This document shows positions 1 through 64,000 of a DNA stretch of 64,000 bases, one piece after another. The notes below the pieces were generated by a model. The model did not search any database. It had not been told where the DNA came from and worked only from the letters and a program-made list of their open reading frames with translations. A program made the translations under genes and the position numbers. Numbering within the stretch: position 1 is the first letter of the stretch; every line of letters begins with the position of its first letter. The stretch comes from Hypomesus transpacificus (lineage: Eukaryota > Chordata > Actinopteri > Osmeriformes > Osmeridae): contig NC_061068.1 of NCBI RefSeq assembly GCF_021917145.1, forward strand, positions 4,200,932-4,264,931. Direction: 5' to 3'.

Positions 1-124
1 CGGTCTCAGACATCATACGGCTACGTAACAAAACGGTAACACACGCACACACGCTCTCTCTTCTACATGACCGTGTACCAGCCCACAGAGCAGGGACTTG
101 ACTGTACGTGTGTGTTGCGTGTAG

Positions 125-6453
<6,329 letters not shown>

Positions 6454-8570
6454 CCCACACACCCAAACACCCCGGCACAGGCACTGTTGGATTGCACTGG
6501 ACTCAACTGGGTCTGGTCTGAACTAGACTGGAGATGAGACTAGACCAGACTCTGTAGGATCTTGGTCACCTGACACTGGGCAGGTGGAACACATTGCATG
6601 GATCGCTCGATTCCACTATGGCTCCCGTCCTCTTGGGCCAGTTACTTCCCTCGAACCCAACCGCTTAACTCTCCCAAACATGCATGTTCCTGCATTAAGT
6701 TATTCAGATGACCGTTTGAGGGCACGTCAGACCTCTTTAAAGTATTCTTCCTCTTCAACGACGTGGTTGCACATTCTTAGTTTGCCTTCCTCTATTGGTA
6801 CGCATTGATCAATGTGTTTTGCTTTATGTCCGTCCATGTAACACCGCATCATAACTTGCCTGGCTTTCATGGATTCAGTTTAAGCTGAATTACCTACCAG
6901 AGAAAAAAAAACGGTTTAAGGGAAACATTGACCTAATTTACTGTACCTTTTTGTGCCTCATATAATCTGTTCATTTGTTGTTTCTCATCATTTGGTACTT
7001 ATTCAGCGATACTTTTCAAAAAACATTTGATTTGTTACTCATCTTGGTCACGGCTGCCTCCAGCCAAACTACCGGAACACGGAGGAGGAGAGCAGGAACT
7101 CAGACACAAGCAGCAACCGGAGAGACCACAGCATGTAACTCAGACACAAGCAGCAACCGTAGAGACCACAGCATGTAACTCAGACACAAGCAGCAACCGT
7201 AGAGACCACAGCATGTAACTCAGACACAAGCAGCAACCGTAGAGACCACAGCATGTAACTCAGACACAAGCAGCAACCGTAGAGACCACAGCATGTAACT
7301 CAGACACAAGCATTTTTTTATATCGTTCAAACTTTTGGTATTCATCCAGTTATTCCATGCATAGATGGACTATAGTTATGATGTTTTTCTATCTCGGATA
7401 GTAGTTACAGACAGACCAGTAGGAGGAGCATCAGGGAAAGTTTGTGCTTTTTTTGGTTTGATGTACAGAAATATACATATAAGTGCAAACTAGGGTTACA
7501 CTCAATTCTGTTTGGCCCTGTTGCTAATCTTCAGACACTCAAATTCTGTCCGCAAACCGCTGACAGTAACTCTGTGAATGAAATGGTTGTGGATAGAGTT
7601 AATGTGATGTCTAGTTGAGGGTTTGTTTGGCGTTCGTCAAGAGTGTTCACATTCTAAAGACCCTCTATAGACGTCTATAGATTCTCTATCAACTGTCTAC
7701 TTGGCCTGTACAATCTATAGACTCTTTAGACCATCTACAGACTTCCCTCTCGAACCTGTAAACCCTCTATAGACAGTTTATAGACCCTCTATAGATTTCC
7801 TATAGAGTCATGTGGAGCCACTCCAGACAGTGTTATACAAACTAGCCTCTCAGGGCTCGTGTCTCAGGTGTGTATAGTGATAACTCAACTAGACTTATTA
7901 CCCATGATCCTCTGCTCCCCAGCCTACATTTGACAAGCACAATTCACTTCTCTGGAAAAAGGTTACTGAAAAAGGGGAAATATTTGTACTGCCTTATCTT
8001 GTCCATATCCAGCTTTACTCTGTGCTTGCCTCATTGAAATAGTGGCTCCTCCAGATTGTATCGTGGTTTTGTTATGAGTTGAAGCAATTGAGTTATTTTG
8101 TATAAATCCTCTTAAGGTTTAACATATGGTTTGACATTCTGTATATGTACAGTAATTGATCCATTTCTGATTTGATTTGGGTTGTAGTTGTTGTGTCCAG
8201 GTTATATTATGTGGGATGGGCTAGTTCATCCTATCCAAGCCCACTGAAGTAGCTATCACTGGAAAGAAGATTTCAGCACTGCAATGTGAATGAATGAAGA
8301 ACTGGTATTAGCTGCCCATTTTTTCATTCCTTGGACAAAAAAATGAACTGAAATGTACTTACAATCCATGCCTTAAATTATGCAACAGAGGTCCTGAATT
8401 TGTTTTGATATCAGAGTTGAGATCTCTCTGATTTCAGTTTAAAGGAGATGGGATGAACACGTTCACCTCCTGAAAACCTGAACTGAAATCGAATTGTCTC
8501 AATCCCTGGGTCAAATCACGGTTTGATTTGTTTGTTGTTTGCCTATTAATAAAATGAAATAAAGATTTTA
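6454..8570 (+). other. stk4 3' untranslated region (inferred)
   Basis: No coding exon follows the stk4 stop. Two AATAAA signals at 8548-8553 and 8558-8563 are the likely polyadenylation site, giving a 3'UTR of about 2.1 kb. It contains a 40-bp minisatellite and, at about 7660-7810, a degenerate array of CTATAGAC-like units. Earlier polyadenylation cannot be excluded. Confidence 0.6.
7101..7311 (+). repeat. 40-bp minisatellite, 5.3 copies, in the stk4 3'UTR
   Basis: Unit starts fall at 7101, 7141, 7181, 7221 and 7261, with a partial unit from 7301. Copies are near identical; the first has CCGG where the others have CCGT. Repeats abut with no spacers, so this is not a CRISPR array. Confidence 0.95.
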
Positions 8571-10334
8571 AAGGGATTCAAAAGTGATTTCATCTTTAAA
8601 GTGACTCTGTGTGCTTAATCATAGAGAAAAGAGCCGTTTTAGCACAGTCATCTTGTGTTCAGTTCAATGTGTTCTGGACTCATTTCCAACTTTGATATCT
8701 TTGTGCTGTCTTCTCTGATATTGACCAACATAGCATGGATACATTTTTAATGAGGTAATTCTATGAATCTGATCTCCATCTCCTTCAAGATGTCTTGAGG
8801 TTTGGTTCAGTCCAAATACAACTTTGACATTAAATAAGCACATCTGGTCTTGGTTGCCAAATATATACTGTAGTGTTTTCTCACAGACATTCATGGCCTG
8901 TATCCACAGGAGGGTGAGATGATGGCAGTGGAAAGGCAGTGGAGGCCACACACTGTTCCACAGTATACCTTAGCTTTACTTGATTACAGTATTTTGTGCA
9001 ACGCCGTTTGCAAATGTATTTTTCATTACAATTCCATGATGTTTCATTTAGCTATGTGCATATAATTAAACCCTTTAAACACAGACATTGAGGACTTGTA
9101 CATCTGATCAAACGACCCTCAGATACTTCAAAAACGTCCTTGTGTTTTCCTTAGGTCTGTCACTTTGAGGAGCCTGTGTTATTCCTTTGATGAAATCTGT
9201 TCCCAAGCTGCTGAGTGAATCTCTAAGCTTTCCACATCAGCTTGAGTTTCATCTAATGCATAGGACAGGTCGTTCATGGCGGCCTGTTTTCCCAGGTCCG
9301 TCTGAGAGCATTCACACTGGTGCAGCTCAGGAACTGGGATTGCATCAGAATGAAGGTCCATCTTATCAGGCAGTTCTTTCAGGAAATACAATTTTTTTCA
9401 ATACAGTAATTCAATCGAAAATTGAATACGATTTCTGAACTTGTGCAACTGAAATTAAATGGATTCCAACTCTGGTTGCATCAGATTTAGTTTTTCTTAT
9501 AGTTTCAAATACATGTTCTATAAGCCCCACTACTATTCTTTTGCAACAAAATCAGCAAGAAGTCAGAAGTCATCGTTATTATAGTCGAGTGGATGTTATA
9601 GAGGAGATGTGTATGGTCACTGCAGCTGGAGCACACAGGCTTCTCCAAGGAAGACATCTGACAGGCTGGAAGGAACATTCAAGTGATAGCTTGATCCTTT
9701 TTTGTTGTTGTCTTATAGGCTTGCTAGCCTACAGTATACACTATGTACAAAGCTACGTAGCTACTTTTACATGAATTACAGCAAAGGTAGAGTTCCCTTT
9801 AACAACAATACATGTTGTTTAAGGGGAATCCTTTGTCTTCTATACTACAAACTAATGCTAGCCAGTTTATATTGACATAAAAGCAAGACAATGCTCAACA
9901 GTATAGTCTTTCTTTTCTCTGACTCCACATGCCAAGCAGCCACATTTACCAGTGTAAGAAGGAAGAATACTCTGAGCTGTGCGTTCTCATTTGGGCCGTT
10001 GTCTCCTGGGCTACACATCCCTACTCAACTAGCAACAAGCATGCTTGTCTTCTGCAGATCACCACTGCTATACTGTAAAGTCACTTTGTTGATGCACACA
10101 GACATGAACACCAGCCCAATGCTGCAGGTACCATATCACTTTGTAAGATAAGTTATGCGAAAAGGTTTTTACAGTTCATAAACTGTTGACTCTGTAAAGG
10201 TTTTTAGATGCTTTGAAAAATGAAAAAGAGATAAATGCATTATTAGTATGCTTATTACTTTAGCTTATGTCCATTGTGCCACTACCTTAGTAGTCATATC
10301 TCTCTAGTGAAACCCAATGCTAGTACAGAGACAC
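8571..10334. other. Intergenic region between stk4 and kcns1
   Basis: No gene recognised. It separates two convergent genes and must include the kcns1 3'UTR on the minus strand. I found no clear minus-strand AATAAA here. Short open frames at 8664-8951, 9187-9438 and 9891-10151 have no recognisable domain. Confidence 0.6.
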
Positions 10335-13300
10335 TCAGAGTTGATACACATCCTTCTTCCTGTCCAGAGTTGAAGGATAGTCCACATAACTATAGTTTAC
10401 CTCCCCTCCCTCCTCCTCGTCCTCCACTTCTTCTTCCTCCTCGTCCTCCTCCTCATCTAAACACCGGCTATCCCCATCAGATCCCTCGTCACCCTCCTCA
10501 TCTTCCTCGTCATTGTCGTCCTCCTCTTCATCATGCTCGTCACACCTGACCCTGATCCTCTTCCTGTTATTGTTCCTGACGGAAGCTTCCAGGGCCTTCT
10601 GCTTGCGATAGAAGTGGGAGAACTTGTTGAAGATGATGGTGATGGGCAGCGCCACCACCAGGGTGCCCCCCAGAATGCAGCCGCCTGCTGCCAGTTTGCC
10701 TGCCACCGTCACCGGCACGACGTCCCCGTACCCCACGGTGGTCATGGAGACGGTACCCCACCACCAGCAGGCTGGTATTGTGTCGAGGCCGACGTCTTCC
10801 TCGTACTCTGCGGTGTACGCCATCCCTGAGAACACCGACACGCCTACTGCCAGGTACAGCAGTAGGATGCCCACCTCACGGTAACTGTGCTGCACAGGAC
10901 ACAAAATGGAGGATGGAGGAACACTGTTGGTGGGACAGAGTATAACAGGTTATGGAGAGCAAGGCATGATATAAAGGACTAGGGGTTTCTAAAGAAGCAT
11001 ATATAGGTGGACTACTATTGACTGAGGAATAATCCTTTTAGGCTTTGCAAGTGAAAGACCCGGCTATGCTCAATATTTATATACAGCAGTTTCTTTGTAG
11101 TCTAGTATAAAATGACTGTGAACTTCAAGTGCATTTACTTCAAATAGACATTCTCAGACAGATATCGACATTGCGGGACAGTAGAGGTCAGGCTGGGATC
11201 GAATATAGCGTCCTGTAATTCTCTGCTCTTCTGGGAGTTTCCGCAGAGATACCACAGAAGAACTGAGCCTTCCTAGATCCCCCATCAATTATGTAACACC
11301 CTCCTCTACACCTGAACACTCGGCTTAAAACAGATACCATGTAAGCGCACCATTTCATAGTCGAAACAGCTGTTCACCTAAAGGCACTTTGCGCACTTTA
11401 TGAAATACAGGTGCACTCCAAGTTTGAATCTGACTCAATCAAGGCAGAAGTCCTTATTGACAGTTGGGCGGAAAAATATCCAATGCAGATACATGATATT
11501 GTGTGGTATGATACTTTAGAGCTGATTACAGCAGTGAGGTAAGACAAGTTACATTTATTGTACACGTATCTTGTGTATGAGAAAGCCATAGTAGACATTG
11601 ATAAGTGAAAATCCATGATCCATGCTATGTTTTGTGATATAATAGTAGTAGCTATTCTCAGAGCACTGTAGCAGTATGAATTGTCCCTATCAGTGGCAGG
11701 ACATATACATAACAGTTTTCAGAAATCAGTTTCGAGCAGATAAAATGTATCAAACCAAGCTTACAAGAAAAGCAAACGAATTTACGTGAACTATTTTAGA
11801 GTTTAAAAGGTAAACAACCAAAATGGGTTGTAGGGGTTTTTAGAGGACAAACAAAGAAACTTCACACAATGATTTTTATTAGCATAACCTGTGTATTTAA
11901 ACCCTACAGTATAGTGCTGTAGTTTGCTTGGCCACCCACTGTGGAATGTAGATCCCTGGAAGTGTCTGGTCAGCATCACTACCTGTGTTACTGTGTTAGT
12001 ATGTCAGGGTGGTATGTTGTGAACAACTGTTAGTGTTTCCTACCCGTAGCGTAGCGCCCAGGGAGCGCAGGCCCGTGGAGTGTCTGGCCAGCTTCAACAC
12101 CCTGAAGACCCTCATCAGTCTCAGCACCTGCACCAGCCGCCCCAGATCTCCCAGCTCCGAATCGCCCCCCGCCGCCAGGTCGAACACCAGCGTGATGTAG
12201 ATGGGCACCACGGACACCATGTCGATCATGTTCAGCGGGTGGCGGAAGAACTTACGGCGGTTGGGCGCCAGGAACATGCGTGTGACCACCTCGGCGGTGA
12301 ACCAGCAGGTGCACAACACCTGTCATATTACTGTCAAACGTGAGTTTTGAAAAGAACATCCGTAGATGTACAGACGTACAGATGCGCACATAGATACATA
12401 CACACATAGGTTGATTACTGACTGACCTCCAGGGTCTGCATGGTGGGGTCATCCAGCAGTTTGCCGTCTGCGTCAAAGTTCTGGTACTCTGGGATGCTGT
12501 TGATACACATGGTGGAGATGGAGGTGAGCACCACACAGATGGACAGCAGACTAAAGAGCTTGGAGGGGATGGAGTAGCCAGGGTTCTCCAGGGTCAGCCA
12601 CAGGCACTTCCTCATTTGGCCAAAGCGCACATCCTAGGACAGGGGCGGCACGTCGGGGCGGGGGGAGGGGGGAGGGGGAGGGGAGGGGGGCAAGGCAGGT
12701 AGACCAGGAACCAACAGGGTTTGATTTTGACTGAATACTGAACACAGCTTTTTGAAACTTTGAATGGATATTCAACCCCCCTCCTTCCCCAGCTCACCTG
12801 GAAGTGGAGCATGTCTCTGTTGAGGTCTGAGATCTCATCCACGGACGTGTCCACACTGCTCACCTCACTATCTTCATCCCAGCTGCGATGGCGGCTCTCC
12901 AGCTTGCGGTCATGGTAACGGTAACTGCAGCAGCTGTCCAGAAAATACTCATTGATGCCCCAGTACTCTATCTCCTAGAGAAAAGAGGAGATGATTTGTT
13001 ACAAAATCTACTTGCTTCCATCCCTTCCCAATCCCTCCCTCCTTGTCTCTCTCTTTTCCATCCCCACCTGGCTGAAGGAGAAAACACAGAGCTCCTCCAT
13101 GATGTGAAGCTTGCCCGTCTGGTAAAAATGGAGAACGTAGGGGAACAGACCCGGGTTCCGGTCGAAGTAGAACTCCCTCTGCTGAACGTCATAGTCGTCG
13201 CACACCTGCAGGATGGCCTCTTCCGACTCACAGGCCAGCAGGCGGCCCAGGCGCGTGTCTGGAAACTTCCGCAGTGTGCTGGAGCACAGGCTGCGCTTCA

Positions 13301-13373
13301 GCCCGCCCACGTTGACATGCACCAGGGGGTCCTCGGGGTCCTGGACCCAGCCGGGGAAGCTCTCCTGCACCAT
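10335..13373 (-). CDS. kcns1: Voltage-gated K+ channel modulatory subunit Kv9.1-like
   Basis: Electrically silent Kv alpha subunit that joins Kv2 channels at the plasma membrane and changes their gating. Five coding exons on the minus strand: 13373-13068, 12974-12798, 12633-12427, 12319-12044 and 10889-10335, all phase 0, together 506 residues. The start ATG at 13373 has G at -3 and +4; an acceptor lies just upstream (exon from about 13390). Parts in order: T1 tetramerisation domain (VNVGG to CVFSFSQ), linker, S1 ([13 protein letters not shown]), S3, S4 ([16 protein letters not shown]), S5, pore TVGYGD (about 373-378) and S6 with ALPIT in place of the Kv PVP motif, as in silent subunits. S5-S6 is closest to KCNS1 from memory. 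Position tail to tail with stk4 supports kcns1 over kcns2. The C-terminus is unusual: an Asp/Glu-rich stretch at about 439-485. Confidence 0.92.
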
Positions 13374-13437
13374 GTCGGCCCCCTCCTTCACTGGAATACA
13401 CACAGAGACACCCTGCCTAGTCTTATGGCCCCCTACA

Positions 13438-13478
<41 letters not shown>

Positions 13479-15859
13479 TACACACACAAAGAACAAAATG
13501 CCTACTCAAGGAAATAAAACAGTTATCTATCCCTCCCAGTCGTATAATCTAGCATGGTTTTTCTCAGCTGAGGTAACCTATGTGCATTTTGATAATGGTA
13601 CAGTAATTGCATTTTATTGGACAATATGGGGAATTAGCGTCTATGCCTCAAAGTTTATGTAATGATCCAGTAGTCTCTGCAGACTGAAGCTAAACAGATT
13701 AAACACACTCTCTGCCTGCTGACACAGCACACTTTACACAGACCACTTTTATAAGATCGCCCGTCTCACTACCCTTGAGCTAAAAGCCTCATAAAATGTA
13801 GAGATCCTGTTCTCTCTGGTGCCTAGTTTGGAAAGAAAATGCAGGCCAGTTCACCTTCCTTTGGCCTAACCCAACAAACCAATAGGCATATCACACGCTT
13901 TGAAGAAAGGGAAAGTGAAATGAGGTGGCTTGCAATACCATTTTTACCTCAGGTGGGTGGGCGGTTAGTGGATTACACTTTTGACCTGTGAACATTATTA
14001 CTTTTCTTTTCTTGTGGACACCTGATTTATTTTGGCAAGTGTCATCTGAAATAGACTGTGAAGTACACTCTGAAATAGGTGGTGAAGGTAGGTCTGTACT
14101 TCCCTCACTCTTTGTCTCTGTCTCTCTCTCTCTTATGCCGCTGATCATAAACCTTGCTGTAAACGCCTGTGGCATTGATCGGTCACGGACACGGTGCTCT
14201 CACACAGGGGGTCCCCACCCTTTCCTTGCCGCCCTTTTTTACACAAGTAGGGAGGGTGATACTTCATTCTCATGCGTAGATGTTTGACGCTAAGTAAACA
14301 GAAAATCCTTACGTCCCTTGTGTTTTCTTCCAAGATATTGTCTACCTTATGAACACAGCCAATGATGGATGTAAGCGTAGCCTAAACATGCACCGTGGAG
14401 TTACCAACGGAGCCCAGTCCTACAGGGGTTCCCTAGCAGTTTGCGAAACGATGATTAAGTGGTTTAAGCCTGTGCTTTAAACGAAGCCATGAACTGTTGA
14501 TACAGGCCAGTAGGCTATTTGGCTACCTTAGCAAGAACTTGGCCAGCAACGTGCATGTCCAGGTGAAGCCGTTTGTGACGGGACGGTAGCCTACCAGCGG
14601 CACAGCATGGCCCTACTACTAGGAGGAATGTAATTAACCAGGCTTACATGTTTTTAATATAGGGTAGCCAAAATTTGACCTCTGGCTGTTTATGTTACAG
14701 GGTTTCTTTCAGATAAATTATATTAAGACGATGTATCTCAGAATTCCCAAGGGAATTGCCTACTCTACGCATACAGACAATAAGTCGATGTTATTCAGAG
14801 GAAAAGAGCAGCCCTCCGATTTAGATCACAGCAAAGGAAAATGTCGTATACACATATACAGACATCAAACTTTGTTTTCTTTACAAACATTAGATCATTT
14901 AAAGGAGACATACCTTAAAGTTAAGTGCGCTTCTTTATCTTAACCTGGGTTGCATCATGGACAATAGGCCTGCTTCTATCCCATTGTTTAATCAAGACAA
15001 GTTTATCATTATTAAACATCCAGAAGAAGCCATTTCATTTTGAAAACTAAAAAAAAAGGTCGGCACTTAATCCTCTAAATATATAACTTAGGCAGCCTAT
15101 CCCAGTCTACTCAAATTGTTAAATTTCCGTTAAGCTTTCGAAATTCTATCTTATAATAGTTGTTCACCTTGCTCCCTGCTCCGTCACGTTCTTGACAGCC
15201 TACCATCAGTGCCCCATTCCCCGCTGTGATTTCGGGCTTGTCTGTACAATCAAGAAGAGGTTCATCGGCATTCTACGCCACTCTTCGGTTCGTGTCGAAT
15301 TTATGTCTCGCCAACTTGCCTTGCTCTGAAATCTGTATAAAGTTCCCAACATCAAGGATTTCTACCGAGAATGCATGACATTTCCACAAGAAGGTATATT
15401 TCAGTTGCACAACTTCAATAAATCAGATAATAAGAGCAGTCGTAGAAAGCCGTAGATTTTGTCCGTTTATGTCCATTTACAGAACACAAAGAAACAATTA
15501 AGTGTAGTTACACTATAAGTGTGTTGTAGCAATATAATCGATGATGCCTTTTTCATTCGTAGTCGATTTAAACGGGTTCTTGAATGCACAATGAGCGTGA
15601 GTGCTTAACCTTGTGTTAATAAAAAGTCATTCTGGCAATATCTTAATTTACACAATCGTTGACTTTTAAGACACACCAATGAAAATATATTGGGTGTTTG
15701 TCCTTGACAAGTGCTACATCTAGTGTTCAAATTCCTCCACTGCACCTCCACTTTACCATGACAAATATGTGATCATGAATAAGGTAGCATAGCTGCAAAT
15801 AGCTGCCCATATCTTACTGCCCTGTCCCAGTAATGAATAGTGCTGGCCAAGTCTGCACA
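13374..15859. other. kcns1 upstream region
   Basis: No coding exon recognised. A (TC)n(AC)n microsatellite lies at about 13438-13488, just upstream of the first kcns1 coding exon. Non-coding kcns1 exons and the promoter are probably in this 2.5 kb but cannot be placed by eye. Confidence 0.55.
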
Positions 15860-17073
15860 TTACCCTTCCCTTACAAGAAGGTATTCTTTCGAGCACCTAC
15901 TGGCCTGACAATGATGGGATATTCTGTCGTATGAGATGTGTATCTTTATCTTCATTCTTTCAAAACACTTTCCAACTTTATTTATACCTCCTCCCCCACA
16001 TACCTCCAGCTTTCTCCTTGCACCCTTAAAACTCTTACTTTTCCTTTGAGCAGCATTGGGCCTGACCCTTGGAGGAGTTTGTCTGCAAGACAGGGAAACT
16101 TTGATGCAGTTCAGCATCTTCTGGTCCCTGACCCCGTAGATGAGTGGGCTGAGGAGGCGAGGCAGGATGCTGGTGAACAGGAAGTTGGTGAACAGGATGG
16201 TGGTGCGTTGCTGGGGGAAGGCGTAGAGAAGGACCATGTTGGTGAGCGGGGTGAAGTAGGCCAGCACACAGATCAGGAGTTGGAGTGCGTGGAGCAGGAT
16301 GGTGTTGCGGGCCTTCATGGCTGAGGCCTGATCCGTAGTGGCCCTCCTCGCGGCAAACATGACCCTGAGGTAGGTGACGATCAGCGTTAGGAAGACAAAG
16401 GACAGGTTAATGACCTGGACGGCCACGGATTGGTCTTGGTGGAACGGCGTATATTTTACGGCGGCTACGAATCTGAGAGGAGAAGATGGCAAGAGGCTGT
16501 GTGACGAGCAGGAGAATGATGTCACTCAGACTAGGAACCAGGGAGACACACCAGATCAGACCAATCAGAACATACGTGCGGCGGACGATGCAGATCTGGG
16601 CGTGGTGGAGCGGGCGGCACACGGCGATGTAGCGCTCCACCGCCATGCCCGCCAGGTTGAACGGGCTGTTCCGATCGGTCGTCGTCGCCAGAAGCACAAG
16701 GAAGCAGCAGAAGGATAGGTTGATAAAGGGAACGAGGTACGACAGGATCTGCATCACAATAAGAATTATAAGTTAACGTTCATCGATTCGATGACATCTT
16801 TTGCAATCGGTGCACATTTTTTGACTCGCTCCCTAAGCAAACCCAACTGAATCATAGTGACTCCATGCTGACCTGTAGAAACACTGCAATGGTCAGCATG
16901 AGGCTGTCGTTGAGTACCAGGTGTATATAGAGAATGTAACACGGGTCACGCTGGAATGTGGCATTCCGGAAGAAGATGTACACAAAGAAACCGTTGATGG
17001 TGTTGATGAGGACACCCAGAAAGCAACTGACAAAGTTCTTGATGAAATCATCCAGTGTGGTTGTGGAGTTCAT
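15860..17073 (-). pseudogene. OR1: odorant receptor (131-2-like), apparent frameshift
   Basis: Seven-helix odorant receptor, the most divergent of the twelve. Exon 1 (17073-16873, 67 codons, MNSTTTLDDF to TIAVFLQ) covers TM1 and most of TM2. Exon 2 starts at 16748 (ILSYLVPF) and holds SFCC, MAVERYIAVC and PLHHAQIC. Around 16460-16490, in ECL2, the frame changes: upstream it reads PLAIFSSQI, downstream (to the stop at 15860) RFVAAVKYTPF, LSFVFLTL, KARNTILLHALQ and SPLIYGVRDQK. No splice pair lies at the switch, so a one-base indel is the simplest reading, making this a recent pseudogene or a sequence error. Its single coding intron (124 bp) sits within TM2, unlike its neighbours. The C-terminal tail is long and basic. 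A possible 5' non-coding exon ends at 17227. Confidence 0.75.
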
Positions 17074-17093
17074 AGCATCTGTGGTTGGTCTCA

Positions 17094-17120
17094 CTGCACA
17101 CACACACACACACACACACC
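17094..17120 (+). repeat. (CA)n microsatellite upstream of the OR1 start codon
   Basis: Short CA run in the pyrimidine/GT-rich acceptor region just 5' of OR1 exon 1 on the minus strand. Confidence 0.8.
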
Positions 17121-17462
17121 CAAACACACAGTACATTGAAATACAGCTTGTTAGAGCACTTTCTTCAGATCCTTACTTGTCACTCACAATCACAGAGAAA
17201 CAATTCTGTATACAACATGCATTTACCTTGAGGAAATGAAGCAGAATCTCAGAACTAGAGTACATTACAACACAATACAGTCCTAAACTGAAAAGAAAAT
17301 GCTTCCCACCTCATTGTGAATGGAAAACACAGGTAAAAAAAAGTGACAACTGAATGTTGTCATACTACTACTACTATTTTTCTGTAGATCCGTACACATA
17401 TGCTTACTGTGATCACTGTTAGAGTACCACCTACCTCAGTGCAGGAGCCCGGGAAGGAACCG

Positions 17463-17577
17463 ACACACACCTGGTCACAGTCACACACACCTGGTCACAG
17501 TCACACACACCTGATCACAGTCACACACACCTGATCACAGTCACACACACCTGATCACAGTCACACACACCTGATCC
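17463..17577 (+). repeat. 20-bp minisatellite between OR1 and OR2
   Basis: About 5.7 copies of a 20-bp unit (CTGATCACAGTCACACACAC; the first two copies carry CTGGTC). The surrounding 17.2-18.3 kb contains nothing else I recognise. Confidence 0.93.
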
Positions 17578-18326
17578 CACTAACTATGTCTGTTTGAGTA
17601 ACTGATTGTTGGGCTGATCGGACTGCCTGGCTGTCCGCCCTGCTAACAACCTTCCTGTCCCTGTCTATGGGACCAGCAGGTAAAACAAGAAGGTAGAGGT
17701 TTATATAGCTGCTCTCTGAATGAGAAATGAGAGAAGAATGTCTGTAGGAACCAGCTGAAATGGGCAGAGAGAGAGATGCCTTGTTTTGATAGTTGTAATG
17801 ATGTATCAATTGAAATAGAGTCTTAGTCTGTTTCTGAAGTTAAGGTTCATCATTATGTGGTATTTCATAAGGATTTTACATATGTATATATTACATATGT
17901 GTAAAAACCTTAATTGAATATCGATATCAGACCAGTAAAAATAATATTCAATTAATGGATGTTTATAGATCCATGTGTATGATAATTTTATTTACAGAAA
18001 CACATTTCCATTACTGGGTATGATCTTAGATTTGCAGGCCTATGATGCATATTTATTAGCTTTCTGCAACCATGTAGTGAGGTGTTTTGCAACCTTGGTA
18101 ATACAGATTAATGTGTAAGCTAACAAAGCAATCTTAAATACAAGGCCTAGATGTTTGTGTATATTATTTGCACTTTTTCATCAACCTGTAGTCACTAGAA
18201 AAATCTGTAACAGTCAGCATTGTTTTGTACAGGATAAAGTCGATTCTTTTTTTGTCTTATTAGACAGCACCAGAAACCTGGTGAAATATTTATTTTAGTA
18301 AATGGCAGAAAACAGATCGTTCAGGA
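17578..18326. other. Intergenic region between OR1 and OR2
   Basis: AT-rich and without recognisable genes. On the minus strand it should contain the 3'UTR of OR2. Confidence 0.5.
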
Positions 18327-19463
18327 TCATTTTAACTTCATCAGAACGCTGGGCCTGACACGGCTGGTCCCGCCTCGACAGGTCAGGTGGCGGGCCCAGT
18401 ACTTCCTGAACTTCTCATCCCGAAAACCGTAAATCATAGGACTGAGGAAGCGTGGGATGATGTAGACCAGCAGAAAGTTGACATAACGGATCTCTAGGCT
18501 GTACAGGGGGAACAACGCGATGAGCTGCGCTTGCATGGAAGGGACTACAAAGGCCAGCATGCATAGCAGCAGCTGCACGCCATGGAGCGCCACAGTGTTC
18601 CTGGCCTTCTTCACAGAGACCAGGTTAGAGGAGGCAGCGCGTGCCGCCAGCATGATCTTGCAGTAGGTATAGAGCAGGGTCAGGGCAACAAATGAGAAGT
18701 ACAGACTATCGAACACCAGGTTCTTAGTGTAAATAGAGCTGTGACGAAAGAGAAGAGATTGGTCGCAGAAGATAGAGATGTAGAAGAATCCGGGGCTCTC
18801 TTTGGCCAGGGTGATGAAGAGGTCCGTCAGGGGTACAATCGCCGTCAGAGCGAGGATGAAGATGATGAGGACTATGGTTCGAGGCACGGTGCACATGTGG
18901 CCGTAGTGTAGTGGGAAGCAGATGGAGATGTAACGCTCCAGGGACATGCCTGCCAGGATGAGGGGGGTGGAGCGAGTAGTCAGCACGGCTGTCATCACCT
19001 GGAGAGGAGGATGGAAGAGAGAAGAGATACATGATAAGAATCGACGAGTCTTTATGGTATTCTCTCACTCAGATGGTCCCCCAGACATCACACACAAACA
19101 TCCACACACACACACACATATACAACACACGTACGTACACCCACACATTGTACATCGAAACACACTTTACCAGCAGGCAGCAGATGGAGGCGTGAATCTT
19201 GAAGAAGATGTAGCTGACCACGTAGAGGGTTGTGACCAGGGTGAGCAGCAGCGCATCGTTGACCACCATGTAGATGAACATGATGTAGCGTGGATCTTCA
19301 AAGAACGACGAATGCCTGTGACAAGAAAGCTTAGACTGTCAGTTACTTGGTCCTGTACTGAGCAAACAATCGTAGTCTGAGTAAACATTTAAAAACAATA
19401 TTTGAACTAGAGTGGTTGGCTACCTACAAACACGCACAGTGTGCACACACAGTGTGCACACAC

Positions 19464-19506
<43 letters not shown>

Positions 19507-19711
19507 AACACAAACAGGAGAAGCAGCAGTGCCTGAGAAAGGTGTGGACCATACTGCCGTTAATGAAACTAAGTGCCAGCCACACCAACATGGCCACGAT
19601 GTTCTTAGTCAGCGCAGCACTAAAGCTGTCTTTGGGTGCACCTACAGCCCCCCCGTTCAGGGAGGTGAGGTTGGTGGTGAAGGATGGAGGGCTCAAGGTA
19701 GAGTTTATCAT
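18327..19711 (-). CDS. OR2: odorant receptor (131-2-like), three coding exons
   Basis: Exons: 19711-19533 (MINSTLSPPSF to HTFLR, N-terminus and TM1), 19315-19171 (SSFFEDPRYIMFIY to SICCLL, TM2 and start of TM3) and 18998-18327 (VMTAVLTTR onward). Motifs: NST and NLT glycosylation sequons, MSLERYISIC at the end of TM3, SPMIYGFRDEKFRKY after TM7. Intron 2 (19170-18999) is GT-AG and splits TM3. Intron 1 is ambiguous: only a GC donor (AG/GCACTG) keeps frame and paralog length, giving FLRHSSFFEDPRY against FTKHQVFNTNPRY. A GT donor a few codons downstream would also keep frame but adds residues. A likely 5' non-coding exon ends at 20149 (CAG/GTAAGT). No disabling change was seen beyond this junction. 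Confidence 0.82.
19464..19502 (+). repeat. (CA)n microsatellite in OR2 intron 1
   Basis: Perfect CA run inside the intron whose donor is atypical. Confidence 0.9.
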
Positions 19712-19816
19712 CTCACTACCCTGAAACGAGAGATTACGTGGAATGAATGAACACTTAGACACCAATTTAACAGTTAAGGAGAGAAATAAGGGTTTGAATC
19801 CTTCCCTCATAAATTA

Positions 19817-20035
19817 CAGTTCTGTAAAAAAAAATTTAGACACTGCACCTTTTTCTTTCATAAAAAAAAAGTTGAGAAGCACAATTTTGAGTGCGGAACA
19901 GAAGGGTAAAAATGTAAGAGGCCACTGCAAATTTGACCCTTCTGTTTTTACTCAAAATTGTCCTTCTCAACCTTTTTAAAAATGAAAGAAAACGGTGCAG
20001 TGGTGTCTCAATTTTTCCAGAGCTGTATATACAGT
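19817..20035 (+). mobile_element. Hairpin-type MITE, Tc1/mariner family
   Basis: The 219-bp element is flanked by TA at 19815-19816 and 20036-20037. The two halves are long inverted repeats of roughly 105 bp each (left CAGTTCTGTAAAA, right ending TTTTTCCAGAGCTG), so the whole element can fold into one hairpin. The right end, read inward, resembles the CAGCTCTGGAAAAA ends of fish Tc1-like elements. It lies between the inferred OR2 5' exon and the OR2 start codon. No coding capacity. Confidence 0.85.
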
Positions 20036-20149
20036 TTTTACAGTTTGTATATATTGTATACACTTCTACTTCTTAAAATCCAATGTAAGTAAATTCAACC
20101 CAACGTAAAAACTTTTGAAGAGGAAGAGAGAAGCAATAATCCACTTACC

Positions 20150-21171
20150 TGAAAGAAAATAATAGTATTTCCTCCCTTGAATTCAAGTGGCCATCTTCTG
20201 AAACAAATGTGTGACTTCCCAAGATGTTACCTGTAAGACATTTTATATGTATATACATTTTTTAAAATAACTTTCAAAATATAAATCTGCCACTATTTTA
20301 ATATACAAATGTAGGTCTTTTTTCAGGTTGTAACACAAAAAACTCATGTTACACACAAAAAATGACAGTACATGTATGTGTGCAGCCATGTACTTTAGAA
20401 ATAAAAATAAGAATACAATCTGCATACTTTATAAAATGTCCTAGTTCAGATTTATTTATTTATCACATATTTCACCAGATTTGTGACAAACTGTTTTTCT
20501 GTCTACCTTACCCAACAATCCATCAGCAGCACTAAAACCTCTTGTACACTGACATTAACAGACATTGCATAGTATGATGCTATTAAACATGTACACTCTG
20601 ACCTGACTACATGTACCTGGTGTCATTACCAAAGACCACACAAGGCAGATTGGCTGCTGCCTTTTAAAGCTGCTGGGACTGTGTGAATGATTGATCAGTT
20701 TGCTGTGATGTCACAGGACTCAGATTAATGAGTGTCAGGGGTATGAGGCCTCCACCAATAGGAGAGCAGACATCCCATGTTGCCATGTTGTGTTTATGTG
20801 TTCATGTGTTTTCATTTTACTGATCCATGTTCTAGGGATTTTGATGTCCTTTTGCTGTTGCTCAGTGAAAAGAATGTGTGTTTCCATGATCAACTACTTT
20901 TACTTGGATAAAAGCATAACACGGATTATAGATTTATTTTAATTCGTAAAGGATTTCCACATAGTTAAGACAGCTTAATATAAAACACATTTCAAATGAT
21001 TATTGTTTGTTTGTGCAACCCATACATTACATTAGCTAATTGAAAAAGTATCCCATTTCATTTTCATACAAAAGGCTAACATAAGACTAATGAACCGGTT
21101 TAAACTTCTGGATAGTGAAATGCTTTCATACAGTACATTCAATAATAATAATTCAATATTATTGTCACAGT
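20150..21171. other. Intergenic region between OR2 and OR3
   Basis: AT-rich, with no recognised gene. The OR2 promoter (minus strand) and OR3 3'UTR should lie here. Confidence 0.5.
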
Positions 21172-22881
21172 TCATATTCTGTTATCTGGTATGTCAGGAA
21201 CAACTCTAATGCTGCCAGGACCCGCCTTCCTTTCCGTTTCTGCACCAGGCTTCACCCTTTGTGATTGGACGCTGCACCAGTCACTCACGAAATACCTCCG
21301 CAGGTACTTCCTGAACTTCTGGTCGCGGACGCCGTAGATGATTGGGCTGAGGAAGCGGGGCAGGATGTATACGATGATGTAGTTGGCGAAGCGGATCTCC
21401 GAGATGTTTTGGGGGAAGAGGAAGCGCAGGATAATCTCCACGCTGGGGGAGATGTAGGAGAGCATACACATGAGGAGCTGAGCTCCGTGTAGCAGGATGG
21501 TGTTCCTGGCCCGCTCCGCTGACGTCCTCTCTGTGGACAGGGCCCTTGCAGCAAACAGCACTCTCAGGTACGTGTAGACCAGGGTCAGGAACACAAATGA
21601 GAAGTACAGGATGTCAAAGACCTGGCGCTTATACGCCAGGATAGGGTCCTGGAGAAGGAGGAGAGGACAAAATTATGTTTTGGGTTTTCTGTACATAGAG
21701 TTTGCTAAAAATTGTACAAGATTTTTGCTCTGCTCTAAACATCCTTCCAACACAACCCCATATGAATCCCACCACCGCTTTGTGTGACTGGGATTTGAAA
21801 CAACCGTGGCCATTTTTCTACCTTGAAGACGTTGTGACGCAAGCAGAACACGGACGTGTGAAAGAAGCTGAGCGACTCGGTTGCCAGGGTGACAAATAGA
21901 TCTGTGATGTCAGGAGCCACGCTTATGAACCATATCAGGCCAATCAGGATGTAGGTGCGACGCACGGTGCAAATCTCAGCGTGGCGAAGGGGGATGCAGA
22001 TGGCGACGTAGCGCTCAATGGCCATGCTGGCCAGGTTGACGGGCGTGTTGCGTGTGGTGAAGACGGCGAGGAGGATGAAGAAACAACAGAAGGACACGTT
22101 GATGGTGTACAGGATGTAGCTCAGCAGGAAGAGGGTGATGGTGATGGTCAGCTGGATGCCATCGTTGATCACCATGTGGATGAACAAGATATAACGAGGG
22201 TCCTCATAGAACACCTGAGAGAGGAGGAGGAGAGAGAGAAAAGAGAGATGAGAGAGAGCGAGACAAATTGACTGACTGTAAGTGAGGTCAGTAATGTATC
22301 ACCACATGCATTAAGTTATTAAGTAAATTCAATGAGTCCTGAACTCTGCATGGAAAGTTGATCAGTGACATTACTTTATCAGTTTGAAAGGCAACATTGT
22401 GAAAAATTACTAACTTAACTCACAGTCAACATGAATTGGAAAATTGATTATCTTTCATCAAACACAATTAAAAGAATCAATATTTGTTCAAGTCATCGTA
22501 GAATAACTGATGAAGAAGAAGAAGAGAGGAAGAAGACAAAGAGAAAACACAGAGATGAAAGAGGAAAGACGGGTCAGGAATTTCAAACTAACATATCTGT
22601 CGCATATCATGTAGAAAAATATGAGATGATAATAAACCATGGCTAGTAAATGGATGGAATAAAATACATGGAATAAAATACACTACGTATAGGACAGGAT
22701 ACAGCAGGATACAGACCCGGTGTCTGGAGAAGGTCATCACCACTGCTCCATTGATGTAGCTGAGACTGAACCAGATCACAACCACAATCAGGTTCTTGAT
22801 GAATGCTGAGGTGAATGTGTCTCTGACCATCAGCTCAGAGGGATAGGTCATGTTGTTTGGTAACCCGACAGATGAGTTCAT
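21172..22881 (-). CDS. OR3: odorant receptor (131-2-like), three coding exons
   Basis: Exons: 22881-22717 (55 codons, MNSSVGLPNNMTYP to MTFSRHR), 22214-21822 (VFYEDPRYILFIH to LRHNVFK) and 21648-21172 (DPILAYKRQVF to the stop), all phase 0 with GT-AG borders. The product is 345 residues. Features: NSS and NMT sequons, one TM1 in exon 1, MAIERYVAIC, PLRHAEIC, ECL2 cysteine in SVFC, KARNTILL-like ERARNTILLHG, SPIIYGVRDQKFRKY. Intron 1 is at the same place as in the nine-gene array; intron 2 (21821-21649) in late ECL2 is unique to this gene. A possible 5' non-coding exon ends at 23033 (ACAG/GTAACG), with the coding exon starting at 22897. No disabling change seen. Confidence 0.9.
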
Positions 22882-23033
22882 GCTGCAGTCCCCTCAGCTG
22901 AGGAGAGACAAGATGAAGAGACAAAAAGAGAGAGAGTAATGTACTTGTTTGAATAAACATCCACTTTCAAGAAGTCTACAAAATCTTCTTGAGACCTTGA
23001 ATCACTGGAAAATCTCATAAAATGTACGTTACC

Positions 23034-24535
23034 TGTAAGAGGAGATCCTGAGCTGACAATGCATCTGCTTTTCTACCTTTCTACCGGTCAAACAAACATA
23101 ATCAATCACTTAATATGTTAAGAGTTCACCAGTCAGAAAGTTTGCATGTTCAAGTTATTATCAGACTGTGATCTTAAGTTTCTCCATCTCATTTTTCTAC
23201 CTCGGGCAAAAAAAAACTAATAACAGCATGCAGTACATGCTGAGGTCAAACACTGAACTGTTGCATAAGGTGTGCAGCGGTATTAACATTCATCATGAAA
23301 GAATGATATGTCTGTGTGCCCAGCTCTCTCTCAGCCCTCTCAATGAAACTGTATACTGTCGTTAGTGAGTAGCCTGCAAGACCTGTACATACAGACCTGT
23401 AGGCTTATTCTTGTGAACATCAACAATTCTTTTTTCCCCATTGAAGTTCATGTTAAATTGAAAAGAAATCCTGTTGTTTCCTGTTCCTGTTTCTTGTTTC
23501 CTGTTATTTAGAATTTTAGGCCTGCATCTCATGATTAACCCAGGACCTTTAATCCTGAGCGTGTGTTTTACAACAGCGATGTCCTCCTTCTCACCTTTGT
23601 TTTTTCAGTCTGACCTCGTGCAACAGTTGGTTTCAGCAGCCTGCTTGGTTAGACATAGCAATAGGTTAGATATGTGATGAAGTTAATATTTGCACTTCCA
23701 AATACAAGAACAGCAATACATATTCCTTTTCAACATTTCCCAGTTTTCTAACATGTTCACATTTTAAAATTACAAAACATCAAATATATGATGCAGCTAG
23801 TACAGATTTAACCGTCTCACCTTTTTACACAATGTCACAAAGTGGTCATGTGAATCAATGCATCACCCCTCAGTCTAGTCCTCTCCAGAAAGTATCTATT
23901 ACAGACAATCCAGTCTGTAAGTCAGGTCTGCCGTACGGCGAACTAAACAGCCTTTTTGCCTACCTGTCAACAAGTGTAGCCTCTACCACTCACCTCAGCC
24001 AGTAATAGGTACTTGCCAAGCACAAGCCTGTGGGACTGACAAATTACAAGCCTTGTTCAACACCTTTTGTGATGTAGCCTACAAGGCGCTGTCGTCATCA
24101 TCAGGTGATAGAGAGCGGGGTTAGTGATGATGATGATGTTTTGATGACTGTGAATATGACAGAAGGACAGAGAAAAAGATACACAGCAAATCATCTTTAT
24201 TACAGATATTTAATATGGATGATGACTGTAATATGAGGAAGACCAGGTTTTTATGTGGTTGCTTTGCGATGTGGTCAGTAAACACAGTCCATTCCTTGAC
24301 TCTGACCACCAAAATATTGTTAGAGCTATGCCCTTTTGATCCATAATCTTCTATTGTGCTTCTTACATGAGCTTTGGATAAGAAAATCGTCTAAATTAAT
24401 AAAATACAATGCAAATGTTTAATTTATTGTGGGCTGATGCATGCGCGCAGACGGCACTGGGGATGGGGGGGACATGTCCCCCCCCCGATTCCTAGCGACC
24501 CAGATCCGTCCCCACCACTCTCCCTACGTAAGGCA
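23034..24535. other. Gene-poor region upstream of OR3
   Basis: No gene recognised. At 24465-24484 lies a perfect 20-bp palindrome, seven G, ACATGT, seven C, likely a fragment of another interspersed repeat into which the adjacent hAT element inserted. Confidence 0.5.
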
Positions 24536-25865
24536 CAGCGGCGTAACAAGGACTTGGCGGGCCCGAGTGCAGATCTCACCAACGGGCCCCTTACCGACCT
24601 ATCGTCAGGCGAAATTATTGAGTTTTCAGTTTAGCGATGCGCAAGGAAATTTAGGCTACTCATGATGTACAATTAAGGGTAACGACTGCTCCTTCTATGT
24701 GAAGATAGATTACGGTTTTTTAAAAGTGAACGGCTCTGACTCGCGAGTCTTTGGCTCTAGATTATGCTTGCTACAACACGGAATGAGCATAATGGAACAG
24801 TCAGTCATGAGCCGACGTATCTGCGACGTTTGAAATAGAGCACAGAGATGAGAAGAAAATCTGATCATTTACCGAGGCTTATCCGACGTTATGAATGACG
24901 TTTCGATCTGTCATGTGTGCTATCTGGGTACTAGTAAAAAAAAACAGTCACTTCGATGGTGAATATTTAATTTTATGTTCGTTAGATATGCTAGTTTACA
25001 TTTAGTCTATCTAGCTTTAGCTATTTTCCGACTACATCCTGCACAGTTTACTATATCTAACCTGGCCGCTGCCTGGTAGCCTAGGCCTATATATGCATTT
25101 TTATGACTTTTAATAGCCATGTCAACTGCATATACCAGACAGTAAACGTTATGTAATTATTAGCCTACCCTGGTGGCTGAGTTTCACACTCATTGCTGTT
25201 GCCGGGCTGGGGGTCAGACGTAGCGTCCTCTTCAACACGCTTCGCCACAATCCAAATGAGGATAGTTTTGACAGCTTTGCCATCCTTACATCTTGCTCTT
25301 TTCGTTCCTGCCGCTTTCTGGAGCCACTTTTATGTTAAAGGGCATGGCATGGGGTAGCCTAATTCGCTTCAAAACGCTAATGCAACACAACTGTAGTATC
25401 CCAACAACAACTGTCTGTGGTATTCCAACAACTGGATGGGAACAATCCTGTGTGGGTGGGCGGGAATCTTTGACAACAATATTACCCAGACATCCTTGCT
25501 ATTTTTCGAGGGCAATATTACTTAATAAAAACGACATTTGTTTTATTCAGCAAAAGGCAAATGAGGAAAAATTAATTATTTGCTGTTGTTAACACTGACT
25601 GTTTTTAAAATGTTTATTGGGCAGGTGATAGCTCATAATTCTGAATAACTGACACCATAATTGAGAAATGTTTGCGAATTGATAAGACTAGATCATATGT
25701 GATCTTCAATTGGCGGTATTACAGCGGTGAAAGGGGCCAGGTCAGATTGCCTTAAGGGGCCCGGTCAGGTTGTCTCGCTTTTACGGTGAGATCGAGGACG
25801 GGCCCCCTTTCGCCACGGGCCCTAGTGCAGCTGCACTCCTTGCACTCCCTATAGTTACGCCACTG
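24536..25865 (+). mobile_element. Non-autonomous hAT DNA transposon with 8-bp target duplication
   Basis: The 1330-bp element starts CAGCGGCGTAAC and ends GTTACGCCACTG: 12-bp terminal inverted repeats with one mismatch, beginning CAG as in hAT elements. It is flanked by identical 8-bp duplications GTAAGGCA (24528-24535 and 25866-25873). Subterminal GGGCCC-rich sequence occurs at both ends. No transposase-like open frame is visible. The intact ends and exact duplication suggest a fairly young insertion. Confidence 0.9.
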
Positions 25866-26335
25866 GTAAGGCAACAAGCATCAGTTATAACTGCACAGCT
25901 GATTAGGCGATGTTAGCGTGTGTAACGTTGGCCACACAAAAGTACTACAACACTTGAAAAGAAAAAGTGTATTATGCTTATTTTAAAGTATTTTTGGAGC
26001 CGGCGTTTGTGCTTTTAGGCTTGGCGTCTTCCTGGTTGTCATGGAGATGACGTTAGTAGGCCCGTTCTTTTGGCTGTTAAAATTGTATTGTTTGGCTCGC
26101 TCCTTTTCGTTCAGTGCTCGAATTACGTGGTAAGCCGAGCTCCCATAGAGTGAGGACTGGCTCCCATGAAAGCAACAAAGTCAAAAATCTGAGGGGGTCT
26201 CTCATATCTAAGGTGTCTGCCGTATGTTGCATTATAATTTTGATCTTAAACAACTGTCATTACCCATCCCTGTGCGCCGCGTTCTCTTACCATTAAAGAC
26301 GTTAAATTAAATTATAGGTTACTACGGGACGTACT

Positions 26336-26893
26336 TAGCCTGGATGCCAGCCCAACTTCTCCCCGCCCACAAAAACATTTGTTCGGGAAGTTGGGTCTGG
26401 AGGGTCTCGTATTGTAGCCTGGCTGCCAGCCCAACTTCTCCCCGCCCAAAAGAAATTTGTTCGGGAAATTGGGTCTGGAGGATCTCGTATTGGGGTCTCG
26501 TACCAACTACAGAAAACCAGAATCTGGGCGAACCAATGAAATTGCCAGGGCGGGCTTTATAAGATGATGGACAGATGATCAACAGTAACATAATCACCCA
26601 CGTCACAAAAGAGCGCTTAAGTTGAATTCGTTTTGAACAAACATGGCTACCGCTGGAGATCTGGGATGTTGTGATTCTGCCATCGAGTCTGTTTTAGAAG
26701 ACATCGACAGCGCATTAATTCATTTCAACAAACAACATATTACGTTGCTCTGATTGGTTGTAGGTCTATCTAATTGAGCGAAGAGGCATTTGTTTTACGA
26801 GTGCGGTTGAAACACGCCCCGTAGTCACAGCCCAATGGAGAGTTTTCAGACTCATATTCTTACTAGAATTATGAGTATGACAACGTCAGGCTA
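26336..26893 (+). mobile_element. Short DNA transposon with 9-bp target duplication and duplicated left end
   Basis: The 558-bp element starts TAGCCTG and ends CAGGCTA (perfect 7-bp inverted repeat). It is flanked by GGACGTACT on both sides (26327-26335 and 26894-26902). The first 79 bp are tandemly duplicated (26336 and 26415). It contains a small open frame from ATG at 26643 to tga at 26751 (36 codons, MATAGDLGCCDSAIES...), which looks like a leftover first exon of a larger autonomous parent. Family not recognised; 9 bp would suit a Mutator-like element, but an 8-bp hAT reading is possible. Confidence 0.75.
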
Positions 26894-26902
26894 GGACGTA
26901 CT

Positions 26903-27705
26903 AGATGCAGATTTAGAATCAGAAAATATGGCACTAGCAACAGCTAGTTCTAGCCAGGCGACTAGCTCTACCGAAGCTGAGGACGTGAAGAAGAATTTAT
27001 GAAGGTAAATATTGCTGGTCTGGTTCAAATGAGTTACGTTATATTTCATTTTTAAATTTAGAATGTCTTCTTTGTTTTGCGAAATTGAAATGAAATATGG
27101 ACTATTGCTATAGGCTACTATATATCAATAATATGTTGCATGCATGCAAACTCCTCACCTAATGCCTAAACCTCACAGCCAATCAGGGGCTGGTTAAAAT
27201 AACATGATATTGTTTAGAAGAGCACAGATTCTACATTGATCTAGCCTCTTAATTTTGCTCTCAAAGTGCACTAGATTGATGCGTTTAACTTTACATTTTA
27301 AGAAATGTTCTTCCGGGGGAGCATGCCCCCGGACCCCCCTACAGGGTCAGGGGATTGCAGTATTGTTCTCACTTTTGTTACCTCAGTATTGCACTTCAGT
27401 AGGCCTATATATACTAAAGCTGCAATAAACATTGCATAAATGTACATATATATTACACAAAATAACAAATGGAGTTGGAATCATTTGCTGACAGCTTGGT
27501 CCCCCCCAGTTCAGTAGGGTGTTAACAAAGGAAATTACTCTTTTGTGGGAGGTTTCTGTTCATTTTATCCATACAAAGACTACATCCAAAACACAGATCA
27601 ATTGTTCATTTATTGTAATGTATATATTATATATACTTTTATATACATATTGAAAAAGATTGCCGTGTTTTGACCATTGACCTCTGCAGTTTCACAAGTA
27701 AGCAG
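26903..27705. other. Region downstream of OR4
   Basis: No gene recognised. A near-palindrome at about 27313-27345 (CGGGGGAGCATGCCCCCG followed by GACCCCCC) resembles a common interspersed-repeat fragment. The OR4 3'UTR (minus strand) should lie at the right end. Confidence 0.5.
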
Positions 27706-29499
27706 TCAGTCCCTTCTTGCTAACCGAGGCCTCTTGCCACTGACGTTACAGAGAGTGTCATTACGTGGGTAGGTGCTGGCATTCACCCTGCACAGCAGGT
27801 ACCCCTTGAGATGCTTCCGGAAGGTCTGGTCCCTCAACCCATACACGATGGGGCTGACGAAGCGTGGGATGATCTGCACGATCACGTAAGAGAAGAATCT
27901 GATCTCCAGCAGTTTGGTTGGGAAGAGATACAGCAGGCCTCCTTCCAGTGCAGAGCGCACATAGGAGATCATACACAGGAGGAGCTGCAGGCCATGCAAC
28001 AGGATGGTGTTTCTGGCCTTCCTGGCATCGCCACTGGCGGCTCGCGCTGCGAACATGATGCTTAAGTAGGTGTACAGCAGAGAGAGCCACACCAGTGCCA
28101 GGAAGACATAATGGGGGATGTACTGATTCACGCTCGTGGTCGTACTCTTGAAGACATTCTCTCGCCAGCAGAAGATCCTGGTGTTGAAGAAGCTGAGGGG
28201 TTCAGTAGCAAAGAGGGTGAAGACTTCTTTTAGGATAGGGATAGCACTCACCGCCCACATCAGACCGATAACCATGTAGGTGCGTTGGACAGTGCAGATC
28301 TGGGCGTGGCGCAGCGGGTTGCAGACGGCAATGTAGCGCTCGATAGCCATGGTGGCTAGATTGACAGGTGTGTTGAAAGTTGTGAAGATCAAGAAGACCA
28401 ACAGCAAGCAGCAGAAGGACACATTCAGGGTATACACGATGTAGCTGAGGACATGGAGGAGGCATGCCAAGGTCAGCTGTAGCATGTCGTTAACCACCAG
28501 GTGGATGAACAGGATGTAGCGAGGGTTGGTGTTGAACACCTACGGAGATAAATAAAGACATTGTGGATGTATTTGTATTAATGGAAAACCAACTGAAAAA
28601 AGGGAACTTTTAAGTGTTCACAATGTGCCTATTTTATAAAAAATATATCCACTGGTTTCCAGAGTAGGGTGGAGAAGAGCAGGGTCGGCAATGCCCCCCC
28701 AAATGGAATGCTGTGCCCCCTCAAAAAATGTTTTTGTTAAAGTATGAATAATTGGCTATAAATTAAATATCAAGATGGCTACACTTTCCAGCAGAACATG
28801 CAGGTCTGCTCTTATTTTGACTCTCATGCTTTGTAAACGCGTGCTCCTCTTGTGAAAAAAATGCCCCCCCCCATTGAATTAGTTCTGGAGCCGAGTCTGG
28901 AGAAGAAACATCAGAAATCTTAAAAAATTACATCAAAAGCTGATGATGACACAGATGTAAAGTTGTGAAAATTGAATTAATTATGGATATTAGTTCAAGT
29001 ACAGTTTACTTTATACATAGACAAAAATTAACACATCTTATCCCTAAAACAGTCACATCTGAAAACCTACAGTACTTATACTTTATTCTTCAGTTCTTAA
29101 ATTTACAAATATAAAATGTTTTAGCTCTTTCCCGTTGTTCTGTTCAGTTGTATTCCTCCAAAAAACATCAAACGTTTTTTTTCACTAGTAATATTGCAAA
29201 CTACCAACTTAAACCAGATGTATTTTCTCAAATGGGAAAAGTAAAAAAAAAAATGTTAAGTTACTCAACACATTTTTTTATAAAAATATGTAAAGATGCC
29301 TAAAAGATGGAGAAAGGGAAATAAAGGATGTATCTGTTTGTACCTGATGTTTGGTAAAGGTGTGGACCAACATGCTGTTGATGTAGTTGATGGAGAGACA
29401 GAGAGCCACCACAATGATGTTCTTGGTCAAGGCTGTTTCAAATGTGTCACGCTGCATCAGGACAACAGTAAAGTTGCTTTCCCCTGCTGAGAAGTTCAT
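27706..29499 (-). CDS. OR4: odorant receptor (131-2-like), array unit 1
   Basis: Exon 1 29499-29344 (52 codons: NFS and NFT sequons, TM1, ending FTKHQ) joins in phase 0 to exon 2 28539-27706, giving 329 residues. Receptor landmarks are MAIERYIAVCNPLRH after TM3, the ECL2 cysteine in TRIFC and SPIVYGLRDQ after TM7. Mosaic class: ECL2 type 1 (PILKEVFTL, ENVFKSTT) with TM6-ECL3 type a (ALEGGLLYLFP). The TM3 segment LLLVFLI with VCNPL is shared only with OR12. The C-terminus differs from its paralogs after NDTL (CNVSGKRPRLARRD), from a small indel near the stop. Intron 1 carries the hAT-like insertion at 28680. Acceptor for the 5'UTR intron is just before 29508. Confidence 0.93.
28680..28899 (-). 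mobile_element. hAT-like insertion in OR4 intron 1
   Basis: 220 bp. Ends CAGGGTCGGC and (reverse) CAGACTCGGC. Flanks GAGAAGAG (28672-28679) and GAGAAGAA (28900-28907) form an 8-bp target duplication with one mismatch. Paralogous introns of OR6-OR9 and others read GTGCAGAAGAGACATCAG across the same point, the empty site. Orientation is arbitrary. Confidence 0.88.
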
Positions 29500-30620
29500 C
29501 TCTTTTACCTGATTTTCTAGATAACCAAAGAAAAGGTAAATATCATTTTTTTCTCAGTTGCTTGACCACACTTGTCCAAGCTGAATCTTTTTCCTCAACA
29601 ATGAACACACACAATTAATAGTTACACAATTGTATTTTATACTGACTACAACCATAAACATGCCTTAACATAGTCATTCTCATGTATGTGTCTGTGTCGT
29701 TTCTTGATATACTTTATGTTGTAAAATATATAACAATAAAAAATGAGTAGCTATATCAAAGTCTGTTCTTTCTTTCATAACATGATTCAATGAAAGATTA
29801 TCAGTGCAGAAAAAGTTTTCCTCAAGAATATGAATGTCCAGAAGCCAAAGCCTTTTCTTATTTTTCCTCATACAAGGTCAAGGTACCATCACAGACAATA
29901 CAAATAAAGCACCAATAGATCACTTTAAAACCAATAAAAGGTTCACATTACTGTTATAGGAATAATTTGTATCAGCTCAACTAAGAAATGTGTTTAGTAT
30001 TTGCAGCCTGTGTGTCACAGCAATGGGAAAAGGACTTCCTTTTTCGCCCCTAAAAAACAATCAGTTTTGCTTTTTATATTATGATGTAGATTGAGTAGAT
30101 TCTAGTTATTTAAACAGTTTAGAAAAAGGCTGTGGGACCTGGGATGAATGCAAGGTTATATACAATGCTTGTCTTGGGAATAATAAAATGAAGGAATGAA
30201 GAAATTGCACATTAGGCTTATCTTCATCAAAATGCATGTGTTAATAAGGCTTATTCCATTAATGTAGCACATCGAATAGAACAGACGGCTCTTTTGCCCC
30301 AAAAAGAAACCAGAACACTTTTTATCTAATAGTAAAAGTACCAGAATGCTCTTCCGAACCATTCTAACCTAAGTCAAGCAGTGGTTGAATAAAAACATGT
30401 TAAGATAAGGATAGCCAGTAAATCCTTAAACTTGTCGTATTGTTGCATTAATGTTAACTTGATTATCTTTGAAAATAGTAAAACAATGGTTTGTCTGTTT
30501 ATGTTTTTTATAGTGTTTGCATTTTACAATACATTAATTTACAATGCTAACAGTGCCATGCATTTGCAGTATATGAAGCAGTTGCATGTGATGCAGCTTG
30601 AATAGTGTGGCTGTACTCAC

Positions 30621-30670
30621 CTCCAGTGAAGTTCTTCAATGTGACGGTCTGGTAACCTTTCTTTCAGTCT
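30621..30670 (-). other. OR4 non-coding 5' exon
   Basis: Conserved block ending CTTCACTGGAG/GTGAGTAC on the minus strand (donor after 30621). The transcription start is unknown, so the right limit is approximate. An AGCCCTGGG motif and a GA/GT microsatellite lie just upstream in most units. Confidence 0.65.
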
Positions 30671-31435
30671 TAAGTTTATGTATTTAGATTAAAGCCCTGG
30701 GTTTTTATTGTTTTTGAGTGCAAGAAACAAGGAGAGAGAGAGAGTGTGCATCGTAATATTTGAGAATAAAGCCATGTTATGCTCATTGTATTAGCAAAAA
30801 CAACAGCATTTTATTGGCTAGAATGAGAACCCTTCCCCAAGGTCAAGAAATGTTCACACTGGGATACAAACAACCAGGGATTTTATGCAGCTAACATAAC
30901 TGTCAATCTGCATGATTATATTTAACACTTTATCTTCAATAGTAAGTGAGTTGATCTCTATGCATTTACTTTATGTATGGTTTACTGTACTTAATGACCT
31001 GCCTCAATTAATCACATTTATCACCACCACCTCAGAAAACACACAAATATTTTAATGTGTCTAAAACAGCAACATACAATCAAGAGAATGACACTTGAGA
31101 ATTTTTCTGATGGCATACATATGCTGGTTGCACATATGTGATTGTTACATAACGTGGTTCAAACTCTGTTTGTCTAACCAGACCAAAGTACTGTAAGCTG
31201 AGAACCAGGCTAATTCTCAGATAACATTAAAGGCACCCTACAGGGAATGATTTTGTATTGTGAGTGGGCTGAACAGTGGTCAGGTAAGTTTCATCAGGTT
31301 GCTGCAATTTGTAAAATACTAACTACGGTGACTACAAAAATAAATTGTTTCTAAAATAGGTTGTAAGATTTCTGAATTGAAAGAAACTGTGACTGAACCC
31401 TCACCTCTGCAGGTCAGCAGTAAGCACCCTCTCAC

Positions 31436-32260
31436 TTACAGAGGCCTTTTCTCTCTGCCACTGATCTTAAAGAGAGTGTCATTATTTGGGTAGGTGCTGG
31501 CATTCACCCTGCACAGCAGGTACCCCTTGAGATGCTTCCGGAAAGTCTGGTCCCTCAAACCGTACACGATGGGGCTGATGAAGCGTGGGATGATCTGCAC
31601 GATCACGTAAGAGGCAAATCTGATGTTAAGCAGTTTGGTTGGAAAGATCTGGAGCAGTCCAGACTGCAGAATGGAGTGCACGTAGGTAAACATACACAGG
31701 AGGAGCTGCAGGCCATGCAACAGGATAGTGTTTCTGGCCTTCCTGGCATCGCCACTGGCGGCTCGTGCGGCGAACATGATGCTTAAGTAGGTGTAAAGCA
31801 GAGTGAGCCACACCAGTGCCAAGTAAACGTATTGGGGGATGTACTGGTTCTCGCTCATGGTCGTACTCTTGAAGACATTCTCTCGCTGGCAGAAGATCCT
31901 GGTGTTGAAAAAGCTGAGGGGTTCAGTAGCAAAGAGGGTGAAGACTTCTTTTAGGATAGGGATAGCACTCACCGCCCACATCAGACCGATGACCATGTAG
32001 GTGCGTCGGACGGTGCAGATCTGGGCGTGGCGCAGCGGGATGCAGACGGCGATGTAGCGCTCTATAGCCATGGTGGCTAGATTGAAAGGTGTGTTGAAGG
32101 TTGTGAAGATTGCGGTGACCAATAGGAAGCAGCAGAAGGACACATTCAGGGTGAACACGATGTAGCTGAGGACATGGAGGAGGCATGCCAAGGTCAGCTG
32201 TAGCATGTCGTTAACCACCAGGTGGATGAACAGGATGTAGCGAGGGTTGGTGTTGAACAC
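31436..32260 (-). CDS. OR5: odorant receptor (131-2-like), array unit 2, exon 2
   Basis: The main exon of OR5; exon 1 (52 codons) is listed at 33086-33241. Product 326 residues. In full-protein numbering MAIERY is at about 116-121, the ECL2 cysteine at about 176 and SPIVYG at about 281-286. Class: ECL2 type 1 (KEVFTLFATEPLSFFNTRIFC) with TM6-ECL3 type c (ILQSGLLQIFPTKLLNIRF). It is the only gene joining type 1 to type c. The tail reads NASTYPNNDTLFKISG, with the NND that goes with type c. Acceptor TAG/GTGTTCAAC is at 32260. No disabling change seen. Confidence 0.94.
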   Translation of the reverse strand: MFNTNPRYILFIHLVVNDMLQLTLACLLHVLSYIVFTLNVSFCCFLLVTAIFTTFNTPFNLATMAIERYIAVCIPLRHAQICTVRRTYMVIGLMWAVSAIPILKEVFTLFATEPLSFFNTRIFCQRENVFKSTTMSENQYIPQYVYLALVWLTLLYTYLSIMFAARAASGDARKARNTILLHGLQLLLCMFTYVHSILQSGLLQIFPTKLLNIRFASYVIVQIIPRFISPIVYGLRDQTFRKHLKGYLLCRVNASTYPNNDTLFKISGREKRPL

Positions 32261-32408
32261 CTACAGAGATAAATAAACACGTTATAGATCTATTTGTATT
32301 AATGGAAAACCACCTGAAAAAAGGGAACTTTCATGTCTTCACAATGTGCCTATTTTATAACAAATAGTTCTATATATCCACTGCTTTCCAGAGTAGGGTG
32401 GAGAAAAG

Positions 32409-32641
32409 CAGGGTCGGCAACGCCCCCCCAAACGGAATGCTGTGCCCCCTCAGAAATTATTGTGTTAAAGTATAAATAAGAAATACTGGCATTGGCTATA
32501 AATTAAATATCAAGATGGCTACACTTTCCTGCAGAATATGCAGGTCTGCTCTTAATTTGACTCTCATACATGCTTTGTAAACATGTGACGCCCTTGTGAA
32601 AAAAATGTCCCCCCATTGAATTCATTCTGGAGCCAAGTCTG
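32409..32641 (-). mobile_element. hAT-like insertion in OR5 intron 1
   Basis: 233 bp, same ends and same target point as the OR4 copy (flanks GAGAAAAG and GAGAAGAA). Homologous position shows it was copied with the unit, not inserted afresh. Confidence 0.88.
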
Positions 32642-33085
32642 GAGAAGAAACATCAGAAATCTTTATAATTGCATCAAAAGCTGATGATGACACAGATGTA
32701 CAGTTGTGAAAAATGAAATTAATTGGAGATATTAGTTCAAGTATAGTTTACTTTATATGTGGACAACAATTAACACATCTTATCCCTGAAACAGTCACAT
32801 CTGAAAACCTACAGTACTTATACTTTATTCTTCAGTTCTTAAATGTACACATATAAAATGTTTAAGCTCTTTCCTGTTTGTCTGTTCAGTTATATTCCTC
32901 CAAGAAACATGAACATGTTTTTTCACTAGTAACTTTGCAAACTAGTAACTAAAACCAGATGTATTTTCTCAACCGGGAAAAGTCACGAAATATGTTAAGT
33001 CGCGTAAAATAATTTTTTGAATAGAAAATAGGTAAAGATGCCTAAAAGATGGAAAAATTGAAGTAAAGGATGTATCTGTTTGTAC

Positions 33086-33241
33086 CTGATGTTTTGTAAA
33101 GGTGTAGACCAGTGTGCTGTTGATGTAGTTGATGGAGAGACAGAGAGCCACCACGATGATGTGCTTGGTCAAGGCTGTTTCAAATGTGTCACGCTCCATC
33201 AGGACAACAGTAAAGTTGCTTTCCCCTGTTGAGAAGTTCAT
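33086..33241 (-). CDS. OR5 exon 1
   Basis: ATG at 33241 to HQ/GT donor at 33086: MNFSTGESNFTVVLMERDTF, TM1 and VYTFTKHQ. It differs from most paralogs by E for Q at residue 16, H for N at 27 and VYTF for VHTF. Joins exon 2 at 32260 in phase 0. Confidence 0.93.
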
Positions 33242-34338
33242 CTCTTTGACCTGATTTTCTAGATAACCAGAAAAAAGGTAAATATTATTTTTTTTCTCAG
33301 TTGCTTGACCACATTTGTCCAAGCTGAATCTTTTTCCTCAACAATGAATGCACACAATTAATGGTTACACAATTGTATTATATACTGACTACAACCATAA
33401 ACATGGCCTAACATAGTCAAACCCCATGTCTGTGCAGTTTGTTGATATATTGTTGTAAAATATATACAAATACAAAATGAGTGGCTATATCACAGTCTGT
33501 TCTTTCTTTCTTTACATGATTAAATGAAAGATGATCAGCTCAGAAAAAGTGTTCCTCAAGAGTATGAAAGTCCAAAAACAAAAGCCTTTTTTTATTTTTC
33601 CCCATACAAAATCCAAGTACAATCAGCTGTACAAATAAAGCACCAATAGATCACTTCAAAACCAGAAAAGGTTCACATTACTTTGATGGGAATGATTTGT
33701 CTCAGCTCAACTAAGAAATGTATTAAGTATTTGCAGTGCTTGTGTCACAGCAATGGGAAAAGGACAGCTTATTTTGCCCTTAAAAAACTAACAGTTTTGC
33801 TTGTTAGATTATGATGTAGATCAAGTAGATTCTAGTTATTTAAGCAGTTGATAAAATTGCTGTAGGACCTGGGATAACGGCAATGCTTGTCTTGGGATTA
33901 AATGAATGCATGAATGGAGAAATTGCACATTAGGCTATGTTCATCAAAATGCATGTGTTAAAAAAGGCGTGTTCCATTGAAGTAGCCTATCAAATAGAAC
34001 AGACAGCTCTTTTGCCCCAAAAAGGAACCAGAATACATTTAACCTCAAATTAAAAGTGCCAGAATGCTCTTCCGGACCATTCTAACTCAAGTCAAGCAGT
34101 TTTTCAATAAAAACATGTTGAGATAAGGATAGCCAGTAAATCCTTAAACTTGTAGTATTGTCAAATTAATGTTAACTTGATTATCTTTGAAGATAGTAAA
34201 ACAATGGTTTGTCTGTTTAAGTTGTTTATAATGTATACATTTTACAATACATTCATTTACAAGGCTAAGAGTGCCATGCATTTGCAGTATATGAAGCAGT
34301 TGCATGTGATGCAGCTTGTATAGTGTGGCTGTACTCAC

Positions 34339-34390
34339 CTCCAGTGAAGTTCTACAATGTGACGGTCTGGTAACCTTTCTTTCAGTCTTA
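34339..34390 (-). other. OR5 non-coding 5' exon
   Basis: Same conserved block and GTGAGT donor (after 34339) as in OR4. Right limit approximate. Confidence 0.65.
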
Positions 34391-35166
34391 AATTCATGTA
34401 TTTTGATTGGAGCCCTGGGATTGATTGTTTTTTGAGTGCAAGAAACAAGGAGAGAGAGAGTGTGTGCATCATAATATTTGAGAATTAAGCCATGTTAAGC
34501 TTATTGTATAAGCAATAACAACAGCATTTTATTGGCTAGATTGAGGACCATTCCCCAAGGCCAAGAAATGTTAACACTGGGATACAAACAACCAGGGATT
34601 TTATGCATTTTATGCAGCTAACATAACTGTCAATCTGCATGATTATATTTAACACTTTATCTTCAATAGTAAGTGAGTTGATCTGTATGCATTTACTTTA
34701 TCTATGGTTTACTGTACTTAATGACCTGCCTCAATTCATCACATTTATCACCACCACCTCAGAAAACACACAAATATTCTATTGTGTCTAAAACAGCAAC
34801 ATACAATCAAGAGAATGACACTTGAGAATTTTTCTGATGGCATTCATATGCTGGTTGCACATATGTGATTGTTACACAACGTTCTTCAAACTCTGTTTGT
34901 CTAACCAGGCCAAAGCACTGTAAGCTGAGAACCAGGCTAATTCTCAGGTAACATTAAAGGCATCCTACAGGGAATGATTTTGTATTGTGTGTGGGCTGAA
35001 CAGTAGTCAGGTAAGTTTCATCAGGTTGCTGCAATTTGTAAAATACAAACTAAGGTGACTAAAATCTTAAATGTTTTGTTTCTAAAATAGCTTGTAAGAT
35101 TTCTGAACTGAAAGAAACTGTGACTGAACCCTCACCTCTGCAGGTCAGCAGTAAGCACCCTCTCAC

Positions 35167-36709
35167 TTACAGAAGAATTTTCTCTCTGCCACTGATCTTA
35201 AAGAGAGTGTCATTATTTGGGTAGGTGCTGGCATTCACCCTGCACAGCAGGTACCCCTTGAGATGCTTCCGGAAGGTCTGGTCCCTCAACCCGTACACGA
35301 TGGGGCTGATGAAGCGTGGGATGATCTGCACGATCACATAAGAGGCAAATCTGATGTCAAGCAGTTTGGTTGGAAAGATCTGGAGTAGTCTTGACTGCAG
35401 AAGGGAGTGCACGTAGGTAAACGTACACAGGAGGAGCTGCAGGCCATGCAACAGGATGGTGTTTCTGGCCTTCCTGGCATCGCCACTGGCGGCTCGCGCT
35501 GCGAACATGATGCTTAAGTAGGTGTAAAGCAGAGTGAGCCACACCAGTGCCAGGAAGACGTAAAGAGAAGTATTATTCCTCTCAATTATGAATGGGTTCC
35601 GGAAGAGGTTTTCTAGATGGCAGAAAATCCTGGAGCTGAAGAAGCTGAGGGGTTCATTAGCAACTAGGATGAAAACATCTGGCAGGATAGGGAGGGCAGT
35701 CAAGACCCAGATCAGACTAATGGTGATGTAGGTGCGTTGGACGGTGCAGATCTGGGCGTGGCGCAGCGGGATGCAGACAGCGATGTAGCGCTCTATAGCC
35801 ATGGTGGCTAGATTGACAGGTGTGTTGAAGGTTGTGAAGATTGCGGTGACCAATAGGAAGCAGCAGAAGGACACATTCAGGGTGAACAGGATGTAGCTGA
35901 GGACATGGAGGAGGCATGCCAAGGTCAGCTGTAGCATGTCGTTAACCACCAGGTGGATGAACAGGATGTAGCGAGGGTTGGTTTTGAACACCTACAGAGA
36001 TAAATAAGCACGTTATGGATCTATTTGCATGAAAGGAAAACCACCTGACCAAAGGAAACTTTCAACCTTAAAGTTGTCACAATGTGCCTATTCTATAACA
36101 AATAGTTATATATAGCCACCACTTTTCAGAGTAGGGTGCAGAAGAGACATCAGAAATTTGGAAAATTACATCAAAAGCTGATTATGACACAGATGTACAG
36201 TTGTGAAAATGAAAATTCATTGTAGAAAATAGATTAAGTACGGTTTACTTTATATGTGGACCACAGTGAACACATCTTTTCCTTGAGACAGTCACATCTG
36301 AAAACCTACAGTACTTTACTTGTACTTTATTCTTCAGTTTTTAAAATTACACTTATAAAATGTTTCATTCAAGAAACTAAAAAAAAATAATACAAATTCA
36401 CAGAACTAGTGACATTGCACCCATTTAAACCAGCTGTATTTTCTCAACTGGCCGGAGAAAATTGACAAAAAATAACAAGAACTGTAAAAATTATTAAAAT
36501 GTTAAAATGCATAAAAGATGGAGAAAGGGAAGTAAAGGATGTATCTGTTTTACCTGATGTTTTGTAAAGGTGTGGACCAACATGCTGTTGATGTAGTTGA
36601 TGGAGAGACTGAGAGCCACCACGATGATGTTCTTGATCAAGGCTGTTTCAAATGTGTCACGCTGCATCAAGACAACAGTAACGTTGCTTTCCCCTGCTGA
36701 GAAGTTCAT
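35167..36709 (-). CDS. OR6: odorant receptor (131-2-like), array unit 3
   Basis: Exon 1 36709-36554 (sequons NFS and NVT; ALIKNIIVVALSLS) and exon 2 35991-35167; 326 residues. Class: ECL2 type 2 (PILPDVFILVANEPLSFFSSRIFC, IIERNNTS) with TM6-ECL3 type c (LLQSRLLQIFPTKLLDIRF). It is closest to OR9 in both modules and in flanking DNA, so the two look like recent block copies. Intron 1 (36553-35992) lacks the hAT insertion and shows the empty site at about 36130-36150. The tail ends FKISGREKILL. Motifs MAIERYIAVC and SPIVYGLRDQ intact. Confidence 0.94.
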
Positions 36710-37275
36710 CTCTTTTACTTGATTTTCTAGATACCCAGAAAAATGGTAAAGAGAAACGTTTTTTGCTTGAGCACATTTGTCCAAGCTGAATCTTTTTCCT
36801 CAACAATGAACACACACAATTAATAGTTACACAATTGTATTACTGACTACAACCATAAACATGCCCGAACATAGTCAAACCTCATGTATGTGCCTGTGCC
36901 GATAGTTGATATACTGTATGTTGTAAAATATCTACCAATAAAAAACACGTGGATATATCACAGTCTGTTCTTTCTTTCCTAACATGATTCCATGAAAGGC
37001 GATCAGTGCAGAAAAAAATGTTTCTCAAGAGCATGAATGTCCAGAAACAAAAGCCTTTCTTATTTGCCCTATACAAATTCTTAGTCCTATCAGAAAATAC
37101 AAATGAAACACCAGGAAATCATTTCAAAACCAGAAAAGGTTCACATTACTGTGATGGGAATGATTCGTATCAGCTCAACTAAGAAATTAGTTTAATATTT
37201 GCAGTTCCTGTGTGACAGCAATGGGAAAATTGCACCCCAAAATTTAAGTTATGATGTAAATCAAGTAGACTCCAG

Positions 37276-37429
37276 TTATTTTAGCAGTTGAGAAAATTGT
37301 TGTAGGACATGGGTTATATACAATGCTTGTCTTGGGATGAAATAAATAGATGTTATTTTAGCAGTTGAGAAAATTGTTGTAGGACATGGGTTATATACAA
37401 TGCTTGTCTTGGGATGAAATAAATGAAGC
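37276..37429 (-). repeat. 77-bp tandem duplication in the OR6 5'UTR intron
   Basis: Two adjacent copies offset by 77 bp of a segment containing TTTTAGCAGTTGAG and GGGTTATATACAATGC. It is single-copy in the other units, including OR9, so it arose after the OR6/OR9 duplication or was removed from OR9. Confidence 0.85.
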
Positions 37430-37855
37430 AATGGAGAAATTGCATATTAGCCTATGTTCATCAAAATGCAAATGTTAATAATGCTTGTTCCATTAATGTA
37501 GCCCAACAAATAGAACAGACGGCTCTTTTGCCCCAAAAAGGAACCGGAACACTTTTTATCTAAAAGTAAAAGTACTAGAATGCTCTTCCGAACCATTCTA
37601 ACTCAAGTCCAGCGGTGGTTAAATAAAAACATGTTAAGATAAGGATAACCAGTAAATCCTTAAACTTGTAGTATTGTTACATTAATGTTAACTTGATTAT
37701 CTTTGAAGATAGTATAACACATTTTTTGTCTGTTTAAATTGTTTATTATGTATACATTTTACAATACATTTATTTACAATGCTAAGAGTGCCATGCATTT
37801 GCAGTATATGAAGCAGTTGCATGCGATGCAGCTTGTATAGTGTGGCTGTACTCAC

Positions 37856-37905
37856 CTCCAGTGAAGCTCTACAATGTGAAGGTCTGGTAACCTTTCTTTC
37901 AGTCT
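37856..37905 (-). other. OR6 non-coding 5' exon
   Basis: Conserved 5' exon block with donor GTGAGT after 37856. Right limit approximate. Confidence 0.65.
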
Positions 37906-38738
37906 TAAATTTATGTATTTTGATTGGAGCCCTGGGATTGATTGTTTTTTGAGTGCAAGAAACAGGGAGAGAGAGAGTGTGTGTGCATCATAATATTTGA
38001 GAATTAAGCCATGTTAAGCTTATTGTATAAGCAATAACAACAGCATTTTATTGCCTAGATTGAGGACCATTCCCCAAGGCCAAGAAATGTTCAGACTGGG
38101 ATACAAACAATCAGGGATTTTATGCATTTTATGCAGCTAACATAACTGTCAATCTGCACGATTATATTTAACACTTTATTTTAAATAGTAAGTGAGTTGA
38201 TCTGTATGCATTTACTTTATCTATGGTTTACTGTACTTAATGACCTGCCTCAATTCATCACATTTATCACCACCACCTTAGAAAACACACAAATATTTTA
38301 TTGTGTCTAAAACAGCAACATACAATCAAGAGAATGACACTTGAGAATTTTTCTGATGGCATTCATATGCTGTTTGCACATATGTGATTGTTACACAACG
38401 TGGTTCAAACTCTGTTTGTCTAACCAGACCAAAGCACTGTAAGCTGAGAACCAGGCTAATTATCAGGTAACATTAAAGGCATCCTACAGGGAATAATTTT
38501 TTATTGTGTGTGGGCTGAACAGTGGTCAGGTTAGTTTCATCAGGTTGCTGCAATTTATAAATACAAACTACGTTGACTAATATAAAAAATATTTTGTTTC
38601 AAAAATTGCTCGTAAGATTTCTGAACTGAAAGAAACTGTGACTGAACACTCACTTCTGCAGGTCAGCAGTAAGCACCCTCTCACTTACAGAGGCCTTTTC
38701 TCTCTGCCACTGATCTTAAAGAGAGTGTCATTACGTGG

Positions 38739-39181
38739 TAGGGTTGCCAACCGTCCCAAATTGTCCGGGACATCTTGAATTATGGTTGATTTTGATTTGT
38801 CCCATCAGGGACAGCTCCAGTTCAGTATTCCAATCACATTCTCACCAGACAATAATAGGCTACTGTATACGCGCCAAAACTCACGTAAATATTGCTATGG
38901 GACACAATTGTTGCTTGTTGATGATAGTGTGTGTATAATGGCCACTGGTGAGGTGAAACTTGTAATAATTGCCTTGACTAATACTTTAAACAATACATAC
39001 AAGCAAATACCTATTAGTGGTTTGCCAAAATTAAACTGAAATGAGTAGGTTTATCATGGTATGGCTGATGAAAGCTTGCGATTGCCATTATTGTTTTTCA
39101 GCTGTTGGTGCGCGCGCATGTGCGTGTGCGCAACTGGAAGAAAGTGTCCCTCATTTGGGGTTGAAAAAGGTGGCAACCCTA
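38739..39181 (-). mobile_element. hAT-like insertion in the OR7 coding end
   Basis: 443 bp, ends TAGGGTTGCCAAC and (right) GGTGGCAACCCTA, flanked by TTACGTGG at 38731-38738 and 39182-39189 (8 bp, exact). The uninterrupted site is seen in OR10 and OR12 as CATTACGTGGGTAGG. The remainder of the old OR7 3' end survives at about 38680-38738. Confidence 0.92.
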
Positions 39182-40684
39182 TTACGTGGGTAGGTGCTGG
39201 CATTCACCCTGCACAGCAGGTACCCCTTGAGATGCTTCCGGAAGGTCTGGTCCCTCAACCCGTACACGATGGGGCTGACGAAGCGTGGGATGATCTGCAC
39301 GATCACGTAGGAGGCAAATCTGATCTCCAGCAGTTTAATTGGGAAGAGATACAGCAGGCCTCCTTCCAGTGCAGCACGCACATAGGAGATCATACACAGG
39401 AGGAGCTGCAGGCCATGCAACAGGATGGTGTTTCTGGCCTTTCTGGCATCGCCACTCGCGGCTCGCGCTGCAAACATGATGCTTAAGTAGGTGTAAAGCA
39501 GAGTGAGCCACACCAGTGCCAGGAAGATGTAAAGAGAGGTATTCTTCCTCTCAATCATGGTTGGGTACCGGAAGAGGCCTTCTGGATGGCAGAAAATCCT
39601 GGAGCTGAAGAAGCTGAGGGGTTCATTAGCAACTAGGATGAAAACATCTGGCAGGATAGGGATGGCAGTCAAGACCCAGATCAGACTAATGGTGATGTAG
39701 GTGCGTTGGACGGTGCAGATCTGGGCGTGGCGCAGCGGGATGCATACAGCGATGTAGCGCTCTATAGCCATGGTGGCTAGATTGACAGGTGTGTTGAAAG
39801 TTGTGAAGATTGCGGTGACCAATAGGAAGCAGCAGAAGGACACATTCAGGGTGAACACGATGTAGCTCAGGACATGGAGGAGGCATGCCAAGGTCAGCTG
39901 TAGAATGTCGTTAACCACCAGGTGGATGAACAGGATGTAGCGAGGGTTGGTTTTGAACATCTACAGAGATAAATAAGCATGTTATGGATCTATTTGCATT
40001 AAAGGAAAACCATCTGACCAAAGGAAACTTTCAACCTTAAAGTTGTCACAATGTGCCTATTCTATAACAAATAGTTATATATAGCCACCACTTTTCAGAG
40101 TAGGGTGCAGAAGAGACATCAGAAATTTGGAAAATTACATCAAAAGTTGATTATGACACAGATGTACAGTTGTGAAAATGAAAATTCATTGTAGAAAATA
40201 GATTAAGTACGGTTTACTTTATATGTGGACCACAGTGAACACATCTTTTCCTTGAGACAGTCACATCTGAAAACCTACAGTACTTTACTTGTACTTTATT
40301 CTTCAGTTTTTAAAATTACACTTATAAAATGTTTCATTCAAGAAACTTAAAAAAAATTATACAAATTCACAGAACTAATAACATTGCACCAATTTAAACC
40401 AGCTGTATTATCTTAACTGGCTGGAGAAGATTGATTGACAAAAAATAACAAGAACTGTAAAAAATTATAACATTTTTAAGATGCATAAAAGATGGAGAAA
40501 GGGAAATAAAGGATGTATCTGTTTGTACCTGATGTTTTGTAAAGGTGTGGACCAACATGCTGTTTATGTAGTTGATGGAGAGACAGAGAGCCACCACGAT
40601 GATGTTCTTGGTCAAGGCTGTTTCAAACGTGTCACGCTGCATCAGGACAACAGTAAAGTTGCTTTCCCCTGCTGAGAAGTTCAT
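39151..40684 (-). CDS. OR7: odorant receptor with transposon-derived C-terminus
   Basis: Exon 1 40684-40529 and exon 2 39960-39151; 321 residues. Exon 2 begins with an in-frame ATG (MFKTNPRY) where most paralogs have GTG; the TAG acceptor is kept. Class: ECL2 type 2 (HPEGLFRYPTMIERKNTS) with TM6-ECL3 type a (AALEGGLLYLFPIKLLEIRF). After NASTYPRN the reading frame runs into the inserted element, which supplies RVATFFNPK and the stop at 39151, replacing about 14 native residues. This lies beyond TM7, so the receptor body is complete. Donor of the non-coding 5' exon is after 41774. Intron 1 lacks the hAT insertion found in OR4, OR5 and OR10. Confidence 0.93.
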
Positions 40685-41773
40685 CTCTGTTACCTGATTT
40701 TCTAGATAACCGGAAAAAAGGTAAAGGCATTTTTTTCTCAGTTTCTTAACCACATTTGTCCAAGCTGAATCTTTTTCCTCAACAATGAACGCACACAATT
40801 AATAGTTACACAATTGTATTATATACTGACTACAACCATAAACATGGCCTAACATAGTCAAACCCTGTGTCTGTGCAGTTTGTTGATATATTGTTGTAAA
40901 ATATATACAAATACAAAATTAGTAGCTATATCACAGTCTGTTCTTTCTTTCTTTACATGATTAAATGAAAGATGATCAGCTCAGAAAAAGTGTTCCTCAA
41001 GAATATGAAAGTCCAAAAACAAAAGCGTTTTTTTATTTTTTCCCATACAAAATCCAAGTACAATCAGCTGTACAAATAAAGCACCAATAGATCACTTCAA
41101 AACCAGAAAAGGTTCACATTACTTTGATGGGAATGATTTGTATCAGCTCAACTAAGAAATGTATTAAGTATTTGCAGTGCTTGTGTCACAGCAATGGGAA
41201 AAGGACAGCCTTTTTTGCCCTTAAAAAACAAACAGTTTTGCTTGTTAGATTATGATGTAGATCGAGTAGATTCTAGTTATTTAAGCACTTGATAAAATTG
41301 CTGTAGGACCTGGGATAAATGCAATGCTTGTCTTGGGATTAAATGAATGCATGAATGGAGAAATTGCACATTAGGCTATGTACATTAAAATGCAAAATGT
41401 GTTAAAAAAGGCGTGTTCCATAGAAGTAGCCTATCAAATAGAACAGACAGCTCTTTGGCCCCAAAAAGGAACCAGAATACATTTAACCTCAAACTAAAAG
41501 TGCCAGAATGCTGTTCCGGACCATTCTAACTCAAATCAAGCAGTGTTTCAATAAAAACATGTTGAGATAAGGATAGCCAGTAAATCCTTAAACTTGTAGT
41601 ATTGTCAAATTAATGTTAACTTTGAAGATAGTAAAACAATGGTTTGTCTGTTTAAGTTGTTTATAATGTATACATTTTACAATACATTCATTTACAAGGC
41701 TAAGAGTGCCATGCATTTGCAGTATATGAAGCAGTTGCATGTGATGCAGCTTGTATAGTGTGGCTGTACTCAC

Positions 41774-41825
41774 CTCCAGTGAAGTTCTACAATGTGACGG
41801 TCTGGTAACCTTTCTTTCAGTCTTA
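41774..41825 (-). other. OR7 non-coding 5' exon
   Basis: Conserved 5' exon block with GTGAGT donor after 41774. Right limit approximate. Confidence 0.65.
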
Positions 41826-42656
41826 AATTCATGTATTTTGATTGGAGCCCTGGGATTTATTGTTTTTTGAGTGCAAGAAACAAGGAGAGAGAGAGTGTGT
41901 GCATCATAATATTTGAGAATGAAGCCATGTTAAGCTTATTGTATAAGCAATAACAACAGCATTTTATTGCCTAGAATGAGGACCATTCCCCAAGGCCAAG
42001 AAATGTTCACACTGGGATACAAACAATCAGGGATTTTATGCATTTTATTCAGCTAACACACCTGTCAATCTGCACGATTATATTAAAACACTTTATCTTC
42101 AATAGTAAGTGAGTTGATCTGTATGCATTTACTTTATGTATGGTTTACTATACTTAATGACCTGCCCTCAATTAATCACATTTATCACCACCACCTCAGA
42201 AAACACACAAATATTTTATTGTGTCTAAAGAAGCAACATACAATCAAGAGAATGACACTTGAGAATTTTTCTGATGGCATTCATATGCTGGTTGCACATA
42301 TGTGATTGTTACACAACGTGGTTCAAACTCTGTTTGTCTAACCAGACCAAAGCACTGTAAGCTGAGAACCAGGCTAATTCTCAGGTAACATTAAAGGCAT
42401 CCTACAGGGAATAATTTTTTATCGTGTGTGGGCTGAACAGTGGTCAGGTTAGTTTCTTCAGGTTGCTGCAATTTATAAATACAAACTACGTTGACTAAAA
42501 TAAAAAATATTTTGTTTCAAAAATTGCTTGTAAGATTTCTGAACTGAAAGAAACTGTGACTGAACCCTCACCTCTGCAGGTCGGCAGTAAGCACCCTCTC
42601 ACTTACAGAGGCCTTTTCTCTCTGCCACTGATCTTAAAGAGAGTGTCATTACGTGG

Positions 42657-43093
42657 TAGGGTTGCCAACCGTCCCAAATTGTCCGGGACATCTTGAATTA
42701 TGGTTGATTTTGATTTGTCCCATCAGGGACAGCTCCAGTTCAGTATTCCAATCACAGCATCACCGGACAATAATAGGCTACTGTAAGCGCCCCAAAACTC
42801 ACGCAAATATTGCTATGGGACACAATTGTTGCTTGTTGGTGACAGTGTGTGTATAATGGCCACTGGTGAGGTGAAACTTGTAATAATTGCCTTGACTATT
42901 ACTTTAAACAATACATACAAGTGAATACCTATTAGTGATTTGCCAAAATTAAACTGAAATGAGTAGGTTTATCATGGTATGGCTGATGAAAGCTTGCGAT
43001 TGCCGTTATTGTTTTTCAGCTGTTGGTGCGCACGCATGTGCGCACCTGGAAGAAAGTTTCCCTCATTTGGGGTTGAGAAAGTTGGCAACCCTA
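42657..43093 (-). mobile_element. hAT-like insertion in the OR8 coding end
   Basis: 437 bp, same family, same target point and same TTACGTGG duplications (42649-42656, 43094-43101) as in OR7. The shared site shows that OR7 and OR8 descend from one interrupted gene. Confidence 0.92.
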
Positions 43094-44596
43094 TTACGTG
43101 GGTAGGTGCTGGCATTCACCCTGCACAGCAGGTACCCCTTGAGATGCTTCCGGAAGGTCTGGTCCCTCAACCCGTACACGATGGGGCTGACGAAGCGTGG
43201 GATGATCTGCACGATCACGTAGGAGGCAAATCTGATCTCCAGCAGTTTAATTGGGAAGAGATACAGCAGGCCTCCTTCCAGTGCAGCACGCACATAAGAG
43301 ATCATACACAGGAGGAGCTGCAGGCCATGCAACAGGATGGTGTTTCTGGCCTTTCTGGCATCGCCTCTCGCGGCTCGAGCTGCGAACATGATGCTTAAGT
43401 AGGTGTAAAGCAGAGTGAGCCACACCAGTGCCAGGAAGACGTAAAGAGAGGTATTCTTCCTCTCAATCATGGATGGGTACCGGAAGAGGCCTTCTGGATG
43501 GCAGAAAATCCTGGAGCTGAAGAAGCTGAGGGGTTCATTAGCAACTAGGATGAAAACATCTGGCAGGATAGGGATGGCAGTCAAGACCCAGATTAGACTA
43601 ATTGTGATGTAGGTGCGTTGGACGGTGCAGATCTGGGCGTGGCGCAGCGGGATGCATACAGCGATGTAGCGCTCTATAGCCATGGTGGCTAGATTGACAG
43701 GTGTGTTGAAAGTTGTGAAGATTGCGGTGACCAATAGGAAGCAGCAGAAGGACACATTCAGGGTGAACACGATGTAGCTCAGGACATGGAGGAGGCAGGC
43801 CAAGGTCAGCTGTAGCATGTCGTTAACCACCAGGTGGATGAACAGGATGTAGCGAGGGTTGGTGTTGAACACCTACGGAGATAAATGAGCATGTTATGGA
43901 TCTATTTGCATGAATGGAAAACCACCTGACCAAAGGAAACTTTCAACCTTAAAGTTGTCACAGTGTGCCTATTCTATAACAAATACTTCTATAAGGCCAC
44001 TGCTTTCCAGAGTAGGGTGCAGGAGAGACATCAGAAATGTGAAAGCTTACATCAAAAGCTAATGATGACACAGATGTACAGTTGTGAAAATGGAAATTCA
44101 TTGTAGATATTAGTTCAAGTAAAGTTTTCTTCATATGTGGACCACATTGAACACATCTTTTCCTTGAGACAGTCTTATCTGAAAACCTACAGTACTTTAC
44201 AATTACTTGATTCTTCAGTTCTTAACATTACACCTATAAAATGTTTCATTCAAGAAACATTAAAAAATGATACAAAATTCACAGAACTAGTAACATTACA
44301 CCAATTTAAACAAGCTGTATTTTCTCAACTGGCAGGAGAAAATGTATTGACAAAAAATAACAAAATCTGTAAAAAATTATAAAAATGTTAAAATGCATGA
44401 AAGATGGAGAAAGGGAAATAAAGGATGTATCTGTTTGTACCTGATGTTTGGTAAAGGTGTGGACCAGCGTGCTGTTTATGTAGTTGATGGAGAGACAGAG
44501 AGCCACCACGATGATGTTCTTGGTCAAGGCTGTTTCAAACGTGTCACGCTGCATCAGGACAACAGTAAAGTTGCTTTCCCCTGCTGAGAAGTTCAT
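43063..44596 (-). CDS. OR8: odorant receptor with transposon-derived C-terminus
   Basis: Exon 1 44596-44441 and exon 2 43872-43063; 321 residues. Class: ECL2 type 2 (HPEGLFRYPSMIERKNTS) with TM6-ECL3 type a. It is the sister of OR7: both end in transposon sequence, here RVANFLNPK with the stop at 43063. It differs by GTG at the start of exon 2 (VFNTNPRY) and AARGDARK for AASGDARK in the intracellular loop before TM6. MAIERYIAVC and SPIVYGLRDQ are intact. The frame has stayed open through the element-derived codons in both copies. Confidence 0.93.
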
Positions 44597-45690
44597 CTCT
44601 TTTACCTGATTTTCTAGATAACCGGAAAAAAGGTAAAGAAATTTTTTTCTCAGTTTCTTAACCACATTTGTCCAAGCTGAATCTTTTTCCTCAACAATGA
44701 ACGCACACAATTAATAGTTACACAATTGTATTATATACTGACTACAACCACAAACATGGCCTAACATAGTCAAACCCCGTGTCTGTGCAGTTTGTTGATA
44801 TATTGTTGTAAAATATGTACAAATACAAAATTAGTAGCTATATCACAGTCTGTTCTTTCTTTCTTTACATGATTAAATGAAGATGATCAGCTCAGAAAAA
44901 AGTGTTCCTCAAGAGTATGAAAGTCCAAAAACAAAAGCCTTTTTTATTTTTCCCCATACAAAATCCAAGTACAATCAGCTGTACAAATAAAGCACCAATA
45001 GATCACTTCAAAACCAGAAAAGGTTCACATTACTTTGATGGGAATGATTTGTATCAGCTCAACTAAGAAATGTATTAAGTATTTGCAGTGCTTGTGTCAC
45101 AGCAATGGGAAAAGGACAGCCTTTTTTGCCCTTAAAAAACAAACAGTTTTGCTTGTTAGATTATGATGTAGATCGAGTAGATTCTAGTTATATAAGCAAT
45201 TGATAAAATTGCTGTAGGACCTGGGATAAATGCAATGCTTGTCTTGGGATTAAATGAATGCATGAATGGAGAAATTGCACATTAGGCTATGTTCATCAAA
45301 ATGCATGTGTTAAAAAAGGCGTGTTCCATAGAAGTAGCCTATCAAATAGAACAGACAGCTCTTTTGCCCCAAAAAGGAACCAGAATACATTTAACCTCAA
45401 ATTATATGTGCCAGAATGCTCTTCTGGACCATTCTAACTCAAATCAAGCAGTGTTTCAATAAAAACATGTTGATATAAGGATAGCCAGTAAATCCTTAAA
45501 CTTGTAGTATTGTCAAATTAATGTTAACTTGATTATCTTTGAAGATAGTAAAACAATGGTTTGTCTGTTTAAGTTGTTTATAATGTATACATTTTACAAT
45601 ACATTCATTTACAAGGCTAAGAGTGCCATGCATTTGCAGTATATGAAACAGTTGCATGTGATGCAGCTTGTATAGTGTGGCTGTACTCAC

Positions 45691-45742
45691 CTCCAGTGAA
45701 GCTCTACAATGTGACGGTCTGGTAACCTTTCTTTCAGTCTTA
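45691..45742 (-). other. OR8 non-coding 5' exon
   Basis: Conserved 5' exon block with GTGAGT donor after 45691. Right limit approximate. Confidence 0.65.
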
Positions 45743-46518
45743 AATTCATGTATTTTGATTGGAGCCCTGGGATTGATTGTTTTTTGAGTGCAAGAAACAA
45801 GGAGAGAGAGAGTGTGTGCATCATAATATTTGAGAATTAAGCCATGTTAAGCTTATTGTATAAGCAATAACAACAGCATTTTATTGGCTAGATTGAGGAC
45901 CATTCCCCAAGGCCAAGAAATGTTAACACTGGGATACAAACAACCAGGGATTTTATGCATTTTATGCAGCTAACATAACTGTCAATCTGCATGATTATAT
46001 TTAACACTTTATCTTCAATAGTAAGTGAGTTGATCTGTATGCATTTACTTTATCTATGGTTTACTGTACTTAATGACCTGCCTCAATTCATCACATTTAT
46101 CACCACCACCTCAGAAAACACACAAATATTCTATTGTGTCTAAAACAGCAACATACAATCAAGAGAATGACACTTGAGAATTTTTCTGATGGCATTCATA
46201 TGCTGGTTGCACATATGTGATTGTTACACAACGTTCTTCAAACTCTGTTTGTCTAACCAGGCCAAAGCACTGTAAGCTGAGAACCAGGCTAATTCTCAGG
46301 TAACATTAAAGGCATCCTACAGGGAATGATTTTGTATTGTGTGTGGGCTGAACAGTAGTCAGGTAAGTTTCATCAGGTTGCTGCAATTTGTAAAATACAA
46401 ACTAAGGTGACTAAAATCTTAAATGTTTTGTTTCTAAAATAGCTTGTAAGATTTCTGAACTGAAAGAAACTGTGACTGAACCCTCACCTCTGCAGGTCAG
46501 CAGTAAACACCCTCTCAC

Positions 46519-48061
46519 TTACAGAAGCCTTTTCTCTCTGCCACTCATCTTAAAGAGAGTGTCATTATTTGGGTAGGTGCTGGCATTCACCCTGCACAGC
46601 AGATAACCGATGAGATGCTTCCGGAAGGTCTGGTCCCTCAACCCGTACACGATGGGGCTGATGAAGCGTGGGATGATCTGCACGATCACATAAGAGGCAA
46701 ATCTGATGTCAAGCAGTTTGGTTGGAAAGATCTGGAGTAGTCTTGACTGCAGAAGGGAGTGCACGTAGGTTAACATACACAGGAGGAGCTGCAGGCCATG
46801 CAACAGGATGGTGTTTCTGGCCTTCCTGGCATCGCCACTCGCGGCTCGCGCTGCAAACATGATGCTTAAGTAGGTGTAAAGCAGAGTGAGCCACACCAGT
46901 GCCAGGAAGACGTGAAGAGAAGCATTATTCCTCTCAATCATGAATGGGTACCGGAAGAGGTTTTCTAGATGGCAGAAAATCCTGGAGCTGAAGAAGCTGA
47001 TGGGTTCATTAGCAACTAGGATGAAAACATCTGGCAGGATAGGGAGGGCAGTCAAGACCCAGATCAGACTAATGGTGATGTAGGTGCGTTGGACGGTGCA
47101 GATCTGGGCGTGGCGCAGCGGGATGCAGACAGCGATGTAGCGCTCTATAGCCATGGTGGCTAGATTGACAGGTGTGTTGAAGGTTGTGAAGATTGCGGTG
47201 ACCAATAGGAAGCAGCAGAAGGACACATTCAGGGTGAACGGGATGTAGCTGAGGACATGGAGGAGGCATGCCAAGGTCAGCTGTAGAATGTCGTTAACCA
47301 CCAGGTGGATGAACAGGATGTAGCGAGGGTTGGTTTTGAACATCTACAGAGATAAATAAGCATGTTATGGATCTATTTGCATTAAAGGAAAACCATCTGA
47401 CCAAAGGAAACTTTCAACCTTAAAGTTGTCACAATGTGCCTATTCTATAACAAATAGTTATATATAGCCACCACTTTTCAGAGTAGGGTGCAGAAGAGAC
47501 ATCAGAAATTTGGAAAATTACATCAAAAGTTGATTATGACACAGATGTACAGTTGTGAAAATGAAAATTCATTGTAGAAAATAGATTAAGTACGGTTTAC
47601 TTTATATGTGGACCACAGTGAACACATCTTTTCCTTGAGACAGTCACATCTGAAAACCTACAGTACTTTACTTGTACTTTATTCTTCAGTTTTTAAAATT
47701 ACACTTATAAAATGTTTCATTCAAGAAACTAAAAAAAAATAATACAAATTCACAGAACTAGTGACATTGCACCCATTTAAACCAGCTGTATTTTCTCAAC
47801 TGGCCGGAGAAAATTGACAAAAAATAACAAGAACTGTAAAAATTATTAAAATGTTAAAATGCATAAAAGATGGAGAAAGGGAAGTAAAGGATGTATCTGT
47901 TTTACCTGATGTTTTGTAAAGGTGTGGACCAACATGCTGTTGATGTAGTTGATGGAGAGACAGAGAGCCACCACAATGATGTTCTTGGTCAAGGCTGTTT
48001 CAAACGTGTCACGCTCCTTCAGGACAACAGTAAAGTTGCTTTCTCCTGCTGAGAAGTTCAT
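46519..48061 (-). CDS. OR9: odorant receptor (131-2-like), array unit 6
   Basis: Exon 1 48061-47906 (TVVLKERDTF, a charge change from LMQRD) and exon 2 47343-46519; 326 residues. Class: ECL2 type 2 (HLENLFRYPFMIERNNAS) with TM6-ECL3 type c (LLQSRLLQIFPTKLLDIRF). Near copy of OR6, and the non-coding DNA on both sides matches that around OR6. Exon 2 starts with ATG like OR7. The tail has HLIGYLLC for HLKGYLLC and ends FKMSGREKRLL. Intron 1 shows the empty hAT site. No disabling change seen. Confidence 0.94.
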
Positions 48062-49128
48062 CTCTTTGACCTGATTTTCTAAATACCCCCCAAAAAGGTA
48101 AAGATACACTTTTTGTGCTCGAGCACATTTGTCCAAGCTGAATCTTTTTTCTCAACAATGAACACACACAATTAATAGTAGCACAATTGTATTACTGACT
48201 ACAACCATAAACATGCCCGAACATAGTCAAACCTCATGTATGTGTTTGTGCCGTTTGTTGATATATTGTATGCTGTAAAATATCTCCCAATAGAAAACAC
48301 GTGGATTTATCACAGTCTGTTCTTTCTTTCCTAACATGATTCCATGAAAGACGATCAGTGCAGAAAAAAGTGTTTCTCAAGAGCATGAATGTCCAGAAAC
48401 AAAAGCCTTTCTTATTTTCCCTATACAAATTCTTAGTCCTATCAGAAAATACAAATGAAACACCAGGAAATCATTTCAAAACCAGAAAAGGTTCACATTA
48501 CTGTGATGGGAATGATTTGTATCAGCTCAACTAAGAAATTAGTTTAGTATTTGAAGTTCCTGTGACAGCAATGGGAAAATTGCACCCCAAAATGTATGTT
48601 ATGATGTAAATCAAGTAGACTCCCGTTATTTTAGCAGTTGAGAAAATTGTTGTAGGACATGGGTTATATACAATGCATGTCTTGGGATGAAATAAATGAA
48701 GCAATGGAGAAATTACACATTAGGCTATGTTCATCAAAATGCATATGTTAATGAGGATTGTTCCATTAATGTAGCCCAACAAATAGAACAGACGGCTCTT
48801 TTGCCCCAAAAAGGAACCGGAACACTTTTTATCTAAAAGTAAAAGTACCAGAATGCTCTTCCGGACCATTCTAAATCAAGTCAAGCGGTGGTTAAATAAA
48901 AACATGTTAAGATAAGGATAACCAGTAAATCCTTAAACTTGTAGTATTGTTACATTAATGTTAACTTGTTTATCTTTGAAGATAGTATAAAAAATGGTTT
49001 GTTTGTTTAAATTGTTTATTATGTATACATTTTACGATATATCAATTTACAAAGCTAACAGTGACATGCATTTGCAGTATGTGAAGCAATTGCATGTGAT
49101 GCAGCTTGTATAGTGTGGCTGTACTCAC

Positions 49129-49180
49129 CTCCAGTGAGGTTTTACAATGTGAAGGTCTGGTAACCTTTCTTTCAGTCTTA
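49129..49180 (-). other. OR9 non-coding 5' exon
   Basis: Conserved 5' exon block with GTGAGT donor after 49129. Right limit approximate. Confidence 0.65.
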
Positions 49181-49736
49181 AGTTTATGTATTTTGATTAG
49201 AACCCTGGGATTGTTTTTTTTTTTGTGCAAAAAACAGGGAGAGAGAGTGTGCATCGTGATATTTGAGTATGGTTTACTGTACTTAATGACCTGCCTCAAT
49301 TAAATACACTCATTAACACCACCACCTCAGAAAATGGGCAAAAATAATTTATTGTGTCTAAAAAAGCAACAGACAATCAAGAGAATGACACTTGAGAATT
49401 TTTATGATGGCATTCATATGCTGGTTGCACATATGTGATTGTTACACAACGTGGTTCAAACTCTGTTTGTCTAACCAGACCAAAGCACTGTAAGATGAGA
49501 ACCAGGCTTATTCTCAGGTAACATTAAAGGCACCCTACAGGGAATGATTTTGTTTTGTGTGTGGGCTGAACAGTGGTCAGGTAAGTTTCATCAGGTTGCT
49601 GCAATCTGTAAAATACAAACTAGAGTGACTAAAATAAAATGAAAATTGTTTCTAAAATAGCTTGTAAGATTTCTGAACTGAAAGAAACTGTGACTGAACC
49701 CTCACCTCTGCAGGTCAGCAGTAAGCACCCTCTCAC

Positions 49737-51540
49737 TTACAGAGGCCTTTTCTCTCTGCCACTGATCTTAAAGAGAGTGTCATTACGTGGGTAGGTGCTG
49801 GCATTCACCCTGCACAGCAGGTACCCCTTGAGATGCTTCCGGAAGGTCTGGTCCCTCAACCCGTACACGATGGGGCTGACGAAGCGTGGGATGATCTGCA
49901 CGATCACGTAAGTGGCAAATCTGATCTCCAGCAGTTTAGTTGGGAAGAGATACAGCAGGCCTACTTCCACTGGAACACGCACATAGGAGATCATACACAG
50001 GAGGAGCTGCAGGCCATGCAACAGGATGGTGTTTCTGGCCTTCCTGGCATCGCCACTGGCGGCTCGTGCGGCGAACATGATGCTTAAGTAGGTGTAAAGC
50101 AGAGTGAGCCACACCAGTGCCAGGTAGACGTAATGGGGGATGTACTGGTTCTCGCTCATGGTGGTACTCTTGAAGACATTCTCTCGCAGGCAGAAGATCC
50201 TGGTGTTTAAGAAGCTGAGTGGTTCAGTAGTAAGCAGGGTGAAGACTTCTTTTAGGATAGGGATAGCACTCACCGCCCACATCAGACCGATGACCATGTA
50301 GGTGCGTCGGACGGTGCAGATCTGGGCGTGGTGCAGCGGGATGCATACAGCGAAATAGCGCTCTATAGCCATGGTGGCTAGATTGACAGGTGTGTTGAAG
50401 GTTGTGAAGATAGCGGTGACCAATAGGAAGCAGCAGAAGGACACATTCAGGGTGAACACGATGTAGCTCAGGACATGGAGGAGGCAGGCCAAGGTCAGCT
50501 GTAGCATGTCGTTAACCACCAGGTGGATGAACAGGATGTAGCGAGGGTTGGTGTTGAACACCTACGGAGATAAATAATGTGGATGTATTTGTATTAATGG
50601 AAAACCACCTGAAAAAAGGGAACTTTCAAGTCTTCACAATGTGCCTATTTTATAACAAATTGTTCAATATATCCACTGCTTTCCAGAGTAGGGTGGAGAA
50701 GAGCAGGGTCGGCAATGCCCCCCCAAATGGAATGCTGTGCCCCCTCAAAAAATTATTTTCTTAAAGTATGAATAAGAAATACTGGCATTGGCTATAAATT
50801 AAATATCAAGATAACTACACTTTCCAGCAGAATATGCAGGTCTGCTATTATTATGGCTCTCATACATGCTTTGTAAACGCGTGACGCCCTTGTGAAAAAA
50901 ATGCCCCCCCCCATTGAATTCATTCTGGAGCCGAGTCTGGAGAAGAAACATCAGACATTTTTTTAATTGCATGAAAAGCCGATGATGACACAGATGTACA
51001 GTTGTGAAAATGGAAATTAATTGTAGATATTAGTTCAAGTACAGTTTACTTTATATGTGGACAACAATTAACACATCTTATCCCTGAAACAGTCACATCT
51101 GAAAACCTACAGTACTTATACTTTATTCTTCAGTTCTTAAATTTACACATATACAATGTTTAAGCTCTTTCCTGTTGTTCTGCTCAGTTGTATTCCTCCA
51201 AGAAACATCAAATGTTTTTTTCACTAGTAACATTGCAAACTAATAACTAAAACCAGATGTATTTTCTCAACCTGGAAAAGTCACGGAATATGTTAAGTCA
51301 CTTAACATATTTTTTTTTAATTAAAAATAGGTAAAGATGCCTAAAAGATGGAGAAATTGAAGTACATTATGTATCTGTTTGTACCTGATGTTTTGTAAAG
51401 GTGTGGACCAACATGCTGTTGATGTAGTTGATGGAGAGACAGAGAGCCACCACGATGATGTTCTTGGTCAAGGCTGTTTCAAACGTGTCACGCTGCATCA
51501 GGACAACAGTAAAGTTGCTTTCCCCTGTTGAGAAGTTCAT
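49737..51540 (-). CDS. OR10: odorant receptor (131-2-like), array unit 7
   Basis: Exon 1 51540-51385 and exon 2 50561-49737; 326 residues. Class: ECL2 type 1 (KEVFTLLTTEPLSFLNTRIFC, ENVFKSTT) with TM6-ECL3 type b (VPVEVGLLYLFPTKLLEIRF). It is the only gene joining type 1 to type b. The TM3 end reads MAIERYFAVCIPLHH, with F for I and H for R against the other eight. Intron 1 carries the hAT-like insertion at 50704. The gap between its stop and the next 5' exon (49129) is the shortest in the array, about 0.55 kb, because a stretch present elsewhere upstream of the 5' exon is missing near 49260. Confidence 0.94.
50704..50939 (-). mobile_element. hAT-like insertion in OR10 intron 1
   Basis: 236 bp, same ends and target point as in OR4 and OR5; flanks GAGAAGAG (50696-50703) and GAGAAGAA (from 50940). 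Confidence 0.88.
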
Positions 51541-52634
51541 CTCTTTTACCTGATTTTCTAGATACCCAGAGAAAAAGAAAATATATATTTTTTCTCAGTT
51601 TCTTGACCACATTTGTCCAAGCTGAATCTTTTTCCTCAACAATGAACGCACACAATTAATAGTTACACAATTGTATTATATACTGACTACAACCATAAAC
51701 ATGCCCTAACATTGTCAAACCCCATGTATGTGTCTGTGGCGTTTGTTGATATACTATATATTGTAAAATATATACAAATAAAAAATGAGTAGCTATATCA
51801 CAGTCTGTTCTTTCTTTCTTTACATGATTCCATTAAGGTGATGAGAAAAAGTGTTCCTCAAGAGTATGAAAGTCCAAAAACAAAAGCCTTTCATATTTTT
51901 CCCTATACAAATTCCAAGTACAAAAGGCTATACAGATAAAACACCAGGAAATCACTTCAAACCAGAAAAGGTTCACATTTCTTTGATGGGAATGATTTGT
52001 ATCAGCTCAACTAAGAAATGTGTTATTGCAGTGCGTGTGTCACAGCAATGGGAAAAGGACAGCCTTTTTTGCCCTAAAAAAACAAACTGTTTAGCTTGTT
52101 AGATTATGATGTAGATCGATTAGATTCTAGTTATTTAAGCAATTGATCAAATTGCTGTAAGACCTGGGATAAATGCAATGCTTGTCTTGGGATTAAATGA
52201 ATGCATGAATGAAGAAATTGCACATTAGGCTATGTTCATCAAAATGCATGTGCTAATAAGGATTGTTTTATTAAAGTAGCCTATCAAATATAACAGACGG
52301 CTCTTATGGCCCAAAAAGGAACCAGAATACTTTTAACCTCAAATTAAAAGGACCAGAATGCTCTTCCAGACCATTCTAACTCAAGTCAAGCGGTAGTTAA
52401 ATAAAAACATGTTAAGATAAGGATAGCCAGTAAATTCTTAAACTTAAAGTATTGTCAAATTAATGTTAACTTGATTATCTCTGAAGATATTTAAAAAAAT
52501 GGTTTGTCTGTTTAAGTTGTTTATAATGTATACATTTTACAATATATTCATTTACAAGGCTAAGAGTGCCATGCATGTGTCTGTATATGAAGCCGTTGCA
52601 TGTGATGCAGCTTGTATAGTGTGGCTGTACTCAC

Positions 52635-52686
52635 CTCCAGTGAAGTTCTTCAATGTGACGGTCTGGTAACCTTTCTTTCAGTCTTA
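52635..52686 (-). other. OR10 non-coding 5' exon
   Basis: Conserved 5' exon block with GTGAGT donor after 52635. Right limit approximate. Confidence 0.65.
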
Positions 52687-53431
52687 AGTTTATGTATTTT
52701 GATTAGAGCCCTGGGATTGATTGTTTTTTGAGTGCAAGAAACAGGAAGAGAGAGAGAGAGTGTGTGCATCATAATATTTGAGAATTAAGCCATGTTAAGC
52801 TTATTGTATAAGCAATAACAACAGCATTTTATTGGCCCGAATGAGAACCCTTCCCCAAGGTCAACAAATGTTCACACTGGGATACAAACAAACAGGGATT
52901 TTATGCATTTTTAACACTTTATCTTCAATAGTAAGTGAGTTGATCTGTATGAGTTAACTTTAAGTATGGTTTACTGTACTTAATGACCTGCCTCAATTAA
53001 TCACATTTATCACCTCCACCTCAGAAAATGAGCAAAAATATTTTATTGTGTCTAAAACAGCAACATACAATCAAGAGAATGACACTTGACAATTTTTCTG
53101 ATGGCATTCATATACTGGTTGCACATATGTGATTGTTACACAACGTGGTTCAAACTCGGTTTGTCTAACCAAACCAAACCAAAGCACTGTAAGCTTAGAT
53201 CCAGGCTAATTCTCAGGTAACATTAAAAGCACCCTACAGGGAATGATTTTGTATTGTGTGTGGGCTGAAAAGGGGTCAAGAAAGTTTCATCAGGTTACTG
53301 CAATTTCTAAATTCAAATTACGGTGACAAAAAATAAAAATAAAAATCGAAAATTGCTTGTAAGATTTCTGAACTGAAAGAAACTGTGACTGAACCCTCAC
53401 TTCTGCAGGTCGGCAGTAAGCACCTTCTCAC

Positions 53432-54980
53432 TTACAGAGACCTTTTCTCTCCGCCACTGATCTTAAAGAGATTGTCATTATGTGGGTAGGTGCTGGCATT
53501 CACCCTGCACAGCAGATAACCCTTGAGATGCTTCCGGAAGGTCTGGTCCCTCATCCCGTACACGATGGGGCTGATGAAGCGTGGGATGATCTGTAGGATC
53601 ACGTAGGAGAAGAATCTGATCTCCAGCAGTTTAATTGGGAAGAGATACAGCAGGCCTCCTTCCAGTGCAGCACGCACATAGGAGATCATACACAGGAGGA
53701 GCTGCAGGCCATGCAACAGGATGGTGTTTCTGGCCTTTCTGGCATCGCCACTGGCAGCTCGCGCTGCGAACATGATGCTTAAGTAGGTGTACAGCAGAGT
53801 GAGCCACACCAGTGCCAGGAAGACATAATGGGAAGAGTTTTTCCTCTCAATCATGGATGGGTACCGGAAGAGGCCTTCTCGATTGCAGAAGATCCTGGAG
53901 CTGAAGAAGCTGAGGGGTTCATTAGCAACTAGGATGAAAACATCTGGTAGGATAGGGAGGGCAGTCAAGACCCAGATCAGACTAATGGTGATGTACGTGC
54001 GTTGGACGGTGCAGATCTGGGTGTGGCGCAAAGGGATGCAGACAGCGATGTAGCGTTCGATAGCCATGGTGGCCAGATTGACAGGTGTGTTGAAGCTTGT
54101 GAAGATTGTGATGACCAACAGCAAGCAGCAGAAGGACACATTCAGGGTGAACACGATGTAGCTGAGGACATAGAGGAGGCATGCCATGGTCAGCTGTAGC
54201 ATGTCGTTAACCACCAGGTGGATGAACAGGATGTAGCGAGGGTTGGTGTTGAACACCTACAGAGATAAATAAGCACGTTATGGATCTGTTTGTATTAATG
54301 GAATACCACCTGAAAAAAGGAAACTTTCAACCTTAAAGTTTTCACAATGTGGCTCTTATATAACAAATACTTCTATATACCCACTGCTTTCCAGAGTAGG
54401 GTGCAGGAGAGACATCAGAAATGTGAAAGCTTACATCAAAAGCTGATGATGACACAGATGTACTGTTGTGAAAATGGAAATTCATTGTAGATATTAGTTC
54501 AAGAAAAAGTTTACTTCATATGTGGACCACATTGAACACATCTTTCTTTGAGAGAGTGTCATCTGAAAACCTACAGTACTTTACTTGTACTTGATTCTTC
54601 AGTTTTTAACATTACATTTATAAAATCTTTAATTCAAGAAACCTTAAAAAAATAATACAAAATTCCCAGAACTAGTAACATTGCACCAATTTAAACAAGC
54701 TGTATTTTCTCAACTGGCAGGAGAAAATTGATTGACAAAATATAACAAGGTCAGTAAAAAATTATAAAAATGTTAAAATGCATAAAAGATGGAGAAAGGG
54801 AAGTAAAGGATGTATCTGTTTTACCTCATGTTTTGTAAAGGTGTGGACCAGCGTGCTGTTGATGTAGTTGATGGAGAGACAGAGAGCCACCACAATGATG
54901 TTCTTGGTCAAGGCTGTTTCAAACGTGTCACGCTGCATCAGGACAACAGTAAAGTTGCTTTCCCCTGTTGAGAAGTTCAT
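53432..54980 (-). CDS. OR11: odorant receptor (131-2-like), array unit 8
   Basis: Exon 1 54980-54825 and exon 2 54256-53432; 326 residues. Exon 1 ends FTKHE instead of FTKHQ because the last exonic codon is GAG before the donor. Class: ECL2 type 2 (NREGLFRYPSMIERKNSS) with TM6-ECL3 type a (AALEGGLLYLFPIKLLEIRFFSY). TM3 has its own version, LLLVITIFTSFNTP. The post-TM7 motif reads YGMRDQTFRK. The upstream 5' exon donor has changed from GTGAGT to GTGACT, so splicing of that exon may be weaker here. Coding frame intact. Confidence 0.93.
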
Positions 54981-56090
54981 CTCTTTTAACTGATTTTCTA
55001 GATAACCGGAAAAAAGGTAAAGATAATTTTTTCTCAGTTTCTTGACCACATTTGTCCAAGCTGAATCTTTTTCCTCAACAATGAACACACACAATTAATA
55101 GTTACACAATTGTATTATATACTGACTACAACCATAAACATGCCCTAACATAGTCAAACCCATGTGTGTGTCTGTGCCGTTTGTTGATATACTGTAGGTT
55201 GTAAATTATATACAAATAAAAAATGAGTTGCTATATCACATTTTGTTCTTTCTTTCTTTACATGATTCCATGAAAGATGGTCAGCACAGAAAAAGTGTTC
55301 CTCAAGAGTATGAAAGTCCAAAAACAAAAGCCTTTCATATTTTTTCCTTTACAAATTCCAAGTACAATCAGCTGTACAAATAAAGCACCAATAGATCACT
55401 TCAAAACCAGAAAAGGTTCACATTACTTTGATGGGAATGATTTGTATCAGCTCAGCTAAGAAATGTGTTAAGTATTTGCAGTGCGTGTGTCACAGCAATG
55501 GGAAAAGGACAGCCTTTTTTCCCCGTAAAAAAACAAACTGCTTAGCTTGTTAGATTATGATGCAGATCGAGTATATTTTAGTTATTTAAGCAGTTGAGAA
55601 GATTGTTGTAGGACATGGGCTGAATGCAATGTTTGTTTTGGGATTAAATAAATGCATGAATGGAGAAATTGCAGATCAGTCTATGTGCAAGTGCAAGTGT
55701 TGTCAAAATGCAAGTGTTAATAAGGCTTGTTCCATTTAAGTAGCCTATCGAATAGAACAGACGGCTCTTTTGCCCCAAAAAGGAACCAGAATACTTTTAA
55801 CCTCAAATTAAAAGGACCAGAACGCTCTTCCGGACCATTCTAAGCCAAGTCATGCAGTGGTTAAATAAAAACATGTTAAGATAAGGATAGCCAGTAAATC
55901 CTTAAACTTGTAGTTTTGTTACATTAATGTTAACTTGGTTATCTTTGAAGATAGTAAAACAATGGTTTAAACATTGTTTATAATTCATACGTTTTACAAT
56001 ACATTTATTTACAAAGCTAAGAGTGCCATGCATTTGCAGTATATGAAGCAGTTGCATGTGATGCAGCTTGTATAGTGTGGCTGTAGTCAC

Positions 56091-56142
56091 CTCCAGTGAA
56101 GTTCTTCAATGTGACGGTCTGGTAACCTTTCTTTCAGTCTTA
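56091..56142 (-). other. OR11 non-coding 5' exon, altered donor
   Basis: Same block as in the other units but the donor after 56091 reads GTGACT. The +5 G that the other eight keep is lost. Confidence 0.6.
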
Positions 56143-56901
56143 AGTTTATGAATTTTGATTAGAACCCTGGGATTGGTTGTTTTTTGAGTGCAAGAAACAG
56201 GGAGAGAGACAGTGTGCATCATAATATTTGAGAATGAAGCCATGTTAGGCTCATTGTATGAGCAAAAACAAGAGCATTTGATTGGCTAGAATGATAACCC
56301 TTCCCCAAGGTCAAGAAATGTTCACACTGGGATACAAACAAGATTTTATGCATTTTATGCAGCTAACATAACTGTCTGCATGATTATATTTAACATTTTA
56401 TCTTCAATAGTAAGTGAGTTGATCTGTATGCATTTACTTTATGTATGGTTTACTGTACTCAATGACCTGCCTCAATTTATCAAATATATCACCACCACCT
56501 CAGAAAACACACAAATATTTTATTGTGTCTAAAGAAGCAATATAAAATGAAGAGAATGACACTTAAAAATTTTTATGATGGCAGTCATATGCTGGTTTCA
56601 CATATGTGATTGTTACACAACGTGGTTCAAACTTGGTTTGTCTAACCAGACCAAAGCACTGTAAGCTGAGAACCAGGCTAATTCTCAGGTAACATTAAAG
56701 GCATCCTACAAAGAATGATTTTGTATTGTGTGTGGGCTGAACAGTGGTCAGGTAAGTTTCATCAGGTTGCTGCAATTTGTAAATACAAACTACGGTGACT
56801 AAAATAAAATGTGTTTCTAAAATTGCTTGTAAGATTTCTGAACTGAAAGAAACTGTGACTGAACCATCACCTCTGCAGGTCAGCAGTAAGAGCCCTCTCA
56901 C

Positions 56902-58470
56902 TTACAGAGGCCTTTTCTTTCTGCTACTGATCTTAAAGAGAGTGTCATTACGTGGGTAGGTGCTGGCATTCACCCTGCACAGCAGGTACCCCTTGAGATG
57001 CTTCCGGAAGGTCTGGTCCCTCAACCCGTACACGATGGGGCTGACGAAGCGTGGGATGATGTGCACGATCACGTAAGAGGCAAATCTGATCTCCAGCAGC
57101 TTGGTTGGGAAGAGATACAGCAGGCCTACTTCCACTGGAACGCGCACATAGGAGATCATACACAGGAGGAGCTGCAGGCCATGCAACAGGATGGTGTTTC
57201 TGGCCTTCCTGGCATTGCCACTGGCAGCTCGCGCTGCGAACATGATGCTTAAGTAGGTGTAAAGCAGAGAAAGCCACATCAGTGACAGGAAGACGTAATA
57301 GGAGATATTATTCCTCTCAATCATGGATGGGTACCGAAAGAAGCCTTCTGGATTGCAGAAAATTCTGGAGCTGAAGAAGCTGAGGGGTTCGGTAACAAGG
57401 ACGATGGCAACATCTGATAGGATAGGGATGGCAGTAAAGACCCAGATCAGACTAATGGCGATATAAGTGCGTCTGATTGTGCAGATCTGGGCGTGGCGCA
57501 GCGGGTTGCAGACGGCAATGTAGCGCTCGATAGCCATGGTGGCCAGATTGACAGGTGTGTTGAAGCTTGTGATAATCAAGAAGACCAACAGCAAGCAGCA
57601 GAGGGACGTATTCAGGGTATACACAATGTAGCTGAGGACATGGAGGAGGCATGCCAAGGTCAGCTGTAGCATGTCGTTAACCACCAGGTGGATGAACAGG
57701 ATGTAGCGAGGGTTGGTGTTGAACACCTACAAAGATATATAAGCACTTAATGGATCTATTTGCCTAAAAGGAAAACCGTGTGACAAAAGGAAACTTTCAA
57801 CATTAAAATCTTCATATTGTGCCTAATCTATAACAAATTGTTCTATATAGCCACCACTTTCCAGATTAAGAAGGAGAAGAAACATCAGAATTTTTGAAAA
57901 TTACATCAAAAGCCGATGATTACACAGAAGTAAAGTTAGTTGTGAAAATTTAAATGTATTGTAGATATTATTTCAAGTACAGTTTACTTTATATGTGGAC
58001 CACAGAGAACACATTTTATGCCCGAAACAGTCACATCTGAAAACCTACAGTACTTTATTCTTCAGTTCTTAAAATGTCACACATAAAATGTTAAGATCTT
58101 TCCTGTTTTTCTGTTGTTCATAAAAAAATAAAAAATAAAAGTAAAATCTGAATTAGTAATATTGCACAAACTTAAACCAGCGATATTATCCCAACTGGAA
58201 GGAGTTACAAAAGATTGACAAAACATTACAAGAAAAGTAGAAAAAGATATACAGTATATATGTAAACATATCTACAAGTGTGAGAAAGGAAAATAAAGGA
58301 TGTATCTGTTTTACCTGATGTTTTGTAAAGGTGTGGACCAACATGCTGTTGATGTAGTTGATGGAGAGACAGAGAGCCACCACAATGATGTTCTTGGTCA
58401 AGGCTGTTTCAAACGTGTCACGCTGCATCAGGACAACCGTAAAGTTGCTTTCCCCTGCTGAGAAGTTCAT
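56902..58470 (-). CDS. OR12: odorant receptor (131-2-like), array unit 9
   Basis: Exon 1 58470-58315 and exon 2 57726-56902; 326 residues. Outermost and somewhat divergent member. TM3 LLLVFLIITSFNTP with VCNPLRH is like OR4. ECL2 is a type 2 variant (PILSDVAIVLVTEPLSFFSSRIFCNPEGFFRYP). TM6-ECL3 is type b (VPVEVGLLYLFP) as in OR10, but VIVHIIPRF replaces VIVQIIPRF. It thus shares different segments with OR4, with the type 2 group and with OR10. The exon 2 start reads SLCC for SFCC. Coding frame intact, sequons as in the other units. Confidence 0.94.
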
Positions 58471-59602
58471 CTCTTTTACCAGATTTTCTATATACCCAGA
58501 AAAAAGGTAGAGAGAAATATTTTGTGCTTGAGCACATTTGTCCAAGCTGAATCTTTTTCCTCAACAATGAACACACACTATTGACAGTTACACAATTGTA
58601 TTATATACTGACTACAACCATAAACATGCATGACCATAGTCAAACCTCATGCATGTGTTTGTGCCGTTTGTTGAAATACTGTATGTTGTCAAATATATAT
58701 CAATAAAAAACAAGTATTTATATCACAGTCTGTTCTTTCTTTCCTAACATGATTCCATGAAAGATGATCAGTGCAGAAAAGGTGTTCCTCAAGAATATGA
58801 ATGTCCAGAAACAAAAGCTTTTTCTTATTTTTCCTCATACAAATTCCAAGTTCCATCACAGACGATACAAATAAAACACCAAGAAATCCCTTCAAAACCA
58901 GAAAAGGTTCACATTATTGTGATGGGAATTATTCGTATCAGTTCAACCAAGAAATGCGTTTAGTATTTGCAGTGCATGTGTGACAGCAATGGGAAAGCCA
59001 TGGGAAAAGGACTTGCCCCCAAAAAGAGACAGGTTTTCTTGTTAGGTTATGATGTAGATCAAGTAAGTTATTTTAGCAGTTGAGAAAATTGTTGTAGGAC
59101 ATGGGTTAAAGACATTGCTTGTCTTGGGATGAAATAAATGAAGCAATGGAGAAATTGCACATTAGGCTATGTTCATCAAAATGCATATGTTCCACACATG
59201 TTAGGCTTGTTCCATTAGAGTAGCCTATCAAATAGAACATAACTTTGCCCCAAAAACGAACCAGAACACTTTTGACCTCAAATTAAAAGTACCAGAATGC
59301 TCTTCCGGACCATTCTAACTCAAGTCAGGCAGTGGTTAAATAAAAACATGTTAAGGTAAGGGTAGCCAGTAAATCCATAAACTTGTAGAATTATTCCAAT
59401 AATGTAAACTTTATTATCTTTTAAGATAGTAAAAAACGAAAATGAAAGAAGAGACTGTGATATAGCTACTAATTTTGAAAATGGTTTCAAATGTATACAT
59501 TTTTACAATACATTAATTTACAATGCTAACAGTGCCCTGAATTTGCAGTTGTATATGAAGCAGCTGCATGTGATGCAGCCTGTATAGTGTGGCTGTACTC
59601 AC

Positions 59603-59650
59603 CTCCAGTGAAGTTCTAGGATGTGAAGGTCTGGTAACCTTCAGTCTATA
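59603..59650 (-). other. OR12 non-coding 5' exon
   Basis: Conserved 5' exon block with GTGAGT donor after 59603. Array similarity fades upstream at roughly 59.7 kb, marking the end of the duplicated region. Confidence 0.6.
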
Positions 59651-59699
59651 GTTCATAAGAGCCCTGGGATTAATAGTTTTTTGAGTGCAAGAGACAGGG

Positions 59700-62600
59700 G
59701 GAGAGAGAGATTGTGCGTCATAATATTTGAGAATGAAGACATTGCATCCATGGTAACATGATCCTATCTCTAAGAAAGACGTTTTAAAGTTGATGCTTCA
59801 GTGTCAGTGTCATAATTTAACGTAGCACTTCTCTTTCAGTACCAAAGCATCTCCCAAGGTTGTAAAATATATACACCAAAGAATTTCAGCATCATATTTT
59901 CATGACCTTCACACATTAAAATTGAACTGGTCAGTCTGAGTGTTTGTATTGGCTTAACAAATATGCAGGTCCTAGGGTCTACCTGGCTACCTGTGTGTAT
60001 GTGTGTTTATGCATGTTTATGTGTATGCTAGTGTGTACATTAACTTGAATTTATGTACTTACAGGCCAGAGGTTGAGCCAAGTGAGTTAAAGTTCACACC
60101 TAAAGCTACTCTGGCATGGCACAGAGTGTGGCCTCAGACCTACACAGTCAAACCATGTTAAAAGGCCTTCAGCCAAATCTTTTCAACACGTACAAATTTA
60201 AATAATATACTATATAAACAGAAATAATGTTCCCACGGTAACTTTTAAGGGACTGCTCTTTTAGTTGTAATTGTATTATGTATTAAACAGTCAAGTACAG
60301 TATCTAAAACTTCCATATTGTCAGGCCAATATTTGTGTAAATCCATTGACTAAATAGTCTGTACAAGATGTATGTATGTCCAAGATAAAGTGATTAAACC
60401 TGTATCCTATAAAATGACTGGAATATGTATTGGGTATTTATCTCTAGACAGACCAGACTATAGGGTGAGGAGATTGATACCTGGTGGTTGTACTAGTGTC
60501 CTATTAATGACTGGCCTCTTTTGTGTGTACAGACATCAAGCTGTACCAGGGTCCAGGGCCCAGGTCCAGGGCTCCCTGTACCCAGGTTCTAGCTGTCGTT
60601 TCTCTGGGTTACAGGTAGGCTAGACTGTCCCTGGCATCTTTCCATTCCACATTTTATTGGCTGAGTATCAGATTCTAATGCTCAGAATGGCACCAACAAA
60701 CCCAGCAGACCGACACAGCTTATGGGTGAGGAGATGCCGACATCCATTCAATTCAGGTGGTACATAGAGATGTTAAGGTATGTTTTTTACCAAGGATGCT
60801 TTGTGTTGGGGAGGTGTTAGCCTATAAGGTAACTTAAGGTCAACAAACCCCCAATAGTACCCAGCTTCAGACAAGACTTCCTGGTCTGATATCATTCATG
60901 TCTGTCTTCTCTTTTCCTCTGTGATGTTACATAAGAATAGTAAACTTCAAAAGTTATTTTTGTTGTTGAGAGACTCAACGTCAAAGTGTCATCACTAGTG
61001 TTGTTTTTACACTTGTTCCACAGGGACAGAGAGAGAAAGAGGGAGAATGAAAGAGAGAGAGTGGTAGTTGGGGATACAACCTCTGGGCCTATTAAAGTAA
61101 CTGCACTCTTACCTCGGGCTTGAGGGGCTTTTTGACCTTTCCCAGGATCCTTAGAGTGCAGTCTGAAGGTGGAACAGAGAACCTGTCTCCCATCAGCCCT
61201 CATTATGAGGTTGTGGTTAAGGTCAGGCCCAGTGGGAACATGTGGCATCATGGGAACTTATTAGGTCATCATGTGGAGAAGGGAGCTGAAGTTCAGCACC
61301 ACTGAGTAGGTATGGGTTTGACAACAACACTTGCTAAGGGGCCAGCAGGACTCTACAGACCCGCATGGCCTTTTAGCTAGCAGGTACTCACCCAAAACAA
61401 GTACTATAGCTTGAAATGCAGAGCAAACGGACTCATTTTGACAATCAGTGGGGAGCTAATCACTAATTGTACAACTTGGCCCAAGAGACAGCCCCACTTG
61501 ATGGAGGTGTGTGTGTGTGTGTCTTTGTTTGTGTGTACTTGTGAGCAAAGAGGCCTCATTACTGGTGACAACTGAACAACAACCACTACAGCCAAACATT
61601 CAGTTTTTTATTGCCTTCTGTGCCAGATTACAGAGTCCTCAAAACAATAAAAAAAATGGTTATTGAATAGAAAATATACAAAAAGTACAGGTAACCAAAT
61701 ATAAGAGGTATAAATCTGACAAGGCCGTTTTTCATACAAAGCTAACTCAAAGAAACTTTAAGATACCACAAGGCCCTGTTTTGTTTGGTTTCACATACAC
61801 TGATAGTTATGTGCTGTTTTTTTTATTTGTTTGTGCTATGTCTAATGCTGAGTATTACACACTAGTCCGTTTCATATCTAGCTGGTAGTGTTGGGGTTTC
61901 ACATATAGGGGCTTGATTCAAAACCTCAATACATTTTACAAACAAGATCACATCCTGTTTTAAAAATTCAAAGTGATCTTGCAGGCTAGAGTTCCATCCA
62001 AACCAATAAATGTTGATGTATCTACACATGTAGAATCTATTAAAACTCATTGTAATTGTTGTGGTACCATCATTTTACTTTATGAACACTGAAATGTAGC
62101 TTTGATTTAATTCTAGCCTTTAGTGATTAATCAATCGGGTCCTAAGGGACAATGGCAAATGATAACTAGATCTACTGTATTCTTCTCAGACTGGGTGAAA
62201 TGATGCTAATGTTGATATGCTAATACTACAAGGCGAATGTTGCAATATTGATGTTCAATGCTAATACGGAGCTATGGTTCAGGCCTACAGTAGAACTACA
62301 GGATATAACTCCATTCGGTAGGCCTACCCTGTCAAAGTAATTTAACTCCAATATCAAAAAATACTGATATTCATTACTTTATACGAGAAAAACCTGTAAA
62401 TTTGAAACAACTGAGTGATTTGGATTGGGTAGGTTTTGGTTTGGGCAAAATCTCACATCAAGGAGTGGTAATACATCTCATCCTCTCTCACATACATAGT
62501 TGACGCTGGTATAAATGTCTATCTATAAATACATAATATTTAACATCCCATATTAAGACAGGTCAAGAATAAATAGGGCACAATGACAAACAGAAATGCC

Positions 62601-64000
62601 TGCTTGGGGGACCAATACTGAGGCTATGATGTCACCTATTCTCTCAGAATTAAAAAGAGTTTCATACGGGTTCTAATGGTGTTCCTGTAAGAGAGACCTC
62701 TGCAAAGAGAAATGTGTGGTTCAAGAAGGAACCTTTGGTGGATGACACACTTTTTCCAACATGTCTCTTTGAATGCTATTTTGTGTCTGAACAGCTGTAC
62801 AGTAAATCCTCTACCGACAGTTCCCATAGTTGTCACTGAGGTGTCGTAGGTTCCGTGCAAGCACATGTGCATTACCAGATATTATAAATTCAACACGTCA
62901 ATGTCATTGATTAGGGTCATTTGCATAACCATGAAGATACTACATCAATTGGTCAGATGTTTTTTTTTCTTCTTCCTGTGATGTTCTTGACAGAATGACT
63001 GTGCCCTCTTCTTCTACCCTCTCTGCATCTCCACTTCCTGTTTACATGGATGACTTCTTGTTTCATTGCCTTAGGTCAGCGCATCACTTCCTGGACAATA
63101 GTTGGTTTTCCAGGTCCTCAAGCCTGGATGTCATACCCGCCAGTGGCCTTAGTTAAGGAAGTGACACTATAGCAGAGCATGCCATTGTACAAAGAACATT
63201 TATAATAGCACATGGAAACAGTAATTCTCCATCATAAACAACAACTTAGTAGTTTGGGCCTACAAGTATTACACATGGAAAAAATGCATGGTAAGACCTT
63301 TAAAAATTGACCTTTATTTTCCCAAAATGCCCTCTACAAACCATGTTGAACTAAGGGTCATAAACATCCCCAGTTGTAGGTGATGGTCCATCTGGAGACC
63401 ATTTATCACACACATCTTCACATGGAGAGCCATTTATACTCCTAAGTTTTCCCATGCAGCAAGAGCCCAAACAGAGCGAAGGCACTTCTGAGACTCTTCC
63501 AGACGTCCCAGTAACAGACCCACCACTGTGTCATCTCCCCTCACCTCCAACCCCTCACCCAAACCCTCTTGCTAGTTGCTAGGAAAACAAACTATTGATC
63601 TCTCAGACAAAACAACCTCCCGGAGAAGCTTTCCTTTCAAGGGAGACCTCTCCCTCTCCCTCTCCCTCTCCCTCTCCCTCTCCCTCTCCCTCTCCCTCTC
63701 CCTCTCCCTCTCCCTCTCCCTCTCTCTCCCTTTCTCTCCCTCTGTCCTCATATAGACACATCTGTTTCTGAGTGTACAAGGGGCCGTTTGGTTACCGGGA
63801 TGAATCTTTAGCGGTGGGAATGTGTGTTGTGCCACGCTCAGGTGAACAAAGCCTCATTGATGGGAAAAATTGAAAAACAAGAAATATGTTTCTGAGAAAA
63901 TTGAAAGGGATAAAAAAGAAAAAGAAAGAAAAGAGATTTAAGGGTAAAGGATATGTTTCTGAGTGAGCTGCTCCAGAGTGCTCATGGTTGCCTGCTGGAA
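59700..64000. other. Region beyond the OR array, no supported gene
   Basis: I see no gene I can support. A minus-strand AATAAA at 61607-61612 may end a transcript from a gene beyond the window. Splice-bounded, exon-like stretches at 60534-60616 (plus) and 61113-61162 (minus) have no recognisable product. Simple repeats: (GT)n near 61508-61522. Confidence 0.5.
63646..63752 (+). repeat. (TCTCCC)n hexanucleotide repeat
   Basis: Long pure CTCTCC-type array. Its reverse frame reads as an Arg-Glu repeat, which is not a real protein. Confidence 0.95.

Follow-up and report, generated by a model that had tools for sequence, protein, structure and literature searches.

Olfactory receptor mosaics made by gene conversion were reportedly described by Sharon et al. 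in 1999, whom a review cites for them. The available excerpts of the relevant papers describe mosaic olfactory receptors formed through gene conversion (that review, PMC1995454), a divergence peak in exon 5 of the human red/green opsin genes under gene conversion (PMC3924837), and GOT1 paralogues in the copepod Tigriopus that are mosaics of high and low divergence, in which the rare transfer of a divergent stretch creates a new combination (PMC3728101). Among fish chemoreceptors, conversion was detected by GENECONV in catfish OlfC subfamily 9 (excerpted text of PMC6588630). We analysed a 64,000-nucleotide stretch of Hypomesus transpacificus DNA, here called the window, for which a sequence-only reading had proposed that nine odorant receptor genes are mosaics of ECL2 and TM6-ECL3 cassettes; our analysis confirms this observation. 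A search of the PMC literature did not find a comparable cassette array, which does not in itself prove that none exists.

Results

The array consists of nine tandem genes on the minus strand, OR4 to OR12, whose exon 2 sequences span 27706-57726 and whose units of 3.2-4.0 kb all run in one direction (Table 1). In all nine genes exon 1 has 52 codons, with GTA next to it, and exon 2 starts directly after TAG, with its reading frame open at the tabulated positions; the first 807 columns of the nine-gene exon 2 alignment are free of gaps. Pfam searches with exon 2, which excludes TM1, of two of the nine genes identified a class A (rhodopsin-like) GPCR, 7tm_1 scoring 51.5 bits for OR4 and 48.5 bits for OR5 against a cut-off of 30.5. 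On the same exon only, 7tm_4, the profile of vertebrate olfactory receptors, reached 26.4 bits for OR4, where the cut-off is 27, and gave no match for OR5 at E 0.01. The best PDB matches by sequence were consOR51 for OR4 and somatostatin receptor 2 for OR5, and by profile neurotensin receptor 1. We take OR131-type genes to belong to Family H. According to the excerpted text of PMC1325023, the members of Family H are possibly not bona fide odorant receptors, and "odorant receptor" is an uncertain label for this divergent teleost family. In cichlid OR family W the two coding exons are separated by a phase 0 intron that lies in the first inner loop, after roughly codon 50 (PMC4122780). The array is like it in having two coding exons and a phase 0 intron, here after codon 52 in 9/9 genes; the likeness is one of gene structure, drawn from a published table. 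The available text of that paper does not contain the term gene conversion.

We defined the ECL2 cassette as exon 2 codons 88-144 and the TM6-ECL3 cassette as exon 2 codons 191-217 in every gene. The two TM4-ECL2 types proposed earlier hold as groupings, type 1 (PILKEVFTL..NTRIFC..ENVFKSTT) in OR4, OR5 and OR10 and type 2 in OR6-OR9, OR11 and OR12, with the amendment that the type 2 motif PILPDVFIL is absent from OR12, which has PILSDVAIV and is classed here as divergent type 2. TM6-ECL3 falls into the three versions previously recognised (a in OR4, OR7, OR8 and OR11; b in OR10 and OR12; c in OR5, OR6 and OR9), and all six combinations of the two ECL2 and three ECL3 classes are indeed present among the nine genes. 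With a single origin for each class and no exchange, at most 2+3-1 = 4 combinations could exist. The TM5-TM6 stretch is near-invariant, as had been claimed, with 8 of 46 residues varying, whereas ECL2 varies at 38 of 57 and ECL3 at 15 of 27. Divergent parts that are predicted to face the bound molecule thus occur in mixed combinations on a near-identical frame, which shows that neighbouring genes exchanged DNA.

Table 1 Positions of exons, cassettes and other segments of the array in the window
Feature	Version	Position	Strand
OR4 exon 1 (codons 1-52, TM1), then GT donor		29344..29499	-
OR4 exon 2	type 1, a	27706..28539	-
OR4 ECL2 cassette	type 1	28108..28278	-
OR4 TM6-ECL3 cassette	a	27889..27969	-
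OR4 TM3 mosaic segment (exon 2 codons 41-55)	VFLI	28375..28419	-
OR5 exon 1		33086..33241	-
OR5 exon 2	type 1, c	31436..32260	-
OR5 ECL2 cassette	type 1	31829..31999	-
OR5 homogenised TM5-ICL3-TM6 stretch between both cassettes (exon 2 codons 145-190)		31691..31828	-
OR5 TM6-ECL3 cassette	c	31610..31690	-
OR6 exon 1		36554..36709	-
OR6 exon 2	type 2, c	35167..35991	-
OR6 ECL2 cassette	type 2	35560..35730	-
OR6 TM6-ECL3 cassette	c	35341..35421	-
OR7 exon 1		40529..40684	-
OR7 intron, later part OR9-like, in otherwise OR8-like unit; run extends into early exon 2		39961..40528	-
OR7 exon 2	type 2, a	39151..39960	-
OR7 ECL2 cassette	type 2	39529..39699	-
OR7 TM6-ECL3 cassette	a	39310..39390	-
OR8 exon 1		44441..44596	-
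OR8 exon 2	type 2, a	43063..43872	-
OR8 ECL2 cassette	type 2	43441..43611	-
OR8 TM6-ECL3 cassette	a	43222..43302	-
OR9 exon 1		47906..48061	-
OR9 exon 2	type 2, c	46519..47343	-
OR9 ECL2 cassette	type 2	46912..47082	-
OR9 TM6-ECL3 cassette	c	46693..46773	-
OR10 exon 1		51385..51540	-
OR10 exon 2	type 1, b	49737..50561	-
OR10 ECL2 cassette	type 1	50130..50300	-
OR10 TM6-ECL3 cassette	b	49911..49991	-
OR11 exon 1		54825..54980	-
OR11 exon 2	type 2, a	53432..54256	-
OR11 ECL2 cassette	type 2	53825..53995	-
OR11 TM6-ECL3 cassette	a	53606..53686	-
OR11 TM3 segment	VITI	54092-54136	
OR12 exon 1		58315..58470	-
OR12 exon 2	divergent type 2, b	56902..57726	-
OR12 ECL2 cassette	divergent type 2	57295..57465	-
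OR12 TM6-ECL3 cassette	b	57076..57156	-
OR12 TM3 segment	VFLI, as in OR4	57562-57606	

The PHI-type statistic was 0.169, whereas permutations averaged 0.434 and 0 of 1000 were as low; 81% of site pairs across ECL2 and ECL3 were incompatible, compared with 7% within ECL2 and 2% within ECL3. When separate trees were built for the two halves, AU tests showed that each rejects the tree of the other (3' half with the tree of the 5' half: lnL difference 81.0, p 4e-6; the reverse: lnL difference 167.2, p 1.9e-6). At fully silent sites only, 28 of 36 cross pairs are incompatible as against 0/15 and 0/15 within the cassettes; each cassette has six such sites that are informative, of which four in ECL2 sort by type 1/2 and four in ECL3 by c versus the rest. 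AICc was 5245.3 for one tree and 4807.2 for six segments. A single tree fitting both halves with no breakpoint is therefore not what the PHI-type, AU, silent-site or AICc analyses find. Where the earlier reading placed a single switch, in TM5-TM6, the lowest-AICc model, in which branch lengths are free along with topology, puts five breakpoints within exon 2; BIC favours two. OR10 and OR12 share 21 sites in TM6-ECL3 (GENECONV-like permutations, p 0.0005). Array copies have exchanged DNA at several breakpoints, and of the earlier proposal of conversion or unequal crossing-over the exchange itself is strongly supported while two swapped cassettes are only part of the picture.

The sequence-only reading overlooked the larger process, which has homogenised the remaining gene and left the cassettes behind as deeply divergent islands. 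dS is 0.685 between types 1 and 2 in ECL2 and 1.0 between c and non-c in ECL3, versus 0.05-0.19 in the five other exon 2 segments, so that the comparison of synonymous divergence inside and outside the conserved stretch, suggested earlier, comes out higher in both cassettes. Synonymous divergence raised beyond the local rate, as at an opsin-type peak, is found for ECL2 and ECL3 and not for TM3. In each of the eight non-independent pairs of genes with different classes at both cassettes, codons for the same residue show more third-position differences inside the islands than elsewhere (Fisher p 3.4e-7 to 0.002); against the outgroup OR3 this island contrast appears in 0 of 9 genes (p 0.2 to 1). 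Constrained or slowly mutating flanks are unsupported as a cause of the contrast because the OR3 comparisons lack the island effect. TM2 third positions are lowest also against OR3 (0.217 vs 0.32-0.56 elsewhere).

TM3 is a third mosaic segment, with a VTAI version in the six genes other than OR4, OR11 and OR12, and its synonymous divergence is not raised (0.15, over about 9 synonymous sites, vs 0.20 adjoining). The type 1/type 2 split continues through the intron, which the ECL2 class also marks; since the two travel together, ECL3 and TM3 assort against that backbone. An early-intron non-coding stretch, where the alignment is poor, differs by 0.31-0.57 per site between types and is as divergent as the coding islands, unlike the low divergence of neighbouring introns that goes with an opsin-type peak. 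The 5' flank supports yet another tree.

The copy closest to OR7 is OR8 across the 5' flank and again beyond roughly nucleotide 125 of exon 2, but OR9 (partly tied with OR6) over the intron and the start of exon 2, where the OR7-OR9 run comprises 135 polymorphic sites in a GENECONV-like permutation analysis. From intron to early exon 2 this is the two-sided tract switch of interlocus gene conversion, and only for this tract is conversion told apart from crossing-over. A transposon-like insertion is common to OR7 and OR8.

A protein search of the assembly, in which 141 of 236 candidates were scored, gave 33 matches, and none of them pointed to a donor outside the array. Distances to OR3 (pN), taken for the age order of the classes, are 0.379 for type 1 and 0.433 for type 2, and 0.377, 0.423 and 0.488 for b, a and c, with low tree support. 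For the cousin groups X and Y (contigs C5 and C17), the islands-versus-rest test gave p < 0.05 in one of the 13 pairs within groups and in none of the 3 between groups. Third positions in TM3-4 differ by 0.075 between X and Y, compared with 0.225-0.414 in six other segments, and are low also against L014 (0.345 and 0.362). As replication, the cousin groups are suggestive only.

Discussion

The best explanation, which we hold with considerable confidence, is a concerted array in which old cassette classes have been re-assorted by ectopic exchange. The nine tandem copies, each a two-exon class A receptor gene, would evolve in concert, with ectopic exchange (gene conversion, whether or not joined by unequal crossing-over) keeping exon 1, TM2, TM5-TM6 and TM7 nearly alike; TM4-ECL2 and TM6-ECL3 would persist as old, discrete sequence classes, and switches in the homogenised stretches would bring ECL2, ECL3 and TM3 versions into differing combinations. 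We infer that conversion did most of the exchange and, less surely, that the islands last through selection on copies with different pockets and not through resistance to conversion.

The islands could instead persist neutrally, if two or three old paralogues were patchily homogenised and mismatched DNA is a poor conversion substrate, and we give this a chance only a little short of even. Their location in the pocket would follow because diverged stretches are the least constrained and hence the first to diverge, and ECL2 and ECL3 are also where most residues change against OR3 (36/57 and 15/27). The intron island and a dN/dS below 1 (0.34-0.52 in the islands) point the same way, and because of these two features selection for pocket diversity is only plausible. 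Against neutrality, both coding islands and TM3 coincide with stretches that are pocket-lining in solved receptors, and the variable sites include pocket-lining positions of those receptors, as placed by sequence alignment only. At the position numbered 6.59 in this way OR6 and OR9 have Arg, the residue with which OR52cs holds a carboxylate at that place. A modular receptor system, in which old pocket segments (TM3, ECL2, TM6-ECL3) sit on a conversion-uniform scaffold and are held apart by balancing or diversifying selection, is a possibility we regard as rather doubtful; if it were true, new receptors would arise from proven pocket parts with folding and G protein coupling undisturbed. Shuffling may likewise yield new ligand specificities.

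Unequal crossing-over alone, in TM5-TM6 and elsewhere and without conversion, would be suited by the same-direction 3.2-4.0 kb units and their long near-identical stretches. OR7, however, requires two switches within one unit, and the exons show homogenised segments interspersed with old islands, for which short tracts are a simpler explanation, making this account improbable. Tandem arrays are also prone to misjoining of reads from near-identical units, but the window is without any N in a contig of 22.7 Mb, the breakpoints lie at many different places and members of a class differ by private substitutions, so that an assembly artefact is very unlikely. Convergent selection on the pocket that made unrelated copies alike, although replacement changes abound in the cassettes, is rejected with near certainty since silent sites give the same conflicting partitions and the intron too is divided by type.

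Read as a concerted array with re-assorted cassettes, the locus is a clean natural case of a homogenised receptor frame whose predicted pocket-facing segments are deeply divergent and re-assorted among copies. Should responses to ligands differ between the classes, the six combinations would be ready-made chimeras on one frame for the specificity roles of ECL2 and TM6-ECL3, and conversion would both limit and create receptor diversity.

Set beside the excerpts of the papers introduced above, the array resembles the red/green opsins as a set of conversion-homogenised tandem receptor genes with a divergence peak at a functional segment, and differs in its nine copies, its two coding peaks with re-assorted classes and its one non-coding peak; in place of the functional difference of the opsin type, its classes are predicted pocket variants. 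Like catfish OlfC subfamily 9 it comprises fish chemoreceptor copies with conversion, whereas the OlfC genes encode class C receptors for which the available text (PMC6588630) describes no cassettes. It shares with Tigriopus GOT1 the mosaic of high and low divergence and the new combinations made by transfer, though GOT1 is an enzyme gene pair and not a nine-copy receptor array. The mosaic olfactory receptors (PMC1995454) are also conversion-made receptor mosaics in clustered genes; unlike those, the array is a two-exon teleost-type family with discrete old classes at two segments, in all six combinations.

Array layout and receptor family

The array occupies part of C9:4200932-4264931 in a 437 Mb assembly and comprises nine genes (OR4-OR12), all on the minus strand, in units of 3.2-4.0 kb. 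In each gene an intron separates exon 1 (52 codons, TM1), which is followed by GTA, from exon 2 (~270 codons). Exon 2 of the two genes submitted of the nine matches Pfam 7tm_1 (48.5 and 51.5 bits against a cut-off of 30.5); with the olfactory receptor model Pfam 7tm_4, OR4 exon 2 falls narrowly below the cut-off and OR5 exon 2 gives no match. The array sequences are presumably of the OR131 kind, i.e. Family H. Its odorant role is termed uncertain by the authors in the available part of PMC1325023, and the array genes are like cichlid OR family W, as described in an excerpt of PMC4122780, in having two coding exons and a phase 0 intron after ~codon 50. On these grounds the host is probably a fish. 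In ICL3, three residues are missing from exon 2 of all nine genes that are present in the cousin genes OR1, OR2 and OR3 and in the further receptor L010. OR1-OR3 each seem to carry an extra intron, at differing places (in TM2, ahead of TM3 and in ECL2), and OR1 also has a frame break.

Features in the window outside the receptor array proper or inserted into it
Feature	Coordinates	Strand	Length	Remark
Reading frames	10335-13517	minus		translations resemble, we presume, a voltage-gated potassium channel gene
OR1	16010-16956			nearest cousin
OR2	18363-19305			nearest cousin
OR3	21259-22214			nearest cousin
Insertion in OR7	38739-39181		443 bp	C-terminal coding part
Insertion in OR8	42657-43093		437 bp	C-terminal coding part

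Exchange between array copies

The sequence-only reading had sorted the genes by two ECL2 types (type 1 in OR4, OR5 and OR10) and three ECL3 classes (a, b and c), and had proposed that exchange between copies produced all six combinations. The exon 2 alignment of the nine genes bears out these classes, with OR12 as the sole deviation, and contains all six combinations. Over 780 columns (196 variable sites, 127 informative; the last 58 alignment columns, including the tails, were left out), the PHI-type statistic was 0.169; permutations averaged 0.434, and 0/1000 reached a value as low. Site pairs are incompatible in 81.2% of ECL2 x ECL3 comparisons, 6.8% within ECL2 and 2.2% within ECL3. Sites silent in all nine genes (six informative in each cassette) show the same conflict, with 28/36 cross pairs incompatible and 0/15 within either cassette. 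Hudson-Kaplan minima, which are inflated by recurrent mutation, were 23 from the 112 biallelic sites of exon 2 and 89 from the 317 sites of the unit. Apart from IQ-TREE, the recombination tests were purpose-written implementations.

In AU tests each half of exon 2 rejects the other's tree, as does each cassette: the tree of the first 432 columns is rejected by the last 240 (lnL difference 81.0, p 4e-6), that of the last 240 by the first 432 (167.2, p 1.9e-6), the ECL3 tree by ECL2 data (202.7, p 1e-7) and the ECL2 tree by ECL3 data (78.6, p 0.003). None of the nine other segment trees is accepted by the 5' flank; for the exon 1 region the result is less clear-cut, with 4/9 retained at p > 0.05. 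With breakpoints placed on a 39-base grid, AICc fell from 5245.3 for one tree to 4807.2 for six segments (exon 2 nucleotides 78, 234, 429, 546 and 624), a gain that is not all topology because the segment model also frees branch lengths; the BIC optimum has three segments (234, 507). In place of the single switch proposed in TM5-TM6, the AICc optimum has five breakpoints and the BIC optimum two.

Runs with global p < 0.05 occur in 9/36 gene pairs (whole unit, 809 polymorphic gap-free sites). Among them, those of OR6-OR9 (166 sites) and OR7-OR9 (135 sites) lie mainly in the intron; OR5-OR7 share 80 sites in the 5' flank and OR10-OR12 share 21 in TM6-ECL3 (p 0.0005). Upstream, OR7 is closest to OR8 or OR5. 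Near the end of exon 1 its closest relative becomes OR9 (partly tied with OR6), which holds into early exon 2, and afterwards it is OR8 again; two such changes of affinity within one unit are the pattern expected of conversion.

A protein search of the assembly (E 1e-10) gave at least 33 matches with 141/236 candidates scored. Among the matches listed, nine at 77-100% identity are all within the array, followed by OR1-OR3 pieces in the window (44-62%), one C18 gene (46%) and the remainder (27-38%); no donor outside the array was seen among them. Two cousin receptors on contigs C17 and C5 (L013 and L015) are 100% identical in protein, reflecting either recent duplication or unmerged haplotypes. 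Another, L018, is identical to L024 in TM2-TM3 and to L013 in TM6-ECL3, and looks like a similar kind of mosaic in another array.

Old cassettes between young flanks

Synonymous divergence in the cassettes lies far above that of the flanks, a comparison the sequence-only reading had proposed. Over seven consecutive segments, dS between types 1 and 2 is 0.05, 0.15, 0.19, 0.685 (TM4-ECL2), 0.14, 0.39 (TM6-ECL3) and 0.08, and between c and non-c genes 0.05, 0.14, 0.17, 0.32, 0.12, 1.0 (TM6-ECL3) and 0.09. Against OR3, the nearest outgroup, dS is 0.7-2.0 without this island profile (TM2 ~0.7; TM3, TM4 and TM7 ~1.0-1.2; ECL2 1.4-2.0; ECL3 1.2-1.4; TM5-6 1.6-1.9). At degenerate third positions of same-residue codons, 8/8 pairs differing at both cassettes show the island excess (p 3.4e-7 to 0.002; the pairs have genes in common and are not independent), whereas against OR3 the same positions show it in 0/9 genes (p 0.2 to 1). 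This contrast, seen between array genes but not against OR3, makes the flanks the young parts of the gene and the cassettes the old ones; homogenisation of the flanks is the natural reading of their youth.

The ECL2-type partition (OR4, OR5 and OR10 against the rest) reappears along the intron at alignment columns ~2809-3595, with a stretch of ~260 columns exclusive to the three type 1 genes. Between intron and ECL2, the first part of exon 2 shows a different partition, OR4 with OR12 and partly OR11. From this alternation we infer an order of events in which an old lineage mark would have survived in ECL2 and the intron while exon 1 and early exon 2 were overwritten, and the ECL3 classes would assort against that mark.

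Island dN/dS is below 1 (0.34-0.52) and not above that of TM2 (0.54-0.73); TM3-4 and TM5-6 are lower (0.14-0.19). The early intron is likewise an island (0.31-0.57 between types, where alignment is poor). Both observations are compatible with passive persistence and with selection alike.

Variable residues and an inserted element

Residues vary in 87/250 columns, including 38/57 in ECL2 and 15/27 in TM6-ECL3. The variable TM3 positions are 3.31, 3.32, 3.34 and 3.36; ERY and an alignment to the A2A receptor, with its numbering, served as reference points for the count. TM6 was numbered by aligning KARNTILLH to KALNTCVSH of consOR51, together with the labels 6.40, 6.48, 6.55 and 6.59 in the available part of the OR52cs source, numbers past 6.54 being counted without gaps. 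With this numbering the a/b/c differences would fall at 6.49, 6.50 and 6.53-6.59, with Arg at 6.59 (ungapped) in OR6 and OR9. In OR52cs, according to the same partial source, the pocket contains ECL2 and the odorant is faced by 6.55 and 6.59.

The insertions in OR7 and OR8 have ends TAGGGTTGCC...GGCAACCCTA and are flanked by 8 bp repeats, CCACGTAA. Both proteins gain a new tail from the insertion, their former tail sitting past the element. Part of it has 45 matching places in the assembly, and we take it to resemble a hAT-type non-autonomous element.

Comparison with known systems

As far as the consulted parts of these sources go, opsin genes show a divergence peak under conversion (PMC3924837), conversion-made olfactory receptor mosaics are already known (PMC1995454), and a copepod enzyme gene follows the same mosaic logic (PMC3728101). 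Conversion mosaics and divergence peaks are thus known; compared with these three systems as there described, what differs here is two re-assorting coding peaks across nine copies.
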